In this document: one piece after another, positions 1 through 64,000 of the stretch
Layout of the letters: the number at the start of each line of letters is the position of its first letter
Position numbering within the stretch: the first letter of the stretch is position 1
Assembly: GCF_029761935.1 (NCBI RefSeq)
Contig: NZ_CP121699.1
Coordinates: 124,001-188,000, forward strand
Direction of reading: 5' to 3'
Source: Microbacterium testaceum
GTDB taxonomy: Bacteria; Actinomycetota; Actinomycetes; Actinomycetales; Microbacteriaceae
Length of the DNA stretch: 64,000 nucleotides
The notes under the pieces: generated by a model
The model's database searches: none
What the model saw: the letters and a program-made list of their open reading frames with translations, nothing else
Told to the model about the DNA's origin: nothing
Program-made: the position numbers and the translations under genes

Positions 1-37
1 CCGACCCGCCTGTACGACCCGCCACGCGGGATACCGG

Positions 38-43
38 TAAACT
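38..43 (+). promoter_or_regulatory. putative -10 element of the DUF3117 gene
   Basis: The hexamer TAAACT fits the actinobacterial -10 consensus TANNNT and lies 34 bases before the ATG at 78. No convincing -35 is visible. The start itself is preceded by a purine-rich ribosome binding site (aaaaggggg, ending about six bases before ATG), so this transcript has a short leader. Confidence 0.4.
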
Positions 44-77
44 TCTCAGGCAGACCAACGACGAAAAGGGGGCCGCG

Positions 78-248
78 ATGGCAGCCATGAAGCCGCGTAC
101 CGGCGACGGACCGATGGAGGCCGTGAAGGAGGGCCGGTTGATCATCGTGCGCGTGCCGCTCGAGGGTGGCGGGCGACTCGTCGTCTCGGTGAACGACGCC
201 GAGGCGAAGGAACTCTACGACGTGCTCGGTGGTGTCGTCACCGCCTGA
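78..248 (+). CDS. DUF3117 family small protein
   Basis: This 56-residue protein begins MAAMKPRTGDGPMEA and ends VLGGVVTA. It matches the actinobacterial DUF3117 family in length and in the conserved MKPRTGDGPMEAxKEGR start, followed by a strand-rich stretch (RLIIVRVPLEGGGRLVVSV). The function of the family is not established. The start is set by a purine-rich ribosome binding site just upstream and by the family length. A clear hairpin terminator follows within 20 bases, so it is probably monocistronic. The gene is shorter than common ORF cut-offs and easily missed. Confidence 0.9.
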   Translation: MAAMKPRTGDGPMEAVKEGRLIIVRVPLEGGGRLVVSVNDAEAKELYDVLGGVVTA

Positions 249-265
249 CGACCACCGACGCAGAG

Positions 266-293
266 AAGGCCGGCTCCCGCGGGGGTCGGCCTT
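266..293 (+). terminator. intrinsic terminator after DUF3117
   Basis: A hairpin with arms aaggccg (266-272) and cggcctt (287-293) is followed on the plus strand by cttcgttt. It lies 18 bases after the DUF3117 stop. The neighbouring methyltransferase ends at 325 on the opposite strand, so the hairpin may serve both genes. Confidence 0.7.
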
Positions 294-324
294 CTTCGTT
301 TACGCGGGGTTCGCGGGGAGAGGC

Positions 325-963
325 TCAGGCCTCGGGCGGACGGGTCGTGAGCTGCAGCAGGCCCTCGCCCGTAGTCGACAGCGCGCCGATGACGGCGGGG
401 GAGGACTGCACCTCCTGAATCAGCGAGCGGTAGGCCGTGGTCACCGCGTCGCGACGCACCGGGTCGGCGACCGCGCCGTGCGCGAGGACGCGGGGGATGA
501 GGACGGTCCCCCCGGCGCGCACCAGACGCAGGCCGTGCTCGACGTACTCGATGACGCCCTCGGGGTCGGCGTCGATGAAGACGATGTCGTACGACGCCTC
601 GTTCATGCGCGGGAGAACATCGGATGCCCGCCCGGTGATGAATCGCGCACGCGCGGCGGGGACGCGGGCGTCCGAGAAGGCGGAGCGCGCGGCCCCGAGG
701 TGCTCGGGTTCGCTGTCGATCGTGGTGATCGTCGCGCGGGGCGAACCGTGCAGCAGCCAGAGGCCCGACACGCCGCCGCCGGTGCCCACCTCGACGATGT
801 TCAGAGCACGGGATGCCGCCGAGATCACCGCGGCCTGGGCCCCGACCGCGGGGCTGATGGGCGCCGCGCCGAGCTCGAGCGCGTGCGCCCGGGCGCGAGC
901 GATGTGCTCGGGCTCGACCGTCGACTCCTGCACGAACCGTTCGTTCGCCTCATGACCGCTCAC
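325..963 (-). CDS. O-methyltransferase (class I SAM-dependent)
   Basis: This 212-residue protein has a Rossmann-type SAM-binding fold. The glycine-rich motif I reads VEVGTGGGVSGLWLL at about residues 57-71, the acidic loop TTIDSEPEHL follows at about 79-88, and YDIVFIDADPEG at about 124-135 matches the strand-4 metal/substrate motif of the COMT/CCoAOMT-like O-methyltransferase family 3. It probably transfers a methyl group from SAM to a hydroxyl group of a small molecule; the substrate is unknown. The GTG start at 963 is supported by an excellent ribosome binding site, gaggagg, six bases upstream. It is divergent from tatB. Actinobacterial relatives are commonly annotated next to sigma-E or tat genes, but nothing here fixes its role. 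Confidence 0.85.
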   Translation of the reverse strand: MSGHEANERFVQESTVEPEHIARARAHALELGAAPISPAVGAQAAVISAASRALNIVEVGTGGGVSGLWLLHGSPRATITTIDSEPEHLGAARSAFSDARVPAARARFITGRASDVLPRMNEASYDIVFIDADPEGVIEYVEHGLRLVRAGGTVLIPRVLAHGAVADPVRRDAVTTAYRSLIQEVQSSPAVIGALSTTGEGLLQLTTRPPEA

Positions 964-1023
964 GTGGACCTCCTCAGATCAGGCTAGACGGCGGATGGTC
1001 GCTGGACCCCCAGGCGAGGCCGG

Positions 1024-1029
1024 TAATCT
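1024..1029 (+). promoter_or_regulatory. leaderless -10 element of tatB
   Basis: TAATCT is followed by exactly six bases (ggaggc) and then the ATG of tatB. With a normal -10 to start-site distance, transcription would begin at or beside the A of the start codon. The ggagg could also act as a ribosome binding site for a transcript starting further upstream. Confidence 0.5.
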
Positions 1030-1035
1030 GGAGGC

Positions 1036-1407
1036 ATGTTCTTCGGCCTCACGATCGAGAAGCTGATGCTGATCGGTGTGATCGCAGCGGTCCTCGTCGG
1101 CCCCGAGCGTCTGCCGCGCTACGCGGAGGCGTTGGCCAAGTTCACCAAGCGCGCGAAAGAGACGCTGCAGGGTGCCCGTTCGCGCATGCGCGACGAGATG
1201 GGGCCCGAGTTCGACGACGTCGACTGGAAGAAGCTCGACCCGCGCCAGTACGACCCGCGGCGCATCATCCGCGAGGCGCTCCTCGACGACACCCCGACGG
1301 CGACGATGCGGGCCGCGGGCGCCGCAGCTCTCGCGGCGCGCGAGAAGCCGGCATCCACCCCCTTCGTGGCGGGCGAGCTGCCGCCGTTCGACGACGAGGC
1401 GACCTGA
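1036..1407 (+). CDS. tatB: Sec-independent protein translocase TatB
   Basis: The 123-residue product starts MFFGLTIEKLMLIGVIAAVLVGPERLP, a single membrane-spanning helix followed by the GPERLP hinge typical of TatB/TatA. An amphipathic helix (about residues 25-50) rich in Lys, Arg and Ala follows, then a charged, disordered tail. The longer amphipathic and tail region and the Glu in the short N-terminal helix favour TatB over TatA. It would act with TatC as the receptor for twin-arginine signal peptides. No tatA or tatC is in the window. It converges with mrp, 43 bases apart, with a small inverted repeat (cggctc/gagccg) between the two stops. Confidence 0.85.
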   Translation: MFFGLTIEKLMLIGVIAAVLVGPERLPRYAEALAKFTKRAKETLQGARSRMRDEMGPEFDDVDWKKLDPRQYDPRRIIREALLDDTPTATMRAAGAAALAAREKPASTPFVAGELPPFDDEAT

Positions 1408-1450
1408 CGGCTCGCCGCTCGTGCTGAGCCGCGGGGCGTCCCGCTCTGCG

Positions 1451-2599
1451 TCAGACGTTCAGGCGCAGGGGCTTGCCGGACAGTCCGCGCGGGCGCACCG
1501 CCAGGGCAGAGGCCGCCGCGTCGATCGCGATCGCAGCCGGGTCGTCGGGCTGCGACAGCACGACGGGGCGCCCGTCGTCGCCCCCGGTGCGGAGGGCGGG
1601 GCTGAGAGGAACGGATGCCAGCAGCGGCACGTCCACGCCGTCGCTCGAGAGGGCGCGGGCCACCTCTTCTCCGCCGCCCGAGCCGAAGAGGTCGAGGACG
1701 GTCCCGTCGGCCAGGGTCATCGCGGCCATGTTCTCGATCACGCCGATGGGGCGTTGGCCGGTCTGGCGCGCGACGAGGCCGGAGCGCACGGCGACCTCGG
1801 CGGCCGCCGCTTGCGGAGTCGTGACGACCAGGACGTCGGCGTGGGGGAGCAGCTGCCCGACCGAGATGGCGACGTCGCCGGTACCGGGCGGCATGTCGAG
1901 CAGCAGCACGTCGAGATCACCGAAGAACACGTCGGTGAGGAACTGCTGCACGGTGCGATGCAGCATCGGTCCACGCCAGGCGACAGCGCCGGCGGCATCC
2001 TCTCCGGGCCGTCGGAGGAACATGCCGATCGAGATGACCTTCACCCCGTAGGCGACGGGCGGCAGGATGAGGTCGTCGAGCTTGGTCGGCGCGGGAGGCA
2101 GACCATCGGCGTCGACGAGCCCGAGCAGCCCCGGGATCGAGAAACCGTGGACGTCGGCGTCGATCAGACCGACGCGCAGCCCCTTCGCCGCCAGCGCCAC
2201 CGCGAGGTTCGCGGTCACGGTCGACTTGCCCACGCCGCCCTTGCCGCTGGTCACCGCGATGACGCGGGTCAGCGAGTCGGGGCCGAAGGGCATCTCGCGT
2301 CTCGCGCGGCCGCCGCGGAGCTTGTCGGTCAACGCCTTCCGCTCGTCGGGCGACATCACCCCGACCCGCACGTCGACCGCGTCGATCCCGGCGACCGAGG
2401 CCGCGGCATCCCGGACCTCCCGCTCGATGCGGTCGGCGGCGGGGCAGCCCACGATGGTGAGGGCGATGGCCACCTGGGCCGTGGTGCCCGCGACCGAGAT
2501 CTCTCGCAGCATGTCGAGCTCGCCGAGGGGACGACGAAGCTCGGGATCGGTGACCGCGGCGACGGCCGAACGAACCCTCTCGGTGAGGTCGACGCTCAC
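1451..2599 (-). CDS. mrp: Mrp/ApbC-type iron-sulfur cluster carrier ATPase
   Basis: The product has 382 residues. Residues 1-90 form a MIP18/DUF59-like domain. A P-loop NTPase of the Mrp/NBP35/MinD class follows, with the deviant Walker A motif TSGKGGVGKST at about residues 116-126, the switch region LIDADVHGFSIPGLLG, and the Walker B-like VLLLDMPPGTGD at about 234-245. The family binds and transfers Fe-S clusters to apoproteins. The canonical C-terminal CxxC is not visible, as in several Mrp homologues. The GTG start overlaps the stop of the DUF1003 gene (GTGA, 2596-2599), so it is translationally coupled at the end of a three-gene minus-strand operon. Confidence 0.9.
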   Translation of the reverse strand: MSVDLTERVRSAVAAVTDPELRRPLGELDMLREISVAGTTAQVAIALTIVGCPAADRIEREVRDAAASVAGIDAVDVRVGVMSPDERKALTDKLRGGRARREMPFGPDSLTRVIAVTSGKGGVGKSTVTANLAVALAAKGLRVGLIDADVHGFSIPGLLGLVDADGLPPAPTKLDDLILPPVAYGVKVISIGMFLRRPGEDAAGAVAWRGPMLHRTVQQFLTDVFFGDLDVLLLDMPPGTGDVAISVGQLLPHADVLVVTTPQAAAAEVAVRSGLVARQTGQRPIGVIENMAAMTLADGTVLDLFGSGGGEEVARALSSDGVDVPLLASVPLSPALRTGGDDGRPVVLSQPDDPAAIAIDAAASALAVRPRGLSGKPLRLNV

Positions 2600-3192
2600 G
2601 AGCCGGGCCGCACGGGCTCGGAGTGCGTGCCGCGGCGCAGGTCTCCGCGAGGGGCATCCGCGCGTCCGGACTCCGTCCGCGGGGCGTCGTCGTCGGCGTC
2701 GAGACGCTCCAGCGCCGCCCGGAGTTCGGCGCGCAGCGTGTCCTTCGTGATGACCTCGTCGGTCAGGTCGCGCACGGCCATGCGCAGCGCCACGATCTCG
2801 CGGGCGAGGTACTCGGTGTCGGCCAGGTTGCGCTCGGCGCGCTGGCGATCCTGCTCGATCTGCACGCGGTCGCGGTCATCTTGCCGGTTCTGGGCCAACA
2901 GGATGAGGGGCGCGGCGTAGGACGCCTGCAGAGAGAGCACGAGGGTCAGCGCGGTGAAGCCGATCGCGGCGGAGTCGAAGCGCAGTTCGTCGGGGGCGAT
3001 CGAGTTCCAGCCCATCCACACCACGCAGAACAGCGTCAGGGACAGCAGGAACGTCGGGGTCCCCATCGCGCGCGCGACCCACTCGGTGAACCGACCGAAG
3101 CGGTCGCGCGAGGGCTGCGGGGCGCGAGGGGCGAGGACGCCGGTGCGGCCGCGCGGGGCGTCGAGAGCCGGCTTGCGGTTGTTGCGTGCCAT
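2596..3192 (-). CDS. DUF1003 domain membrane protein
   Basis: This 198-residue protein has two hydrophobic helices, FLLSLTLFCVVWMGWNSIAP at about residues 48-67 and a second around residues 76-98 (IGFTALTLVLSLQASYAAPLIL). The following LILLAQNRQDDRDR is the hallmark DUF1003 motif. A charged, likely coiled-coil tail (about 110-165) follows, and the C-terminus is basic and Pro/Arg-rich. Function is unknown. Its ATG overlaps the stop of the MgtE-N/CBS gene upstream by one base (TGATG), and its stop overlaps the mrp start. This order (MgtE-N, DUF1003, mrp) recurs in Actinobacteria, and the association with an MgtE-like regulator domain suggests a role in membrane or magnesium homeostasis, but that is inference. 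Confidence 0.88.
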   Translation of the reverse strand: MARNNRKPALDAPRGRTGVLAPRAPQPSRDRFGRFTEWVARAMGTPTFLLSLTLFCVVWMGWNSIAPDELRFDSAAIGFTALTLVLSLQASYAAPLILLAQNRQDDRDRVQIEQDRQRAERNLADTEYLAREIVALRMAVRDLTDEVITKDTLRAELRAALERLDADDDAPRTESGRADAPRGDLRRGTHSEPVRPGS

Positions 3193-4511
3193 CAGCGCCT
3201 CCTCGGGGTCTGGGGGATCTGGGTCGGGATGCTCGACGTATGCGTGGGTCTGATCGTGGCCCTGGGTCTCGGATCATCGCTGTCGTGCGTGCGCCAGTCA
3301 TCGGGCAGCAGGTAGTCGAGCACGTCGTCGACGCTCACGCAGCCCACGAGTCGGTGCGCCTGGTCGACCACGGGGAGCGAGACGAGGTTGTAGCTCGCGA
3401 GCAGGCGCGCGACCTCGGCGGCGGTGGCGTCGGCGGTGACCGGCTCGAGGGTGTCGTCGATGATCGCGCCGAGGCGCTCGTGCGGCGGGTAGCGCAGCAT
3501 GCGCTGGAAGTGCACGGTGCCGAGCAGGCGCCCGGTGGGTGTCTCGTACGGCGGAAGGGTGATGAAGACGGATGCCGCGAGGGCGGGGTGCAGCTCGTGC
3601 CGGCGGATGAGGGCCAAGGCCTCGGCCACCGTCGCATCGGCCGACAGCACGATCGGCTCGGGCGTCATCAGACCGCCCGCGGTGTCGGGGCCGTACTGCA
3701 GGAGGGCGCGGACGTCGTCGGCCTCCTCCGGCTCCATCAGGTCGAGCAGCTGCTCGGAGCGCGACTCGGGGAGCTGACCGAGGAGGTCGGCCGCGTCGTC
3801 GGGCTCCATGGCATCCAGGATGTCGGCGGCGCGCTCGTCGCCGAGCTGCTCGAGGATGTGGACCTGCTCGTCCTCGGGCATCTCTTCGAGGGCGTCGGCC
3901 AGGCGGTCGTCGCTGAGCTCTTCGGCCACCTCGATGAGGCGCTCCTCGGGCAGGTCGAGGAGGGTGTTGGCGAGGTCGGCGGGCTTGAGCTCGGAGTAGG
4001 TCGCGACCAGCTGCTCAGCGGACTGCGCCTCGCCGGGAGTCTGGTTCTCGCGCACCTCGCCCCACGCGGCGAACGTCGTCGCGCCCTTGGCGAAGGGCGA
4101 GGCGCTCGTGCGCGGGCGGCGCAGGAACAGCTGCCCCACGTCCCATTCGCCGAGGCGATTGCGCTCGATCGCGACGTCTTCGATGACCGCGGTGCCCGAG
4201 CCGTCGACGAGGCTCACGCGGCGTCCGAGCATCTCGGCCATGACGCGCACTTCGCCGCCGCGCTGCTGGAAACGGCGCACGTTGATGAGACCGGTCGTGA
4301 TGACCTGACCGGCCTGTATGGAGGTGACGCGCCCGATGGACACGAACACATGTCGTCGTCCGGGAATCTCGACGACGAGCCCCACGACGCGCGGCGCCGC
4401 AGACGCGCGGTATATCACCACGACGTCGCGCACCTTACCCAGACGGTCTCCCGCCGGGTCGAACACCGTGCAGCCCGCCAAGCGGGCGACGAAAACCCTT
4501 TGCGTGCTCAC
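3192..4511 (-). CDS. PRC-barrel / MgtE-N / CBS domain protein
   Basis: The 439-residue protein begins with a PRC-barrel-like segment (FVARLAGCTVFDPAGDRLGK, about 7-26). A MgtE intracellular N-terminal superhelix follows, with repeated DLPEERL, EEMPEDEQ and AMEPDDAADLL segments (about 185-270). Two CBS domains come next (about 290-415, including TAAEVARLLASYNLVSLPVVD). There are no transmembrane helices, so it is not a channel; MgtE N/CBS modules normally sense Mg2+ and nucleotides. It probably acts as a soluble regulator or scaffold. It heads the operon with DUF1003 and mrp and is divergent from the GSP17M gene. A long plus-strand open frame over this locus is a composition artefact. Confidence 0.85.
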   Translation of the reverse strand: MSTQRVFVARLAGCTVFDPAGDRLGKVRDVVVIYRASAAPRVVGLVVEIPGRRHVFVSIGRVTSIQAGQVITTGLINVRRFQQRGGEVRVMAEMLGRRVSLVDGSGTAVIEDVAIERNRLGEWDVGQLFLRRPRTSASPFAKGATTFAAWGEVRENQTPGEAQSAEQLVATYSELKPADLANTLLDLPEERLIEVAEELSDDRLADALEEMPEDEQVHILEQLGDERAADILDAMEPDDAADLLGQLPESRSEQLLDLMEPEEADDVRALLQYGPDTAGGLMTPEPIVLSADATVAEALALIRRHELHPALAASVFITLPPYETPTGRLLGTVHFQRMLRYPPHERLGAIIDDTLEPVTADATAAEVARLLASYNLVSLPVVDQAHRLVGCVSVDDVLDYLLPDDWRTHDSDDPRPRATIRPTHTSSIPTQIPQTPRRR

Positions 4512-4517
4512 CGGTAC

Positions 4518-4523
4518 AGCGTA
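4518..4523 (-). promoter_or_regulatory. leaderless -10 element of the MgtE-N operon
   Basis: On the minus strand TACGCT is followed by six bases (gtaccg) and then the GTG start at 4511. This is the spacing seen before many other starts in the window and predicts a transcript starting at the GTG. Confidence 0.55.
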
Positions 4524-4570
4524 GTCCGCGCCTCCTCTGCAACACCTCGGGAACGGTCAGGCGCGCGTGA

Positions 4571-4576
4571 CAGGAT
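4571..4576 (+). promoter_or_regulatory. leaderless -10-like element of the GSP17M gene
   Basis: CAGGAT (fits NANNNT) is followed by six bases (ggtgaa) and the ATG at 4583. The match to TANNNT is imperfect at the first position, so this is weaker than the neighbouring examples. Confidence 0.4.
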
Positions 4577-4582
4577 GGTGAA

Positions 4583-5329
4583 ATGAGTATGTTCGCGCAG
4601 CGTCCGGGTGCCGGTCGCGACGAGGTCGGCGAGAAGATCGCCTCGTTCCCGACGTATGAGCAGGCGCAGAAGGCCGTCTCGTCCCTCATCGCCGGCGAGG
4701 TGCCCGCGCGCGACATCGCGATCGTGGGTTCGGGTCTGCGCTCGATCGAGCGCATCACCGGCAAGCTCGGTTACGCGACGGCGGCCCGCTCGGGTGCGCT
4801 GAACGGCCTCATGCTCGGCCTGCTCTTCGCGTTCATCTTCGTGCTCGGGATGCCGACCGTGCAGATCTCCGCCTTCATCGGCGTCCTGCTGGTCGGAATG
4901 GCGCTCGGCATGATCTTGAGCATCGGGACGTACTCGATCGTGCGCCGCCGCCGCGATTTCGCGTCGGTGATGCAGGTCGCCGCCGACCACTATGACGTCT
5001 GCGTCGCGGCGCCCAGCGTGCACAAGGCCCGCGGGATCGTGGGCCCGGCCGTCTCCGCTGCCGCTCCCACCGTCGTGTCGCGTCCGGCGCCCTCGGACTC
5101 CGCGCCGCCGCAGTACGGCGAACGGGTCGCCCCGGGCTCCGCTGCTCCCATCGCCCCGCCCCGCCCCCCGGCACCGACCCCGAACTCGGCCCCGCGCGAC
5201 GACGAGCCCCCGCGGTACGGGGAGCGCATCGCCCCGCCGTCGGCGCCCGTGCCCGAGGCGACGGAGAACGACGACCGTACCGCCGAGACTCCGCGCCCCG
5301 ACGAGCGCGCCACCCCGACCGAGCGGTGA
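4583..5329 (+). CDS. GSP17M-like general stress membrane protein
   Basis: The product has 248 residues. The N-terminal half carries the general stress protein 17M (YflT-like) domain: IASFPTYEQAQKAVSSLIAG (about 19-38) and a DIAIVGSGLRSIERITGKLGY segment (about 44-64). Two hydrophobic helices follow (about 72-95 and 98-120). The C-terminal half (about 150-248) is Pro-, Ala- and acid-rich, and contains two related blocks, PPQYGERVAPGS and PPRYGERIAPPS, as an imperfect internal repeat. The family is stress-induced in Bacillus, but its biochemical role is unknown. The stop overlaps the next start (GTGA, 5326-5329), which couples it to the hydrolase. Confidence 0.8.
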   Translation: MSMFAQRPGAGRDEVGEKIASFPTYEQAQKAVSSLIAGEVPARDIAIVGSGLRSIERITGKLGYATAARSGALNGLMLGLLFAFIFVLGMPTVQISAFIGVLLVGMALGMILSIGTYSIVRRRRDFASVMQVAADHYDVCVAAPSVHKARGIVGPAVSAAAPTVVSRPAPSDSAPPQYGERVAPGSAAPIAPPRPPAPTPNSAPRDDEPPRYGERIAPPSAPVPEATENDDRTAETPRPDERATPTER

Positions 5330-5994
5330 GCACCGAGCCCGTCCGCATCGCCGTCGCGCTGCCGGCGGGTGACACCGAGGTGTCGGGCCTGTGGTCCGCG
5401 GTACCGGCCGCTGCCACGACCGTCGCTCTCGCGCACGGTGCGGGCGCAGCGATGGAGCACCCGTTCCTCTCCGGGCTCTCCGACGCCCTCGTGGCCTCAG
5501 GGGTGTCGGTGCTGCGCTTCGTCTTCCCCTACGTCGAGGCGGGACGCCGCATGCCCGGACCCGCGCCCCACGCGGTGGCCACCTGGACAGGCGTCGAGGC
5601 CTGGCTCGCCTCGGCCGCCCCCGGCCCGTACGCGGCGGTGGGGAAGTCGTACGGCGGGCGCATGGCATCCATGGCCTCCGCCCAGGGGGTGATCGCCCCG
5701 GCCGGTCTCGTGTACCTCGGGTATCCGCTTCACCCGCCGGGGCGTCCCGACAAGCCGCGCCGCGAGCACCTGCCCGCGATCAGCGTTCCGCAGTTGTTCG
5801 TCGAGGGCGAGAACGACCCCTTCATCGCCCCGCGCGCCCAGTTCGACGAAGTCGTCGCCTCGTGCAAGGACGCGCGGGTGCACTGGATCGCCGGCGGCAA
5901 CCACTCGTTCGAGGTGAAGGGCGCTCGGCGCCCGGCCGACGAGATCGGTGCGGCTCTGGCTCCGGTGGTCGCGGAGTTCGTGCGCTCGCTCTGA
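5326..5994 (+). CDS. alpha/beta hydrolase, KANL3/Tex30 (dienelactone hydrolase-like) type
   Basis: The 222-residue product has an early oxyanion-loop motif AHGAGAAMEHPFLSGL (about residues 35-50) typical of KANL3/Tex30-like hydrolases. The nucleophile elbow GKSYGGRMAS (Ser at about 108) follows. The acid is probably in EGENDPFI (about 165-172) and the catalytic His in IAGGNHSFEV (about 190-199). The substrate cannot be inferred. The GTG start overlaps the preceding stop, so the two genes are cotranscribed. It is the last gene before a 540-base convergent gap packed with repeats. Confidence 0.82.
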   Translation: MSTEPVRIAVALPAGDTEVSGLWSAVPAAATTVALAHGAGAAMEHPFLSGLSDALVASGVSVLRFVFPYVEAGRRMPGPAPHAVATWTGVEAWLASAAPGPYAAVGKSYGGRMASMASAQGVIAPAGLVYLGYPLHPPGRPDKPRREHLPAISVPQLFVEGENDPFIAPRAQFDEVVASCKDARVHWIAGGNHSFEVKGARRPADEIGAALAPVVAEFVRSL

Positions 5995-6049
5995 CGACCT
6001 GGGCGGCGGGTCGCGCTCCGATGACTGTCAGCGCCCTCCCGGGAAGCTC

Positions 6050-6450
6050 TGGGCTCCGCGCGGTTTCGCGCGGTGAACGCAACGCAGGAGTTTCGGCGGC
6101 GGGGCGGTGCACAACTCCTGCAGTTCCGCGCCGGGGGAGGCGTGGATGCCGTGGGTGCGTCGAAATATCCGGAGTTGTGTCCGGGTGGTGCTGCCGCGCG
6201 ACGCGGTGGCGTGCCGGGTTGCGGCTGCCCGCGTCGGGGCCTGGCCGCGGGCCCCGGGCTTCGCGGGGTTTGCCGCGGCGAACGCAACGCAGGAGTTTCG
6301 GCGGCGGGGGCGGTGCACAACTCCTGCAGTTCCGCGCCGGGGAGGCGTGGGTGCGTCGACATTTCCTGAGTTGTGTCGGGGTAGTGCTGCCCCGCCGCGC
6401 GGTGGCGCGTCGGTCGCGGCTGCCCGCGTCGGCGCCCCGCCGCGTGACCC
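6050..6450. repeat. 205-bp tandem direct repeat with alternating GGAGTTGTG words in a convergent gap
   Basis: Two degenerate copies with a period of about 205 bases (anchored at 6075 and 6280) fill most of the gap between the hydrolase and gamma-glutamyltransferase. Each copy holds a plus-strand caggagttt, then the reverse complement cacaactcctgcag about 20 bases later, then ggagttgtgt or gagttgtgt again some 50 bases on, followed by the shared stretch gcggctgcccgcgtcgg. The rest of the gap (6451-6532) is GC-rich sequence with no gene. No credible coding frame exists: stops and indels differ between the copies. See findings. Confidence 0.8.
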
Positions 6451-6532
6451 CTCGCGTTTGCGCCCCCGCGCAGCCCGGCGCCCCGCCGCATGTAGCCCGG
6501 CGCGTCGACGCCCCGACGCGCGGACCCGAGCG

Positions 6533-8428
6533 TCAGCGCCCCGCGGCGTAGCCCTGGGCTCCGCGGGGGTTCGCCGCGGCCCACAGCATGCCGTCGGCTC
6601 CGCGCCCGACGGCGGTGACGCGGCCGAGGGCCCAGTCGCCCGCGCGGCGCACGCGATGCCCGCGTTGCTCGAGCGCGGCGATGACGTCGTCGCCGATGCG
6701 GTCTTCGACGGCGACGCCCGCGGGCACCCACGTGCGTGGCCAGAACGAATCGATGAGCGCGGTGATGTTGAGGTTCGGCGCGTCGATCGCCTGCTGGGCG
6801 CTGTAGCCGCCGACGAGCATGCGCAGCAGCACGGTCAGCTGCCACTGGTCCTGCTGGTCGCCCCCGGGGGAGCCGATCGCGATGACCTCGTCGCCACGCG
6901 ATACCAGAGTCGGGGTCAGGGTCGTCCGCGGTCGCCGGCCCGGGGTGAGCGACGCCGGGTGCCCCGGCACGAGCCACGTCGCCTGCAGGCGCGTGCCCAG
7001 GCAGAACCCCAGCGACGGCACGGTCGGGGACGACTGCAGCCAGCCGCCCGACGGGGTCGCCGAGACGACGTTGCCCCAGCGGTCGATCACGTCGAGGTGG
7101 CACGTGTCGCCGCGGGTCTGCCCCGAGCGGTCGACCGTCGGTTCGCCGGTCGAGCCGTCGGTGCTCGCGTGGTCGGTGCGCAACGGTGGCAGCACCGGGT
7201 CGCGGCCCTCGGGTGATCCCGGATGCCACTGACTCGAGGCCTCGGGCCCGACCAGCGCCCGCCGGGAGGCGACGTAGTCGTCGGCGAGCAGGGCGTCGAG
7301 GTCGACGGCCCCGCCGGCGTCGCCGAACCACCCGTCGCGATCGGCGTACGAGAGCTTCTGCGCCTCGAGGAGCAGGTGCGCTCCCTCGACCGACGACGGG
7401 TCGAGGTCGTCGAAGTCCTCGATCAGCCGCAGCGTGTGCAGCAGAGCGGGTCCCTGGGTCCACGTGCCGGCCTTGAACACGTCCCACCCGCGGAAGCTCG
7501 TCGACACGGCCGGCTCGAACGAGGCGCGCCAGTCCGCCAGGTCTCGAGCATCCAGGATGCCGGGGTGATCGGCACCGTCCGCGTGCCGGTGCGGCTGCGC
7601 GATGAAGGCGGCGGCCTCGGGCAGCACCGTGGTCATCCAGTGCTCGCGGGCGGCGTCGATGCGTGCGGCGCGGTCGTCGCGCGGCGCGCGGTCGCGAGAC
7701 GCGTGGCCCGCTTGCGTGTCGTCGCGTTGCGCGTGGTCCGCCTGCGCCTGGCGGCGCTGCACGTCGTCCGCCCGCGCGTGAGCACCCTGCCCGGGGCCGA
7801 CCCCCGCTCCCGCCGCCACGAGTCCGTCGAGCACGTCGGCATACGCCGGGTTGCTCACGAGCGTGTCGACGGCGGGTGGCGTGCCCTCCGGCATCCATCG
7901 TTCTGCCGAAGTCGGCCAGTGGTCGCGGAACAGGTCGGCGACCCGGGCGATGGTCGCGGCCGCCCCCGCCACGAGCGGGTGCCCGTCGCGGGCGTAACCG
8001 ATCGCGTAGGCGAGCACGTCGCCGAGCTCCCACGTGCCGTGATCGCGCAGCAGCAGCAGCCAGGCGTCGACGGCGCCCGGCACGGCGGCGGCGAGGCCTC
8101 CCGCCCCGGGCACGAGGTCGAGCCCGCGGCCGCGGAAGTGCTCGATCGTCGCGCGCGCGGGCGCCGGGCCCTGGCCCATGAGGACGACGGGCTCCGCCCG
8201 CCCCGCGGGTCGGACGAGGGCGACGAGGTCGCCCCCGGGGCCGTTCAAGTGCGGCTCGACGACGTGCAACACGAACGCCGCCGCCACCGCCGCGTCGAAC
8301 GCGTTGCCGCCGCGCTCGAGCACGGACTGCGCGGTGGCGGTCGCTGTCCAGTGCGTCGAGGCCGACATCCCGAACGTACCCCGCAGGGTCGGCCGGGTGG
8401 TGAAGGATGCCGCCGGCGTGAACGTCAT
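6533..8428 (-). CDS. gamma-glutamyltransferase family protein
   Basis: The 631-residue protein has the Ntn-hydrolase layout of the GGT/cephalosporin acylase family. The N-terminal half carries the GGNAFDAAVAAAFVLHVVEPH signature (about 40-60) and LNGPGGDLV. The small subunit would start at the predicted autocatalytic Thr of RGDTCHLDVIDRWGN (Thr about 442), followed by SPTVPSLGFCLGTR, GRRPRTTLTPTL and the IGSPGGDQQ oxyanion motif. It would hydrolyse gamma-glutamyl bonds such as those in glutathione-like thiols. No clear signal peptide is visible. Residues of about 209-258 form a repetitive Gln/Asp/Arg/His-rich insert, described separately. The ATG start overlaps the pepP stop (ATGA, 8425-8428). 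Confidence 0.85.
   Translation of the reverse strand: MTFTPAASFTTRPTLRGTFGMSASTHWTATATAQSVLERGGNAFDAAVAAAFVLHVVEPHLNGPGGDLVALVRPAGRAEPVVLMGQGPAPARATIEHFRGRGLDLVPGAGGLAAAVPGAVDAWLLLLRDHGTWELGDVLAYAIGYARDGHPLVAGAAATIARVADLFRDHWPTSAERWMPEGTPPAVDTLVSNPAYADVLDGLVAAGAGVGPGQGAHARADDVQRRQAQADHAQRDDTQAGHASRDRAPRDDRAARIDAAREHWMTTVLPEAAAFIAQPHRHADGADHPGILDARDLADWRASFEPAVSTSFRGWDVFKAGTWTQGPALLHTLRLIEDFDDLDPSSVEGAHLLLEAQKLSYADRDGWFGDAGGAVDLDALLADDYVASRRALVGPEASSQWHPGSPEGRDPVLPPLRTDHASTDGSTGEPTVDRSGQTRGDTCHLDVIDRWGNVVSATPSGGWLQSSPTVPSLGFCLGTRLQATWLVPGHPASLTPGRRPRTTLTPTLVSRGDEVIAIGSPGGDQQDQWQLTVLLRMLVGGYSAQQAIDAPNLNITALIDSFWPRTWVPAGVAVEDRIGDDVIAALEQRGHRVRRAGDWALGRVTAVGRGADGMLWAAANPRGAQGYAAGR
7655..7804 (-). 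repeat. low-complexity insertion coding for a charged QADHAQRDD-type segment
   Basis: Within the gamma-glutamyltransferase gene, about 150 bases encode a degenerate repeat with successive blocks such as RRQAQADHAQRDD, TQAGHASRD and APRDDRAAR. At the DNA level, variants of gcgtggtccgcctgcg and gcgtgtcgtcgcgttgcg alternate. The length is a multiple of three, so the reading frame is kept. It falls in a surface loop region of the large subunit, between secondary structures, as judged from the family layout. Confidence 0.6.
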
Positions 8429-9858
8429 CGCGACAGCCGGGCGATCCACTCCTCGACCTCGTCCGCCGTGCGGGGGATACTTGCCGACAGATTGACCGGG
8501 CCGTCGGCCGTCATGACGATGTCGTCCTCGATACGCGCGCCGATGCCGCGGTACTCCTCGGGGACGGTCAGATCGTCGATCTGGAAGTACAGGCCGGGCT
8601 CGATCGTGAAGGCCATGCCGGGCTCGAGCAGACCGTCGTAGTACATGTCGCGACGCGCCTGCGCGCAGTCGTGCACGTCGATGCCGAGGTGGTGGCTCGT
8701 GCCGTGCACCATGTAGCGGCGGTGCTGACCCCCGTTGTCGGCGTGGAGCGCCTCTTCGGCGGTCACCGGGAGCAGGCCCCACTCGGCGACGCGCGCGGCG
8801 ATGACCTCCATCGCAGCCTCGTGCAGACGGCGGAACGGAACGCCGACCTTCGCGGCGGCGAACGAGGCGTCGGCGGCCTCGCGGACCGTTTCGTAGATGC
8901 GGCGCTGGATGTCGGTGAACGTGCCCGACACCGGCAGCGTGCGCGTGATGTCGGCCGTGTAGAGGCTGTCGACCTCGACGCCGGCGTCGACGAGGATGAG
9001 GTCGCCCGGCTTCACGGCACCGTCGTTGCGGGTCCAGTGCAGGTAGCACGCGTGGGGGCCCGAGGCGGCGATGGTGTCGTAGCCGACGCTGTTGCCGTCG
9101 GAGCGGGCGCGCTGGTGGAAGACGCCCTCCACGACCCGCTCGCCCCGGGGGTGCTCGATGATGCGGGGCAGCTCGGCGACGATGTCGTCGAAGCCGCGGC
9201 CCGTGACCTCCACGGCGAGGGCCAGTTCGGCGAGCTCGTACTCGTCTTTGACCAGGCGCAGCTCCGAGACGAAACGCGTGACCTCGTCGTCCTCGCCCAC
9301 GGTGCGATCGTCGTCGCCGGCCTGGAAGTCCGCGAGGTGGGCCGTGGCCAGGGCCAGGTCGGCGGCCACTCCGTCGAGGGCGGGGCGGGGGCCGATCCAG
9401 AATTCGCCGACGGTGGCATCCGAGTAGAACTCCGCCGTCGTGCGGTCGGCCCGTTCGCGGAAGTACAGCACGGCTTCGTGACCCTGGTCGCGCGGCTCGA
9501 AGACGAGGACGGCGTCGGGCTCGGCGTCGCTGCCCCATCCGGTGAGGTGGGCGAAGGCGGAGTGCGCGCGGAACGGGTAGTCGGTGTCGTTGCTGCGCTG
9601 CTTCAGCCCGCCGGCGGGGACCACGACGCGCTGCCCGGGGAAGGCCTCCGAGACGCGGGCGCGGCGACGCGCGGCCCAGGCGGCCTGCTCACGCGGCTCG
9701 GGGAGGGCTGCGGGGTGCTCGGCCCAGCCGGTCGAGATCGTGTCGAGGAAGCCGCGCGGGAACGGGGCCTTCCTGTTGCTGGGGGCGTCGAGTTCGGTCG
9801 TCTCGGCCTGGGGCTCGGCGGTCGTCGCGGTCGTGTCGCTGGTGGAGGGGGCGTCCAT
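8425..9858 (-). CDS. pepP: Xaa-Pro aminopeptidase (aminopeptidase P family)
   Basis: The product has 477 residues. An N-terminal creatinase-like domain (about 60-220) is followed by a pita-bread metallopeptidase domain. Metal ligands are visible: the two Asp in VDAGVEVDSLYTADITRT, the His in the HGTSHHLGIDVHD stretch, the Glu in TIEPGLYF and the Glu in GIGARIEDDI. It removes N-terminal residues preceding proline using a dinuclear (usually Mn2+) centre in the cytoplasm. About 35 N-terminal residues are Thr/Ala/Glu-rich and probably disordered. It is translationally coupled to the downstream gamma-glutamyltransferase, a pairing consistent with peptide catabolism. Confidence 0.92.
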   Translation of the reverse strand: MDAPSTSDTTATTAEPQAETTELDAPSNRKAPFPRGFLDTISTGWAEHPAALPEPREQAAWAARRRARVSEAFPGQRVVVPAGGLKQRSNDTDYPFRAHSAFAHLTGWGSDAEPDAVLVFEPRDQGHEAVLYFRERADRTTAEFYSDATVGEFWIGPRPALDGVAADLALATAHLADFQAGDDDRTVGEDDEVTRFVSELRLVKDEYELAELALAVEVTGRGFDDIVAELPRIIEHPRGERVVEGVFHQRARSDGNSVGYDTIAASGPHACYLHWTRNDGAVKPGDLILVDAGVEVDSLYTADITRTLPVSGTFTDIQRRIYETVREAADASFAAAKVGVPFRRLHEAAMEVIAARVAEWGLLPVTAEEALHADNGGQHRRYMVHGTSHHLGIDVHDCAQARRDMYYDGLLEPGMAFTIEPGLYFQIDDLTVPEEYRGIGARIEDDIVMTADGPVNLSASIPRTADEVEEWIARLSR

Positions 9859-9864
9859 CGTTCC

Positions 9865-9870
9865 AGTCTC
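9865..9870 (-). promoter_or_regulatory. leaderless -10-like element of pepP
   Basis: On the minus strand GAGACT (fits NANNNT) is followed by ggaacg and the ATG at 9858, giving the six-base spacing seen at other starts in this window. Confidence 0.4.
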
Positions 9871-9981
9871 GCACCGTCGGGCGTCGCGCGCACGACGACG
9901 TGCACGGCGGTGCGTCGGGCATCGAGGGGGCGCGGGGGAACGGCATCTCGCGCCTCTCCTCCCCGCGCGGGAGGGGGAGCG

Positions 9982-11013
9982 TCAGCCGCCGGTGCGCTCG
10001 AGCTGCACGACGATGGGGCGGTGGTCGCTTCCCGAGCCGTCCAGCGATCGCATGACGACGGACGCCGAGACCGTCCAGTCGGGGGTGGCCATGACGTGGT
10101 CGATCGGCGCGCCCAGCAGGGCCGGGGCATCGGTCGGCCACGTGCCGACGCCACCGTTGCCGCTCTCGGACGCCGCATCGTGGCACCGGCCGAGGGTGCC
10201 GCCCTCGACTCCCATACCGGTCATGTGGTCGAGGGTCGCGTTGAAGTCACCCGCGAGGATGACGTTGTCGGTCGCGCACTGATCGGCCAGCCACTGCAGG
10301 TCGCTTCGCCACTGCGTCATGTACTCCTCGCGCGGGGCGACGGCGTGCGCGGCGACGATGATCGGGCCGTCGCCGGAGACGGGCATCGCGACGGCGCTCG
10401 GCACGGTCGAGGTGTTGCTCGATCCGTCGAGTGACGATTGGATGACGGAGTACTCGCCCAGCTCGGGCTTGATGAGCACGGTCGTGGAGGTGGCATCCCA
10501 TCCGGTGATGCCGTACTCGCCGTACTCGGCGTGGTGCGCCCACATCGGCTGGCCCATGTCGCGCATGAGCTCGGCGACCTGCGCCCCCGTCTCGATCGTG
10601 GTCTCGGGGAGGGTCACGACGTCGGCCTGCATGCCCACGGCGAACTGCGCGATCGATTCGGCCGAGGTGGCCGAGCCCGCGGTGTTCCACGTCATGATGC
10701 GCAGGCTCGACGCGGTCTTGGCCGGCATGTCTTCGGAGCCGAGTCCGCGCTGCGCGAGCATCGAGACGTTGACGCCGCCCGCGAGGGCGAACACGAACGC
10801 CAGGACGAGGGCCAGTGCGCGGACGGGACGGATCAGAGCGAACAGCAGCATGAGCAGTGTCGCGCCGACGAAGGCGGCCGCAAGGGGAGCCCGGAACGAG
10901 ATGACCTGCGCCAGGGGGAAGGTTCGCTCGACCCCGAACGCCGAGGGCCACGTCAGTACTGCGGCGCCCGCCGCGAAGGCGAGCGCGACCAGAAGACCGA
11001 CCAGACGACGCAC
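9982..11013 (-). CDS. membrane-anchored endonuclease/exonuclease/phosphatase family protein
   Basis: From the GTG at 11013 the product has 343 residues (12 more if the GTG at 11049 is used). The first 100 residues hold three hydrophobic helices (VGLLVALAFAAGAAVLTW and two more). The EEP fold follows: RIMTWNTAG (metal-binding Asn), TLPETTIETGAQV (metal Glu), ILAGDFNATLDH (Asp/Asn of the active site), and the closing GSGSDHRPIVVQL with the catalytic His. The active domain is probably extracellular or periplasm-facing; phosphodiester or phospholipid headgroup substrates are typical. The 11013 start is preferred because TAGGGT lies seven bases upstream, which suggests a leaderless transcript. Confidence 0.82.
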   Translation of the reverse strand: MRRLVGLLVALAFAAGAAVLTWPSAFGVERTFPLAQVISFRAPLAAAFVGATLLMLLFALIRPVRALALVLAFVFALAGGVNVSMLAQRGLGSEDMPAKTASSLRIMTWNTAGSATSAESIAQFAVGMQADVVTLPETTIETGAQVAELMRDMGQPMWAHHAEYGEYGITGWDATSTTVLIKPELGEYSVIQSSLDGSSNTSTVPSAVAMPVSGDGPIIVAAHAVAPREEYMTQWRSDLQWLADQCATDNVILAGDFNATLDHMTGMGVEGGTLGRCHDAASESGNGGVGTWPTDAPALLGAPIDHVMATPDWTVSASVVMRSLDGSGSDHRPIVVQLERTGG

Positions 11014-11020
11014 GCACCCG

Positions 11021-11026
11021 ACCCTA
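11021..11026 (-). promoter_or_regulatory. leaderless -10 element of the EEP-family gene
   Basis: On the minus strand TAGGGT is followed by seven bases and the GTG at 11013. It supports the shorter reading of this protein. Confidence 0.45.
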
Positions 11027-11087
11027 GGGGAGCCGTCTGGGAGATCCACGGATGCCGGGTGGGCGCTGCCCCTGTGAAGCGGCGCGC

Positions 11088-11093
11088 TACGCT
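11088..11093 (+). promoter_or_regulatory. leaderless -10 element of the PHP gene
   Basis: TACGCT is followed by six bases (cgacgg) and the GTG at 11100. It selects this GTG over the upstream ATG at 11052, which would put the promoter inside the coding region. Confidence 0.5.
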
Positions 11094-11099
11094 CGACGG

Positions 11100-11960
11100 G
11101 TGCAGCGTGAACGTCGATTCGAGGGTCCGAGCGACCTTCACCTGCACTCGTCGCACTCCGACGGCACCGAGCCTCCCGCTCAGGTGATGGCCGCCGCCCA
11201 CCGCCACGGTCTGCACACCGCCGCCCTCACCGACCACGACACCACGTCGGGCTGGGCCGAGGCCGCCGAGGCGGCGACCTCGCTGGGGATGACGTTCGTG
11301 CCCGGCATGGAACTGTCGGCGCGGCACCGGTGGCGCAGCGTCCACCTGTTGGCGTACCTCGTTGATCCCGACGATGCGGCGCTGCGGGCGATGACCGACC
11401 GGATCCGGTCGTCGCGACTGGATCGCGCGCAGATCATGGCCGAACGCATCTCGCACGATTACGACATCGCCTGGGACGACATCGTCGCCCAGACCACCGA
11501 CGGCGCCACCGTGGGCCGCCCGCACATCGCCGATGCGCTCGTGGCGCGCGGCATCGTGGCGGATCGCACCGAGGCGTTCGCCGGCATCCTGCACCCCTCC
11601 GGCGACTATTACGTGGCGCTGTACGCCCCCGATCCGGTCACGGCCGTCGAGCTCGTCGTGGGTGCGGGCGGCGTGCCGATCATCGCCCACCCCGCGGGGC
11701 GATCGCTCTTGCCGGACGGGGTGCTGCAGGCCATGCTCGAGGCGGGCCTGGCGGGCTTCGAGCTCGCTCACCGCGAGAACCTCCCCGAACCCACGGCCCT
11801 CCTCGCCGACCTCGCCGCCGAGCGCGACCTGATCGTCACCGGTTCGAGCGATTACCACGGTCTCGGCAAGCCCAACCTGCCGGGCGAGAACACCACGGCC
11901 GATGACATGGTTGCGCGGATCTTCGCCCGGGGCCGGGGGACGGCGCCGGTCTTCCCGTAG
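11100..11960 (+). CDS. PHP domain phosphoesterase (RNase AM/YciV-like)
   Basis: From the GTG at 11100 the protein has 286 residues and starts near the first metal motif, DLHLHSSHSDGTEPP. The other PHP motifs are ALTDHDTTSGW (about 42-52), PGMELSARH (Glu ligand), PIIAHPAGRS (His ligand) and the closing GSSDYHGLGKPN. This is the trinuclear-metal PHP fold of 3',5'-nucleoside bisphosphate phosphatase/RNase AM (YciV/TrpH) proteins, which hydrolyse phosphoesters of nucleotides or short RNAs. Genes upstream are divergent and the downstream gap holds tandem repeats, so it appears monocistronic. Confidence 0.85.
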   Translation: MQRERRFEGPSDLHLHSSHSDGTEPPAQVMAAAHRHGLHTAALTDHDTTSGWAEAAEAATSLGMTFVPGMELSARHRWRSVHLLAYLVDPDDAALRAMTDRIRSSRLDRAQIMAERISHDYDIAWDDIVAQTTDGATVGRPHIADALVARGIVADRTEAFAGILHPSGDYYVALYAPDPVTAVELVVGAGGVPIIAHPAGRSLLPDGVLQAMLEAGLAGFELAHRENLPEPTALLADLAAERDLIVTGSSDYHGLGKPNLPGENTTADDMVARIFARGRGTAPVFP

Positions 11961-12078
11961 GACGCTGCGCGGCCGCGGGGCGGGCTGTGACGCTGCGCGG
12001 TCGCCGGGCGGGCTGTGACGCTGCGCGGTCGCCGGGCGGGCTGTGACGCTGCGCGGTCGCCGGGCGGGCTGTGACGCT
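11961..12078. repeat. 28-bp tandem repeat, about 4.2 copies
   Basis: Units start at 11961, 11989, 12017 and 12045, with a fragment at 12073. The unit runs from gacgctgcgcgg to gggcgggctgt. Copies 2-4 are identical by eye; the first differs at two or three positions. The array begins directly after the stop of the PHP gene, so it would be transcribed as its 3' untranslated region. The rest of the gap to 12237 contains a nested palindrome (12098-12170) and no gene. Confidence 0.85.
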
Positions 12079-12097
12079 CGCGCGAGGGCCGGTGAGG

Positions 12098-12170
12098 GCG
12101 CGATGAACGCTCGGTGTGGCGAGAAACGCTGTGCGACCGCGTTTCTGGGTGCGGGGAGCGTTTATCGCGC
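12098..12170. repeat. nested palindrome with AAACGC core words
   Basis: Outer arms gcgcgatgaacgctc (12098-12112) and gagcgtttatcgcgc (12156-12170) are complementary at 14 of 15 positions. Inside them lie agaaacgc (12122-12129) and gcgtttct (12139-12146), a perfect 8-base pair. Outer and inner arms share the word AACGC. The element lies in the convergent gap between the PHP gene and the DEAD-box helicase. Confidence 0.7.
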
Positions 12171-12237
12171 GGGGGTGCGCGGGGCGCCCACGGGGCGGGC
12201 GGGGGATTCCGGATGCCGGCACCCCGGCGCCATGCGA

Positions 12238-12274
12238 AACGGCGCCGACCCCCGCGGAGGGGATCGGCGCCGTT
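12238..12274 (-). terminator. terminator of the DEAD-box helicase gene
   Basis: Perfect 11-base arms, aacggcgccga (12238-12248) and tcggcgccgtt (12264-12274), lie 15 bases beyond the helicase stop on the minus strand. The T-run is short, so termination may be hairpin-driven, as is common in high-GC Actinobacteria. Confidence 0.65.
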
Positions 12275-12289
12275 GTCGGCGTTCGCGTG

Positions 12290-13747
12290 TCAGGCCACGG
12301 GAGCCGACGGGGTTCCCGAGCTGCCGCCGCTGCGGCGACGACGGCGACGGCGCGGGGCCGCGTTGCCGTCGTGGTGCTCCTTGCCGGCGCCGTCGTGCGT
12401 GCCGGCGCCGCCCTCTTCGCGGGGAGCGGCGTCACCGGCGGGGGCGGTGCCCTCGGCCGACGACGATCCACCGCGACGGCGACGACGCGGGCCGCGGGTG
12501 CCCTCGGCATCCTGGCCCTCGTTCTTCTTCTCGACCTGCTTCGGCGCGACGGCCTTCGGAGCCGTCACGAGACGACCCTTGGTGCCCTCGGGGATGTCGA
12601 GGTCGGTGTAGAGGTGGGGGCTCGACGAGTAGGTCTCGGTGGGCTCGGGCTGGCCGAACTCGAGGGCGCGGTTGATGAGCGCCCACTTGTGCAGGTCGTC
12701 CCAGTCGACGAACGTGACCGCGATGCCGGTCTTGCCGGCGCGGCCGGTGCGTCCTGCCCGGTGCAGGTAGGTCTTCTCGTCGTCGGGGATCGTGTGGTTG
12801 ATGACGTGGGTGACGTCGTTGACGTCGATGCCGCGGGCGGCGACGTCGGTGGCGATCAGGACGTCCTTCTTGCCGGCCTTGAACGCGGCCATCGAGCGCT
12901 CGCGCGCCTCCTGGCTCATGTCGCCGTGGACGGCGGCGGCGTTGAAGCCGCGGTCGCCGAGCTCGTCGACGAGCTTCTGGGCGGCGCGCTTGGTGCGGGT
13001 GAAGATGACGGCCTTCTCGCGACCTTCGGCCTGGAGGATGCGGGCGATGACCTCGTCCTTGTCCAGTGAGTGCGCGCGGTAGACGAGGTGCTTGATGTTC
13101 GCCTGCGTGAGGCCCTCGTCGGGATCGTTGGCGCGCATGTGGATGGGGTTCGACATGAAGCGACGTGCGAGCGCGACGATGGGACCGGGCATGGTCGCCG
13201 AGAACAGCTGCGTGTGCCGCACGGGCGGGACCTTCGAGAAGATCTTCTCGATGTCGGCGAGGAAGCCGAGGTCGAGCATCTTGTCGGCCTCGTCGAGCAC
13301 GACCTCGGTCGCGTGCGACAGGTCGAGCAGGCGCTGGTTCGCGAGGTCGATCAGGCGGCCGGGCGTGCCGACCACGATCTGCGCGCCGGCCTTGAGCTGG
13401 TCGATCTGGCCCTCGTACGCCTTGCCGCCGTAGATGGCGACGACGCTGGTGGGGCGGTTCGAGGTCAGCATGTCCATGTCTTCGTAGACCTGCACCGCGA
13501 GCTCGCGCGTGGGAACGACGATGAGCGCCTTGACGCCCGGCTCGGGGTTCAGGCCGAGACGCTGGACGACGGGGATGCCGAAGCCGAAGGTCTTTCCGGT
13601 ACCCGTCTTGGCCTGGCCGATGATGTCCTGGCCGGGAAGGCCCAGGGGGATCGTCTGCTCCTGGATGGGGAAGGCATCGACGATGCCCTTCGATGCGAGG
13701 GCATCGACGATGTCCTGATCGATGCCGAGCTCGGCGAATGTCGTCAT
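12290..13747 (-). CDS. DEAD-box ATP-dependent RNA helicase
   Basis: From the ATG at 13747 (MTTFAELGIDQDIVDAL) the product has 485 residues. All helicase motifs are present: the Q motif (FPIQEQTIPL), AKTGTGKT (I), PTREL (Ia), TPGR (Ib), DEAD as VLDEADKMLDLGF (II), SAT (III), and the C-terminal VIFTRTKR, TDVAARGIDV and HRAGRTGRAGK (VI). A basic, repetitive tail (about 385-485, RRRRRG and RRRRRRRSGG blocks) resembles the RNA-binding tails of CsdA/RhlE-type cold-shock helicases. A 19-residue longer reading from 13804 is possible but lacks the family-typical start. It probably remodels structured RNA and ribosome intermediates. Confidence 0.92.
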   Translation of the reverse strand: MTTFAELGIDQDIVDALASKGIVDAFPIQEQTIPLGLPGQDIIGQAKTGTGKTFGFGIPVVQRLGLNPEPGVKALIVVPTRELAVQVYEDMDMLTSNRPTSVVAIYGGKAYEGQIDQLKAGAQIVVGTPGRLIDLANQRLLDLSHATEVVLDEADKMLDLGFLADIEKIFSKVPPVRHTQLFSATMPGPIVALARRFMSNPIHMRANDPDEGLTQANIKHLVYRAHSLDKDEVIARILQAEGREKAVIFTRTKRAAQKLVDELGDRGFNAAAVHGDMSQEARERSMAAFKAGKKDVLIATDVAARGIDVNDVTHVINHTIPDDEKTYLHRAGRTGRAGKTGIAVTFVDWDDLHKWALINRALEFGQPEPTETYSSSPHLYTDLDIPEGTKGRLVTAPKAVAPKQVEKKNEGQDAEGTRGPRRRRRGGSSSAEGTAPAGDAAPREEGGAGTHDGAGKEHHDGNAAPRRRRRRRSGGSSGTPSAPVA

Positions 13748-13883
13748 GAGCGTGCCTGTTCCGGCGGCGAGAGACCGCCTGGGGGAGTCGTATCCACGCC
13801 TCACTCATCCACAGGCGCGGGGCCCCGATCCGACGCCGGGGCTGTTCCACTCTACCCGGCGTGTCTCGCGGGCCCCCGACGCC

Positions 13884-13889
13884 TAGGCT
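13884..13889 (+). promoter_or_regulatory. leaderless -10 element of the ferritin-like gene
   Basis: TAGGCT lies seven bases before the GTG at 13897. The alternative upstream start at 13861 would place this hexamer inside the coding sequence. Confidence 0.5.
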
Positions 13890-13896
13890 GTGGTCT

Positions 13897-14613
13897 GTGT
13901 TCGAGTGGTTCCGTCGTCGTCAGCGCCCGGTGGGCCGCACGCTGCAGTTGCGTTCGCGCGGAGACCTCGGCGAGGCCATGCGGGTCGACTTCGCGGAGCT
14001 CGCTCCCGAGGTCGAGACGTTCCTGGGTCAGGCCGCCTATCTGCAGCTCGGTTTCTTCGAGACGCTGAGCGAGCTCATCGCCCTGACTCCCGAGCTGGCC
14101 GAGAAGGAGTCGCTGTCTCGCGCAGCGGGCGCGGCCCTCATCAAGCACCAGGAGCTCGTCGCCCTGATCCGCGAACGCGGGGCCGATCCGACGCAGCTCA
14201 TGCTGCCGTTCCGTGAGTCGCTCGATGCCTTCCGCCGCAACACGCACGGCGTCCGCCCGCAAGAGACGATGCTCACGGTCCACATCACCGCCGGTCTTCT
14301 CGACGATTTCTACCTGGCCCTGTCGTCGAGTTACGGCGACACCGGCCGCCGGGTCGCGCACATCCTGCAGGCCGACGACGACCGTCAGGCGATCGTCGAC
14401 ATCCTGGGCGCGACGATCGAGAGCGACGAGGAGTGGCGCTGGCTGCTCGCGCTGTGGGGCCGCCGACTGGTCGGTGACACGCTGCTGGTCGCGCGCGCCG
14501 CGCTCCGCCACGGTCACCTCGATCGCGACGAAGAGGCCAAGGTCGAGCCCGTGTTCAGCGAACTGATGGGTGCGCACGCACGCCGAATGGATGCCATGGG
14601 GCTCGCCGCCTAA
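13897..14613 (+). CDS. ferritin-like fold protein (tRNA-hydroxylase-like)
   Basis: From the GTG at 13897 the protein has 238 residues (MFEWFRRRQRPVGRTLQL...). It is almost entirely helical. Glu and His residues are spaced as in ferritin-like di-iron bundles: FFETLSELIALTPELAEKESL (about 52-72), IKHQELVALIRERG, HITAGLLDDFYLAL and EPVFSELMGAHARRM. Actinobacterial homologues are usually called ferritin-like fold-containing proteins and relate distantly to tRNA-(ms2io6A)-hydroxylase MiaE. Which residues bind metal cannot be fixed here. Being divergent from the DEAD-box helicase is a recurrent arrangement in Microbacteriaceae and hints at RNA metabolism. Confidence 0.7.
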   Translation: MFEWFRRRQRPVGRTLQLRSRGDLGEAMRVDFAELAPEVETFLGQAAYLQLGFFETLSELIALTPELAEKESLSRAAGAALIKHQELVALIRERGADPTQLMLPFRESLDAFRRNTHGVRPQETMLTVHITAGLLDDFYLALSSSYGDTGRRVAHILQADDDRQAIVDILGATIESDEEWRWLLALWGRRLVGDTLLVARAALRHGHLDRDEEAKVEPVFSELMGAHARRMDAMGLAA

Positions 14614-14649
14614 CGACGGTCATCGCCGGGGGCGTGCACCTCGTCGCGC

Positions 14650-14690
14650 GGATGCCGCGGGCTTCGCCGGGCGCCGGGGAGCCGGCATCC
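14650..14690. terminator. possible bidirectional hairpin between ferritin-like and membrane-protein genes
   Basis: Arms ggatgccg (14650-14657) and cggcatcc (14683-14690) flank a GC-rich 25-base loop, in the 87-base convergent gap between stops at 14613 and 14701. The arms are also the over-represented word GGATGCC in both orientations, so the pairing may be coincidental. Confidence 0.35.
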
Positions 14691-14700
14691 GGTGCTGTCG

Positions 14701-14988
14701 TCAGACGCCCATGCGCGCGCGATCCGCTTCGTCGCGGGCGACGCGTGACCGCGTGAGCAGCGACACGAGCGCGAACGTCGTGACGGCCGGGGCCAGGACG
14801 GCGACGATCCAGAGGATCGGCGAGTCGACGCCGAGGCCCATCCACGTCAGCGCCGTCCACACGATCGCCGCCGCGGCGGCCCCCGCCAGAGGGGCGAGGA
14901 CGACGCCGCGGAGGTGACGGTGCGGAAGCGCGAAGTGCACGGCGAGGCCGATGACCGCGCCGATGATCAGTCCGAGCAGGATCTGCAC
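14701..14988 (-). CDS. small integral membrane protein of unknown function
   Basis: The 95-residue protein starts at a GTG (MQILLGLIIGAVIGLAVHF). It contains about three hydrophobic helices, at roughly residues 2-20, 27-47 and 57-80, and ends in a charged tail (RSRVARDEADRARMGV). I recognise no family. It lies ten bases downstream of the DUF3107 gene on the same strand and is probably cotranscribed with it. Confidence 0.6.
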   Translation of the reverse strand: MQILLGLIIGAVIGLAVHFALPHRHLRGVVLAPLAGAAAAAIVWTALTWMGLGVDSPILWIVAVLAPAVTTFALVSLLTRSRVARDEADRARMGV

Positions 14989-14998
14989 GGCTCGAGTG

Positions 14999-15223
14999 TC
15001 AGGCGACGAAGCCGACGCGACGCGACTCTTCGGTGCCCAGTTCGACGAACGCGAGGTTGGCGGTCGGAACGAGGTAGGAGTTGCCCTTCACGTCGGTGAA
15101 GGTGACGTGGCTGGCGGAGTTGTCGAGGGCGGCGGCGACGGCCGACTTGACGGCATCCGAACTCTCGTTCGTCTCGAAGTTCAGCTCGCGGCCGGTGTTG
15201 GTGATTCCGATGCGGATCTCCAC
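14999..15223 (-). CDS. DUF3107 family protein
   Basis: From the GTG at 15223 the protein has 74 residues: MEIRIGITNTGRELNFETNE, then AVAAALDNSASHVTFTDVKG and ANLAFVELGTEESRRVGFVA. Length and the EIRIGI...RELxxET start match the actinobacterial DUF3107 family, which has no assigned function. The start is preceded by a good ribosome binding site (aaagga, about six bases upstream). Longer readings of this frame run into the divergent adnA promoter and are not credible. Confidence 0.85.
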   Translation of the reverse strand: MEIRIGITNTGRELNFETNESSDAVKSAVAAALDNSASHVTFTDVKGNSYLVPTANLAFVELGTEESRRVGFVA

Positions 15224-15468
15224 GATGCGTCCTTTCCCCGCGGGCCGCGGTCGGCCCGGCGCGTGATTCGACTCTAGGGCAGGCTCCCGACACCGCAGCC
15301 CGCGGGAGGGGCCGCTTCGCGGACGGCGAACGCGCGCGCCTGCGCTGGGCGATCGTGCCGGGTCGAGGCGTGGACCGGGGGTGGGGCGGGGCGCCGGCCC
15401 GGGGGTGTCGGCGGGGCGCGAACCGGTGCGGCCGCGGCGTCGCACACGACGATGTCGGAGGTCGCGAT

Positions 15469-15474
15469 TAGCGT
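15469..15474 (+). promoter_or_regulatory. leaderless -10 element of adnA
   Basis: TAGCGT is followed by ggagac and the ATG at 15481, a six-base spacing. The ggag could alternatively be a ribosome binding site. Confidence 0.5.
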
Positions 15475-15480
15475 GGAGAC

Positions 15481-18400
15481 ATGCAGATCCCGGATGCCGT
15501 CGCCCTTGACGCATCTCCCGCCCGGGGAGGTGCTCTCGACACCGAGCAGCGCGTCGTCGTCGACTGGCCCGCTGCCGCGAGCGGCGTCGTCGTGGGGGCC
15601 CCGGGCTCGGGCAAGACGACCACCCTTCTGGCGCGCGTGCGCGAGCTCGTGGCATCCGGGGTTCATCCCGACGAGGTCCTCGTGCTCACGCCGACGCGGC
15701 CCGCGGCGACCGCGCTGCGCGACCCCCTCGCCCTCGCGGTGGGGCGAGCCACGTCCGGCGCTCTGGCGCGGTCGGTGGCGTCGTTCGCCTTCCAACTCGT
15801 GCGGGCGGCCGAAGTGCGTCGTGGCCTCGAACCGCCGCAGCTGCTCACCGGCGGCGACGAAGACCAGATCATCCGCGATCTGCTCGAGGGCGACGCGCTC
15901 GACGAGCTCGAGGGGCCGTCGCGGTGGCCCGCGTGGCTCGGGCCGGCGATTCGCGCCACGCGCGGTTTCCGCGGCGATCTCCGCGCGTTCCTCGCGGAAT
16001 GCACCGACCTGGGCGTCGTCTCAGACGATCTCGTCCGTCTCGCCGAGCGGTTCGACCTGCCGGTGTGGGCCTCGCTGGCGTCGTTCGCCGACGAGTACCG
16101 GGCGGTGCGCTCCGAGATGCGCGGCGCGCACCGCGACGCGGCCGATCTCGCGCGCGAGGCCGTCGCCGTCCTCGACGAGGCGCGCATCGAGCGCGGTCTG
16201 CTCGGACGCTTCTCCGCGTTGCGCTGCATCCTCGTCGACGATGCGCAAGAGCTGACAGCTGGCGGCATCGATCTGCTGCGCGCGTGCCGCGGCCTGGGGA
16301 TCGGCGTGGTCGCGTTCGGCGACCCCGACGTCGGGTCGGGAGCGTTCCGCGGCGCGACTCCCGAGAACTTCGCGCGTCTCACTCGCGAACTCGGCACGAC
16401 CGCTGCGCTCGGCGAGCCGCATCGGGGAACGCCCGAACAGATCGACCTCGTCCGTCGCGTCGTGACGCGAATCGGTGCGGCCGGGGTCGTCGCTCACCGA
16501 CGCGCACCCTCGGGCGCGGCGCCGCAGGGGTCCGTGCGCACGTACCTCCTCCGGTCCCCGGCCGAAGAGGCCGATGCCATCGCCCGTCTGCTGCGGGAAC
16601 GGCACGTCCTCGACGGTGTGCCCTGGGGCTCGTGCGCCGTGATCGCGCACGACTCGCGGCAGGTCGCGACCCTCGAGGCCGAGTTGGCCGCGCGAGAGGT
16701 GCCCGCCCGGGCGAGCGGGCCCGGACTCGCCCTCGGTGTCCAGCGACCGGTCCGCGACCTCGTGGGTCTCGTCGAGCTCGGCATGAAAGACCCCGACGAC
16801 TGGGCTCCCGACGAGGTGGTCGACGCTCTGCTCGGGACGTTCGGGGGTCTCGACCCCATCGAGCTCCGTCGGCTGCGCACGGCACTCCGGCACGACGAGC
16901 TCGGCGCCGGGGGAGCACGCACGGCGACCGAGCTGCTCGTCTCCGGCGTGCGCTTCCCTCTCGAACTCGAGACCGTCGACACGCGCGAGGCGCGTCGTGC
17001 CGCGCGGCTGGGTGAGACCCTGGCCGCCCTTCGGGCGCAGGCCCTCTCGCGCGCGACACCCCACGAACTGCTGTGGACCGCGTGGGAGCGCAGCGGACTC
17101 TCCCGTTCGTGGCGCGAGGCCGTCCGCGGGCACGGGCCGATCGCCGAACAGGCCGACCGCGACCTCGACGCCGTCGTCGCGCTCTTCCAGGCGGCGAAGC
17201 GCTACACCGAACGCGAACCCGACGGCGAGGCGTCGGTCTTCCTGCGGGCCGTCCTCGACAGTGACGTCGCCGAAGACCGCATCGAGCAGCCCGCCGTCGT
17301 CGACACGGTCCGCGTGCTCACCCCCGCGGCTGCGGCCGGCACCGCGTTCGACACGGTCATCATCGCGGGGGTGCAAGACGGGGTGTGGCCCAACACCCGC
17401 CTGCGCGGCGGCCTGCTCGAGACCTGGCGTCTGGCCGACGCGGTGCAGAACCCCGACCTCCCCGCCGCGGGCATGCTCGACCGCCGTCGCGCGGCCATGC
17501 ACGACGAGCTCAGGTTGTTCGTCCGCGCCCTGAGCCGGGCCGGTTCGCTTCTCGTCGTCACCGCCGTCGACGACGACGACACCGGGCCCAGCGTGCTGTT
17601 CGAGATGCTCCCGGCGCCCGAGCCGGCGGCATCCATTCCCGAACATCCGCTGTCGTTGCGGGGTCTCGTCGCTCGGCACCGGCGTTCGCTGACCGCGCCG
17701 CGGGTTCCCGCGACCGAACGTGCCCACGCGGCGGGCCAGCTCGCGCTGCTCGCAACAGCCGGGGTCGCCGGTGCGGCGCCTGAGCAGTGGTACGGCGTGG
17801 CCGCACCCACCTCGTCGGCACCCCTGCGCGACCTGACGCGCGAAGACGTCCGCGTCTCGCCGTCGCGCCTGCACGCTCTCGAAGAATGCGAGCTCGACTG
17901 GGTCATCGCCGACCTCGGCGGTGACCGGGGCGGGACGACGGCCGGCATCGGCACGATCATCCACGCGGCGCTCGAGACGGCGGCGTCGTCGTCCGAAGAC
18001 GACCTCTGGGCCGTGGTCGACGAGCGCTGGGGCGAGCTGGCCTTCGACGCCGTGTGGCGCGAGCGGGCCGAACGCACCCGTGCGCGCGAACTGATTCGTC
18101 GTCTGGCCGCGTACCTGCGTCGGTTCGATGACGCGGGCGGGCGCTTGATCGGCGCCGAGCGGCACTTCGAGGTGCCGATCCCCATCGCGGATGCCGGCGA
18201 GCACGGCGCCGTGCTGAGCGGCGACATCGATCGGGTCGAGGTGACACCCGCGGGAGAGGTCGTGATCGTCGACCTCAAGACCGGCAAGAGCGAGCCCCAG
18301 ACCGACGCCAAGGTCGCCGACAACCCCCAGCTCGCGGCGTACCAGCTGGCGTTCTCGTCGGGCGCGATCGAGCAGGTCGCGGGGCTGCCCTCGGGTGGGG

Positions 18401-18627
18401 CGAAGCTGCTCGTACTGCGTCCGACCGCGGCCAAGAAGGACTACGCCGAACCGACGCAGAAGCCGTTCGACGACGCGCAGCGCGCGCAGTTCGTCGAGCG
18501 GGTGCAGCGCGCGGTCGAGGTGATGCGCGGCACGAGCTTCGCCGCCCCGTACGAAGTCCACTGCCGAGACGAATTCTCGTACGGCCTGTGCCGCATTCAC
18601 ACGGTCTCGGCGGTGAGTGCGTCATGA
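15481..18627 (+). CDS. adnA: AdnA-like helicase-nuclease subunit (UvrD/RecB superfamily)
   Basis: The 1048-residue product has an N-terminal superfamily 1 motor with Walker A GAPGSGKTTT (Lys about 45) and a degenerate Walker B, ILVDDAQELTAGG (DDAQ instead of the usual DEYQ/DEAQ). This fits the AdnA subunit, whose motor is secondary in mycobacterial AdnAB. The C-terminal 150 residues form a RecB-type PD-(D/E)XK nuclease: SGDIDRVEV, VVIVDLKTGKSEPQ and NPQLAAYQLAF. Cysteines in LEECELDW and in HCRDEFSYGLCRIH flank it and could ligate a metal or Fe-S centre. With AdnB it would resect double-strand breaks for recombination. adnB follows 52 bases downstream. Confidence 0.85.
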   Translation: MQIPDAVALDASPARGGALDTEQRVVVDWPAAASGVVVGAPGSGKTTTLLARVRELVASGVHPDEVLVLTPTRPAATALRDPLALAVGRATSGALARSVASFAFQLVRAAEVRRGLEPPQLLTGGDEDQIIRDLLEGDALDELEGPSRWPAWLGPAIRATRGFRGDLRAFLAECTDLGVVSDDLVRLAERFDLPVWASLASFADEYRAVRSEMRGAHRDAADLAREAVAVLDEARIERGLLGRFSALRCILVDDAQELTAGGIDLLRACRGLGIGVVAFGDPDVGSGAFRGATPENFARLTRELGTTAALGEPHRGTPEQIDLVRRVVTRIGAAGVVAHRRAPSGAAPQGSVRTYLLRSPAEEADAIARLLRERHVLDGVPWGSCAVIAHDSRQVATLEAELAAREVPARASGPGLALGVQRPVRDLVGLVELGMKDPDDWAPDEVVDALLGTFGGLDPIELRRLRTALRHDELGAGGARTATELLVSGVRFPLELETVDTREARRAARLGETLAALRAQALSRATPHELLWTAWERSGLSRSWREAVRGHGPIAEQADRDLDAVVALFQAAKRYTEREPDGEASVFLRAVLDSDVAEDRIEQPAVVDTVRVLTPAAAAGTAFDTVIIAGVQDGVWPNTRLRGGLLETWRLADAVQNPDLPAAGMLDRRRAAMHDELRLFVRALSRAGSLLVVTAVDDDDTGPSVLFEMLPAPEPAASIPEHPLSLRGLVARHRRSLTAPRVPATERAHAAGQLALLATAGVAGAAPEQWYGVAAPTSSAPLRDLTREDVRVSPSRLHALEECELDWVIADLGGDRGGTTAGIGTIIHAALETAASSSEDDLWAVVDERWGELAFDAVWRERAERTRARELIRRLAAYLRRFDDAGGRLIGAERHFEVPIPIADAGEHGAVLSGDIDRVEVTPAGEVVIVDLKTGKSEPQTDAKVADNPQLAAYQLAFSSGAIEQVAGLPSGGAKLLVLRPTAAKKDYAEPTQKPFDDAQRAQFVERVQRAVEVMRGTSFAAPYEVHCRDEFSYGLCRIHTVSAVSAS

Positions 18628-18679
18628 CCGCTGTTCTCCCAGCTCTCAGGGGCGCCCGCCGACGCTCGAGGAGGACGTT

Positions 18680-21600
18680 GTGAGCGCTGTGCTCTCTGCC
18701 GCGACGATCGCCGCGGCCCTCGGGCAGTTCCCGCCGACCGTCGAGCAGACCGCCGTCATCGAAGCCCCCCTCGCCCCCGCCCTCGTCGTCGCGGGCGCCG
18801 GCAGCGGCAAGACCGAGACCATGGCCGGGCGCGTCGTCTGGCTCGTGGCGAACGGACTGGTCCGGCGCGACGAGGTGCTCGGGCTGACGTTCACGCGAAA
18901 GGCGGCCGGAGAGCTGGCCGAGCGCATCCAGCGCCGTCTGCAGCGTCTGTCGGAGTTCGAGACACGGGGGCTGCTGCCCGCGCTGCCCGCTCTTCACGAG
19001 GCCGGCCGGCTGTCGGTGTTCGCCGACGTCGCTCGACTCGAGGGGGCGAAAGCCGACGCGGCTCGGCGGGACGTCCTCGATGCTCTCGCCGCCGAGGTCG
19101 GGGCGGCCGACGCCGGTCTCGACGAGGGCGACCAACTCCTGCACCGGCCCACCGTGTCGACCTACAACAGCTTCGCCGACTCGATCGTGCGCGAGCACGG
19201 GCTGCGCATCGGTCGTGATTCCGAGGCGGCCGTGATGTCGGAATCGGCGGCATGGTTGCTCATGCGAAGGGTCGTCTTCGCCTCCGACGACCCCCGCCTC
19301 GAGGAGCGCCAAGAATCCCCGCGCACGCTGATCGACGCGGCACTGCGGATCGCCCGCGACGGCGTCGACAACCTCGTCGACCTCGAGAAGCTCGCCGCCT
19401 TCCCGGACGAGTTCGGTCGCATCGTCGAGCGCCCGTCGACCTCGGCCCGCGTCGGCGTCTACAAAGACGTGGCCGACGCCGCGACCCGGGTGTCGGCGTT
19501 GTCGCTGCTCGCGCGGCTCGCGGCCGATTACGACCGCGAGAAAGCGCGGCTGGGTGTCATGGACTTCGCCGATCAGGTGGCCGGCGCGCTGCGCATCGCC
19601 CAGGAGCATCCCGCGGTCGTCGAAGAACTGCGCGCGCGCTATCGCGTCGTGCTACTCGACGAGTACCAGGACACCTCGGTCGTTCAGACCGACCTGCTGG
19701 CGACCCTGTTCGGCGGGACCGGCGTCATGGCCGTCGGCGACCCGCACCAGGCCATCTACGCCTGGCGCGGCGCCAGTGCCGGAAACCTCGGCGGCTTCCC
19801 CGACGCCTTCGCCTCGACGGGCGGATGTCAGCGATTCGCCCTCTTGACGAGCTGGCGCAACAGCGCGCGCGTGCTCGACGCCGCCAACGCCGTGCTGGCG
19901 CCCCTCGCCTCGCGGGCGGCCGTCGCGGTCGAAGAGCTCCGCTCGCGGCCGGGGGCTCCCGACGGGGTGGTCGAGATCGCGTTCGAGAACGACCTCGACG
20001 CAGAGGCCGACCGTGTCGCGTCGTGGTTCGTCGGCGTCCGCGCGGCTCGTGCCGCAGAGGGACGCGGCACCACGGGAGCGGTGCTGTTCCGCAGCAAGAA
20101 GCACATGGTGCGCTTCGGCGATGCGCTCGGGCGGCGCGGCATCCCTCATCGCATCCTCGGGCTGGGCGGCCTGCTGACCACTCCCGAGGTCGTCGATGTC
20201 GTGTCGGTCCTGCGGGTCATCAGCGACCCCGAGGCGGGGTCCGCCCTGATCCGCCTGCTGTCCGGCCCCCGCTGGGCCGTCGGTCTCGCGGATCTCCGCG
20301 CTCTCGCGCAGCTCGCCCGCCGCCTGGCCACCCACGACGTCGCCCTGCAGCCGCTCGCGCCCGAGACCGTGGACCGTCTGCGCTCGACCCCCGGAGCCGA
20401 TCGGGCATCGCTCGTCGACGCCCTCGACTTCGTCACGCGCCAGACCGACGGTCACGGCTGGCTCACCGACATCACCCCAGAGGGACGCGCGCGCCTCCGC
20501 GAGGCGGGAGCGGTGTTCGCCGCGCTGAGGCGCAGCGTCGGTGCTCCCATCCCCGAACTCATCCGGCTGATCGAGGCCGAGCTCCGTCTCGACATCGAGC
20601 TCGCGGCCAACGAAGCCCGCGGCCCGGCGCGCATCGCCTCGGCGCAGCTGCGCGCTTTCGTCGACGAGATTCGCGGGTTCCTCGCCGCGGACGAGTCCGG
20701 ATCGGTGCCGAGCCTGCTCGCCTGGCTCGACCACGCCGAACAGGCAGACGAATTCGCGCCCCGCACCGAGCCGCCCGAAGACGACGTGGTGCAGCTCCTT
20801 ACGATCCACGGCTCGAAGGGCCTCGAATGGGACGCCGTGGCAGTCGTGCGTCTCGTGACCGACGAGCTGCCCTCGCTGCCCCGTGACACGAAGGGGTGGC
20901 TGGGATTCGGCATCCTGCCGTCGGAGTTCCGGGGCGACTCCGCGTGGCTCCCGGTGTTCGGGTGGCGCGGGGCCGAGACGCAGCAGGACCTCAAAGCGGC
21001 GATCGACGCGTTCGTCGCCGACAACCGGGCGCGTCAGCTCGATGAGGACCGGCGTCTCGCCTACGTGGCATTCACACGCGCCAGGGATCATCTCATGCTG
21101 TCGGGATCGAGCTGGTCGGGCACGAAGCGCCCGCGGAGACCCAGCATCTTCCTCGACGAGGCGGCCGAGGCGCTCGGCGTTGAGCTGACCGTCGACGAGG
21201 CGGGGGAGGACCCCTACGACGGCGAGAGGCGCCTGCTGCAGTGGCCGCTCGACCCGCTCGGCGCGCGGCGCACAGCGATCTCGGGCGCGGTGAGCGCCGT
21301 CACCGCGGCGCGCGCGGCGCCTCCGGCCGACCCCGACGACGACCTCGAACTGCTTCTCGCCGAACGCGCCGACCGCCTCCGACCCGTGCACACGCCGGCT
21401 CCGACGCGTATCCCGGCGTCGCGGTTCATGGATTTCGTCGCCGACTACGGTCGGGCGGTCGAAGAGCTGCGCCGCCCCATGCCGGAACGCCCGTACCGGC
21501 AGACGCGTCTGGGTACCCTTTTCCACGCCTGGGTCGAGCAGCGCTCCGGGCTGGTCGGTGCGGGGATCGGGCTCGACGACGACGGCCTGTGGGACGACGA

Positions 21601-21967
21601 CGAGCACGGAGCGTCTGCGGCGGATGCGGCGGAACTCGAGCGACTGCGCGCCTGCTTCGAGCGCTCGGAATGGGCGGGGTTGCGGCCCCTCGAGGTCGAA
21701 ACCGAGATCGACTTCGTCACGACCCGCCTCGACGGTCGCGAGCACGTCGTCATCTGCAAGCTGGATGCCGTGTACCGCCGCGGCGACAGGTACGAGATCG
21801 TCGACTGGAAGACGGGTCGCCCGCCCACCAGCGAGCCCGAGCGTCGCTCGCGCATGCTGCAGCTCGAGCTCTATCGCGAGGCGTACCACGCGAAACACGG
21901 CATCGACCTCGACCTGATCGATGTGGCCCTGTTCTACGTCGGCGACGAACTGGTGCTGCGGGGCTGA
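18680..21967 (+). CDS. adnB: AdnB-like helicase-nuclease subunit (UvrD/RecB superfamily)
   Basis: From the GTG at 18680, which has a strong aggagg site five bases upstream, the protein has 1095 residues. That start is preferred over an in-frame GTG at 18617 inside adnA. Full helicase motifs are present: GAGSGKTETMAG, TFTRKAAGEL, LLDEYQDTSVVQ, VGDPHQAIYAWRGA, LTSWRNS, TIHGSKGLEWDAV and YVAFTRARDHL. This is therefore the lead motor. The C-terminal nuclease carries HVVICKLDAVY and YEIVDWKTGRPP. Together with AdnA it replaces RecBCD/AddAB as the end-resection machine in Actinobacteria. Confidence 0.9.
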   Translation: MSAVLSAATIAAALGQFPPTVEQTAVIEAPLAPALVVAGAGSGKTETMAGRVVWLVANGLVRRDEVLGLTFTRKAAGELAERIQRRLQRLSEFETRGLLPALPALHEAGRLSVFADVARLEGAKADAARRDVLDALAAEVGAADAGLDEGDQLLHRPTVSTYNSFADSIVREHGLRIGRDSEAAVMSESAAWLLMRRVVFASDDPRLEERQESPRTLIDAALRIARDGVDNLVDLEKLAAFPDEFGRIVERPSTSARVGVYKDVADAATRVSALSLLARLAADYDREKARLGVMDFADQVAGALRIAQEHPAVVEELRARYRVVLLDEYQDTSVVQTDLLATLFGGTGVMAVGDPHQAIYAWRGASAGNLGGFPDAFASTGGCQRFALLTSWRNSARVLDAANAVLAPLASRAAVAVEELRSRPGAPDGVVEIAFENDLDAEADRVASWFVGVRAARAAEGRGTTGAVLFRSKKHMVRFGDALGRRGIPHRILGLGGLLTTPEVVDVVSVLRVISDPEAGSALIRLLSGPRWAVGLADLRALAQLARRLATHDVALQPLAPETVDRLRSTPGADRASLVDALDFVTRQTDGHGWLTDITPEGRARLREAGAVFAALRRSVGAPIPELIRLIEAELRLDIELAANEARGPARIASAQLRAFVDEIRGFLAADESGSVPSLLAWLDHAEQADEFAPRTEPPEDDVVQLLTIHGSKGLEWDAVAVVRLVTDELPSLPRDTKGWLGFGILPSEFRGDSAWLPVFGWRGAETQQDLKAAIDAFVADNRARQLDEDRRLAYVAFTRARDHLMLSGSSWSGTKRPRRPSIFLDEAAEALGVELTVDEAGEDPYDGERRLLQWPLDPLGARRTAISGAVSAVTAARAAPPADPDDDLELLLAERADRLRPVHTPAPTRIPASRFMDFVADYGRAVEELRRPMPERPYRQTRLGTLFHAWVEQRSGLVGAGIGLDDDGLWDDDEHGASAADAAELERLRACFERSEWAGLRPLEVETEIDFVTTRLDGREHVVICKLDAVYRRGDRYEIVDWKTGRPPTSEPERRSRMLQLELYREAYHAKHGIDLDLIDVALFYVGDELVLRG

Positions 21968-22029
21968 CGCCACGGCTTGAGCTGGGAGGGGCCGTCCGCT
22001 CGCGGCCGTGACCCGGGCGCCGAGAGGTG

Positions 22030-22209
22030 GTTTGGGGCGCTTCAGGTGCATTGGGGTGGTCAGCGTCCGCCCCGGTGCACGGAGGGCGCCCCAATGCGAC
22101 GGTTTGTTCCCCGGTCAGGGTGCTGAAGCTGTCGCGGCGGGGTTTGGGGCGCGTTTTGTCGTTTGGGGCGCGAGAAAACCGCCCCAAACGACAGAACCCG
22201 CCCCAAACC
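22030..22209. repeat. TTTGGGGCG word cluster with nested hairpins in a convergent gap
   Basis: The 257-base gap between adnB and the phosphotransferase-fold gene holds at least seven copies or variants of TTTGGGGCG in both orientations (near 22030, 22050, 22086, 22143, 22162, 22180 and 22199). The central pair, 22157-22170 and 22180-22193, is a perfect 14-base inverted repeat with a nine-base loop. It is nested in an 11-base pair, 22141-22151 and 22199-22209. The hairpin may terminate both convergent genes, but that does not explain the extra words. Confidence 0.85.
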
Positions 22210-22224
22210 GCGGGGAGGGCCCCG

Positions 22225-23721
22225 TCAGGCCCCGTCGCCGGAGACGCCCCAGCGGCGCAGTGCGGCGCGGCTCGCGCGAGCGGCGTCTTCTTCGTCGTCG
22301 ATGTGCGCGGCGTCACCCTCGGCGGGATGCTGATCCTCGGATGCGTCGCCGCCGAACGTGTTCTCGTCGCGGACGGCGGGCCCGGCCGGGTCGGCGGACA
22401 CCGCGGCGCGCGACCAGAGCGAGGTCGCGTCGGTGTCTCCGCTGAGTGCGGGCCCCTGAGTGCGGTCGTCCTTCGGTTCCCGGGCGTCGCCCTCCGCCCA
22501 CCCGTCGAGGTCGAGCGGTTCGGTCGCGCCGGGCTCGACGCTGTCGGGGACGGGCAGCCGGTCGACGTGGAGCGCTCCGCTGTCGGCGTCCGATTCCTTC
22601 GCGTTCGCGAGGGCTTCGGCGAGGGCCTCGGCAGCCGTGGCGCGGTCGCGCTCAGCGGACAGATACAGCGAGAGGGCTTCGGGGTCGTAGGCGTCGGTCT
22701 GCATCGAGGTGTCGACCGCGGCCGGGGCGGAGACCGGGGGGACGCTCTCGACGAGGGCCATCGCGTCGTCGATGTCGCTGCGCGAGTCGGGCACGATGTG
22801 GTCGCCGCGCACGCCGTCGGCCAGGGCGTCGAGCAGGGCGACGGCGTCGGCGACGACGTCGGTCTCGCCGGCGTCGTGGCCGTGCACGAGCCACCGGGCG
22901 AACTCGAGCTCGGCGTACAGCCGGGCGCGCTCGCGCAGCAGGGGATCGGGGGAGCGGTCGCCCGCGGCGGCGTATCCGGCGTGCACGTCGTCGGCGGCCA
23001 GGGGAGCGGATGCCAACCAGCGCAGGTCCACGGCCGGGTCGCCGACACTGAGCCCGGCCCAGTCGAGGATGCCGACCACGTGGGGGATCTCGTCCTCGTC
23101 GTCGGCGAGGAGGATGGAGGAGCTGGTCGCTCCGCCCAGGACGACCGCCGATTCGAAGCGCCACAGGTTGTCGACGTCGAGCGCGCGGCGCCAGCGCAGC
23201 ATGAGGTCGTCGCTGACGCGTCCGGTCGCATCGGCGCGGTCGAGGAGTCGCTTGACGTCGTCGCGCACCTGCTCGGGGGAGCGCACGGGGAGTCCGTCGG
23301 TGCGGACGATCGACACGGGGAGTGCGTGCACGGCGGCTAGGGCTCCGCCGATGGCGGGTGCGTAGCCGGGGCCCTTGGGCAGGTGCGCGGGGTCGATGCG
23401 GTAGCCGTCGATGCGGTCGACGATGAGCACGCGCTGCGTTCCGGAGCCGCTTTCTCCGATCACCTCGGGCACGGCGAAGGGGAGGAGGGCGCGGACGCCC
23501 GCCGTGAGCGCGTGCAGGGCGCGCGATTCGGCGGCGAGGTCGGGGGCCGCCTCTTCGCCGGCCGGCATGCGGATGACGACCTCGCGCCCGTCGGCGGTGC
23601 GCGCGAGAGCGGCATCGAAGCGACCTGCGGCGTTCTCGGTCAGGGTGCTGACGTTCGAGAAGGCTGCACCGGGCAGGGCCGTTGTCGCCGACGCGGCTAA
23701 AATGAGGGGCGAGCGTGCCAT
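22225..23721 (-). CDS. APH/phosphotransferase-fold protein lacking the HGD catalytic motif
   Basis: From the ATG at 23721 the product has 498 residues. Residues 1-300 follow the aminoglycoside/macrolide phosphotransferase fold: EVVIRMPAG (nucleotide lysine region replaced by Arg), PFAVPEVIGE, VLIVDRIDGYRID, IGGALAAVHALP, and the late motif GILDWAGLSVGDPAVDLRWL (metal Asp about 220). Where kinases have HGDLxxxNxL, this protein reads LGGATSSSIL (about 195-204), so the catalytic Asp and Asn are absent. Residues of about 330-498 form a long acidic, probably disordered tail. It may be a pseudokinase; ligand unknown. Its position beside nudC-uvrD2 is like that of phosphotransferase genes in related genomes. 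Confidence 0.75.
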   Translation of the reverse strand: MARSPLILAASATTALPGAAFSNVSTLTENAAGRFDAALARTADGREVVIRMPAGEEAAPDLAAESRALHALTAGVRALLPFAVPEVIGESGSGTQRVLIVDRIDGYRIDPAHLPKGPGYAPAIGGALAAVHALPVSIVRTDGLPVRSPEQVRDDVKRLLDRADATGRVSDDLMLRWRRALDVDNLWRFESAVVLGGATSSSILLADDEDEIPHVVGILDWAGLSVGDPAVDLRWLASAPLAADDVHAGYAAAGDRSPDPLLRERARLYAELEFARWLVHGHDAGETDVVADAVALLDALADGVRGDHIVPDSRSDIDDAMALVESVPPVSAPAAVDTSMQTDAYDPEALSLYLSAERDRATAAEALAEALANAKESDADSGALHVDRLPVPDSVEPGATEPLDLDGWAEGDAREPKDDRTQGPALSGDTDATSLWSRAAVSADPAGPAVRDENTFGGDASEDQHPAEGDAAHIDDEEDAARASRAALRRWGVSGDGA

Positions 23722-23727
23722 GCCCCC

Positions 23728-23733
23728 AGGGTA
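23728..23733 (-). promoter_or_regulatory. leaderless -10 element of the phosphotransferase-fold gene
   Basis: On the minus strand TACCCT is followed by gggggc and the ATG at 23721. The six-base spacing selects this ATG over readings that start further upstream. Confidence 0.5.
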
Positions 23734-23828
23734 GGTCGGGCCTTCCTTCACCGGCCCGCGCCACGCCCTTGACCGAGGAGGTCGGTCGTCCGACCGCCGC
23801 TTGCCGCCCGCCGTCAGAGAGGTGTTCG

Positions 23829-24746
23829 ATGCCGCGTCCCGCGTCTTCGTCGTCCGAGGTCCGTCCCCCGTTGACCGTGGATCGCGCGGGTGGTGAGCGT
23901 GACGACGAAACCTTGCTGGGCCGCCTCCGCGCGGAGCCGGGCACGCGTGTGCTCGCGATCCGTCGAGACGCCGCGCCCCTCCGCGACGGCCGCCTCGCAC
24001 TCGTGTCGACCACGGAGGTGGACGACGACGTCGTGACCGAGTGGGCATTCCTCGGACACACTCCCGACCGCACCGCGGTCGTTCTGGCGGCGTTGAGCGA
24101 TGGCGCGCCCGACGAGATCGTTCCGGATGCCGAGTGGTCCCCGCTCCGCGCCGCCGGTGGCGACCTGCCCGCCGGCGAAGCCGAACTGCTGACCACCGCC
24201 GTCGCTCTGGCGGGGTGGCTGCGCGATGCCGCTTTCTGCCCGGCGTGCGGCTCGGCGACCGAACTGCGCCACGCCGGCTGGTCGCGCCACTGTCCCGTGT
24301 GCGGGCGCGAGCATTTTCCGCGCACCGACCCCGCAGTCATCGTGCTCGTGACCTCCGCCACCAGTGACGACCGCATCCTGCTCGGTGCCAATTCCGCCTG
24401 GGGCGGGGACCGGTATTCGTGTTTCGCCGGCTTCGCCGAGGCGGGGGAATCGCTCGAAGACGCCGTGTCCCGCGAGGTGGGCGAGGAGGCCGGGGTGCGC
24501 TTGCGCGACATCGCATACCGCGGTTCGCAGGCGTGGCCGTATCCGCGGTCGCTGATGCTCGGCTTCCGCGCGGTGGTCGTGGACGACGCCGAGGCACAGG
24601 CCGACGGCGACGAGATCGTCGAGGTGCGCTGGTTCGACCGTGACGAGATCGGGGCGGCGCTGCGGGGCGAGGGCTCGGCGACGCTTCCGGGGCCGGCGTC
24701 CATCGCCCGGCGGCTCATCGACGACTGGTATCGAGGCGTCGCGTGA
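23829..24746 (+). CDS. nudC: NAD(+) diphosphatase / RNA decapping Nudix hydrolase
   Basis: The product has 305 residues from the ATG at 23829. A zinc ribbon is visible as CPACGSATELRHAG and HCPVCGREHFPRTDPAVI (four Cys, about 138-159). The Nudix box is GFAEAGESLEDAVSREVGEEAG, with the expected REVGEE core. The NudC-specific motif follows it, here GSQAWPYPRS, matching SQPWPFPxS with conservative changes. The enzyme splits NAD(H) into NMN and AMP and removes NAD caps from RNA. Its stop overlaps the GTG of uvrD2 (GTGA, 24743-24746). The nudC-uvrD2 pairing is conserved across Actinobacteria. Confidence 0.92.
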   Translation: MPRPASSSSEVRPPLTVDRAGGERDDETLLGRLRAEPGTRVLAIRRDAAPLRDGRLALVSTTEVDDDVVTEWAFLGHTPDRTAVVLAALSDGAPDEIVPDAEWSPLRAAGGDLPAGEAELLTTAVALAGWLRDAAFCPACGSATELRHAGWSRHCPVCGREHFPRTDPAVIVLVTSATSDDRILLGANSAWGGDRYSCFAGFAEAGESLEDAVSREVGEEAGVRLRDIAYRGSQAWPYPRSLMLGFRAVVVDDAEAQADGDEIVEVRWFDRDEIGAALRGEGSATLPGPASIARRLIDDWYRGVA

Positions 24747-26494
24747 CCTCGCCGCTCGAGGGGCTCGACGAGTACCAGCTCGAGGCCGCCCGCGCGCTGC
24801 GCGGTCCGGTGTGCGTGCTCGCGGGGGCGGGTACCGGTAAGACGCGCGTGATCACGCGTCGCATCGCCCACGGCGTCGACACCGGCGCGTACTCGCCGCA
24901 GCGCGTGATGGCGGTGACCTTCACGGCCAAGGCCGCGGGAGAGATGCGCGGGCGTCTGCGCGCTCTCGGCGTCTCGGGGGTGTCGGCCCGCACGTTCCAC
25001 GCGGCGGCCCTGGCGCAGGTCAACTTCTTCTGGCCGACGCTCGCCGGCGACCAGGCTCCGTCGATCATCGACAACAAGGTCCGCATGCTCGCGCACGCGG
25101 CCGACGGTGTGGGACTCGCTCCCGACACGGCGACCCTTCGCGATGTGGCCTCGGCGATCGAGTGGCGCAAGGTGACCCTGCGGTCGATCGAGCAGTACGC
25201 GGCAGACCGCCCCGACGGCGTCGGCCGCCTCGGTGTGGATCAGGTCGTCGCGCTGCAGCGGGCGTACGAGAAGCTCAAGGACGAGCGTCGTCAGATGGAC
25301 TTCGAGGACGTCCTGCTGACGTGCGCCGGCATGATCGAGGCCGAACCGCGCGTCGCCGCGGCGGTGCGCGAGCAGTACCGGCACTTCACGGTGGATGAGT
25401 ACCAGGACGTCTCCCCGCTGCAGAACCGACTGCTCGAGCTGTGGCTCGGGGATCGTCGCGACCTGTGCGTGGTGGGCGACGCGAGTCAGACGGTCTACTC
25501 CTTCACCGGCGCCGATGCGCGGTACCTGCTCGATTTCGGGCGCACCTACGACGACGCGCGCGTCGTGCGTCTCGAGCGCAACTACCGCTCCACCGCTCCC
25601 GTGCTCGCCGTCGCGAACGACCTCATGCGGGGCCGGGCCGGCGCCCTCGAGCTGAAGGCCGCGAGCGACGACGAGACGCCTACCCCGACGGTCCGCGCCT
25701 TCGACGACGACGAAGACGAGGCCGCCGCCGTGGCCCGCTCGATCCGCGACTCGCTCTCGCGCGGCGTCGATCCGCACGACATCGCCGTGCTGTACCGCTC
25801 GCACGCCCAGTCGGCGGCGCTGCTCTCTGCTCTGGCGAAGGTGGGCGTGGCGGCGTCGGTGCTGGGCGGGCGCAAGTTCTTCGACCTGCCCGAGGTGCGT
25901 CAGGCGCTCATGGCTCTGCGGGCGGCGTCCGTGGCGCCGCTCGAGACGGGCTTCCTTCCGACGGTGCGCGATGTGCTGCGCAGCGTCGGGCTCACCGACG
26001 ACCCACCCGAGGCGGGCGGTGCCCTGCGCGAGGCGTGGGAGGCGCGGGCGGCTCTGCTGCGGCTGGCCGAGGAGGCCCCCGCGGGTACGGATCTGCGCGC
26101 TTTCACCGACGACCTGCAGGCGCGCGCCCGCGATCAGCACGAGCCGACCACTCGCACGGTGACGCTGGCGACGCTGCACGCGGCGAAGGGTCTGGAGTGG
26201 GATCATGTGTACCTCGTGGGAGTCAGCGAAGGGCTCCTGCCGATCTCGTACGCGAAGACGTTCGAGGCGGTCGACGAGGAGCGACGCCTCGCGTACGTGG
26301 GCGTCACGCGGGCCGCGCGGACGTTGTCGGTGAGCTGGGCGCGGGGCCGAGGTCGGGGTGAGCGGTCTCCGTCGCGATTCCTTCGGGAGATCGGCAGTGG
26401 CAGTCTGCGCTCGGCTGATGCAGCGTCCAGGCCCGCCGGAACGAGTCGCCGCGCAGGTGCAACGACCTCGTCGTCCGCCCGATCGGAGCGGTGA
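24743..26494 (+). CDS. uvrD2: UvrD2-like superfamily 1 DNA helicase
   Basis: The 583-residue protein has Walker A LAGAGTGKTRVITRR, TFTAKAAGEMRGRL, VDEYQDVSPLQ, VVGDASQTVYSFTGA, LERNYRSTAPVL, TLHAAKGLEWDHV and YVGVTRAARTLSVSW. It ends soon after the last helicase motif (RSPSRFLREIG) with a 37-residue Ser/Arg/Ala-rich tail and no recognisable HRDC domain. Mycobacterial UvrD2 carries an HRDC region and a zinc-binding Cys motif, so this is a short form. The final 191 bases overlap, on the opposite strand, the 3' end of the cyclodehydratase-like gene. It probably acts in DNA repair as a 3'-5' helicase. Confidence 0.85.
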   Translation: MTSPLEGLDEYQLEAARALRGPVCVLAGAGTGKTRVITRRIAHGVDTGAYSPQRVMAVTFTAKAAGEMRGRLRALGVSGVSARTFHAAALAQVNFFWPTLAGDQAPSIIDNKVRMLAHAADGVGLAPDTATLRDVASAIEWRKVTLRSIEQYAADRPDGVGRLGVDQVVALQRAYEKLKDERRQMDFEDVLLTCAGMIEAEPRVAAAVREQYRHFTVDEYQDVSPLQNRLLELWLGDRRDLCVVGDASQTVYSFTGADARYLLDFGRTYDDARVVRLERNYRSTAPVLAVANDLMRGRAGALELKAASDDETPTPTVRAFDDDEDEAAAVARSIRDSLSRGVDPHDIAVLYRSHAQSAALLSALAKVGVAASVLGGRKFFDLPEVRQALMALRAASVAPLETGFLPTVRDVLRSVGLTDDPPEAGGALREAWEARAALLRLAEEAPAGTDLRAFTDDLQARARDQHEPTTRTVTLATLHAAKGLEWDHVYLVGVSEGLLPISYAKTFEAVDEERRLAYVGVTRAARTLSVSWARGRGRGERSPSRFLREIGSGSLRSADAASRPAGTSRRAGATTSSSARSER

Positions 26495-27152
26495 GCAAGA
26501 ACCGCGCCGCCCGACCGGCCTCGGCGGCGAGGGCCACGTCGACGTCGGGTCGGGGTCTGCCGATCAGTTGGGCGGCCACCGTGGCCCAGCCCGGGTCGTG
26601 GCGGCGCTGATCGGCGTCGAGGCAGGCCAGGCACGCGGTCCGTCCCGGCGCCACGACGGGGCCGATGCGGGCGCCTGACCCGTCGAGGACGAGGGGCACA
26701 TGGGTCACGTCGTCGCGGACGAGCGGCCCCGCCCGTCGCGGGTCGACCCGGTGAGCGGCCAGCAGAACGACCCGCGTTCCGGGGGCGACGTCTTCGGTCG
26801 CCGGTCCTGCCCAGGGAACGACCCGCGTGCGGGCGGGCAATGCCGCCAGCACGGCGTGAGTCGCCCGCGCCGGCAGGTCGTCGTCGACGTGAAGGGCAAG
26901 GGGTGGATGCCGCGTCCTCCGCGCCAACGCCGGCGCGACCGCCGCGAGGAAGGCGTCGGCCTCGCCGTCCCCGGCCCCGTGCACGCGGGCGAGCCCCCGC
27001 ACAGCGGCCGGGCTCGTCCCTTCGGCCAGGGCCGCGACGACGACGTCGACCCACGAGCCGGTGAACGGCGAGACGGCCACCGCGGGGGCGCCGAACTGGA
27101 TGCTCCCGTCGGCGCGCCAGAGCGGGGGAGCGGCGGAATCGAGTCTGATCAT
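26304..27152 (-). CDS. orphan TOMM cyclodehydratase (leader-binding E1-like) protein
   Basis: From the ATG at 27152 the product has 282 residues (11 more from 27185). The hallmark is GARIGPVVAPGRTACLACLD (about 156-175), followed by RHDPGWATVAAQLIG and a late CHC. This CxxC...CxC zinc pattern with a GP(x)VxPGRTxCLxCLD stretch matches the ThiF/E1-like partner proteins of azole-forming (TOMM) cyclodehydratases. The ATP-binding adenylation motifs of true E1 enzymes are not evident. No YcaO protein, precursor peptide or dehydrogenase is nearby, so the function is open. The 3' end overlaps uvrD2 antisense by 191 bases. The start choice is uncertain. Confidence 0.6.
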   Translation of the reverse strand: MIRLDSAAPPLWRADGSIQFGAPAVAVSPFTGSWVDVVVAALAEGTSPAAVRGLARVHGAGDGEADAFLAAVAPALARRTRHPPLALHVDDDLPARATHAVLAALPARTRVVPWAGPATEDVAPGTRVVLLAAHRVDPRRAGPLVRDDVTHVPLVLDGSGARIGPVVAPGRTACLACLDADQRRHDPGWATVAAQLIGRPRPDVDVALAAEAGRAARFLLTAPIGRTTRSLHLRGDSFRRAWTLHQPSADCHCRSPEGIATETAHPDLGPAPSSPTTSARPA

Positions 27153-27214
27153 CGCCCGATCATCGCGTCGCTCGAGATCCCGCATGCCGTTGTCCCCAGG
27201 GCGAAAACGGCGAA

Positions 27215-27252
27215 ACGCCCGTGGGGAGGAACGTCGTCCTCCCCACGGGCGT
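27215..27252 (-). terminator. strong terminator of the metalloprotease gene
   Basis: Arms of 16 bases, 27215-27230 (acgcccgtggggagga) and 27237-27252, are perfectly complementary around a six-base loop. They lie between the metalloprotease stop and the start of the cyclodehydratase-like gene on the same strand. On the minus strand the hairpin is followed by ttcgccg, without a long T-run. Confidence 0.75.
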
Positions 27253-27346
27253 CAGCTCGAAGCCGGCTCGGCGCTCACAACAGCGCCCGGGTCCGCGTCA
27301 CAACGGGTCCGCCGCGCACAACGGCCATCGGCGCCCCGGGCCCGCG

Positions 27347-28855
27347 TCACACCGGGCGCTGGTCTCCCGGAGCCGCTCCATCGTCATCGCCGCCGTCGCG
27401 TCCGGCGTCACCCGCCGCGTCGCCCGCGCTCCCGGCGTCCGGTCTCCCGGCATCCGGGGCTGCAACGCCGGGCGTCCCGGCATCCGGGCTCTTGCTCCCG
27501 GCGTCGCGTCGACCGCCGTCGGCTTCCTCGGCGAGCAGCTGCGCCAATGCGTCGTCCATCGCGTCGGAGGGGGCCGCTTCGCCGCGTGAGGCGGCCGTCA
27601 GGCGCGCGATGAGCGCCGCGGGGTCGTCGATGTCCTCCGACGACGGCATGAGGTCGGGGTAGTCCCATAGCCCGTCGCGACCCTCGACGCCGACCGCGTC
27701 GGTGACGGCGCGCCACATGGCCGCGGCCTCGCGCATGCGGCGCGGGCGCAGTTCGAGGCCGACGAGGGCGCCGAGCGCCTGCTCGGCGGGACCGCCCACC
27801 GCGCGGCGGCGGCGCACGGCCTCGGCGATGCGCCCGGCCGAGGGCAGCCGCGAGGTGGCGTCCTCGGTGACGACGTCGACCCAGCCCTCGATCGTGGCGA
27901 GCAGGTTCTCGAGGCGCGTGAGGGCCGCGGTCTGCTCTTCGGAGCGCTCGGGCAGCAGGGCACCGCTCTCGAGGGCGCCGCGCAGTTCTTCGGGCTGCGT
28001 CGGGTCGAAGCGCGAGGCGAGGTCTTCGAGGGCGGCGGTGTCGACGTGGATGCCGCGGGCGAAGTCGCGCACCTGCGAGATGACGTGCAGGCGCAGCCAC
28101 CGGGCGTGACGGAACAGGCGCGCGTGAGCGAGTTCGCGGGTCGCGAGGTAGAGGGCCAACTGATCCTCGGGGATCTCGAGGTCGCGACCGAAGTCGGCGA
28201 AGTTCTGCGGCAGTATCGCGGCCTCGCCGTCGGGCATGACGGGGATGCCGACGTCTCCGCCGCCGACGACCTCGGTCGACAGGCGACCGACGACTTGACC
28301 GAGCTGGGTGGCGAAGAGCGACCCGCCGACGGTGCGCATGAGGCGACCGGCTCCGGCGATCATGTCCTGCATGTCGTCGGGGGCCTGCTGTCCGAGGGCT
28401 GCGGTGAGGGCGTCGGCGATGCTGGTCGCGACGGGCTCGGCGAGCTCCTGCCAGACGGGCAGGGTCGCGCTCACCCAGGCGCCGCGAGTGACGGCGCGCG
28501 GGGGACGGGGGAGGTCGCTGATCGAGGTGGCCTCGCCCAGCCACAGTGCCGCGAGGGTGAACGCCTGGTCGATGTCGGTGCGCTGACCGCTGGTCACGCC
28601 CAGGCCGTCCTGGTTGGCGATGTGCAGGGCCTGGCGCTCGGCCAGGCTCCAGTCGACGCCCTCGTTGGTGCCGGCGAAGGCGCCCTGCAACTGCGCCATG
28701 ACCGCCTGCAGCATCGCGGGATCGATCTGCATGCCCGACAGCCGCGAGAGCTGTTCGGGGTCGATTCCGCTGACATCGCCTGACATGAGACGGCGCATGA
28801 GTTCTTGGAACTCGTCCTCGGGGCTCCGGTCGCCGCCGGGGTTGTCGTCTGCCAC
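27347..28855 (-). CDS. zinc-dependent metalloprotease (DUF2342/COG5282 zincin family)
   Basis: This 502-residue protein starts at GTG 28855 with the ribosome binding site aaaggcgg. It matches the actinobacterial DUF2342 family (putative dinuclear zinc zincins): the core includes GSLFATQLGQVVGRLSTEVVGGGDVGIPV, LPQNFADFGRDLEIPEDQ, and the region LYLATRELAHARLFRHARWL that replaces a classical HExxH. The last about 60 residues are a low-complexity Asp/Ala/Gly/Pro tail with DAG repeats. Its neighbourhood, divergent from a PDZ/S16 protease and beside uvrD2, matches the Rv3195-Rv3194c-Rv3193c order of Mycobacterium tuberculosis. Substrate unknown. Confidence 0.82.
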   Translation of the reverse strand: MADDNPGGDRSPEDEFQELMRRLMSGDVSGIDPEQLSRLSGMQIDPAMLQAVMAQLQGAFAGTNEGVDWSLAERQALHIANQDGLGVTSGQRTDIDQAFTLAALWLGEATSISDLPRPPRAVTRGAWVSATLPVWQELAEPVATSIADALTAALGQQAPDDMQDMIAGAGRLMRTVGGSLFATQLGQVVGRLSTEVVGGGDVGIPVMPDGEAAILPQNFADFGRDLEIPEDQLALYLATRELAHARLFRHARWLRLHVISQVRDFARGIHVDTAALEDLASRFDPTQPEELRGALESGALLPERSEEQTAALTRLENLLATIEGWVDVVTEDATSRLPSAGRIAEAVRRRRAVGGPAEQALGALVGLELRPRRMREAAAMWRAVTDAVGVEGRDGLWDYPDLMPSSEDIDDPAALIARLTAASRGEAAPSDAMDDALAQLLAEEADGGRRDAGSKSPDAGTPGVAAPDAGRPDAGSAGDAAGDAGRDGGDDDGAAPGDQRPV

Positions 28856-28893
28856 TTCAGCCGCCTTTCAGCCAGGTCTGGGGGAACGAGTCC

Positions 28894-28900
28894 TACGCTA
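28894..28900. promoter_or_regulatory. overlapping divergent -10 elements (TACGCTA)
   Basis: The heptamer TACGCTA reads as TACGCT on the plus strand (28894-28899, toward the PDZ/S16 gene) and as TAGCGT on the minus strand (28900-28895, toward the metalloprotease gene). Both fit TANNNT, and the two genes are divergent with starts 45 bases (minus) and 83 bases (plus) away. This looks like a symmetrical bidirectional promoter. Confidence 0.5.
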
Positions 28901-28981
28901 GTCGCACGCTTCCCCGCATCTGTCGGCCCGGCCTCTCGCCGCTTACGCCGCGCGCGAACGACCCGGCAAAGGATTGAGACC

Positions 28982-30103
28982 GTGACCCTGTTCGATGAGA
29001 ACGTCTCCGTCGTGCCCGCCCCTCGACAGCGGTGGAGGCGCGGCACCGTCGTCGGCGTCTGGTCGCTCACGATCGCCGTGATCGTGCTGTTCGTGATGAC
29101 GTTCCTACCCTCGGCGTACGTCATCCAGCAGCCCGGCCCCGTCTACAACACGCTCGGGACCACCGCGTCGGCCGACGGCCAGCAGGTGCCCCTGATCACT
29201 GTGCCCGACGAGAAGGACTCCACGAGTACCGGTCAGCTCGACCTGCTGACCGTCCAGGTGAGCGGCAACCGCGAGCACACTCCGTCGTGGATCGAGTTGG
29301 CCTCGGCCTGGTTCGACAGCTCGCGCGCCGTCGTCCCGATCGACCGCATCTTCCCCGCGGGGCAGAGCACCGAGCAGCGCAACACCGAGAACGCCGCCCT
29401 CATGACCGACTCGCAGCTCGAGGCGAGCGCCGCGGCCCTCCGGCAGCTCGGGTACGACGTCCCGCAGCAGATCGCGGTCGGCGCGATCGACGACTCCGGG
29501 GCCGCGAAGGGCCTGCTGCAGCAGGATGACGTCATCACCTCCGTCGACGGGGCGGCGGTTTCGAACATCGACGACGTTCGCGCCGCCGTGCAGAAGGCCG
29601 CCGGAGCCCCGGTCACCGTCGGGTACGAGCGCGATGGCACGGCATCCACCGTCCAGGTCACGCCCCGGCAGACCGATGTGAACGGTCAGACGCAGTACCT
29701 GTTGGGCGTCGGGCTGATGATGACGTTCGACCTCCCCGTCGACGTGAAGATCCAGCTGAACGACGTGGGCGGCCCGAGCGCCGGCATGATGTTCGCCCTC
29801 GGCATCATCGACAAGATGTCGCCCGGCGACCTGACCGGTGGCCAGCACATCGCCGGCACCGGCACGATCGACGCCGACGGCAATGTGGGCCCGATCGGCG
29901 GCATCCGTCAGAAGCTCTACGGAGCTCGGGATGCCGGGGCCACCTGGTTCCTCGCCCCTGAGGCGAACTGCAACGAGGTCGTGGGGCACGTGCCCGACGG
30001 CATCCGGGTGTTCTCGACGTCGACGCTGAAGCAGTCGCTCACCGTGCTCGAGACCATCCGCGACGGGGGCGATCTCGACGCCCTGCCGACGTGTACTTCG
30101 TGA
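28982..30103 (+). CDS. YlbL-type PDZ/Lon-like (S16) membrane serine protease
   Basis: From the GTG at 28982 (site aaagga nearby) the product has 373 residues. One N-terminal membrane helix (about 24-46, VWSLTIAVIVLFVMTFL) is followed by an extracellular region. A PDZ domain spans about 165-235 (GLLQQDDVITSVDGAAV). A Lon-type S16 proteolytic domain completes it, with catalytic Ser in GGPSAGMMFAL and Lys in IGGIRQKLYGARDAGA, completing a Ser-Lys dyad. Family members degrade membrane or secreted proteins. It stands upstream of UPF0182 in the same direction, an order conserved in Actinobacteria. Confidence 0.88.
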   Translation: MTLFDENVSVVPAPRQRWRRGTVVGVWSLTIAVIVLFVMTFLPSAYVIQQPGPVYNTLGTTASADGQQVPLITVPDEKDSTSTGQLDLLTVQVSGNREHTPSWIELASAWFDSSRAVVPIDRIFPAGQSTEQRNTENAALMTDSQLEASAAALRQLGYDVPQQIAVGAIDDSGAAKGLLQQDDVITSVDGAAVSNIDDVRAAVQKAAGAPVTVGYERDGTASTVQVTPRQTDVNGQTQYLLGVGLMMTFDLPVDVKIQLNDVGGPSAGMMFALGIIDKMSPGDLTGGQHIAGTGTIDADGNVGPIGGIRQKLYGARDAGATWFLAPEANCNEVVGHVPDGIRVFSTSTLKQSLTVLETIRDGGDLDALPTCTS

Positions 30104-30139
30104 TCGTCCTTTCACGGCGAACCCCAGGCGGGGCGCGCC

Positions 30140-30145
30140 TAGGAT
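30140..30145 (+). promoter_or_regulatory. leaderless -10 element of the UPF0182 gene
   Basis: TAGGAT is followed by ggacgg and the GTG at 30152, with six-base spacing. It lies 37 bases after the protease stop, so UPF0182 probably has its own start site. Confidence 0.55.
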
Positions 30146-30151
30146 GGACGG

Positions 30152-33097
30152 GTGACCACGACCTCGGCGCCGAATCAGGCCACGCCTCCTAACCGCTCTC
30201 GACGGATCATCTCGATCACTCTGGCGGTGATCGCAGCGCTCGTCGTGGCGTTCTTCGTCTTCGCGAACCTGTACTCCGACTGGCTGTGGTTCTCGCAGCT
30301 GGGCTTCACCACCGTGCTGACCACCCAGTGGATCGGCCGCAGCGTGATGTTCCTCGTCGGTTTCGTCGCGATGGCGCTGCCCGTGTGGGGCGTCATCCAG
30401 CTCGCCTACCGGCTGCGGCCGGTGTACGCGCGTCTGAGCTCGCAGCTCGACCGCTACCAGGAGGTCGTCGAGCCGCTCCGTCGCCTGGCGATGTGGGGCA
30501 TCCCGATCTTCTTCGGCTTCTTCGCGGGCTTCGCCGCTTCCGCCCAGTGGGAGACCACGTGGCTGTGGTTCAACGGCGTCTCCACCTCCACCACCGACCC
30601 CCAGTTCGGTCTCGACACCGGTTTCTACCTGTTCGGGATGCCGTTCTACGCCGCCGCCCTCGGCTTTGCGTCCGCGGTGGTGCTGGTGTGCCTCCTGCTC
30701 ACGGGCGTGGTCTCGTACCTGTACGGCTCGGTGCGCGTCGGCCAGCGCGAGCTGCGCATCTCGAAGGCCGCGCGCATTCAGCTCGCGATCCTCGCCGGCC
30801 TCTACCTGCTGCTGCAGGGTGCGAGCCTTTGGCTCGACCGTTTCCGCACGCTCGTCGAGCCGTCGGAGCGCATCACCGGCCCCGGCTACGTCGGCACGAA
30901 CGCCGTCATCCCCGGACAGACGATCCTCGCGATCGCGGCCGTCATCGTGGCCCTCGCGTTCTTCGTCACGGCGTTCCTCGGTCGCTGGCGCTACCCGCTG
31001 ATCGGTACCGCGCTGCTGGTCGTCTCGGCGATCGTCGTCGGCGCCGCCATCCCGTGGGCGGTGACCACGTTCCAGGTGCGTCCGAACGAGCTCGCTCTCG
31101 AGAGCCAGTACTACCAGCGCAACCTCGACGGGACGAAGGCCGCGTACGGCCTCGACAACATCGAGAAAGAGAACTTCCAGGCCACCACGACGGCCCAGGC
31201 GGGTCAGCTGCGCAACGACGCCGAGTCCACCGCGCAGCTGCGCATCATGGACCCCGCGATCATCGGCCCGACCGTCCGTCAGCTCGAGCAGTACCGCGCG
31301 TACTACCAGTTCAACACCCCGCTCGACGTCGACCGCTACACGATCAACGGCCAGACGCAGGACACCGTGGTGTCGCTGCGCGAGCTGAACATCGGTCAGC
31401 TCGGCGACGCGGCCTCGTGGCAGAACACGACCCTCGTCTACACGCACGGCTACGGCATGGTCGCGGCCGCCGGTAACGAGCGCACCGCCGACGGCGACCC
31501 GGTCTTCCTCGAGCAGGCCATCCCCGGCACCGGCTTCCTGACCGACCTCAACTACGAGCCGCGGGTCTACTTCGGCGAGCAGTCGCCCCCGTACTCGATC
31601 GTCGGCGGACCCGAGGGCGGCGAGAACATCGAGCTCGACTACCCGCTCGGCGCCGACGGCGGCAACGAGACGCGCACGACCTTCGCGGGTAACGGCGGCC
31701 CCAGCGTCGGCAACGTTTTCAACCGCCTCATCTACGCGCTGAAGTTCCAGTCGGAGCAGATCCTCTTCTCGGACTACGTCAACTCCGACTCGCAGATCCT
31801 CTACGACCGCAACCCCAAGCAGCGCGTGCAGAAGCTCGCGCCGTACCTGACGCTCGACAGCGATCCTTACCCCACGGTCGTCGACGGACGCATCAAGTGG
31901 GTCATCGACGGCTACACCACGAGCGCGAACTACCCGTACTCGTCGGGCGTGTCGCTCTCGCGGGCGATCGCCGACTCGAACAACCCGGCCCCGACCTACG
32001 CGCTGGATGACATCAACTACATCCGCAACTCAGTCAAGGCCACGGTCGACGCCTACGACGGCTCGGTGAGCCTGTACGCGTGGGACGACCAGGACCCGCT
32101 GCTCAAGGCGTGGCAGAACATCTACCCCGCGACCATCAAGCCGTGGACCGACATGTCCTCCGACCTCATGAGCCACGTGCGCTACCCGACCGACCTGATG
32201 AAGGTGCAGCGCTCGATGCTCGGCGTCTACCACGTCGACGACGCGCGTTCGTTCTTCCAGCAGGACAACCGCTGGACGACCCCGAACGACCCGCAGGACC
32301 CGGCGACCTTCCAGCCGCCGTACTACCTGACGATGAAGATGCCGAACCAGGACGACCCGTCGTACTCGATGTTCACGAGCTTCATCCCGGCGTCTCAGGG
32401 CGGGCAGGCGAGAAACGTGCTCACGGGCTATCTCGCCGTCGACTCCAACGCGGGTAATCAGCAGGGGACGAAACGCGACGACTACGGCAAGCTCCGAATG
32501 CTCGTGATCGATTCGTCGACCACGGTGCCCGGACCCGGCCAGGTGCAGAACACGTTCGACTCCGATACGAACGTCTCGTCGCAGATCAACATTCTGAAAC
32601 AGGGGCAGTCGCAGGTGCTCAACGGCAACCTGCTGACCCTCCCTGTCGGTGGCGGTCTGTTGTATGTGCAGCCGGTGTTCGTGCAGTCGTCGGGTGATAC
32701 GAAGCTCCCGCAGCTGAGACGCGTGCTGGTCGCCTTCGGCAACAAGATCGCGTTCGAGAACACGCTCAGCGAGGCGCTCGATACGTTGTTCGGCGGTGAT
32801 TCCGGCGCGAATACGGGCGACGAGACCGTCACCCCGACCGACCAGAACAGCGGTTCGGGCGGATCGTCGGGCACCCCGGCTCCGACGGGCGACTACGCGG
32901 CCGCCCTGCAAGAGGCGCGCGACGCGCTCACGGCACGTCAGGCGGCGCTCACGAGCGGCGACCTCGCGGGCTTCGCGACGCAGGATGCCCGCCTCACCGC
33001 GGCCGTCCAGCGCCTGCTCGACCTCGAGTCGCAGGGCCAGGGCGGCACGGCCAGCACCACGCCGACCCCGGCTCCCTCGGCCACGCCCGCGGGCTGA
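30152..33097 (+). CDS. UPF0182 family large membrane protein
   Basis: The 981-residue protein has about seven N-terminal transmembrane helices (residues of about 20-320; FVFANLYSDWLWFSQLGFTT, WGIPIFFGFFAGFAASAQW and others). A large extracellular domain follows with the conserved YYQRNLDGTKAAYGLD, FGEQSPPYSIVG, IKWVIDGYTTSANYPYS and PYYLTMKMPNQDDPSYSMF stretches typical of UPF0182 (COG1615). The C-terminus is Thr/Pro/Ser-rich with a TPAPTGDYAAALQEARDALTARQAAL helix before it. The biochemical role is unknown. Length and order match the family. Confidence 0.93.
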   Translation: MTTTSAPNQATPPNRSRRIISITLAVIAALVVAFFVFANLYSDWLWFSQLGFTTVLTTQWIGRSVMFLVGFVAMALPVWGVIQLAYRLRPVYARLSSQLDRYQEVVEPLRRLAMWGIPIFFGFFAGFAASAQWETTWLWFNGVSTSTTDPQFGLDTGFYLFGMPFYAAALGFASAVVLVCLLLTGVVSYLYGSVRVGQRELRISKAARIQLAILAGLYLLLQGASLWLDRFRTLVEPSERITGPGYVGTNAVIPGQTILAIAAVIVALAFFVTAFLGRWRYPLIGTALLVVSAIVVGAAIPWAVTTFQVRPNELALESQYYQRNLDGTKAAYGLDNIEKENFQATTTAQAGQLRNDAESTAQLRIMDPAIIGPTVRQLEQYRAYYQFNTPLDVDRYTINGQTQDTVVSLRELNIGQLGDAASWQNTTLVYTHGYGMVAAAGNERTADGDPVFLEQAIPGTGFLTDLNYEPRVYFGEQSPPYSIVGGPEGGENIELDYPLGADGGNETRTTFAGNGGPSVGNVFNRLIYALKFQSEQILFSDYVNSDSQILYDRNPKQRVQKLAPYLTLDSDPYPTVVDGRIKWVIDGYTTSANYPYSSGVSLSRAIADSNNPAPTYALDDINYIRNSVKATVDAYDGSVSLYAWDDQDPLLKAWQNIYPATIKPWTDMSSDLMSHVRYPTDLMKVQRSMLGVYHVDDARSFFQQDNRWTTPNDPQDPATFQPPYYLTMKMPNQDDPSYSMFTSFIPASQGGQARNVLTGYLAVDSNAGNQQGTKRDDYGKLRMLVIDSSTTVPGPGQVQNTFDSDTNVSSQINILKQGQSQVLNGNLLTLPVGGGLLYVQPVFVQSSGDTKLPQLRRVLVAFGNKIAFENTLSEALDTLFGGDSGANTGDETVTPTDQNSGSGGSSGTPAPTGDYAAALQEARDALTARQAALTSGDLAGFATQDARLTAAVQRLLDLESQGQGGTASTTPTPAPSATPAG

Positions 33098-33107
33098 TCG
33101 ATCCCTC

Positions 33108-33144
33108 GACGCCGGCGTTCCGCTTCCCGCGGGGCGCCGGCGTC
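33108..33144 (+). terminator. terminator of the UPF0182 gene
   Basis: Perfect 10-base arms, gacgccggcg (33108-33117) and cgccggcgtc (33135-33144), lie 10 bases after the stop and are followed by gtcgttccc. This terminator is separate from the larger palindrome at 33224-33292. Confidence 0.7.
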
Positions 33145-33223
33145 GTCGTTCCCGCCGCCCCACCGCCGTCCACGACGCGCTCACGCCCCGCGTCCACCGC
33201 GCGCTCGCGCACCCCTCAGACGC

Positions 33224-33292
33224 GCGAGACTGCATCTCGCTGACAAACCTGCGTCAGGCTGACGCCCTCTCGTCAGCGAGTTGCAGTCTCGC
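33224..33292. repeat. nested palindrome with alternating CTGAC/GTCAG words
   Basis: Left arm 33224-33244 (gcgagactgca, one base, ctcgctgac) and right arm 33272-33292 are complementary at 20 of 21 positions. Inside lies a second perfect pair, gcgtca (33251-33256) and tgacgc (33260-33265). The words CTGAC and GTCAG alternate four times across the element. It sits in the convergent gap between UPF0182 and the lycopene elongase gene. Confidence 0.8.
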
Positions 33293-33308
33293 CGGCCCGG
33301 GCGCCCCC

Positions 33309-33390
33309 GCGCTCACGCGCCACAGCGCCCCACACCGCAACGCCCGCCCCACACCGCAGCGCCCGCCCCGCGCCGCACGCGCTCACGCGC
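33309..33390. repeat. short GC-rich tandem repeat flanked by a 12-bp direct repeat
   Basis: Two 19-base units (33332-33350 and 33351-33369, starting acaccgca) differ at one position. They are bracketed by the 12-mer gcgctcacgcgc at 33309-33320 and 33379-33390. The second copy of the 12-mer includes the last bases and stop of the lycopene elongase gene, which begins at 33383 on this strand. Confidence 0.6.
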
Positions 33391-34276
33391 TGAGGAACCA
33401 CCACCAGATCAGCAACATCGTGGTGCCGAAGCCGGCGATCTGGTTCAGCCACAAGAAGCGGTTCCAGCCCGCGGTGGCGCGGTCGCTCTCGGCATCGGTG
33501 ACGTTCCGGTACGGCCAGCACACGACGAGGTACGGCACCACGAGCACGGCGGCCAGGGGTCCGGGCCAGGCGGTGAACAGCATGGCCACCCCCGCGAGGG
33601 CGTAGGCGACGAGGGCGAAGCGCACGGTCCATCGGGCTCCGCGGGCGGTGGCGATCGACGAGATGTCGGCGGCGCGGTCGGCTTCGACGTCCTGCACGGC
33701 ACCGAAGGCGTGCGAGGCGATGCCCCAGAGCGCGAACGCGATCAGCACGAACACGAGTTGCGGCGTCCACACGGCGCCCGCGAGCACGAGCCCGTACACG
33801 GCGGGCGAGAAGAAGTGGATGCTGCTCGTCATCGAGTCGGCGAACGGCCGCTCCTTGAGCCGCAGCGGCGGCGCGGAGTAGAACACGACGAAGAACAGGC
33901 TGAGCGCGAGCACGAGCCACGACAGCGGCGACCCGATGATCACGAGGTACACGACGAACGGCAGGCACGACAGCGCCGAGGCCCACAGAGTGATGGGGTG
34001 CATGCGCTTTGCGAGCACGGCGCCGTGCGTGCCGCCCTTGCGGGGGTTGCGCAGGTCGGACTCGTAGTCGAACACGTCGTTCACGCCGTACATCGCGAGG
34101 TTGTAGGGAACGAGGAAGAACAGGATGCCGATGATCAGCGGCACATCGATCGTCCGCGTGGTCAGCAGGTAGGCGGCAGCGAAGGGGAAGGCGGTGTTGA
34201 TCCAACTGACCGGTCGCGACGACACGAAGAGCTCCCGCAGCACGCGGCCGGGGGTGAGGGCGGCGGGGGCGGTCAT
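33383..34276 (-). CDS. crtEb: lycopene elongase / UbiA-type prenyltransferase
   Basis: From the ATG at 34276 the product has 297 residues with about eight or nine membrane helices. It has the two UbiA Asp motifs: YGVNDVFDYESD (NDxxDxxxD, about 60-71) and AVQDVEADRAADI (DxxxD, about 190-202). Within this carotenoid operon it should add two prenyl units to lycopene to give the acyclic C50 carotenoid flavuxanthin, as CrtEb does in Corynebacterium glutamicum. The start overlaps the crtYf stop (ATGA, 34273-34276). It is the last gene of the operon. Confidence 0.88.
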   Translation of the reverse strand: MTAPAALTPGRVLRELFVSSRPVSWINTAFPFAAAYLLTTRTIDVPLIIGILFFLVPYNLAMYGVNDVFDYESDLRNPRKGGTHGAVLAKRMHPITLWASALSCLPFVVYLVIIGSPLSWLVLALSLFFVVFYSAPPLRLKERPFADSMTSSIHFFSPAVYGLVLAGAVWTPQLVFVLIAFALWGIASHAFGAVQDVEADRAADISSIATARGARWTVRFALVAYALAGVAMLFTAWPGPLAAVLVVPYLVVCWPYRNVTDAESDRATAGWNRFLWLNQIAGFGTTMLLIWWWFLSA

Positions 34277-34587
34277 GCGGTGTCCTTCGAGGGCAGGGGA
34301 GCGAAGAGGGTGAACAGCGCCGGCACGAGGAACGCCGCGCACAGGGGGTAGGCGAAGTCTTCGATGGGGGCGAGCCCGAGTTTCAGGCCGCTGAGGTGCT
34401 CTTGAGGATACGAGAACAGGTCGACGGCGATCATGAGGTTGTCGAACACGAGCGTCAGGCCGACCAACACGAGTGCGGTGAGAGCAGAGGATGCCATCCG
34501 CTGACGGAACCGCGGCCTCCGGAGCGTCGCGAGGGTGACGAGGAGGGTGACGACGACGAACGGCAGCACGATGAGCGGGTAGGTCAC
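34273..34587 (-). CDS. crtYf: C50 carotenoid epsilon-cyclase subunit CrtYf-like
   Basis: The 104-residue membrane protein starts at GTG 34587 and has three hydrophobic helices. It carries the lycopene-cyclase-domain signature LGLAPIEDFAYPLCAAFLVP near the end. In C. glutamicum the heterodimer CrtYe/CrtYf cyclises flavuxanthin to decaprenoxanthin. The start overlaps the crtYe stop and the end overlaps the crtEb start, so it is translationally coupled on both sides. Whether the ring made is epsilon, beta or gamma type cannot be told from sequence alone. Confidence 0.82.
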   Translation of the reverse strand: MTYPLIVLPFVVVTLLVTLATLRRPRFRQRMASSALTALVLVGLTLVFDNLMIAVDLFSYPQEHLSGLKLGLAPIEDFAYPLCAAFLVPALFTLFAPLPSKDTA

Positions 34588-34940
34588 GCGGACCGCCTCT
34601 CGACCGCCGGGGCGTCGGTGCGGCGAGCCCGGGCGGCGGCGCGCCGCTCGAACACGGCGAACATCACGACGGCGAGGTAGCTCAGGAACAGCAGGAAGAA
34701 GAGCTCTTCGAGCGGCAGGTGCGGGGCGAGCATCACGCCCACGAACAGCGGGCTCTCGCCCTTCACGAACACGCCCGTGGCGATACCGACGAGGTCCCAC
34801 GCGAGGAAGAACACCGTCCCGCCCAGAACCGCCATCGTGGTGCGGAGAGGAGCGACCCGCAGCGCGAGCGAGTACTTCCCGTCGATCAGCATCATGCCGA
34901 TCAGCGAGAAGAGGATCGCGCCCAGGTAGATCCCCGGCAC
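34584..34940 (-). CDS. crtYe: C50 carotenoid epsilon-cyclase subunit CrtYe-like
   Basis: The 118-residue membrane protein has three helices and the motif APHLPLEELFFLLFLSYL (about 72-89), the PxEE-type signature of the heterodimeric lycopene/C50 carotenoid cyclases. It ends in a basic tail. It starts at GTG 34940, one base after the crtI stop (TGAgGTG), and overlaps crtYf by four bases. It is expected to form the heterodimeric cyclase with CrtYf. Confidence 0.83.
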   Translation of the reverse strand: MPGIYLGAILFSLIGMMLIDGKYSLALRVAPLRTTMAVLGGTVFFLAWDLVGIATGVFVKGESPLFVGVMLAPHLPLEELFFLLFLSYLAVVMFAVFERRAAARARRTDAPAVERRSA

Positions 34941-34941
34941 C

Positions 34942-36498
34942 TCAGACCGCCGCGCGCGCGGGTTCCGCCAGGGGCCCGGCGGTGGTGTCGCCCGTCAGGC
35001 GCTTGACCACGAGCTCGGCCGAGATGAGGCACATGGGCAGGCCGATACCCGGCAGCACCGAGGTGCCGGCGTAGTAGAGGTTGTCGACCTTGCGCGAGCG
35101 GTTCTTGGGGCGGAAGATCGCGCTCTGATTGAGCGTGTGCGCAAGTCCCAGTGAGTTGCCGTGCCAGGCGTGCAGGTCTTCTTTGAAGTCCTCGGGCGCG
35201 ATGGTCTTGCGCACGACGATCCGCTCGGCCAGATCCGGGATGCCGGTCCACTCGCCGATCTGCGCGATGACGCGATCCGCGGCCTTCTCGATCCGCTCGT
35301 CGCCGGCGCCCGAGACGCCTCCGCGGCCGCTGTCGGGGTCGGCGGGCACGGGGACGAGGACGAACAGGTTCTCGTGTCCCTCGGGCGCGACGGAGTCGTC
35401 TGAGGCGCTGGGGCGGCAGATGTAGATCGACGCGGGGTCGGGGATCTTCTTGTTCTCGCCGAAGATCGCGTCGAAGTTGGTGTGCCAGTCGTCGGTGAAC
35501 AGCAGCGTGTGGTGGGTGAGCTGCGGCAGCTCGCCCTTCACACCGAGCAGAAGCAGCAGGGCACCGGGGCTGGGCACCTTGTCCTTCCACCACTTCTCGG
35601 GGTACTGGCGATCCTTCTCTTCGAGCAGCTCGTTCTCGGTGTGGTGCAGGTCGGCGCCCGAGACCACGGCATCCGCTGCGAAGATTCGGCCGTCGGCGAG
35701 TCGCACGCCGCGCGCGGTGCCCGACTCGGTGATGATCGCCTCGACGGGTGCCGAGGTCTCGATCGTGACGCCGCGCTCGCGCGCGAGCTTCTCGATCGCG
35801 GTGATGATCTCGGTCATTCCGCCCTTGGGGTAGAGCACGCCGTCGCCCAGGTCGAGGTGGCTCATCAGGTGGTACAGGCTGGGCACCTCGAAAGGCGATC
35901 CGCCGAGGAACACCGCGGGGTAGGCGAGGATCTGCTGCAGGCGGGTGTTTTTGAAGTCGGTGGTGACGCGCTTCCACAGCGTGCGGGTGAGCAGGGGGAT
36001 GAGCGTGGGCAGGCGCTTCACGAGCGCGGGGTCGCGCAGGCCCTTGGTCGACGAGTACGGGTCGTAGAGGAACTTCGACGTCGACAGCTCGTAGGCGTCT
36101 TTCGCGGAGTCGAGGTAGGCGTCGATGTTGTCGCCCGAGCCGGGCTCGTGCTTCTCGAACAGCGCGCGAACGGCCTCGCGACCCGACACGATGTCGATCG
36201 GCTCGCCCTTTCCGGGAGGGCCGTAGACGCGGTACGCGGGGTCGAGACGCACGAGGTCGAGCTGTTCGGCGGCGCTCGTGCCGAGCAGGCGGAAGAAGTG
36301 ATCGAACACCTCGGGCATGAGGTACCAGCTGGGGCCGGTGTCGAAGCGGAAGCCGTCTTTCTCCCACGATCCCGCGCGCCCACCGAGGGCGTCACGCGCT
36401 TCGAAGAGGTGGACGTCGTGTCCGCGGTCGGCCAGCAGGGCTGCGGTACCAAGGCCGGCGATCCCGCCTCCGACGACGACGATGCGCTGGGCGCTCAT
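34942..36498 (-). CDS. crtI: phytoene desaturase
   Basis: The 518-residue flavoprotein begins with the dinucleotide-binding motif RIVVVGGGIAGLGTAALLADRG and EARDALGGRAGSW. It ends with the carotenoid-desaturase signature NLYYAGTSVLPGIGLPMCLISAELV. It converts phytoene to lycopene using FAD; CrtI enzymes perform all four desaturations. The ATG at 36498 overlaps the crtB stop (ATGA, 36495-36498). Length is normal for the family, and no disruption is seen. Confidence 0.93.
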   Translation of the reverse strand: MSAQRIVVVGGGIAGLGTAALLADRGHDVHLFEARDALGGRAGSWEKDGFRFDTGPSWYLMPEVFDHFFRLLGTSAAEQLDLVRLDPAYRVYGPPGKGEPIDIVSGREAVRALFEKHEPGSGDNIDAYLDSAKDAYELSTSKFLYDPYSSTKGLRDPALVKRLPTLIPLLTRTLWKRVTTDFKNTRLQQILAYPAVFLGGSPFEVPSLYHLMSHLDLGDGVLYPKGGMTEIITAIEKLARERGVTIETSAPVEAIITESGTARGVRLADGRIFAADAVVSGADLHHTENELLEEKDRQYPEKWWKDKVPSPGALLLLLGVKGELPQLTHHTLLFTDDWHTNFDAIFGENKKIPDPASIYICRPSASDDSVAPEGHENLFVLVPVPADPDSGRGGVSGAGDERIEKAADRVIAQIGEWTGIPDLAERIVVRKTIAPEDFKEDLHAWHGNSLGLAHTLNQSAIFRPKNRSRKVDNLYYAGTSVLPGIGLPMCLISAELVVKRLTGDTTAGPLAEPARAAV

Positions 36499-37364
36499 GA
36501 GCGTGAACCTTTCGGGGGGCGGCCCAGAAGGGCGCGGGCGGCGAGGGTGGCTTTGACACCGTCGGGAACGCGGACGCGCGGGGCGCCGGCGGGGGAGGAG
36601 CGGAGGCGGCGAGAGAGTTCCGCGAACAGGTCGTGCGCCGTGGTGACGGCGGCGCGGCAGTCGGGCGGCAGGTGGGGGATGACGGATGCCGCGGCGGCGA
36701 GGTCGGCGTCGATGCGGTCGAGAACGGCCACTCGGCGTTCGTCGTCGGCCGCGCCGTCGAGGTAGTCGCGGCCGAGGCGGTCGGCGTCGTCGGCGAGGTC
36801 GCGCAGGAAGTTCACGTCTTGGAACGCCGCGCCCAGGCGCCGTGCGCCGTCGACGAGGTCGGCGGCGGGTCGGGCGGGCGCCGACATCCCGGCGTTGAGG
36901 AACACCTGCAGGCACATGAGCCCGACGACCTCGGCCGAGCCGTAGACATAGGCGTCGTGCGAGAGGTCGTCGTGCTCGGCGGTGTCGAGGTCGGTGCGCA
37001 TCGACGCGAAGAACGGGGCGATGAGTTCTTCGGTGATGCCGCACTCGCGCGCCGTCCGGGCGAAGGCGTGGACGACGAGGTTGGCGCTGAAGCCGGTGGC
37101 GATGGCATCCCGAACCTCGTTCTCGAGGCCGTCGAGCACCGCGCGTTCCCGCTCGGGACTGAGCCCCGCGTCGTGGGCGGGTCCGTCGACGATCTCGTCG
37201 GCCACCCGCACGAGGGCGTAGATATTGCGCACGTGCGGGCGCGGGCGGGGCCCGAGCAGGCGCGCGGCGATACCGAACGAAGTGGAGTAGCGGTTGATCA
37301 CCGCGGCGGCGGCGTCATCCGCGGTCTGGGAGTACAGCTCGAGGCCCGTGGGCGCATGACTCAC
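36495..37364 (-). CDS. crtB: phytoene synthase
   Basis: From the GTG at 37364 the product has 289 residues. It is an all-helical squalene/phytoene synthase with the substrate-binding Asp motifs ALVRVADEIVD (DEIVD, about 50-60) and NFLRDLADDADRLGRDYL (DxxxD, about 195-212). It condenses two geranylgeranyl diphosphates to phytoene. The start overlaps the idsA stop (GTGA, 37361-37364). A 74-residue N-terminal extension into idsA is possible in frame but has no family support. Confidence 0.92.
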   Translation of the reverse strand: MSHAPTGLELYSQTADDAAAAVINRYSTSFGIAARLLGPRPRPHVRNIYALVRVADEIVDGPAHDAGLSPERERAVLDGLENEVRDAIATGFSANLVVHAFARTARECGITEELIAPFFASMRTDLDTAEHDDLSHDAYVYGSAEVVGLMCLQVFLNAGMSAPARPAADLVDGARRLGAAFQDVNFLRDLADDADRLGRDYLDGAADDERRVAVLDRIDADLAAAASVIPHLPPDCRAAVTTAHDLFAELSRRLRSSPAGAPRVRVPDGVKATLAARALLGRPPKGSRS

Positions 37365-38428
37365 GGAATGCGCTCCTGCACGGCTTTCACGAGGTCGCGC
37401 AGCATCTCCTGGCACGCGGCCGGCACCGTCGAGGAGTCGACGATGATGAGGGCCTCTTCGAGCGTGTCGAGGATGAGGCATTCGAGTTCGGCGCGGGCGC
37501 CCGACTCGGAGAGGGCCTCTTGGGCGGCGCGCACGGCGATCGGACCGGTGTGGGCCTGGGCGAGCGCTTCGCTGACCTCGGGCCACTTCGGTGTCTTGCG
37601 GGCGAGCGAGATGAGGTGCGTCTTCTTCGCCTCGCGCAGGTCGCAGCCCTCTTCTTTGCCCGACACCGCCGACGAACCGAAGGCGCCGATGAGGTCGTCC
37701 ACCAGCTGGTAGGCGAGTCCGAGGCGCTGTCCGAATCGCTCGAGCGCGTAGATCGAGGGGCTCGGGGCTCCGGCGATGAGGGCTCCGGCCTGCAGCGGTG
37801 CCGAGAACGAGTAGGCGGCGGTCTTGTCGCGCGTGGTGCGCAGCACCGCCTCGGAGTCGATCTCGCCCGACGAGACGGCGTGCTCGACGTCCGAGAGCTC
37901 GCCCATCGCCGAGATGAGCACGGCGTCGTCGAGCATCTCGAGCAGCGGCTGGCGCATGCGGTCGGGGAGCTGCGCGAGGGCGATCATGCGTCCGGCCTCG
38001 TGCAGCAGCAGGTCACCGGCGAGGATCGCGGCAGCGTCTCCGAGCAGGGCCGAGCCGTCGGCATCCGCCCCCTTCAGGAGCCCCCGCTGGCGGAACTCTC
38101 CGCCGATGTTGGGCACGCCGCGGCGTTCGGTGTCGTGGTCGATCACGTCGTCGTGGATGACGAACGCCGTGTGCAGCAGTTCGAAGGCCGCGGCGACCTG
38201 GTACACGCCGATGCGGTGTTCGTCGTCGCCGTAGAGCGTCTCGAATGCCGAGACGACGAGCAGGGGACGGAAGCGTTTTCCGCCTTCGGTCGCCCGACGG
38301 ATGGCGGATGCCAGGTACCGGGCGCCGTCGCCCAGGGTGGTGGCGCGCCGCTGAAGGCGCGAGAGCGCCCCGTCGATCTCGCGGTCGATGCCCTGACGGG
38401 CGACGGGGGTGGATTCGAGACTGATCAT
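37361..38428 (-). CDS. idsA: geranylgeranyl diphosphate synthase
   Basis: The 355-residue polyprenyl synthetase has KRFRPLLVV (about 51-59), the first Asp-rich motif FVIHDDVIDHDTERRG (about 92-107), and a second motif VDDLIGAFG near residue 245 in place of a full DDxxD, as in actinobacterial IdsA-type enzymes. In this operon it should supply C20 geranylgeranyl diphosphate for phytoene synthesis. It is sometimes named crtE in related clusters. The ATG overlaps the idi stop (ATGA, 38425-38428). Confidence 0.9.
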   Translation of the reverse strand: MISLESTPVARQGIDREIDGALSRLQRRATTLGDGARYLASAIRRATEGGKRFRPLLVVSAFETLYGDDEHRIGVYQVAAAFELLHTAFVIHDDVIDHDTERRGVPNIGGEFRQRGLLKGADADGSALLGDAAAILAGDLLLHEAGRMIALAQLPDRMRQPLLEMLDDAVLISAMGELSDVEHAVSSGEIDSEAVLRTTRDKTAAYSFSAPLQAGALIAGAPSPSIYALERFGQRLGLAYQLVDDLIGAFGSSAVSGKEEGCDLREAKKTHLISLARKTPKWPEVSEALAQAHTGPIAVRAAQEALSESGARAELECLILDTLEEALIIVDSSTVPAACQEMLRDLVKAVQERIP

Positions 38429-38976
38429 GAGGCGCGCCTCACGGTGTGAGGGGTCTGGAAGAGGTGCAGCTGCTGCGCCTGCAGGACGAGCCAGGGGCTG
38501 AACGCCCACGGCGTCGACTCGAGAGATGCGGCGAGCTCGAGCGGGTCGACCCAGCGGTACTCGGCGACCTCGTCGGGGTTGGGCTCGGGGTCGACGTCGG
38601 CGCGGGCGATGTACACGGGGCAGATCTCGTGTTCGACGATGCCGCTGGCGTCGACGGCGCGGTAGCGGAAGTTCGGCAGGGCCAGCTCGAGGTCGCGGAT
38701 GACCAGGCCGACCTCGTGCTCGGCGCGGCGGTGCACCGCCGAGAGCGAGGCTTCGGAGGGACCGGGGTGGCCGCAGAACGAGTTCGTCCAGACGCCGGGC
38801 CACGTCTTTTTGTGCAGGGCGCGACGCGTGACGAGCACTTCGCCCGCCGAGTTGACCACGTGGCACGAGAATGCCAGGTGCAGAGGTGTTTCTGTGTCGT
38901 GCACGGTAGCCTTGGGCGCCGTGCCGATCTCGTTGCCGAAGTCGTCCAGGAGGACGACATATTCGGTCTCGCTCAT
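38425..38976 (-). CDS. idi: isopentenyl-diphosphate delta-isomerase (type I)
   Basis: The 183-residue Nudix-fold isomerase has LHLAFSCHVVNSAGEVLVTR, WTNSFCGHPGPSE (active-site Cys) and a downstream RRAEHEVGL region with the metal-binding Glu. It interconverts IPP and DMAPP. It is the first gene of the carotenoid operon, with ribosome binding site gggagg four bases before the ATG. Its promoter overlaps the palindrome at 38991-39005, shared with the divergent MarR gene. Confidence 0.92.
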   Translation of the reverse strand: MSETEYVVLLDDFGNEIGTAPKATVHDTETPLHLAFSCHVVNSAGEVLVTRRALHKKTWPGVWTNSFCGHPGPSEASLSAVHRRAEHEVGLVIRDLELALPNFRYRAVDASGIVEHEICPVYIARADVDPEPNPDEVAEYRWVDPLELAASLESTPWAFSPWLVLQAQQLHLFQTPHTVRRAS

Positions 38977-38990
38977 CGTGCCTCCCGTTT

Positions 38991-39005
38991 GCTAGTTTAG
39001 CTAGC
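38991..39005. promoter_or_regulatory. operator-like palindrome and divergent promoters between idi and the MarR gene
   Basis: The perfect inverted repeat GCTAG-tttag-CTAGC fills these 15 bases. On the minus strand TAAACT (38999-38994) is a likely -10 for idi and lies inside it. On the plus strand TAGCCT (39010-39015) is a likely -10 for the MarR gene just beyond it. A MarR protein bound here would block the carotenoid promoter and probably its own. In C. glutamicum the MarR repressor CrtR binds the equivalent region upstream of crtE. Confidence 0.6.
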
Positions 39006-39048
39006 GATGTAGCCTTGACTATACCGACGCCGAAAGGGGGTGTCCACC

Positions 39049-39519
39049 GTGACGAAAGCCGTGTCGGCCTCTGGTACGAGGCCAGCCGTGGGCCATACCC
39101 TACGCGCCGTCCAGACCCTCAGCGACGCCCTCGACAGAATGCATTCGGGCATGAAGGGCGAGATGGACATGAATGCCAGCGACCTCGCGACGCTGCGCAT
39201 GCTCACCATCCGCGAGTACCGCGGTCAGATGGTCAGTCCGCACGACGTGGCGACCCATCTGCGCATCTCGACCGCGTCGACCACCAAGCTCATCGACCGC
39301 CTCGTCGCCTCGGGCCACCTCGAGCGTCTGCCGCACCCCTCCGACGGCCGGGCCCGCGTGGTCGTGCTGACCGACAAGTCGCGCCGCGAGTTCTTCCAGC
39401 ACTTCGGCGTGCACCTGGGCGCCATGCGCGATGTCGCCGAGCGCTTCGACGACGGCGAGCTCGACACGATCGTGGCGTTCATGGATTCGCTCACGGAGTC
39501 CATCACCACCGAAGATTGA
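39049..39519 (+). CDS. MarR-family regulator of carotenoid synthesis (CrtR-like)
   Basis: From the GTG at 39049 (site aaaggggg eight bases upstream) the protein has 156 residues; a GTG at 39040 would add three. It has the MarR winged helix: LATLRMLTIREYRGQMVSPHDVATHL, recognition helix ISTASTTKLIDRLVASGHLE, and wing RLPHPSDGRARVVVLTDKSRRE. Its divergence from the carotenoid operon and the palindrome between them imply that it controls that operon. The ligand in Corynebacterium CrtR is geranylgeranyl diphosphate; whether that holds here is inference. It ends 28 bases before the convergent SUMF1-like gene. Confidence 0.85.
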   Translation: MTKAVSASGTRPAVGHTLRAVQTLSDALDRMHSGMKGEMDMNASDLATLRMLTIREYRGQMVSPHDVATHLRISTASTTKLIDRLVASGHLERLPHPSDGRARVVVLTDKSRREFFQHFGVHLGAMRDVAERFDDGELDTIVAFMDSLTESITTED

Positions 39520-39547
39520 CCGGCCAAGCCGTGAGGCCCCCCGGGCG

Positions 39548-40189
39548 TCACCCCCGCGCGACCCGCACACCCACGTCGTCGAACGCGTCCCGCTGACGCC
39601 CGCCCCGCCGCGCGGTCGCCCGCACCTGCGCGGGGGCGTCCGACCATCCGCCGCCGCGGAACACGCGCGCGTCGCTTTCACCATCGGGGTCATACAGGTC
39701 GGCGCACCACTCCCACACGTTGCCGAGAGTGTCGAAGAGTCCGTGGAGGTTCGGCATCCGTCCTCCGACTTCCGCCGGGGCGGTCAGGCCGTCGGCGGCC
39801 GTCCAGGCCACCTCGCGGACCGGTCCGTAGGCCGATGACGTCGAGCCCGCGCGGCACGCGTACTCCCACTCGTCTTCGGTGGGCAGGCGGAAGCCGTCCG
39901 AGTCGGGGTCGCCCGTGACGACCTCTCCGTCGAACGAGTAGACGGGGTCGAGGCCTTCCCATTCGCTCAGCGCGTTGCACAGGCGAATCGCGCGCAGCCA
40001 ACTCAGTTGCGTCGCGGGGCGTCGCGGATGGCGGGACGGGATGCCGAGCAGCTCCGCGATCTGTTCTTCGGTGATGGCGTAGACACCGATCTCGAAGCTG
40101 TCGACGACGATCTCGCGTCGTTCGGCGCCCCGCAGGTCTCCGCGCAGCACGCGGCCGGCGGGGATGCGCGCCATCTCGACGTCGGTCAC
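39548..40189 (-). CDS. SUMF1/formylglycine-generating-enzyme-like protein
   Basis: The 213-residue protein starts at GTG 40189. It has the SUMF1 (C-type lectin-like) fold signatures: IPAGRVLRGD, FEIGVYAITEEQIAELLG, FRLPTEDEWEYACRAGSTS, LFDTLGNVWEWCADLYD and VFRGGGWSD near the end. The Cys pair needed for formylglycine generation is not evident, so it is more likely a SUMF1-fold protein of other function. Its start overlaps the stop of the SMP-30-like gene (GTGA, 40186-40189), and the two are cotranscribed. Confidence 0.8.
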   Translation of the reverse strand: MTDVEMARIPAGRVLRGDLRGAERREIVVDSFEIGVYAITEEQIAELLGIPSRHPRRPATQLSWLRAIRLCNALSEWEGLDPVYSFDGEVVTGDPDSDGFRLPTEDEWEYACRAGSTSSAYGPVREVAWTAADGLTAPAEVGGRMPNLHGLFDTLGNVWEWCADLYDPDGESDARVFRGGGWSDAPAQVRATARRGGRQRDAFDDVGVRVARG

Positions 40190-41106
40190 GCGAGTTCCAC
40201 CATCCAGAGGTCTCTGTCGCCGGTGATGAACAGGCGCTTCTCGTCGGCGTCGAAGGTGCAGTTGCTGACGACGTGCGGGGTCGGGATGACGCCCAGACGG
40301 GCGCCGGTCTCGTCGACGATGACGACGCCCGCTTCGCTCGAAATCCAGAGCCAGTCGCGGCTGTCGACGACGAACCCGTCGGGGATGCCGGCATCCACCG
40401 TCGCGAAGGTGCGCGGGGCGCCGAGGGTCTCGCCGTCCCAGCTGCACGCGACGACGCGGGGGAGCCGCTCGGCGTTGGACTCGGCGACGTAGAGTGTGCT
40501 CTCGTCGCGGCTGAAGGCCAGTCCGTTGGGCTGGTCGAGGTCGATCATGCGCTGCAGCCCGTCGCCGTCGCGCCAGCGGTAGACGCTCTGGTGGGGGAGT
40601 GCGGGGTCGGCGGGGTATCCCTCGCGCGGATCCGAGATGCCGTACGTGGGGTCGGTGAACCAGATCCAGCCGTCGGAGGCCACGACCAGGTCGTTCGGGG
40701 AGTTCAGCGGCTCGCCCTCGAAGGCGTCGACGAGTAGCTCGGTGCCGTTCTCGTCGGTGCGGCTGACGCCGCGGCGCCCGTGTTCGGCTTGGACGAGGCG
40801 GCCTTCGGCATCCATCGCGTTTCCGTTGGCGAAGTTAGAGCGGTCGCGCACCGTGACGATCGAGCCGTCTTCGCGCCACGCCAGCGTCCGCCGGCCGATC
40901 ACGTCGCTGAACACGAGGGAGCGCTCTTCGGGCCACCAGACCGGTCCCTCGGCCCAGGTCGCGTCACCGTAGAGCGACAGCAGGCGCGAGGCGGGCGGCA
41001 GGACGGCGCTCAGGCGTTCGTCCCACACGCGGGGAGGGGCGACGTCGACCGCCTCGGGGGAGCGGGCGCTCTGCAGGATCTGACCGTCGAGGGGAATGCG
41101 GGGCAT
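40186..41106 (-). CDS. SMP-30/gluconolactonase/LRE-like beta-propeller hydrolase
   Basis: From the ATG at 41106 the product has 306 residues (four more from an in-frame TTG at 41118). Calcium-binding and active-site positions of the SMP-30 family are recognisable: WAEGPVWWPEERSLVFSD (metal Glu), FANGNAMDAEGRL, LNSPNDLVVASDGWIWFTDPTYG (Asn), QPNGLAFSRDESTLYVAES and IPDGFVVDSRDWLW (Asp). The family opens sugar lactones. It is the upstream partner of the SUMF1-like gene and lies downstream of a cupin gene on the same strand. Confidence 0.87.
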   Translation of the reverse strand: MPRIPLDGQILQSARSPEAVDVAPPRVWDERLSAVLPPASRLLSLYGDATWAEGPVWWPEERSLVFSDVIGRRTLAWREDGSIVTVRDRSNFANGNAMDAEGRLVQAEHGRRGVSRTDENGTELLVDAFEGEPLNSPNDLVVASDGWIWFTDPTYGISDPREGYPADPALPHQSVYRWRDGDGLQRMIDLDQPNGLAFSRDESTLYVAESNAERLPRVVACSWDGETLGAPRTFATVDAGIPDGFVVDSRDWLWISSEAGVVIVDETGARLGVIPTPHVVSNCTFDADEKRLFITGDRDLWMVELA

Positions 41107-41155
41107 GTCTCCAGTCAAACGTGCGGGGGGCGCCGGGTGGGGCGGGTTGACGCGC

Positions 41156-41644
41156 TCAGCCGAACGGGTGGGCGGTGGGCCCGGCCGGCGACGTGGCGAA
41201 CTGGATGAGCACCTGCAGGCAGGGCTCGTCGCCGACGGTGCCCGAGAGGTGTCCGGCCTTGCCGTCGACCTCGGTGGTGTCGGTGTCCTGCCCGAAGTGG
41301 ATGTCGCCGGGTCCCATCTCGACGCGCGAGCCGTCTTGCGTCTCGAGGAACCAGCGCCCCCGCAGCGGGATCACCCACTGAGGATGAGGGGACGGATGCC
41401 ACTGCCCCACCCACCTGACCGGCAACGCCGCGAAGAGCACGGCCGACACCTCGCCGGGGAACGGCCGCATCCACTGCGGGTCGGCTCCGCCGCCGACGCT
41501 CTGCATCCCGAATCCCCGTAGGACGGATTCGTCGAGCCGGCTCTTGCCATCGAGTCCGGTCCACATGTGGACGAACGGCAGCGTCGGCGGGGCGTCGGCG
41601 TCGCGCCCGTCGTTGTCGAGGGGAGCGGTGGTGGTCGTGTCCAT
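41156..41644 (-). CDS. cupin-fold protein
   Basis: From the ATG at 41644 the protein has 162 residues. The central and C-terminal part fits a small beta-barrel cupin: WHPSPHPQWVIPLRGRWFLE, DGSRVEMGPGDIHFGQDT and LQVLIQFATSP. The two histidines in WHPSPHP and the His in DIHFGQD could bind metal. No substrate can be named. It precedes the SMP-30-like and SUMF1-like genes with a 49-base gap, so a three-gene operon is plausible. The base pattern TTGACT six bases before ATG is shared with the SMP-30-like gene. Confidence 0.7.
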   Translation of the reverse strand: MDTTTTAPLDNDGRDADAPPTLPFVHMWTGLDGKSRLDESVLRGFGMQSVGGGADPQWMRPFPGEVSAVLFAALPVRWVGQWHPSPHPQWVIPLRGRWFLETQDGSRVEMGPGDIHFGQDTDTTEVDGKAGHLSGTVGDEPCLQVLIQFATSPAGPTAHPFG

Positions 41645-41735
41645 GGCTCGAGTCAACCGCGCCGAGCCCGGGGGAGCGCAGGGTTGACGGAGGGGGATGG
41701 ATGCCACGTGCCGGTGCAGTCGCCTACGAACGAGC

Positions 41736-41771
41736 AAGGGGCGCCGCCGACCGAAGTCGACGGCGCCCCTT
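41736..41771 (-). terminator. terminator of the LPXTG protein gene
   Basis: Arms aaggggcgccg (41736-41746) and cggcgcccctt (41761-41771) are a perfect 11-base pair, 18 bases past the stop on the minus strand and followed by ttgctcg in that direction. Confidence 0.7.
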
Positions 41772-41788
41772 CAGGAACGCGTGGTGTG

Positions 41789-42310
41789 TCAGGCTTTGCC
41801 CTGGGCGCGGTTGCGACGAACCGTGGTGGCCACGGCGATCGTGCCACCGGCGAGCGCGAGAGCGCCGCCGCCGACCCACAGACCGAGCATCGAGTTGGCG
41901 TCGAAGCCGGTCGCGGGGAGGCCGGTGGAGCCGCCAGCGTTGTTGCTCGAGCCGCCAGCGGTGCCGCCCGCGGGCGTGGCCGAGAGCGTGTAGGTGCCAC
42001 GGGCGTCAGCGGGGAGCGTGACAACCGCAGTCGCGTTGCCGGAGGCGTCGGCGACCTTCGTAATCGACTTGGAGCTGACGGGCAGGTTCGCCGTGGCGAG
42101 GCCGGCCTGGTTGGCGTTGTAGCCGACGAGGACGAAGTTCACGGTGGCGCCGGGAGCCACGTTGAACGTGACCGGGCCGTTGTTGGTGATCGTCACGGTC
42201 TGCGTGCCGGGAGCGGTGGGGACGTACGCCTGAGCCACGGCGGGAGCTGCGAAGAGCAGCGCGCCGGCGAGGGCCGCGGTGACGCCAGCCTTCTTGAGGT
42301 TGAGCTTCAT
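41789..42310 (-). CDS. small LPXTG-anchored secreted surface protein
   Basis: The 173-residue protein has a typical signal peptide (MKLNLKKAGVTAALAGALLF, cleavage probable after AVAQA at about 28). A compact beta-rich domain follows (about 30-112), with a Gly/Ser/Asn linker. It ends with a sortase signal: LPATG at 131-135, hydrophobic helix at about 141-163, and a basic tail RRNR. It should be anchored to peptidoglycan by a class E/D-type sortase, none of which lies in the window. Its mature domain (TQTVTITNNGPVTFNVAPG) resembles no family I recognise. A 218-base upstream region carries palindromic sites, so it has its own promoter. Confidence 0.85.
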   Translation of the reverse strand: MKLNLKKAGVTAALAGALLFAAPAVAQAYVPTAPGTQTVTITNNGPVTFNVAPGATVNFVLVGYNANQAGLATANLPVSSKSITKVADASGNATAVVTLPADARGTYTLSATPAGGTAGGSSNNAGGSTGLPATGFDANSMLGLWVGGGALALAGGTIAVATTVRRNRAQGKA

Positions 42311-42432
42311 GAGTGCCTGCTTTCGAATCCGGGCTACCGGGAGGTGGTGGTCCGCATCGTGCTATCCCGATGGAGCTGCAAGGGGAAGGACAACAATGAA
42401 GCGGTGGGTGGTGCTAGACCCTTTCTGAGTAT

Positions 42433-42517
42433 TGCCTAGGTTTTCCCTGGATTGCAAATTGTCAAGGTTTCGACTACGTAAATTTACGCTGACGCGCAGT
42501 CGGAGGCGCATTTACGC
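42433..42517 (-). promoter_or_regulatory. upstream region of the LPXTG gene: TTGACA box, 12-bp palindrome and direct repeat
   Basis: On the minus strand TTGACA (42465-42460) is a consensus -35; the best -10 (TAGGCA, 42438-42433) is at a long 21-base spacing. Upstream lie the perfect palindrome cgtaaatttacg (42477-42488) and a direct repeat of ATTTACGC (42482-42489 and 42510-42517, 28 bases apart, almost three helical turns). This suggests a binding site for a regulator of the LPXTG gene. Confidence 0.4.
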
Positions 42518-42528
42518 AGTCGCATTAT

Positions 42529-44370
42529 TCACTGCAGGGTTGCGATTCCGGTTGCTTCGCAGGTTGCTTTGACCGTCGGGTCGATTCCCGCGTCGGCCGT
42601 CGGGGTCACGAATGCCTCCGCTTTTGACGCCGTCGTCGTTGCGCGCACGGTCACGGTCAGGTCGGCCGACGCCTGGGGAAGAAGTTGGAACCCGAAGGTC
42701 AGCACCTGGTGTCCCTCGAACGTCCCGGTCGAGGGACCTGTCCCCGTCGCGGTCTCGGCCGACACGAGTTCGAACCCCTCGGGCAGGTAGACGTTGTTCA
42801 CGACCGTCGCCGTTCCCGGCGCCGTACCGAATGCGCCGTTGGCAGTGACGTAACGCGGAAGCGACGTCTCGGCGTCGGTGGGCGCGGTATTGGTGAGCCT
42901 CATCCGCAGGGTTAACTGACGCGGGCCGTTCCGCCCGTCGGGGGCGCACTGGTCCCACGCCAGACTCACGTCAGGCTTGACGTAGTAGCTCATCTTCGAA
43001 CCGCCGCCGTCGTTGAGATACACCCCGAACCGGGCCGTGTCGTCGTCCGTTTGCGGCAGCTCACCGGCAACCGACGACCCCTCCAGAATGGCCTGTTCGT
43101 CGGGATCGGCACTCCACATGAGAACGCGTCGCTGGTCGGCCGCAGTCGCGAGATTTGTCAGCAAGCTCACCGTCGACCCGCGTCCCTCGAGGAAGGCGTT
43201 GAAAACAGCTCCGGTCGAGGCGGCGAAGAATGCATCCTGCGCTGACGGATCGGGGTATCGCTGATAGACGTCGCTGAGCAGCGTTTTGACGGCGTTCTCG
43301 GCAGACAGCGTCGAGCCGTCGGGCAGTGCTACCGGTCCGGTTGCGCGCAGAAGGTAGGACAGCACCACCGGATCCAGGGCGATGACGCCGTCTACGGACA
43401 CACCCGTTCGCTGCTTGTACATTTCTCGGGCGAGCGGGCCATCGAAGGTGAAATCGGGAACCTGCGTCAGGTTCTGGAAGAAGCGTGCAGGTCTGGTCTC
43501 GTAGATGTTCTGCACGTCGGCGGGTAAATCGACGACCGGACTCTTGATGCCGCTCGACAGCGAGGTGCCGGATTCGGTGTTTGCGAGGCTGATCGCACCC
43601 TGGTTGGTCTTGAGGAGAATTGCCGTGCCGGCGATGCCGCCCAACGACCTCCACTCGGCGTTGTTTTGAACAAGCAGCAGGTAGTTGCGTTCACCGTTCT
43701 GGCCCAGGACGTCGGGGAGTAGGCGTGTCGCCCGCGAAAGCGCGTCGAGACTCGTCGCGGCTTGTTCGAAAACCGTGGACGACTTGTCGACTGCGCGCGC
43801 GAGGACTCCCACGAGGGGCGTCCGATTCAGACCCTGCAGTTGATCGGATGCACCTGCGGCGGCGGATGCCGCGAGTTGGGCAGGTTGTGCGAGAACAGCT
43901 AGGCCGGTGGTATCAATACGGCCGTTGACCGGCTTCAATGCGTCAAAAGAGGTGTCTTGGGCTGCCGTGACGAGGGGCAAAAGTGCATCGCTAAGGAGAG
44001 CGTCGCCCGCGGACGCCACCGTGCCGAAGGCCTCCAGCTGTGGACCGACCCACGGAGCCCCCTCCGCGAGGTGCCACACCGGGTCGGAGGTGAGGTCGTG
44101 CGCGTCTGAGGCGTCGGTTGCCAAGCGGGCGACGATTGCGCCCGCGGCGCCGGGGTCAGACGCGAGTGCCGAGGACGCCTCGCTAATGCCCGCCTCTACG
44201 CGCGATAAATGCTGATAGGCCATCCACCCCCGCACACCGACCCAGGCGGCGACGACGACGGCAAAAACGAGGAATGCGCCGACGGCCCAGGCCACAACGC
44301 GACCGGCCCTGAGCATGGCCGGGGGGAGAGGTGAGGAGCTCACGCTGGTGCCCTTCGGTTTCGTGGTCAC
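42529..44370 (-). CDS. DUF4012 domain membrane-anchored protein
   Basis: From the GTG at 44370 the protein has 613 residues. It has a short cytoplasmic N-terminus, one membrane helix at about 27-49 (VVAWAVGAFLVFAVVVAAWVG), a helical region, then the DUF4012 core beginning LLPDVLGQNGERNYLLLVQN with EWRSLGGIAGTAILLKTNQG and DFTFDGPLAREMYKQRTGVSVDGVIALDP. DUF4012 proteins are frequent beside capsule or exopolysaccharide clusters of Actinobacteria, and their core resembles the LytR-CpsA-Psr environment, but the function is unproven. It lies 55 bases downstream of the BY-kinase gene and is probably cotranscribed. Confidence 0.82.
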   Translation of the reverse strand: MTTKPKGTSVSSSPLPPAMLRAGRVVAWAVGAFLVFAVVVAAWVGVRGWMAYQHLSRVEAGISEASSALASDPGAAGAIVARLATDASDAHDLTSDPVWHLAEGAPWVGPQLEAFGTVASAGDALLSDALLPLVTAAQDTSFDALKPVNGRIDTTGLAVLAQPAQLAASAAAGASDQLQGLNRTPLVGVLARAVDKSSTVFEQAATSLDALSRATRLLPDVLGQNGERNYLLLVQNNAEWRSLGGIAGTAILLKTNQGAISLANTESGTSLSSGIKSPVVDLPADVQNIYETRPARFFQNLTQVPDFTFDGPLAREMYKQRTGVSVDGVIALDPVVLSYLLRATGPVALPDGSTLSAENAVKTLLSDVYQRYPDPSAQDAFFAASTGAVFNAFLEGRGSTVSLLTNLATAADQRRVLMWSADPDEQAILEGSSVAGELPQTDDDTARFGVYLNDGGGSKMSYYVKPDVSLAWDQCAPDGRNGPRQLTLRMRLTNTAPTDAETSLPRYVTANGAFGTAPGTATVVNNVYLPEGFELVSAETATGTGPSTGTFEGHQVLTFGFQLLPQASADLTVTVRATTTASKAEAFVTPTADAGIDPTVKATCEATGIATLQ

Positions 44371-44425
44371 GGCGGTCTCCGTTCGCTGGCGCGAGACCCC
44401 CGCCGACCCGAGATAAGTCTGTGGG

Positions 44426-45931
44426 TCAGACTTCGCGCTGCGATTCGCGCGACGTACGGCGCGGCGAGAAACCCAGTTCGTCCAAAGAAACCTCTTCCGA
44501 GGCGTCCGCGTCGGCGCTGCTCTTCTCCTTTTTCCGCGAGAAACGGCTGGTCTTCGCAGGCAGCTCGCGATATCCGTATCCGTATCCGTATCCGTATCCG
44601 TATGCGGCGTAGTACGAGTCCGGCCCTCGGGTTGGCACCATCGACATGATGAAACCGGCGAGCTTGGCCCCGACAGTGTTGAGCGCCTCCGTGGCACCTG
44701 TCAGCTGATGCTTGGTGGTCTTGCCCGCCGAAACGACCATGAGTGCGCCGCTCGTGGCCCGAGCGAGGATCGCGGCGTCGGTGACGGGCAGCAATGGGGG
44801 AGCGTCGCACAGCACGACATCGAAATCGCGCTCGAGCATTTCGAGCAGGACTGTCATCTGCTGCGATCCCAACAGCTCACTGGGGTTGGGCGGGATCTTT
44901 CCCGCAGGTAGCACGTAAAGGCTGCGGCCGCCCCAGGGAAGCATGACCTCGTTGACTTTGGCCCGCCCGATGAGAACGTCCGTCAGGCCTGCGCCACCCT
45001 CAATGCTGAGGTACTCCGCAACCTTGGGCTTGCGCAGGTCGGTGTCGAGCAGTGCCACCCGCTTGCCGGCGTCCGCCAGTGCGATCGCCAGGTTGATAGT
45101 TGTCGTCGACTTGCCCTCACTCGGGATCGAGCTGGTCACGACAAAGCTCGAACGCCCGCCCATGTCGAGGAACTGAAGGTTCGTGCGGAGCGCACGGAAC
45201 GATTCCGCTCGCGGACTCAGCGGATCCGCGTGGACAATGAGCGGCCGCTCCTTCGCCTTGGCGTCGTAGGCGATGGCACCAATGGAGGGGGCGTCCGTAA
45301 TCTGCTCTGCATCTCGAGGAGTCCGCACTCGGGTGTCCAAGGCAGTGCGCAGTACCGCGACTCCAATACCGATCGCTAGCCCAGCGAGCAGGCCAAGAGC
45401 CAAGTTGAGCGCGACATTCGGCGACGTGGGGTTCAACGCTGGTTGGGCGTCTGTGACCCGAGTGAGCCGAACAGGGCTGGCACCGCCGTCCACTGCCGGC
45501 TCAAGCGCCGGTACTACGGTCGAAAGGCTTCCCGCGACGGCGTTCGCGATCGCGGAGGCGGTCGCCGGGTCAGAATCTGTGGCTGCAATGGTGATGAGTG
45601 TGGAATTGAGCGCAGCAGACGCTTTGACGTCTTTCGCGAGCATATCGGCCGTGGTTGCAAGCCCAAGGTCACTTATGACGGGATCGAGTACCGTGGGTGT
45701 GGCGGCCAAACCCACGTACGTATTGATTCTTGCCTGGGTGAAATTGGACCCCTGCTGCAGCTCGGCCGTCGTGCCGCCTCCCTGCGTCGAGACGAAGACC
45801 GTGCTGGAAGACTCGTACGTTGGTGTGCGAGTCAGCGTGAAGACGGTGGCAGCAGCAAGCGCGACGGTCGTGAGGACCACGATCACGAGCCAATTCTTCC
45901 GAAGGATTCGGATGTAGTCGCTGAGCTCCAT
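44426..45931 (-). CDS. polysaccharide copolymerase / BY-kinase (Wzz-CpsD fusion type)
   Basis: The 501-residue protein has an N-terminal Wzz-like domain with helices at about 15-34 and 170-193. The cytoplasmic BY-kinase follows: Walker A SIPSEGKSTTTINLA (about 250-264), Walker A' VALLDTDLRKPKV and Walker B VVLCDAPPLLPVTDA. The C-terminal tyrosine cluster lies at about 441-456 and alternates Tyr and Gly, encoded by a hexanucleotide repeat. It is likely to control polymer chain length and export through cycles of autophosphorylation reversed by the neighbouring low-molecular-weight phosphatase. Confidence 0.9.
   Translation of the reverse strand: MELSDYIRILRKNWLVIVVLTTVALAAATVFTLTRTPTYESSSTVFVSTQGGGTTAELQQGSNFTQARINTYVGLAATPTVLDPVISDLGLATTADMLAKDVKASAALNSTLITIAATDSDPATASAIANAVAGSLSTVVPALEPAVDGGASPVRLTRVTDAQPALNPTSPNVALNLALGLLAGLAIGIGVAVLRTALDTRVRTPRDAEQITDAPSIGAIAYDAKAKERPLIVHADPLSPRAESFRALRTNLQFLDMGGRSSFVVTSSIPSEGKSTTTINLAIALADAGKRVALLDTDLRKPKVAEYLSIEGGAGLTDVLIGRAKVNEVMLPWGGRSLYVLPAGKIPPNPSELLGSQQMTVLLEMLERDFDVVLCDAPPLLPVTDAAILARATSGALMVVSAGKTTKHQLTGATEALNTVGAKLAGFIMSMVPTRGPDSYYAAYGYGYGYGYGYRELPAKTSRFSRKKEKSSADADASEEVSLDELGFSPRRTSRESQREV
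44571..44603. repeat. hexanucleotide microsatellite (tatccg) in the BY-kinase tyrosine tail
   Basis: Five perfect tandem copies of tatccg (44571-44600) plus tat are present on the plus strand. Read on the minus strand, each unit is two codons, GGA TAC, and adds one Gly-Tyr pair. Slippage would alter the number of tyrosines without shifting the frame. Confidence 0.9.
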
Positions 45932-46115
45932 GAGGCCTCTCGAGGTGTCGCCGGCACACGTCGTGCGGCACTGGGGGGAATGACGTCAGTCTGTCATATG
46001 GATTGTTTCCGGTTAGTTTTAGCGAGGGCGTAAATAGCCCGGGTCGGCCCTCAGCGGCTGCTGACTCCAGAGCCAGTCATCACCCCGGCGGCGCGACCCT
46101 GGGTAGTGTGGCGGC

Positions 46116-46715
46116 TCAATCGTGAGCAAGACGGACCATGCGGGGGACTACGGGCAGCGCCGACATGAGTTGTTCTGTAGACAATGCATAGGTTCGCCCG
46201 GATCGACGGTATGGATCGACAATGTCGTCGTCCTCGGCCACCGTCGGGGGAAGTACGACTCCTCGACGATTCGCAGCGAACAGCAGCATCGCAGAGAACC
46301 TGTTCTCAGGCGTCAAGGGGCTTGATGTTCGTGTGGACTCTTCTCGCAGCTGATCGTCGCTGACGTCAGCGAGTAGGCGGCTGAGCTCCCGAACAGTGAA
46401 GGTTCGGCGCACAACTGACGGGCTCGTCTCGACGATCTCACGGCGATGTTCCCGAGCCATCGCAAGCGCAAGATGTGCCGGACGAAGGTGCTCGGCGCTG
46501 AGGGATCTAGCTCGGTGACTATTGACTCGTACGGGATCACATCCGTTGGTGACCGCAATCTGGGCAGTCTCGGCCGTCATCGGCACCCCGCTTCGTGCCC
46601 GCGTGCCGGCGCTGCTGACGCTCACGTCAAACCCGGACACGAGATTGGTGAGAAGCTGTTCGGCCAGGGGTGATCGGCACACATTGCCTGTGCACACGGC
46701 GAGAATGTTCAGCAA
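46116..46715 (-). CDS. low-molecular-weight protein-tyrosine phosphatase
   Basis: The 199-residue product starts at a TTG (46715) preceded by the site aaggag. The P-loop VCTGNVCRSPLAEQLL (C-x5-R) is at about 7-22 and the general-acid region VDPYRRSG near 165-172 completes the LMW-PTP active site. It is expected to dephosphorylate the tyrosine tail of the BY-kinase encoded downstream on the same strand. The insert and slightly greater length than the typical 150-residue enzyme lie around residues 95-150. Confidence 0.9.
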   Translation of the reverse strand: MLNILAVCTGNVCRSPLAEQLLTNLVSGFDVSVSSAGTRARSGVPMTAETAQIAVTNGCDPVRVNSHRARSLSAEHLRPAHLALAMAREHRREIVETSPSVVRRTFTVRELSRLLADVSDDQLREESTRTSSPLTPENRFSAMLLFAANRRGVVLPPTVAEDDDIVDPYRRSGRTYALSTEQLMSALPVVPRMVRLAHD

Positions 46716-46767
46716 GCTGCTCCTTCGAGGTGCCGATCTGGGGATGCCCGCACGTCCAAACTCCGAG

Positions 46768-46773
46768 TAGGTT
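46768..46773 (+). promoter_or_regulatory. leaderless -10 element of the CPBP protease gene
   Basis: TAGGTT is followed by gagccc and the GTG at 46780. The six-base spacing fits the leaderless pattern and fixes the start. Confidence 0.5.
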
Positions 46774-46779
46774 GAGCCC

Positions 46780-47592
46780 GTGCGTGATCAGCATAATCAG
46801 ACCGCCGTTGCGAACGGGGCCGGCACAACGGCCGAATTCGACGCCGGCGCCCATCGCGCAATCTCCGACTCGTCTCGGATCCGGAGGCGTAGGCGCACCG
46901 ACTGGCGGATGGGCGGACAAGAGGTCAGCAAATGGGACCTGAGGGTCCTTGTGTGCGCGCTTCTCGGGGCAGGAGCCGGAATCCTCGCCAGCGTTGTCCT
47001 CGCCCATTCGAGCGCAGCCGGGGTCGCCGCATTGTCGCTACCCGCGTTGTGGATTGGCCTGTTTGTGCCGGTGGCCTACGCAGTGCTCCGGGGACGCCCG
47101 GCGGGCCTGTTCCGCCTGAGACTCCTCGATGTGCTTTGGGGAGTCGGTTTGGGTGTGGGGCTTCGCCTCCTGCAGGGGAGCTTTAGTGATGCGAATGCCG
47201 CATCGTTTCCTACTGCCACATCCCTCTCGCTTGATCTCGCGACGAGCTCGCTGACAGCGATCGCCCTGGCTGCCGCCCTTATCGGGCCTTTCGTTGAAGA
47301 GATCTTTTTTCGTTCCGTTCTTATCGTCGTCATCTTCCAGATGCTGCGCAGGTCTTTGGGTGCATTCACGGCGGGTGCTACTGCTCTACTCGTGTCTGCC
47401 GGCGCTTTCGTGTGCCTGCACGGGGCGTATGCCCCGCTCTCCCTCTCAAGTGGGTTGCAACTGTTCCTGGTCGGCGGCGTCTGTTCCCTGCTTGTACTGC
47501 TCACGGGCCGGGCTTGGTCTGCAGTTATCCTGCATGTCGTCTACAACGCGATGTACCTCGTACTTGTGGGGGTCGGTACCGCGGGTGCGTAG
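46780..47592 (+). CDS. CPBP-family intramembrane metalloprotease
   Basis: The 270-residue protein has an Arg-rich cytoplasmic N-terminus (about 1-50; RRRRRTDW) followed by about seven or eight membrane helices. The CPBP (Rce1/CAAX-protease-like) motifs are IGPFVEEIFFRSV (EExxxR), FVCLHGAYAPLS and VILHVVYNAMYL (HxxxN). It would cleave within the membrane; substrate unknown. It is the only plus-strand gene inside the polysaccharide region and has no ribosome binding site, so it is transcribed independently. A helper role in envelope assembly is only inference. Confidence 0.82.
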   Translation: MRDQHNQTAVANGAGTTAEFDAGAHRAISDSSRIRRRRRTDWRMGGQEVSKWDLRVLVCALLGAGAGILASVVLAHSSAAGVAALSLPALWIGLFVPVAYAVLRGRPAGLFRLRLLDVLWGVGLGVGLRLLQGSFSDANAASFPTATSLSLDLATSSLTAIALAAALIGPFVEEIFFRSVLIVVIFQMLRRSLGAFTAGATALLVSAGAFVCLHGAYAPLSLSSGLQLFLVGGVCSLLVLLTGRAWSAVILHVVYNAMYLVLVGVGTAGA

Positions 47593-47667
47593 TGCGACGA
47601 ACTTCATCTCCACACCGCGGTGAGGTCTCGCTCGCGTGGATGGACGAGTCAAGCGTCGGGCGGTCTC

Positions 47668-48645
47668 CTAGGCGCTCGGCACGGGCCTGGGCGACGGTAA
47701 GGTCCATGCCGCGCGAGCGTAGGCGGCAAACCGCCTCGCATCGCTGCGATAAGCCGGACGAACCGATGTGAGTAGAGCGAAGACACTGGAGCGAGCGGCG
47801 AAGCCGACAGCGACGACGCCTCGCCACGATGCTGCGCGGAAAGTGCTCGGGTGATAACGGAGAACGAAGAGGTCATACAGGTTCTCAAGCCACACAGTCC
47901 TCACCGGCCCGGAAGAATCGTCACTGCTACCTCCGACGCTGTGGTGCGCGAAGGCCCAAGGGAAGACAGCTACCTTCCAGCCTGCGCTACTTGCGCGGAG
48001 ACAGAATTCCACGTCCTCGGCGTACATGAACCACCGCTCTGAGAGTCCCCCCAAGTTTTGCCAGACGGTCCGTTCAACGAGCATGCAGCCGCCGGACACC
48101 CACTTCAAGAATTCCGGCCGATTCGGCCGGATTTGATCCCGCAGAAGATAGTGCCCACGCAGTCGGGCTGTGTGCCTCCCCAGGCGCGACAGGCCGGATG
48201 AATGCAGGAACATGCGCCTAACCGAGGGCTCGTACCCCGCAGCCATGGTGCGGAATTCCCCAGCACCCTCGATGACGTCTGGGGCTGCAACGCCGACTTC
48301 CGGGTAAGCGCTCATAGCTACAGTCAGAAGACCGATGTTCTCGTAGTCCATCGAAGCGTCGGGATTGAGGAGGAGCAGGAATTTTCCGCTGGCGTTCTCC
48401 GCCGCGCGGTTCACTGCCTTCGCGAAGCCGAGGTTCTCCCCTGACCTGATCAAGATAACTCGCGAGCCGTAGGCACTCTCGATAAAATCTGCGGTGCCAT
48501 CGAGCGAAGCGTTGTCGACCAGGACGATCTCGCAGTTGCCCACGAGTCCATCGATCGCCGCTCGAATAGTGGACCGACTGTTGTACGTGACAATGAGTAC
48601 TGTCACGAGCGGGACGGGGGCGGCCGGTTCATCCGTTTCGATCAC
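47668..48645 (-). CDS. family 2 glycosyltransferase (rhamnosyltransferase-like)
   Basis: From the GTG at 48645 (site aaagag) the protein has 325 residues. It has a GT-A fold with VTVLIVTYNSRSTI, EIVLVDNASLDGT and NPDASMDY (DxD-type metal site). FLKWVSGGCMLVERTVW and ERWFMYAEDVEFCLRASSAGW match the ED-rich acceptor motif of GT2 rhamnosyltransferases. It transfers a sugar from a nucleotide donor to the growing polysaccharide. A longer reading to 48924 overlaps the upstream glycosyltransferase and lacks support. It ends the glycosyltransferase operon. Confidence 0.87.
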   Translation of the reverse strand: MIETDEPAAPVPLVTVLIVTYNSRSTIRAAIDGLVGNCEIVLVDNASLDGTADFIESAYGSRVILIRSGENLGFAKAVNRAAENASGKFLLLLNPDASMDYENIGLLTVAMSAYPEVGVAAPDVIEGAGEFRTMAAGYEPSVRRMFLHSSGLSRLGRHTARLRGHYLLRDQIRPNRPEFLKWVSGGCMLVERTVWQNLGGLSERWFMYAEDVEFCLRASSAGWKVAVFPWAFAHHSVGGSSDDSSGPVRTVWLENLYDLFVLRYHPSTFRAASWRGVVAVGFAARSSVFALLTSVRPAYRSDARRFAAYARAAWTLPSPRPVPSA

Positions 48646-48658
48646 CTTGTCGTCTCTT

Positions 48659-49735
48659 TCATTCTCGCGGTGCCATGGATGCGTACCGTATCCGAGAAGC
48701 GATGTCTTCCCAATCGGACTTGGCGTCTCGCAACCTGTCGACGGGGCCCGCGGTGGCGCGCCTTTGCGGCACGCTTGCGAGGACGGTGGCCAAGGCTGAC
48801 GGTGCGTCTGGATCGACGAACGCATGGGCATCTGGAACAAGCTCCCGCATAACGGGTATGTCGGAGACCACGACCGGCGTACCGAAGAAACGAGCCTCGG
48901 CGGGCGGCAAGCCATAACCCTCATCGCGCGACATGAATATCAGACAACTGGCGTTGGTGTAGAGCCATCTGAGTTCTCCATCCGAAACTCGTCCAGCGAA
49001 TATAACGTGCCCTAAGTCGACCAGCGTGCGAATGTTCTCTGGCAATTCGGTGGTGGCGCCGGAATACTCAGCGCTACCTACGATGATCAGCGGGTGCGTT
49101 GGCGAGAGAAGTCCTGACGAGACCGCCCCGCGAAGAGCGGTGTCGAGGTTCTTTCTCCGGTTCAATCTTCCTACACAAAGCCAGAAGCCATCCCAGTTGG
49201 TCGGCACCCCTTCGGGGGTACGAGGTGACGCGCCCGCGAGCGCCGGCGAGATGGCAAGGCTCGTCGCAAGCACCGGCGAGAGGCGTGGGTGCAGCCTCTT
49301 AATCCGCGCCGCTTCTGTACGCGAGGACGTGAACACGGTCGACGCGCACGCCGCGAGACGGCTCATGGGCCAGAAGTACAGGCGTTCTTTTCGGGTGAAC
49401 CAGTGCGGGGATTCCTCGAAGAGCAGATCATGAATGAACACTGCGTTGCGAGTGAAAGGGGAGGTGTAATTATGCGACACGACAAGGTCCACCTGATGGC
49501 GTCGAGCCTGAGCGGGCAGTTCCACGACATTCGCAAGTGCCTGCGGAGACAGCCGCGTTGTAACAACCCTCGCCTCGGGCGGCACGTCCACAAGGTCTCT
49601 ATGTCTTGCGCGCACGGCGAGAAGTATTTCGTCTTCGGGGAAGCGTCGCGACCATCCGAAGACGATCTCGCGCATTACGGTGCGGTTGGCGATCGGGCCG
49701 CTGTGCCACCAGAACGCGTCAAACAGGACGCGCAT
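48659..49735 (-). CDS. GT4-type glycosyltransferase
   Basis: The 358-residue product has a GT-B fold. The N-terminal half includes DLVVSHNYTSPF and AVFIHDLLFEESPHWFT (about 82-110). The C-terminal half has LCVGRLNRRKNLDTALRG, VIFAGRVSDGELRWLYTNA and the donor-binding ED motif in MSRDEGYGLPPAEARFFGTPVV. The first 16 bases of the gene overlap the end of the upstream DUF1972 glycosyltransferase gene, so the two are coupled. Sugar donor and acceptor cannot be read from sequence. Confidence 0.87.
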   Translation of the reverse strand: MRVLFDAFWWHSGPIANRTVMREIVFGWSRRFPEDEILLAVRARHRDLVDVPPEARVVTTRLSPQALANVVELPAQARRHQVDLVVSHNYTSPFTRNAVFIHDLLFEESPHWFTRKERLYFWPMSRLAACASTVFTSSRTEAARIKRLHPRLSPVLATSLAISPALAGASPRTPEGVPTNWDGFWLCVGRLNRRKNLDTALRGAVSSGLLSPTHPLIIVGSAEYSGATTELPENIRTLVDLGHVIFAGRVSDGELRWLYTNASCLIFMSRDEGYGLPPAEARFFGTPVVVSDIPVMRELVPDAHAFVDPDAPSALATVLASVPQRRATAGPVDRLRDAKSDWEDIASRIRYASMAPRE

Positions 49736-50828
49736 TCAGCGCCCCCCTTAGTGCGGATTCGTAACGTTCGCAGACCGACTCCCAGGTGAACAATTCCTGC
49801 TGACGGCTGCGGGCGGCGAGTGAAAGAGCGGACTGGCGGTCACTATCTTGCATCAATTCGGACACGGTGTTCGCAATTCGACGTGGGCTTGGTTCGGTGA
49901 ATACGCCCGCGTCTCCCAACACCTCGCGATTGTATACAGTGTCTCGGGCAACAGCCGGGGTGCCGCACGCCATTGCCTGAACGAGCGCAGGGTTAGTGCC
50001 ACCGACGCTGTGGCCGTGGAAGTAGACGCCGCAGTTCTGCATGAGCCGGTGGAGAAGCTGATCGTCCGCGACATGTCCAAGCCAGGTGATGTTCGGTGTC
50101 GACTCCGCAAGCAGCCGTGCACAGTCATCGAGTTCTCCGCCGTAGCCAGACGATCCCACAATCACCACCGGCCACGATTTCGCGATTGATTTCGCTGCTT
50201 CGAAGAATTCTGGAATAGTGTTTTCCGGTACGAAGCGGGCGACAACTAATACATAGCCGCGGAACTCCAGGCCAAGCGGTGGTTCACTACTTTGTGCGGG
50301 GGCGTCGCCCCCGTAGGGGATGTAGATCCCGTCCCGACCGAACTTCGCTCCCCACCAGCGCTTGATCTCATGCGCGTCATAAACGAGCGTGTTGGCCCAG
50401 CGTGCTGTGCTCCTCGCGCCGCTGCGAAAGACAGTCTTCGCAATCCGCCCCCACTTGGCACGCTCCCACTCGATTCCATCGACGTTCACGAGTGTCGGGA
50501 TGCGTGCTGCTCGGAGCAGGGGAAGCCAGAACCCGTTCGCAACATTCATGACGAGTGCGACGTCGCAACCGTCCTTGACTGCTCGTCGCACAGATGTGAA
50601 GCCGTATGTGAGAGTACTAAGGGACTTCCGCTCAAATCCTCGCGTGGCGACGGAGTGCACCCGTTGGTCTCGCTCGGGGTCGTCCAATTTCATGGCCTGC
50701 GGTCGTCCATACACGACAACGTCCCACCCGGCGTCGCTCAGGTAGGGCGCAAGCTTTCTCACGGCCGTCTCAAAGCCGCCGTAATAGCTCGGGTAACCGC
50801 GTGTGCCGATGATTGCGACTTTAGGCAA
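49719..50828 (-). CDS. DUF1972 rhamnosyltransferase-like glycosyltransferase
   Basis: The 369-residue protein begins VAIIGTRGYPSYYGGFETAV, the signature of DUF1972 glycosyltransferases such as beta-1,4-rhamnosyltransferase Cps2T/WchF. Further family hallmarks are LVNVDGIEWERAKWG, FIPYGGD-like IYIPYGGDAP, VARFVPENTIPEFFEA and GHSVGGTNPALVQAMACG. It probably adds the second sugar of the repeat unit. It is 39 bases downstream of the preceding glycosyltransferase gene and overlaps the next. Confidence 0.9.
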   Translation of the reverse strand: MPKVAIIGTRGYPSYYGGFETAVRKLAPYLSDAGWDVVVYGRPQAMKLDDPERDQRVHSVATRGFERKSLSTLTYGFTSVRRAVKDGCDVALVMNVANGFWLPLLRAARIPTLVNVDGIEWERAKWGRIAKTVFRSGARSTARWANTLVYDAHEIKRWWGAKFGRDGIYIPYGGDAPAQSSEPPLGLEFRGYVLVVARFVPENTIPEFFEAAKSIAKSWPVVIVGSSGYGGELDDCARLLAESTPNITWLGHVADDQLLHRLMQNCGVYFHGHSVGGTNPALVQAMACGTPAVARDTVYNREVLGDAGVFTEPSPRRIANTVSELMQDSDRQSALSLAARSRQQELFTWESVCERYESALRGALNARPV

Positions 50829-50867
50829 AGTCTGCCTCCTCGTGAGAAATGAATAAGTGCGACACGA

Positions 50868-51869
50868 TCAATCGGGCAAGGCGGCGACGATCTCGCCGAT
50901 CGCTGAGGACATTGTCTTCGTGGAGTGTGACGTCTGAACCCGATGTTGGCCAGCGCGTCCCAGATCCCTCAGCTGCTGGGGGTTGTCCAGGAGTCCGACG
51001 ACAGCTGCTGCCATGGCGCTTGCGTCGCCAGCTGGCGTGAGGCGGCCGGAGGCCTCGTCGACATAATCAGACATCCCGGGTGTGTCTGTCGTGACAACTG
51101 GCCGCCCTGTGGCCGCCGCCTCGAGGGCGACGGTCATCCCGGACACGTGATGATTGAAACGCGTAGCGATAGCCACGATGCAGGCGCGGCCGTAAAGATC
51201 GCGCAGATCTCGATGAGAGAGGCGTTGCACGCGAACAACACCAGCGGGCACCGGATGGTCGGAGGCAGTCTGAACTACGACCTGGGTTTCCGGTCGGGCG
51301 GCCTTGATCTCAGCCATCGCGGCGTACAGCGTTGGTATGTCTCGATCGCGGTCGCCGCCGGCGCTTAGTACAAGCGGCTGGGGAGGGAGGGGCGTTGGCC
51401 TGTAGAAGTCCGTGTCGATACCAAACTTTAAGAAGTGCACCGGTGGGCTGTCGAGGCCGAGGAATGCTTTCACCAACGCGACCTGGGGTCGACTAAGGCA
51501 CCACAGCGCACTCGCTTGCCTAAGGGCCCTCCGGTAGAGGGCTTTGACTGCTCGGTCTCGCGCGTTTACTGGCGGGTCGGTATTCCAGATCACGCCCCCA
51601 ACTACGTGCTCGAATTGGCGGGAAGCTACGAGCCGAGAGACGCTACTCTCTTCCCACCCGATCGCCACACTTTGCCGCTCTGATTGACGAGTCCAAAGTC
51701 GGGGTAGGAATACGTTGCTCGACAACGGGACGGTTTGTAGATTGTACCGATCGTCGAGGCGGTCCAGGCCGTATGGCCAGCGATCCGGTCGTTCTCCCTT
51801 CGCGTGCAACGTCTCCCACTCTGCAATGTCCCATGCGGCGGGAAATCCTATCGAGACGGTGCGGGTCAT
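50868..51869 (-). CDS. GT4-like glycosyltransferase
   Basis: The 333-residue GT-B protein has a divergent N-terminal half (FPAAWDIAEWETLHAKGERPD). The conserved C-terminal half carries VHFLKFGIDTDFYRP, LVLSAGGDRDRDIPTLYAA, RDLYGRACIVAIATRFNHH and MTVALEAAATGRPVVTTDTPGMSDYV, the last being the E(x7)E-like donor-binding motif of GT4 enzymes. The start overlaps the pyruvyl transferase stop (ATGA, 51866-51869). Confidence 0.82.
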   Translation of the reverse strand: MTRTVSIGFPAAWDIAEWETLHAKGERPDRWPYGLDRLDDRYNLQTVPLSSNVFLPRLWTRQSERQSVAIGWEESSVSRLVASRQFEHVVGGVIWNTDPPVNARDRAVKALYRRALRQASALWCLSRPQVALVKAFLGLDSPPVHFLKFGIDTDFYRPTPLPPQPLVLSAGGDRDRDIPTLYAAMAEIKAARPETQVVVQTASDHPVPAGVVRVQRLSHRDLRDLYGRACIVAIATRFNHHVSGMTVALEAAATGRPVVTTDTPGMSDYVDEASGRLTPAGDASAMAAAVVGLLDNPQQLRDLGRAGQHRVQTSHSTKTMSSAIGEIVAALPD

Positions 51870-52909
51870 CGGTTTTCCACTCGGTTCAGAACATCTGACG
51901 AAAGGACGTCGGTTGCCTTGGGAGCGAAAGTCCCCGAACGAAGCACATGCGTGTAATTCTGGAAAATCGGCCCGATTTTCCCGTAGTTGTTCTCCGTAAC
52001 GACATACGGAACGCTGAGTAGGCCAGCCAGCACATGCGCATGCAGTCTGTTCGTGATGACTGCACGCCTGCCCCGCACCAGCGTCAGGCCAGCCAGAAGG
52101 TTCTGCTTTCTATTGAATTCGTTGGCGTGCCGGATCACGCGAAACATGAGCGCACTATTACGGAGCCAGGGGACGACCCGGGCTAACCGTCCTGGCACAC
52201 GCGTCACTTTCCACAGGGCTTTCCGCCAACCGGTCAGGCGCCAGTCGCGCACCTCGTCAGACGGCCCAAGGTTCAGTTCGATCTCCGCGGCGAGATCTCC
52301 AGCCGCTTCCTTGTCCTCGCGCGCCACGACAAGGATGCCTCGACTCTTCCCGCGCGTTTGAGCCTCTCTGGGTGTCCAACCGAGCGCCATGTCGGGGCAC
52401 AGTCGAACATTCACATCGGGCAGAGCAGTACTAGCCCTCTCGAGAGAATCCGTGTCGCGGACGAGCAAGGTGAAGTCGGGATGTGCTGAAAGGATCGCAT
52501 TGGCCTGCGCCGCGCGCGATGGGGACTGGAAATACACGGTCTGCGGGAGCTGAACGATGCGGCGGTCGTGATTGTCAGCTACGATCCGTTCACGAAATTC
52601 CTGAAACTCCGGCCATACGTCTCCGAAGTTTCCGCCTCCATGCAGCAGAATCGGTGTGCTGGGAGCGAGTCGATCCAAGAGCTTGCGGCTGTGCCGGAAA
52701 ATATCAGCTTCGTAGGCGACTCGAACGTGAAGCCGTTTCAAATACTCAATCTCTCCCTGCCAGATCATGTTGTCTCCGACATTCTCATGGGTCGGTATGT
52801 CTAGCAGAACGACCTCAGAAGCGCTCGACAGGGTGTCCTGCAAGACAGAGGAAGTGAACGTCCGAACTGCGTCAAGCGATTCGAATGCGGGAAAGGCGGT
52901 TTCGCTCAC
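51866..52909 (-). CDS. polysaccharide pyruvyl transferase family protein
   Basis: The 347-residue product has the pyruvyl transferase (CsaB/EpsO/WcaK) hallmarks: LLDIPTHENVGDNMIWQGEI near the N-terminus, ILLHGGGNFGDVWPE (about 91-105), RIVQLPQTVYFQS, LLVRDTDSLE, and late VITNRLHAHVLAGLLSVPYVV. It would add ketal-linked pyruvate from phosphoenolpyruvate to a sugar of the polysaccharide, giving a negative charge. It lies 29 bases downstream of the flippase and overlaps the next glycosyltransferase by four bases. Confidence 0.9.
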   Translation of the reverse strand: MSETAFPAFESLDAVRTFTSSVLQDTLSSASEVVLLDIPTHENVGDNMIWQGEIEYLKRLHVRVAYEADIFRHSRKLLDRLAPSTPILLHGGGNFGDVWPEFQEFRERIVADNHDRRIVQLPQTVYFQSPSRAAQANAILSAHPDFTLLVRDTDSLERASTALPDVNVRLCPDMALGWTPREAQTRGKSRGILVVAREDKEAAGDLAAEIELNLGPSDEVRDWRLTGWRKALWKVTRVPGRLARVVPWLRNSALMFRVIRHANEFNRKQNLLAGLTLVRGRRAVITNRLHAHVLAGLLSVPYVVTENNYGKIGPIFQNYTHVLRSGTFAPKATDVLSSDVLNRVENR

Positions 52910-52938
52910 CTAGATATTCCATTCCGGAGGGCGGTTGG

Positions 52939-54489
52939 CTACAGCTTCGCGCGAAGAAGCTCGCGAATTCGCTGGGTGGGAAGGTGGTTTCGCAACACTA
53001 TTGCGAAGACCACCGCGGATACTGCAAATGTGAGCGTACTGTAGAAGGAAAGTGGTTCCAGTCCAGCGAAGAACTGTATTACGGCGGCGACGAAAGCGAG
53101 TATGGCGGAGGCGCTGACTATCGCGAAAATTGCGAAGATACCACTTGCCCGCCAATCATCAGCCCCTAGCTCGAGCACTGAACGAGCCCGCCAGAGGTAG
53201 AGGGGTGCAATGAGCGCGAGGGGGGCGCTGAGGGCCAGCGCGGCGCCGACGATTCCTAGACTGTGCACCAGCGGGAAGACCAGCGCGGCGAAGGCGACAA
53301 GCCAGGTGAGTTGGATTAAGAAGAACGCCCCCGGACGTCCGAGAGCGTCGCCGGCGGGAACCAGCGGAATCTGTATCGCGTTGACGACGAACCCGACGAG
53401 GAGCACGATCATTGTCAGCGAGATGGTGGCAGTCGGAACGGAGGCGCCGAGCCAGAGGTGGACGATGTCGCTCGCGCCGAATACGAGGACGCCTGCGCCG
53501 AGCGCGGACGCGCCGAACGCCGCCGCGCAGAGAGTCGTCAGTATTCGTCTGGCTCTTGGGGGGTCCTCTACAAATTGCCGGCTGAGAGTCGAGCGAAACG
53601 GGTCGACGATCCAGGTGAGTAGCTGGCGGGCAGCCGTGTAGACCCGAAATGCTGCGTTGTAGTAGGTCACGTCGCTTGGGCCCATCAGGCTGCCCACAAC
53701 AACGGTTCCCAGCTGAAGGATGGTCGCTCCTACAAGCGCGACCCCGAAAGAGCGGATACTGTAGCGAAGCATTTTTCGCAGGGCGCTGAAGGCGCCGTGT
53801 CGGAAGGAAATCTTCAACAGCTTGCGCCTCGCAAGTGCGATGACCGCCGCTCCGTGAGGAGTAATCGCGGCGATGACTTCGGCAGCCGCAAGCCAAACGA
53901 TGCTGTCAAAGACCAGGCACGCAGTTAATGTGCCAGCGCAACGTACTGCAATCCCGATGGACTGATTTCTACGTTCAACAGGGAGAAGCCCCGACCCGAT
54001 CAGCGCTGAGGCAAATGGCGAGACAAGAAGGCACGCCAGCATGAGGGTCGCTAGGAGTGCGAGGGCGTTGGCGTCGGCTGACGACACTCCTGCAGCACCT
54101 GCGTTCGACGAGGTGATGAAGATGGCAAGTACTGCGAAGAGCGGTACCACCGCGGTTGCGACCAACATGTTCCACATCAGCCCGCCAGACACGTACTGGG
54201 AGAAGGTGTGGCCTTGGACTCCCGCTCTCGAACGGGAACCGAAATGGACAATGGCAGATCCGACACCCACGTCGGCGTACTGGAGGTAGACAGAAACCGC
54301 GGAGACGAGAAGCCAAAGTCCGTAAGCCCCGCTACCGATGGTTGCGATCACCAGAGGAAGCAGAGCCAGTCCGACAACGATGCCAAGAAGGCCTGCGCCG
54401 GCGCTGCTCAAGATGCCAGCCGCACCACCGTGCTCCTTGTCGCGTCCGCGGAGGGGTCTGCGGGAGGGGGAGCCCGTTCTGTTACCCAT
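52939..54489 (-). CDS. oligosaccharide flippase (Wzx-type, MOP superfamily)
   Basis: The 516-residue protein is strongly hydrophobic with about 12-14 membrane helices, starting GILSSAGAGLLGIVVGLALLPLVIATIGSGAYGLWLL, the typical polysaccharide-biosynthesis/MATE-like N-terminus. The first 22 residues are basic. It would move lipid-linked repeat units across the membrane for Wzy-type polymerisation. It is the first gene of the glycosyltransferase operon; no ribosome binding site or promoter is obvious just upstream, and the preceding 590 bases hold no intact gene. Confidence 0.85.
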   Translation of the reverse strand: MGNRTGSPSRRPLRGRDKEHGGAAGILSSAGAGLLGIVVGLALLPLVIATIGSGAYGLWLLVSAVSVYLQYADVGVGSAIVHFGSRSRAGVQGHTFSQYVSGGLMWNMLVATAVVPLFAVLAIFITSSNAGAAGVSSADANALALLATLMLACLLVSPFASALIGSGLLPVERRNQSIGIAVRCAGTLTACLVFDSIVWLAAAEVIAAITPHGAAVIALARRKLLKISFRHGAFSALRKMLRYSIRSFGVALVGATILQLGTVVVGSLMGPSDVTYYNAAFRVYTAARQLLTWIVDPFRSTLSRQFVEDPPRARRILTTLCAAAFGASALGAGVLVFGASDIVHLWLGASVPTATISLTMIVLLVGFVVNAIQIPLVPAGDALGRPGAFFLIQLTWLVAFAALVFPLVHSLGIVGAALALSAPLALIAPLYLWRARSVLELGADDWRASGIFAIFAIVSASAILAFVAAVIQFFAGLEPLSFYSTLTFAVSAVVFAIVLRNHLPTQRIRELLRAKL

Positions 54490-55082
54490 CGGCAGGGTGG
54501 GCGGTGCCGGTACTGGCTGAGATCCGAGCTGAGAAGTCTGGTGAGCTAAGCGGGTTTGTACGTGCGCTCGACCTTGCCGAGCTGTTGCTGAGGTCGCTCG
54601 ACATCTGGCGGGGTCCCTTCTTAGATTGCTTCATCTCCGGCTCTCCTGGGCTGAACGCTATCAGCAGGCTAGAAACGCTCGATCACCTTCGCGTGAATAT
54701 TGCATTTCTTCTGATGAGGATCTGGGGCTGAAAGTGACGTCTTACGTTCTGTTCGTGGGTGTCATTCAGCTGTGTTGTGTAGCGGTCCGAAACAATGCCA
54801 TCTGCTGGACTGAGAGCCTTCTCAGAAGGGGGGGGCAACCCTCTGCATGGTTGCGTGCATCGCCAGCGGCAGTCGCCTGGATCACGGCGGTGTCGAGAGT
54901 GGGGTCTCCGCGGAACGTGAGCGATGGAGTCGAGGCACAGCGCGAAGCGGGACCTTGCGCGTACTTTTGTAGAGGAGAGTCCAGAGAGCGCTGCGGCGGT
55001 CTCGTCAACTAGATGCATCGCGACCCTTGCCGGGGCTTCCGGGTGACGACGCGTCAACAGCGCGCTCGAGCGAATCAGCCAG
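54490..55082. other. 593-base gap without an intact gene upstream of the flippase
   Basis: No frame on either strand has coding character. Frames up to about 125 codons exist but lack start sites, ribosome binding sites and recognisable motifs. Composition is less GC-rich than the core genome. A run of eight G lies at 54829-54836. The promoter of the flippase operon should lie in the left part, but I cannot place it with confidence. Decayed gene remnants are possible. Confidence 0.4.
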
Positions 55083-55090
55083 ATAGAGAG

Positions 55091-55120
55091 AAGGCCCCGG
55101 ATCGTACGATCCGGGGCCTT
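55091..55120 (-). terminator. strong terminator following tRNA-fMet
   Basis: The whole 30-base block is a perfect inverted repeat (aaggccccggatcgt paired with its complement). On the minus strand it lies seven bases after the tRNA 3' end, between ataag and ctctct. It ends transcription of the tRNA gene. Confidence 0.85.
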
Positions 55121-55127
55121 CTTATTG

Positions 55128-55201
55128 TTGCGGGGGCAGGATTTGAACCTACGACCTCTGGGTTATGAGCCCAGCGAGCTACCGAGCTGCTCCACCCCGC
55201 G
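55128..55201 (-). tRNA. initiator tRNA-Met (CAU)
   Basis: The 74-base minus-strand sequence folds as a tRNA: acceptor CGCGGGG with CCCCGCA, D-arm with GAGCAGCTCGG, anticodon arm GGGCTCATAACCC (anticodon CAT) and T-arm GGTTCAAATCC. The C1:A72 mismatch at the acceptor end and the three G:C pairs of the anticodon stem identify an initiator tRNA. The CCA end is not encoded. It is followed by a strong terminator and stands at the boundary of the polysaccharide region. Confidence 0.95.
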
Positions 55202-55272
55202 GCACAAGAGAAAACATTACCTACAGATGAACGAACCCGCAAATCCGCGCATGCTGCCCGGGAGTGTCGCGA

Positions 55273-55278
55273 GAGAAT
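55273..55278 (+). promoter_or_regulatory. leaderless -10-like element of the DUF6328 gene
   Basis: GAGAAT (fits NANNNT) is followed by aggctg and the GTG at 55285. It supports this start over the in-frame GTG at 55264. Confidence 0.35.
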
Positions 55279-55284
55279 AGGCTG

Positions 55285-55782
55285 GTGAGCAATGATATTG
55301 ATGACCTCGCCGACGGGCGGCCCGAAACGCCGGCACAGCGCGCCGACCGCAACTGGAGCGAGATTCTGCAGGAGTTGCGGGTGTTGCAGACCGGCACGCA
55401 GATCCTCACAGGGTTCTTGCTTGCCCTGGCGTTCCAAGCGTCGTTTAGCGAGCTCGAGACCGCCCAGCGTTTGCTCTACCTCGTGCTCATCTGCCTCGCC
55501 GCACTTAGCGCGGTGGTAGCCCTCGCACCGGTGGCGCTCCACCGCGCCGTGTTCCACCTGCAGGTTAAGCCTGCGCTCGTGAGGGTCGCGCACGACGCCC
55601 TCCGCGCGGCGCTCGCCCTGGTCTCTCTCTTGTTGGTCGGTGTGGTCGCGTTCGTCTTCGACGTCGTCGTAGGGTTTTGGGCGGCCGTGGCGTCCGGGGT
55701 CGTGCTCGGCGTGGTCATCCTCGTACTGTGGATGGTGGTGCCGATGGTGGTCCGGCACCGGGGGAGGGAGAGCGCGCAATGA
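55285..55782 (+). CDS. DUF6328 family membrane protein
   Basis: From the GTG at 55285 the protein has 165 residues. The N-terminal part (RNWSEILQELRVLQTGTQILTGFLLALAFQ) is the family hallmark. Four membrane helices follow (about 39-58, 67-90, 112-130 and 134-155). Function is unknown. Its stop overlaps the ATG of the nitrilase-family gene (ATGA, 55779-55782), a tight coupling that is common in related genomes. The two genes look like core-genome sequence in an otherwise foreign-looking stretch. Confidence 0.78.
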   Translation: MSNDIDDLADGRPETPAQRADRNWSEILQELRVLQTGTQILTGFLLALAFQASFSELETAQRLLYLVLICLAALSAVVALAPVALHRAVFHLQVKPALVRVAHDALRAALALVSLLLVGVVAFVFDVVVGFWAAVASGVVLGVVILVLWMVVPMVVRHRGRESAQ

Positions 55783-56585
55783 GTCACGAGACCCTCGGAA
55801 TCGCCGTCGCACAATTCGCGCCGTCGGCCTCTCGCGAAGGCAACCTCGCGGTCATCTCTGACCTTGCCCGCGTGGCCGCCGATCGCGGAGCCGACGTCGT
55901 CGTCTTCCCGGAGTACTCCAGTTACTTCGTCGACCCCTTCGATCCCTCGCTCGCCGAGAATGCTGAAGATCTCGACGGGTCGTTTGTGCGTACGCTGACG
56001 GCGCTCGCAGCCGAGCTCGACCTGGTCGTCGTTGCAGGCCTCCTCGAGAAGGCGGACGACGGTCGCCGGGTGCGGAACACCGTTGTAGCGGTAGGAGCCG
56101 GTGGCATTCGATCTGTGTATCGAAAGCTGCATCTGTACGACGCGTTCGGTCAGCGTGAGTCTGATTGGGTGGAGCCAGGGGAGATCGCACCGCCCCAGCT
56201 GTTCGAGGTGCGGGGCATGCGGTTCGGTCTGATGACGTGTTACGACCTGCGGTTCCCCGAGGTGTCGCGGACGCTGGCCGACGCAAGAGTCGACGTCGCA
56301 CTGGTTCCCGCCGAATGGGTGCGTGGTCCGCTGAAGGAGCACCATTGGACAACGCTGCTGTCCGCTAGAGCAATCGAGAACACGTTCTTCGTGGCCGCGG
56401 CCGATCACCCGCCACCGCTCGGTGTCGGGCATTCGATGATCGTCGACCCGCAGGGCGTCACGCTAGCTCAGGTCGGCACCGCGACTGGTGTGGCGATGGC
56501 GCACATCGATCGGGCCGTGATCGCGCGTGTGCGACGTGTGAACCCCGCGCTGGAGTTGCGGCGCTATCGCGTCACGCCCCGCTAG
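55779..56585 (+). CDS. carbon-nitrogen hydrolase (nitrilase superfamily)
   Basis: The 268-residue enzyme shows the complete catalytic triad: Glu45 in VVFPEYSSYF, Lys116 in VYRKLHLYDAFG and Cys154 in LMTCYDLRFPE. Length and motifs fit the Nit1/Nit2-like omega-amidase or deaminated-glutathione amidase branch. The last residues (VNPALELRRYRV) resemble the family's C-terminal strand. It would hydrolyse a small amide; the exact substrate cannot be settled. It is coupled to the DUF6328 gene. Confidence 0.9.
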   Translation: MSHETLGIAVAQFAPSASREGNLAVISDLARVAADRGADVVVFPEYSSYFVDPFDPSLAENAEDLDGSFVRTLTALAAELDLVVVAGLLEKADDGRRVRNTVVAVGAGGIRSVYRKLHLYDAFGQRESDWVEPGEIAPPQLFEVRGMRFGLMTCYDLRFPEVSRTLADARVDVALVPAEWVRGPLKEHHWTTLLSARAIENTFFVAAADHPPPLGVGHSMIVDPQGVTLAQVGTATGVAMAHIDRAVIARVRRVNPALELRRYRVTPR

Positions 56586-56626
56586 GGCGGCGGATGCCAT
56601 ATTTCAGGAGGAATATCGCAGCGCCG

Positions 56627-56655
56627 GAGGCGGGGTCGCATTGAGTCCCCGCCTC
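56627..56655 (+). terminator. terminator of the nitrilase-family gene
   Basis: Arms gaggcgggg (56627-56635) and ccccgcctc (56647-56655) are perfectly complementary, about 40 bases after the stop. Confidence 0.55.
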
Positions 56656-57172
56656 AGGCTGCATCCACGAAGAAATTCAGCCTCGCTGCCGCGCCAGAGT
56701 CAAAGGTGCGGGTAAGGGCGTGACTCGCCTCAGATACAGACCGGTACCACCGCTTCGTCAGTGTTCTCACTACAGCCCGGGCCCGTGCGAAGTTCTGATC
56801 CAAAACTTCGAAGTGTGACGGCCGATCGTAACGCTGGTCAGCATCACAGCCGCCTCGCAGCACTCTGGAGACAAGCGCGGTCGGCGGATGACAGGAACCC
56901 TCGATGCACCCGTCCGCGAGAGCGGGTTTTCCGAGCACCGGATCTCATTCGAGAGCAGCGGCGGTGGGTTCCCCACCAGGCTCCTGCCGTCGACCCCGTC
57001 CAGGCTCTCACCTCGGGCGGGCTGCACGCACTCCCCACCACCCGATAGACAGACTCGGCCGACCACACCGCCCGCGAATTCGACGGCAACATAATCGTCG
57101 TTGCAGGCGGCGAGGGCTGTGGGCTCGCCTACATCGGAGCCCTCAGCCTCTCACCCTCTTTGAGGGGGTGCT
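56656..57172. other. 517-base gap between nitrilase-family and O-antigen ligase genes, no intact gene
   Basis: The convergent gap contains only weak frames. A 94-codon minus-strand frame (56654-56938) ends in the plausible protein-like stretch EVLDQNFARARAVVRTLTKR, and a plus-strand stretch near 57085 reads NIIVVAGGEGCGLAYIGAL. Neither has a start site or a recognised family. They may be remnants of polysaccharide genes. A small hairpin (caccctc, gagggggtg, near 57150-57170) could end the O-antigen ligase gene. Confidence 0.4.
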
Positions 57173-58432
57173 CTAACGAACTCGGTCTTTCATCGCGGCG
57201 CTGACCGTTCCAACTGACACATGATTCAACCTTGTGTCTCGCCGATGCGGACGGAAATGAGCAGGTCGTGGTTGAAGTGTCCCCCGCGGGACCCGGGACC
57301 GCGCCGCGATAGCCGCAAAGACGAGAGTTAGCGTGGCAAGCGCGTACCAGCTCATGAAGTCGAACGACATGCCCATCCCCAGCAGCCCGATCCAGCCAGG
57401 CAGATACCGACGGCTGGATCGGACTGTCAGGCCAACGAGAAAGACGACCGCCATCGCAAAGCCGATGAGCCCACCTTGAGCGAGGAAGCTTACGTACTGG
57501 TTGTCGATCGTGTAGAAGCCGTCGTTGAAGAAATAGCCCGACGTGTAGAGGTTCCGCACGTCGTACCCGCTACCAAAAAGAGCCTGCGGGGCGTCTCTAC
57601 CGAAAGCGAGCAAGGGAAACGCGGCGATGGAGTTGAGTCGATGGCCTGCATTGCGCTGGTCGAACTCTTGCTCGAAGACTGCGGCGGGAAGCCCTCCGGC
57701 GAAGAGTATGAGCGTCGCTGCGGCGGCTATCAAGATCGCGAAGGTGACCCCGATGAGGGTTGACCGGTTTAGGAACCAGTAGAGGACAATCAGCGCGGCG
57801 ATTGCGGCTGAGGATGCGCTTCCTGTGAGCACCACCCCAAGGAGGAAGATACCCATCAACACCATGCGTATCGCGGCGTTCGATTGACGCGCGCACATAA
57901 AGCCCAGAGCGATGAGCAGAACAAAGCTCAGCGCGAGGGGGTGGGCAAGCGTTCCCTGCGCTCGCGCAGCACCCTCGAAGAAAGGGTTCTCCGGCGATAG
58001 ACGGAAGGGCGTGCCCAGAAAGACTCCGGTCTTAAGAAACACCTCTCCCACCGCCAGTGCCGTCTCGGCTACCGCGATGATGATAACGACCCGAACAACG
58101 CCGCGCTTCTCGGCGACTGTCGCGCTGCACGCTGCCCAGTAGGCGGGGATGGTAATTGCGCCAATGAGCAGAGAGAACGGGTTGGCTTCGGTGAACACCA
58201 GCGATGAGATGGTCACAAGCAGGTAGAAGCCCACGAGCGGCCACACGAACGGTGGACGCTTCATACGGTCGTGTGCAACTGTGATGCCCGTGACGAGCGC
58301 GAAGAACGCCCCGGCTATTGGGTAAAAGCTCCCGAGCGGAAGATGCGCCAACGCGGACGACGGCACAAGGGTCAATATGGCGATTGCAACGCCAAGACCA
58401 ACGGCTAAGGCCCGACCGGGTTTCTCAACCAT
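57173..58432 (-). CDS. O-antigen ligase / Wzy-type polymerase family protein
   Basis: From the ATG at 58432 the protein has 419 residues with about ten membrane helices. A large extracellular loop (about 240-310) contains the Wzy_C-like stretch GHRLNSIAAFPLLAFG and LFGSGYDVRNLY...TIDNQYVSFLAQGGLIG, matching the G-x-G...D/N-Q-Y pattern of O-antigen ligase/polymerase proteins. The last 40 residues are basic. It probably joins lipid-linked repeat units. It is the only polysaccharide gene to the right of the tRNA and the nitrilase-family gene, and follows a tiny membrane gene. Confidence 0.85.
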   Translation of the reverse strand: MVEKPGRALAVGLGVAIAILTLVPSSALAHLPLGSFYPIAGAFFALVTGITVAHDRMKRPPFVWPLVGFYLLVTISSLVFTEANPFSLLIGAITIPAYWAACSATVAEKRGVVRVVIIIAVAETALAVGEVFLKTGVFLGTPFRLSPENPFFEGAARAQGTLAHPLALSFVLLIALGFMCARQSNAAIRMVLMGIFLLGVVLTGSASSAAIAALIVLYWFLNRSTLIGVTFAILIAAAATLILFAGGLPAAVFEQEFDQRNAGHRLNSIAAFPLLAFGRDAPQALFGSGYDVRNLYTSGYFFNDGFYTIDNQYVSFLAQGGLIGFAMAVVFLVGLTVRSSRRYLPGWIGLLGMGMSFDFMSWYALATLTLVFAAIAARSRVPRGTLQPRPAHFRPHRRDTRLNHVSVGTVSAAMKDRVR

Positions 58433-58619
58433 CGTGGGCCGCGGCGCGCATGTCATCGATCGCTTGCAGCGCAGCGACAACCGCCCCGCTGGAGGCGAAG
58501 GACACGCTCAGGAGGACCACGTAACCGAGGCTCCAGCCTAAGAGCGCCCCCAGAAGCGTCGGCGTGAGGCCCGCGAGGACGGCGTAGGCGCCTACATTCG
58601 CCCGCGCTTCCGTCTTCAT
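58425..58619 (-). CDS. small two-helix membrane protein overlapping the ligase start
   Basis: The 64-residue frame begins MKTEARANVGAYAVLAGLTP and contains two hydrophobic helices (about 10-27 and 30-50), with a charged end AIDDMRAAAHDG. It overlaps the ligase ATG by eight bases. It may be a genuine small membrane partner or the leftover end of a larger membrane protein. I recognise no family. The ATG has no strong ribosome binding site. Confidence 0.4.
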   Translation of the reverse strand: MKTEARANVGAYAVLAGLTPTLLGALLGWSLGYVVLLSVSFASSGAVVAALQAIDDMRAAAHDG

Positions 58620-59133
58620 GGCGACAACGGTACAGCAACCCCCGACTGCCTTTCGTGAATCGTCTACCGAGGGCGATGGATGGTTTTCCCGCGAAATGAT
58701 GTCCTGCCCAGACGACGGCGAGCGGAAAAGCAGCGGTTACGACAGCAAGTACGGGAGCTGGCAGCCGGATTGAGACGACTCCCCCGTGGTGACCTATCCG
58801 ACCAATGAGGGAGCGTACTGGGGCAGCTGAGTTCGAGCGGCTGTCAGAGAGGCTGTCCCGCGATGCCGTCGATGTTCGATCAGGCCGGCAGGATCTACTG
58901 CTGTGTCGGCCATGGCCGGACCATGCCGACCCCCATTTAAGTGGCGGTATCAGCCACTACGAACCTGCGCAGGTCACGCTCAAACTGTGCCGGCTCGGCC
59001 TCGAGCGCACCTTTCGGTTATAAGTTGCCAGAGCTCAAGAAATACCGGCCGTTCGCGCTTAGTGGGCCACTGCCGAGACGGGCGTTGAGTAGACCACATC
59101 GGCCGACTCGTTGCGTCCTGACCGCCCAGTGCC
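58620..59133. other. 514-base gap without an intact gene
   Basis: No frame has start, motif or composition support. A 72-codon plus-strand frame (58805-59023) and several shorter ones are present. Short inverted repeats occur (for example gtggc/gccac near 58941-58957). The base composition resembles the polysaccharide region to the left, and the gap ends at the broken aminotransferase gene. It probably marks the right edge of the foreign region and may hold decayed sequence. Confidence 0.4.
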
Positions 59134-60341
59134 TCAGTTGAACGTCATCCCCGCCAACCGCCCCACCGCATCCTCCAACACCTTCACCCGCTTGCACGCC
59201 GCGAATCGCACCAGCGTGGCGTAGTCGCCGCGGTGCTCCGGCGTGACGAACGCCGTGAGCGGAATCCCGACTACCCCTGCGCGGGCGGGCAGCTCGCGGC
59301 AGAACGCGTCGGCGTCGGTGGCGCCGAGGGGGGGGCGGCATCCACCACCGTGAAGTACGAGCCCGCGGGGGAGGAGACGTCGAACCCCGCCGCGCGGAGC
59401 CCCGTGCCCAGCAGGGCGGCCTTGGCGGCCATCTCCGACGCGACCGAGGCGAAGAAGGCATCGGGCAGGCGCAGGCCGACGGCGATCGCCGGTTGAAAGG
59501 GCGACCCACCCACGTAGGTCAGGTACTGCTTGACCGCGAGCACGGCCGACACGAGGTCGGCGGGGCCGGTGACCCAGCCGGTCTTCCATCCGGTCAGCGA
59601 GAACGTCTTGCCGCCCGACGAGATCGACAGCGTCCGCTCGGCCGCCCCGGGGAGAGTCGCGATCGGCACGTGCGGCCCGTCGAACACCAGGTGCTCGTAC
59701 ACCTCGTCAGTGACGATGATCGCGTCGTGCCGGTGGGCGAGGCGTACGACCTCGTCGAGCACCTCGGGAGAGAACACCGTGCCCGTCGGGTTGTGCGGGT
59801 CGTTCACGAGGATCACGCGCGTGCGGTCGGTGACGGCGGATGCCAACCGCTCGAGGTCGGGCTGGAAGTCGGGCCACCGCAGGGGCACCGGCACGAGCGT
59901 GGCGCCCGAGAGGGCCACGCAGGCCGCGTACGAGTCGTAGTAGGGCTCGAACACCACGACCTCGTCGTCGGGGGAGTCCACCAGGGCGAGCAGGGTCGCG
60001 GCGAGTGCCTCGGTCGCCCCGACCGTGATGAGCACCTCGCGCTGCGGGTCGAGCTCGATCCCGTAGAAGCGCTGCTGGTGCTCGGCGACGGCGGCCAACA
60101 GGTCGGGAAAGCCGCGCCCCGGCGCGTACTGGTTGACGCCCGACGAGATGGCCGCGCGGGCGGCATCCAGAACCGCTTCGGGCCCGTCCTCGTCGGGAAA
60201 ACCCTGCCCCAGGTTGAGAGCCCCGGTCGCGGTGGCGAGGGCGCTCATCTCGGCGAAGATGGTGGGAACCGACGAGCCGTCGGGCGCGAGCAGACCCGCG
60301 CCGCGAGCGGTGCGCTGCCAAGCGCCGGGGATGTGTCGCAT
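59134..60341 (-). pseudogene. class I/II aminotransferase with a single-base frameshift
   Basis: Residues from the ATG at 60341 read as a PLP-dependent fold-type I aminotransferase: ALNLGQGFPDEDGPEAVL, NQYAPGRGFPDL, NDPHNPTGTVFS, VTDEVYEHLVFD and the PLP-lysine motif SISSGGKTFSLTGWKTGWV. At 59328-59335 a run of eight G (C on the coding strand) shifts the frame, and the short reading stops at 59271. Deleting one G restores a natural C-terminus that continues to 59134 (LGATDADAFCRELPARAG to VLEDAVGRLAGMTFN). It is either a true frameshift mutation or a sequencing error in a homopolymer. Intact relatives are kynurenine or N-succinyldiaminopimelate aminotransferase-like. Confidence 0.85.
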
Positions 60342-60347
60342 GGATCC

Positions 60348-60353
60348 AGGATG
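60348..60353 (-). promoter_or_regulatory. leaderless -10-like element of the aminotransferase gene
   Basis: On the minus strand CATCCT (fits NANNNT) is followed by ggatcc and the ATG at 60341. This is weak evidence alone; it follows the pattern of the other starts. Confidence 0.3.
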
Positions 60354-60489
60354 CCGCACCCCCGCGCAACGCAAGCGGGAATGCCACGCGGGTCTCTCCT
60401 GCTAGACCCATAGAGACGGCCCACGCCCGTCATAGGTGGTCCACAGGATCGGTGGTCATCGTAGAAGCACCTGGAACAAGGAGCATCCC

Positions 60490-62019
60490 ATGAGCGACAA
60501 CACGGACAACCGCCCCGCGGGCGACCACAACAGCCACCTCGACAACTCCGCCGCGAACGGCGCCGTTCCCGCGTCGCCGCAGCCCGAGTCCACCACCCCC
60601 GCGGTGCCGCGCTACGACGTGCCGCCGGTGCCCACGCGTTCGCCGGCCTCGGCCGCCGCCGCCTGGCCCCCGCCCGCCGCCGGCACCGCACCGCAGCACC
60701 CCGGTTACGCCTCGGCCCCCTCGGGCGCGACGACGCCGACCGGTCAGGCCTTCGGCCCCGCCGCCACCGACGCACACCCCACCCTCGCGATGCCGTCATC
60801 GACGTCGACCGCCCCCCGCAAGAAGAGCTCGGTGCCGCGCGTCGCGGCCCTGCTCGTCGCGGCCGCCCTCGTCGGCGGTGGCGCGGGCCTCGGCGGCACC
60901 TACGCCGGCCTCAACCTCTGGGGCGGCTCGAGCACCTCCGCGGCGTCGGGACCCTCGGCCATCACGGTCAACAACCCCGACAGCGTCAACAACACCTCGG
61001 CGGTCGCCGCAAAGGTCGTCCCCAGCGTCGTCACCATCAGCGCGACGGCCGGGCAGTCGGGCGGCACCGGTTCGGGCGTGATCCTCAGCCAGGACGGCTA
61101 CGTGCTCACCAACACGCACGTGGTCACCCTCGACGGTCAAAGCGGCAGCGCAAAGATCTCGGTCACCACCTCGGACGGCAGGGTCTACTCGGCCAAGGTC
61201 GTCGGCACCGACCCCACCTACGACCTCGCCGTCATCAAGCTCGACAACGCCTCGGGTCTGACCCCCATCGAGTGGGCCGACTCGTCCAAGCTCAACGTCG
61301 GCGACAACGCCATCGCGATCGGCGCCCCGCTCGACCTGCCCAACACCGTCACGACCGGCATCGTCAGCGCGCTGAACCGTTCGATCCAGGTCGCCTCGTC
61401 AGCCGCCCCGAGCGACGGCACCGACCAGCAGCAGCAGGAGCCGGGTCAGGAGAGCCCGTTCCGCTTCGACTTCGGTCAGGGCCAGCAGCAGCAGTCCGCC
61501 AACCAGACGATCAAGATCGCCGTCATCCAGACCGACGCCGCCATCAACCCCGGCAACTCCGGTGGAGCGCTCGTCAACAACGAGGGCAAGCTGATCGGCA
61601 TCAACGTCGCCATCGCGAGCGCCGGCGGATCGTCGTCGGGCGGACAGTCCGGCAACATCGGCGTCGGCTTCTCGATCCCCTCCGACATCGCCAAGCGCAT
61701 CTCGCAGGAGATCATCGACAACGGCTCCGCCACGCACGGCCTGCTGGGTGCCTCGGTTCAGGATGCCGCCTCCATCCAGGGAGCGACCACGACCGGTGCC
61801 TACATCGCCGACGTCTCCAGCGGAGGGGCGGCGCAGGCGGCCGGACTCCAGAAGGGCGACGTGATCACCAAGGTCAACGGCATCCCGGTGACGAACTCCA
61901 TCGACCTCACCGCCCAGGTGCGCGCGCTCGCCGCGGGCAGCAAGGCCGAGATCACCTACAACCGCTCCGGCCAGGAGAAGACCGCCGAGGTCACCCTGGG
62001 CTCGATGCCCACGAGCTGA
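60490..62019 (+). CDS. HtrA/DegP-type membrane-anchored serine protease
   Basis: The 509-residue protein starts at an ATG with the site aaggag seven bases upstream. A 115-residue Pro/Ala/Thr-rich cytoplasmic segment precedes one membrane helix (about 117-138). The chymotrypsin-like domain has His210 (VLTNTHVV), Asp245 (TYDLAVIKL) and Ser357 (NPGNSGGAL). A Gln-rich loop (about 313-338) interrupts it. One PDZ domain ends the protein (about 405-505; GLLGASVQD, GLQKGDVITKVNG). It degrades or refolds misfolded envelope proteins. Confidence 0.92.
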   Translation: MSDNTDNRPAGDHNSHLDNSAANGAVPASPQPESTTPAVPRYDVPPVPTRSPASAAAAWPPPAAGTAPQHPGYASAPSGATTPTGQAFGPAATDAHPTLAMPSSTSTAPRKKSSVPRVAALLVAAALVGGGAGLGGTYAGLNLWGGSSTSAASGPSAITVNNPDSVNNTSAVAAKVVPSVVTISATAGQSGGTGSGVILSQDGYVLTNTHVVTLDGQSGSAKISVTTSDGRVYSAKVVGTDPTYDLAVIKLDNASGLTPIEWADSSKLNVGDNAIAIGAPLDLPNTVTTGIVSALNRSIQVASSAAPSDGTDQQQQEPGQESPFRFDFGQGQQQQSANQTIKIAVIQTDAAINPGNSGGALVNNEGKLIGINVAIASAGGSSSGGQSGNIGVGFSIPSDIAKRISQEIIDNGSATHGLLGASVQDAASIQGATTTGAYIADVSSGGAAQAAGLQKGDVITKVNGIPVTNSIDLTAQVRALAAGSKAEITYNRSGQEKTAEVTLGSMPTS

Positions 62020-62037
62020 CCCGCTCCGAGCGACGAA

Positions 62038-62071
62038 AACGCCACCCCGCCAGACAGTGCGGGGTGGCGTT
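62038..62071. terminator. bidirectional terminator between htrA-like and maltokinase genes
   Basis: Arms aacgccaccccgc (62038-62050) and gcggggtggcgtt (62059-62071) form a perfect 13-base pair with an eight-base loop. It is followed by ctcgt on the plus strand and preceded by aa (tt on the minus strand). It sits between two convergent stops 72 bases apart. Confidence 0.8.
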
Positions 62072-62090
62072 CTCGTGATGAAGTGAGCGG

Positions 62091-63434
62091 TCAGCGCAGG
62101 GGTGCCAGGCGCCCGATGGCGGCGAGGGGGATACCCACCCAGTCCGGGCGATTTCGCGTCTCGTAGATCGCTTCGTACACGGCCTTGTCGAGCTCGAACG
62201 CCTCGAGCAGAGGATCGTCGTCGGTGCGGGGGCGACGCGTCGTGTCGGCGTATCCGTCGAGGAAGGCCTGCTGCGCGGCGATGACCCACGCGCGCACGGC
62301 CTCGCCGTCGTCGTCGGCCACGGCACCCGAGACGTAGTCGAACGAGCGGAGCATGCCGGCCACGTCGCGGACCGCGACATCGGGCTGGAGGCGCTCGTTG
62401 ATCGGACGAAGGGGCTCACCCTCGAAGTCGAGGAGCACCCATCCGTTCGAGGGCGTGTCGAGCACCTGACCGAGGTGCAGATCGCCGTGGATCCGCTGCA
62501 GAGCAGGCCATTTCGCGGCCAGAGCGCGGGCGTAGACGTCGCGGATCTGCTCCTCGTAGGGCTGCAGAGCGGGCACTTCCCCGAGCGCGATCGTCAGTCG
62601 TCGCTCCCACGCGCCGGTGATGGCGGAGCGGTCGGCCTCGCTCGGATCGAGGGTCGAGAACTGCTCGGCGAGTGCCACGTGCATGCCGGCGACGCTCGCT
62701 CCGAGGGCGTACGCGCGGTCGGCGAAGTCCTCTCCGGCGGCCGCGGCGTCGAGCGCGACGCGCCACGCGTCTTCGACTCCCTCAAAGAATTCCTGCGCGA
62801 AAGCGAGCGATCCGCTGACCGGAACACCCTCGGGCGTCATCCAGATTCCGCGGACTTCGCCGATCGCTCCGGGCACGAAAGCGGCCCCTCCGGCGGCCAG
62901 GGCGGACTGCAGCTCGACGTCAGGATTGATGCCCGGATTCACCTGTCGGAACAACTTGCAGATGACGGGCAGACCCGGCTCTTCACCCTCGGGCCGGTAG
63001 ATGATCGAGGTGTTCGACTGCTCGCCGCTCAGCACGCGCGCGGTCATCTGCGGAGCCAACGCCCGCCCGCCCGTCGCCCCGAGCGGAATGCCCCGGAACC
63101 CGTCCTCGTCCGAACCCACCTCGCCGCCGACCGTCACCAACGCGTACAGCGCATCGGTGAAGGCGGGGTCGGTCGTGGCATCCGTCCACACGAGCCCGTC
63201 GTCGGCGGCGCCGATCAGACTCCCGGGAGGAACGGACCCCTCCGGCCGGCGCGCAACCGGCACCTGGTACACGATCGCCGGGTGCACGGCTTCGTCGCGC
63301 ACCAGCAGCAGTCGCGCATCGGCGGCATCGAGCGGCCAGTCGGCCACGAGAGTCAGCCGCGGATCGCGGCCCTTCGTGCCGTACCAGCGCTGACGCGGCA
63401 TCCAGACAGCGAGGAGATCGAGGAGGTCGCCCAT
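62091..63434 (-). CDS. maltokinase (Mak/Pep2-like phosphotransferase)
   Basis: The 447-residue protein begins with the maltokinase N-terminal cap, LLAVWMPRQRWYGTKGRDPRL (about 7-27). The kinase motifs are QRIHGDLHLGQVL (catalytic Asp, about 318-330), GWVLLDFEGEPLRPI (metal Asp) and VRDVAGMLRSFDYVSGAV. It phosphorylates maltose to maltose 1-phosphate with ATP in the GlgE alpha-glucan pathway. The glgE/treS partners usually found beside it are not in the window and may lie beyond the left end of its operon. It starts with a leaderless-type promoter. Confidence 0.9.
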   Translation of the reverse strand: MGDLLDLLAVWMPRQRWYGTKGRDPRLTLVADWPLDAADARLLLVRDEAVHPAIVYQVPVARRPEGSVPPGSLIGAADDGLVWTDATTDPAFTDALYALVTVGGEVGSDEDGFRGIPLGATGGRALAPQMTARVLSGEQSNTSIIYRPEGEEPGLPVICKLFRQVNPGINPDVELQSALAAGGAAFVPGAIGEVRGIWMTPEGVPVSGSLAFAQEFFEGVEDAWRVALDAAAAGEDFADRAYALGASVAGMHVALAEQFSTLDPSEADRSAITGAWERRLTIALGEVPALQPYEEQIRDVYARALAAKWPALQRIHGDLHLGQVLDTPSNGWVLLDFEGEPLRPINERLQPDVAVRDVAGMLRSFDYVSGAVADDDGEAVRAWVIAAQQAFLDGYADTTRRPRTDDDPLLEAFELDKAVYEAIYETRNRPDWVGIPLAAIGRLAPLR

Positions 63435-63440
63435 GTCGCG

Positions 63441-63446
63441 AGGCTA
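63441..63446 (-). promoter_or_regulatory. leaderless -10 element of the maltokinase gene
   Basis: On the minus strand TAGCCT is followed by cgcgac and the ATG at 63434. The six-base spacing fits the pattern. Confidence 0.5.
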
Positions 63447-63511
63447 ACGCGCGGGTCTTCGCATCGCGAAGGTCTTGCGCGCGCCCCCGTGTCGATGAGA
63501 AAGGGTGAGCC

Positions 63512-64000
63512 TCAGGATGCCGACATGCGGTCGTCGTCGGCCGCCTCGAGCCCCGACTTCTCGGGGCGGTTCTTGCGCCCCGGGAGGGCCTTGCGGGCCA
63601 GCGAACCCGTGCGACGACCGGCCCCGGCGATGGCGCCGCCGACGCGGCGGACACCGCCCACCGCGGCGCGTTCGAGCCGCTCGCTGCCGGGCGTGGGCTC
63701 GAGGTCGGCCGGGAGCGCGAGCGGGGGAGTGCCGAACGCACGACGGGCGTTGACGAGCACGCGACGGCCGAGGATGTGATTGCCCGCACCTCCGACGACA
63801 GCGCCGACGCCGAACGGCAGCGCCTTGCCGATCCACGACGCACCGCCGCGCGTGGCGAACTGCCGCACGAACGTCGTCTTGAGGCGGTCGACGAGCGGCC
63901 CGACCATCGCGCGGGGAAGCGTCTTGGTCACCATCTCTCCCCAGTAGCTCGAGCGCGAGACGCCGCGACCGGCGGCCTGCGACGCCAGCTGCGACACGAG
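63512..64000 (-). CDS. EcsC-like protein, 5' end beyond the window
   Basis: The visible 162 codons continue open to the window edge, so the true start lies outside. The central part reads IGKALPFGVGAVVGGAGNHILGRRVLVNARRAFG (positions of about 63699-63800), a pattern seen in the EcsC/hypothetical membrane-associated family of Actinobacteria. The remaining C-terminal about 70 residues are basic and Arg/Gly-rich. Function is unknown. The family call is tentative. Confidence 0.5.
   Translation of the reverse strand, partial: LVSQLASQAAGRGVSRSSYWGEMVTKTLPRAMVGPLVDRLKTTFVRQFATRGGASWIGKALPFGVGAVVGGAGNHILGRRVLVNARRAFGTPPLALPADLEPTPGSERLERAAVGGVRRVGGAIAGAGRRTGSLARKALPGRKNRPEKSGLEAADDDRMSAS

Follow-up and report, generated by a model that had tools for sequence, protein, structure and literature searches.

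Families of palindromic repeats, probably REPIN-like, in the 3' gene spaces of the Microbacterium testaceum group

What are the palindromic sequences that lie between convergent genes of this Microbacterium genome, and how did they come to be there? The question is raised by four convergent gaps of the window, which is the whole 64,000-nucleotide stretch of DNA analyzed here (G000:C1:124001-188000), taken from a genome that consists of one contig of 3.38 Mb. The UPF0182 protein encoded in the window has 99% identity with its Microbacterium testaceum StLB037 counterpart. Genes were called with a simple codon-usage caller, which missed atypical regions (44-59 kb); another interval of the window without a gene call is 26495-27346. 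The search of the whole window against Rfam at gathering scores matched tRNA alone. The features of the four gaps are collected in Table 1, in which the family letters, as throughout the text (A-I and T), are labels of this analysis.

Table 1. Features of the four convergent gaps (positions in the window)
Feature	Position	Strand	Description
Convergent gap 1	5995-6532	.	between alpha/beta hydrolase gene (>) and gamma-glutamyltranspeptidase gene (<); gene calls, Pfam
Tandem duplication of ~200 bp block, gap 1	6046-6217 ~ 6251-6413	.	direct repeats D1, D2, D4, D5, spacing 195-206
Family B element, CACAACTCC-N52-GGAGTTGTG, 70 bp	6110-6179	.	gap 1; two-word element
Family B, second, shortened copy in duplicated block	6316-6375	.	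read from sequence; repeats D1, D4
28 bp tandem array, start of gap 2	11961-12084	.	4.4 copies
Family E palindrome, gap 2, 73 bases	12098-12170	.	35-nt arms, 74% complementary
Terminator-like hairpin, gap 2	12238-12274	.	similar hairpin in 6/6 genomes compared
Decayed family C-like copy, gap 3	22029-22097	.	direct repeat D1, inverted repeat I2; short matches to query 535-597 in relatives
Palindrome, gap 3, 75 bases	22138-22212	.	33-nt arms, 91% complementary; contains family C element 22141-22209
Family C element, 69 bp	22141-22209	.	GTTTGGGGCG at 22142, 22161; CGCCCCAAAC at 22180, 22199; ++--, 19 bp pitch
Terminator-like hairpin, gap 4	33107-33145	.	separate from family D palindrome
Family D palindrome, gap 4, 69 bases	33224-33292	.	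34-nt arms, 82% complementary; GAGACTGCA outer arms, CTGAC inner words

An earlier note on this DNA had described nested inverted repeats in all four gaps, with one core word common to the outer and inner arms and a different, gap-specific word in each gap. Long imperfect palindromes were indeed present in gaps 2, 3 and 4, but gap 1 consists of a tandem duplication with a two-word element, and both duplicated blocks contain a CACAACTCC...GAGTTGTG element; the length of this gap is 538 bases here versus 344, 881, 165 and 496 in the relatives G059, G066, G060 and G061, respectively. The sharing of a word between outer and inner arms was seen in two gaps. In gap 2 the word AACGC/AAACGC occurs four times in the orientation ++-- with a 19 bp pitch, and G059 and G060 have the element in the orthologous gap too, while G066 has two copies of it there. 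In gap 3 the word TTTGGGGCG is located at 22143+, 22162+, 22180- and 22199-, with an extra copy at 22031+. For gap 4, however, a doubled word was not established; the best internal offset of its group (family D) was 11, and an offset of 19 was nearly as good because the group includes the L066 element, which raises 19. The words do differ between gaps, but they are not gap-specific, as those of gaps 1 and 3, at least, are shared with non-orthologous gaps and belong to dispersed families. The gap 2 word recurs elsewhere in the examined regions of G059, G066 and G060, while the gap 4 word was found in the orthologous gap only, in L050 (three times), L051 and L053. The ordinary terminators reported by the note exist, and the elements of gaps 2 and 4 are additional to them.

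The abundance of palindromes with a score of at least 13, which include ordinary terminators, was compared between types of gaps of 40-700 bases in the window and 20 stretches of the same genome (464 kb of 3.38 Mb). The 35 convergent gaps (7.4 kb) held 17 palindromes, the 110 codirectional gaps (17.5 kb) likewise held 17, and the 58 divergent gaps (11.4 kb) held 2; in five shuffled controls the means were 0, 0 and 0.2, respectively. Hence, palindromes are far above the shuffled level, and they are fewest in divergent gaps. Long palindromes, with arms of at least 22 nt, were tallied over a wider set of loci, in which overlapping and orthologous loci are counted more than once; 63 were in convergent gaps, 20 in codirectional gaps, 2 in divergent gaps, 4 at edges and 29 in coding sequence. 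These data bear on the explanation by independent intrinsic terminators or by chance palindromes in GC-rich gaps. Some of the scanned palindromes are ordinary terminators, and the raw count of one word, GGAGTTGTG, is at the control level (21 in this genome versus 26 for the reversed control, so that its pairing at 61 bp alone stands out). However, shuffles yield almost none, and non-orthologous copies are alike along their whole length, which makes this explanation highly improbable; the dispersed copies also contradict the idea that each element is just an independent terminator pair.

Among the dispersed families, family A was noticed in the sample of this genome. Its elements are 65 bases long, with outer arms GCGTGAGGGGTCA or GCGTGAGTCGCCA and inner TGTCGC. 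A covariance model of family A gave at least 97 strand matches in this genome, merged to at least 49 places, and at least 46 places in G059, the copy in a helicase gene described below included; such counts are minimum values wherever the scored candidates reached their set number. Among the about 49 places, 21 are convergent, 20 codirectional and 4 divergent, one is within a reading frame, and three are without context; for one divergent copy the interval is 1.1 kb long and may conceal a gene, and two copies, one classed as codirectional and the other as convergent, extend over the 3' end of a called gene. The absence of elements from divergent and codirectional gaps, as the note had it, is thus true of long elements in the window, but not of the genome, and the elements are not confined to convergent gaps, although these are still enriched per gap. 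No support was found for a device acting on colliding transcription, which was set aside because family A copies are nearly as many in codirectional gaps. The other suggestion of the note, that the gap residents form a family which is REP-like or derived from transposition, is supported, with depletion from divergent gaps. The family A model applied to 149 genomes of the order matched this genome alone, in a weak search that scored the best 35 candidates per genome.

Families B and C are also dispersed, and their elements are nearly constant in length. In family B the word occurs on the minus and then on the plus strand, 61 bp apart; five such pairs are present in this genome, one in gap 1 and four at three other loci. 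The five distinct copies matched by a pattern permitting 58-78 bp were all 70 bp long. Family C is the element of gap 3, and its model matched in 23 of the 59 genus genomes (E 0.001, stricter filters, best 86 candidates per genome). There were at least 27 strand matches in this genome and up to at least 86 per genome in the genus, with 86 candidates scored. The gap 3 query found many additional non-orthologous places in 12 relatives, and most spans, among the matches listed, reached little beyond the palindrome. With the outer words fixed and 68-75 bases permitted, the length was 69 bases in 19 of 22 copies of family C, 70 in two and 68 in one. Families B and C thus have REPIN-like ends, with constant lengths of 70 and 69 bp and a variable interior, and the gap palindromes give hairpin potential. 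With regard to REPIN-type palindromes within the ends, the half GTGTCCAAGACAC of family F is palindromic by eye, while the halves of family C are not. Families D, E, F, G, H, I and T, with the words GAGACTGCA, AAACGC, GAGTGTCCA, GAACAGG, CGAGACT, CGAGACCC and GAGCTTGTCGAAG, respectively, were found in relatives, and some of them in this genome too. The inner core TTCYGTCGYTT appears by eye to be common to families A and C. No match was obtained for the exact patterns of families A and C in viral contigs, for one copy of each in plasmids (blastn), or for 33200-33320 in phage records (blastn).

The internal architecture of the elements differs between families. In family C the words start at positions 1, 20, 39 and 58, counted from zero, which is an exact 19-base pitch in the orientation ++--. 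The inner words were left free by the search pattern, and all 21 aligned copies share their GGGGCG/CGCCCC core without variation. The arms pair no better than shuffled ones (82.5% versus 84.0%), and the spacers drift at constant length. When 32 hand-assigned families and singletons, not fully independent because one place is present twice (L047 and L179), were searched for internal direct repeats, 8 groups had a significant repeat, versus about 1.6 expected at p 0.05. The offset was exactly 19 bases in six of these, 20 in one, and 11 in one (family D). The pitch was absent from families A (p 0.14) and F (p 0.93). The common 19 bp pitch is largely a post hoc observation, and only T (p 0.035) and the L067 element were fresh in the test, because the pitch had been noticed earlier in families C, E, H, I and G. 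The pitch of these six, out of the eight families in which a doubled word was significant, together with the invariant words and drifting spacers of family C, could reflect arrays of binding sites for a family-specific DNA-binding protein (nucleoid, chromosome-organizing or regulatory), of which four sites at 19 bp would bind a dimer of dimers. We regard such arrays as improbable, since families A and F have no pitch, the set of families differs between related species, and a distribution of dozens of copies over 3' gaps, with nearly none upstream of genes, is atypical of regulators.

To describe the behavior of the gaps over time, orthologous loci were compared between species. A hairpin was located 3-17 nt past the UPF0182 stop codon in 31 of 42 loci examined (80 retrieved), and for several of the 11 loci without a scored hairpin the gap definition failed. 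Beyond this hairpin, the families that the orthologous gap 4 contains, single or in tandem, differ by species; in StLB037 (L046) its element has decayed, with uncompensated changes. Over the orthologous region of the five relatives G059, G066, G060, G061 and G067, gap length changed by a median of 19, 26.5, 28, 133.5 and 59 bases for convergent gaps, 1, 1, 6, 56 and 66 bases for codirectional gaps, and 0, 0, 0, 2 and 32.5 bases for divergent gaps, respectively. Hence, convergent gaps shift in length while divergent ones are nearly constant in four of the five relatives; the exception is G067, where 5 of 8 divergent gaps were altered by at least 30 bases. In close relatives the word is kept in the orthologous gap and the copy number is altered, and local tandem copies are present in G066 and G059. 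The gap L194 holds family C in G059 and family A in this genome and in G066. The elements are relevant for annotation, and a large part of the length variation of 3' gaps in these genomes goes along with them. When eight G059 copies of family C were mapped to the sequences of this genome and of G066, there was no empty site among them; seven of the eight were without a partner, and the remaining one is the copy in L194.

One family A copy lies in frame within the gene of a DEAD-box helicase with a DUF3516 domain. It is carried by 8 of the 15 genomes searched, while the other 7 read through uninterrupted; the helicase proteins of G064, G068 and G069, missed by the alignment anchor, were read from translation. 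The insertion means that about 20 codons were added to a conserved gene. At this site, the one filled and empty site of its kind that was read, no target-site duplication is visible, and about 15 bp of the target differ or are replaced between the two states. Neither a target-site duplication nor a clean intergenic empty site was obtained, which counts against an explanation by elements that copy themselves to new gaps. When a tree was built from the helicase ends together with UPF0182 (supports 51-100, with some weak nodes; UPF0182 missing for G020 and G007), the carriers did not fall into one clade, a scatter that recombination or repeated loss could also produce. The subtype at the site differs as well, with GTCGCC arms in this genome and GGGGTC arms in G059 and G066.

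The same two subtypes replace each other in orthologous gaps. Besides the helicase copy, G059 has 45 family A sites, and for 41 of them both flanks were located in the sequence of this genome, where the orthologous segment carries an element; the other four were without a partner, and the comparison sequence had mostly been chosen for holding elements. Two of the 41 pairs were dropped because the segment in this genome exceeded 330 bases. In 14 of the remaining 39 pairs (13 distinct elements of this genome) both arms are of the other subtype, always GGGGTC in G059 and GTCGCC in this genome, and the element identity is 60-75%. The other pairs are 76-100% identical, save one at 57%, whose element in this genome is common to a switched pair. 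The median identity of the flanks is 96.8% for switched and 97.3% for same-subtype pairs, with single flanks as low as 71%; in these medians C7:448546, 94% identical and not counted as switched, sat in the switched class. In the comparison with G066, which covered 30 family A places in 20 regions, G066 agrees with G059 at C12:140217, and with this genome at C10:172113 and C12:68430; therefore, both lineages have switched. Because 10-20 bases of the flank are also altered at some switched sites, and because at C8:47967 the copies sit on opposite sides of a terminator, replacement within the gap is a safer wording than exact point conversion.

The persistence of elements at these sites could also be explained if they were functional devices of 3' ends, such as bidirectional terminators without U-tails or mRNA-stabilizing hairpins, which selection keeps while only the sequence version is exchanged. 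This explanation agrees with the occupancy of 41 of the 45 sites, which is more constancy than free hopping needs. It also agrees with the fact that family A is the sole hairpin (score of at least 10) in 13 of its 21 convergent gaps and in 14 of its 19 codirectional gaps, and with the strong covariation of its arms (34 double-change cells, a value reached in none of 500 shuffles; 11 copies of two subtypes), which would also arise from selection for the hairpin in place. On the other hand, there is no T-run at the foot of family A, where T makes up a median fraction of 0.08 (n=40); at short hairpins this median is 0.33 (n=24). Further, ordinary terminators coexist with elements in gaps 2 and 4, another hairpin is present in 8 of 21 convergent family A gaps, and one copy lies within a reading frame. 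Family C lacks pair covariation, and the decay in L046 was not compensated. The missing T-run weakens a terminator role, but this role keeps some plausibility because 41 of 45 sites stay occupied. Overall, we consider 3' end devices rather unlikely as the explanation.

The candidate driver of such repeats would be a Y1/RAYT transposase. The search for PF01797 (Y1/RAYT) at E <= 0.001 gave no match in this genome and a match in 1 of 59 genus genomes, while the positive control gave matches in 5 of 14 known genomes. Hence, this transposase was rejected as the driver for this genome and for 58 of 59 genus genomes, and because PF01797 is missing the elements were not filed as REPINs. This lack of a match to a mobilizing gene also weighs against the explanation that follows. 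The elements are, in our view, probably non-autonomous palindromic repeats that propagate by copying, belong to several families, reside mainly in 3' gene spaces of the M. testaceum group, and are REPIN-like without a RAYT. A trans-acting protein that processes DNA (or RNA) would recognize the repeated words or the hairpin, and the same protein might copy elements into new gaps and replace the resident copies. Convergent and other 3' gaps would be the places where insertion harms least, and the 3' bias would arise because insertion upstream of genes is harmful. A bolder proposal, which we put forward only tentatively, is an undescribed RAYT-independent system, in which copies would be inserted and replaced within the gap by an enzyme that reads words or hairpins (doubled at 19 bp in several families), and shifts of its specificity would drive wholesale switching while the gaps stay occupied.

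Among the papers listed, as judged by titles and the starts of abstracts, none dealt with such repeats in Microbacterium, and absence from print is not claimed. As in bidirectional intrinsic terminators, the palindromes lie between convergent genes; unlike them, family A has no T-run, the elements are extra to terminators in gaps 2 and 4, and they form dispersed families. ERIC/IRU and NEMIS/Correia elements are also short, palindromic and intergenic, with mobility that is obscure or non-autonomous, but they probably differ from the present elements in size and sequence. NEMIS/Correia elements are MITE-like, with a target duplication, in contrast to the single helicase site read here. In comparison with MITEs generally, inverted repeats are present, while the one filled and empty site has no duplication and the eight family C copies gave no empty site. 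According to passages of PMC8049555 and PMC3116915, a REPIN consists of a diverse spacer between two ends in inverted orientation and is mobilized by RAYT; in P. fluorescens GI REPINs the ends are 71 bp apart. REPINs are explained by RAYT, while comparable repeats are present here without a detectable RAYT and are swapped while the gaps stay occupied. This opens two questions to direct testing, namely by what means small repeats of bacteria are copied and by what means they are kept. Like REPINs, the elements have conserved inverted ends at a fixed distance around a diverse spacer (61 bp in family B; in family C, 57 bp from one outer word to the other), have the potential to form hairpins, occur outside genes in dozens of copies, cluster locally and belong to several families within one genome. 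The Microbacterium elements differ from REPINs in the matches to the Y1 transposase (none in this genome, one in 59 in the genus), in the arms of several families, which carry the word twice at a 19 bp pitch, in the different subtype of 14 of 39 orthologous family A pairs, and in their strong bias to 3' gaps.

The dispersed palindromic elements of families A and C were found in place of each other in one orthologous gap, where the close relative G059 carried three copies of family C, whereas the own genome and G066 carried copies of family A. The cluster of family A in the own genome was matched by the orthologous stretch of G059 (L290), which likewise contained three copies. Family A was also found inside a conserved DUF3516/DEAD-box helicase gene, the reading frame of which runs through the element, and this insertion was carried by eight of the 15 genomes searched. 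The sole match to the Y1 transposase family (PF01797) among 59 genus genomes was in G041, in which the family C model found no copy.

Table. Coordinates of the elements and of the transposase match.
Feature	Position	Remark
Family A/family C gap	L194:1834-2338	compared with L230 and L320
Family A cluster, own genome	G000:C1:2496387-2497796	three copies in 1.4 kb
Family A within helicase gene	G000:C1:3019158-3019222 = L236:1501-1565	in-frame
Y1 transposase (PF01797) match	G041:C15:20980-21342	
G061 hairpin arrays	L048:6877-7629; L182:2731-4456; L183:14228-14563	
Doubled-word palindrome	L067:6953-7012	19-base pitch

The codon-usage gene caller broke down at window 44400-59000, which is probably a surface polysaccharide locus, because its ORFs matched Wzz/AAA, glycosyltransferase, polysaccharide synthase and, below the cut-off, Wzy families. 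The hexamer TATCCG is perfectly repeated there (5.5 copies, 44571-44603). A gene call was also absent over 852 bases at window 26495-27346, in which two long ORFs had no match in Pfam; the corresponding interval in relatives is of similar length (824-1047).

The hairpin arrays of G061, a further relative, share a single conserved loop, GAGCTTGTCGAAG, on a stem of either GGTGGC/GCCACC or GGTCCC/GGGACC. The doubled-word palindrome in L067 (CGCTGCAGGG), an additional one of its kind, adjoins the UPF0182 gene of another species.
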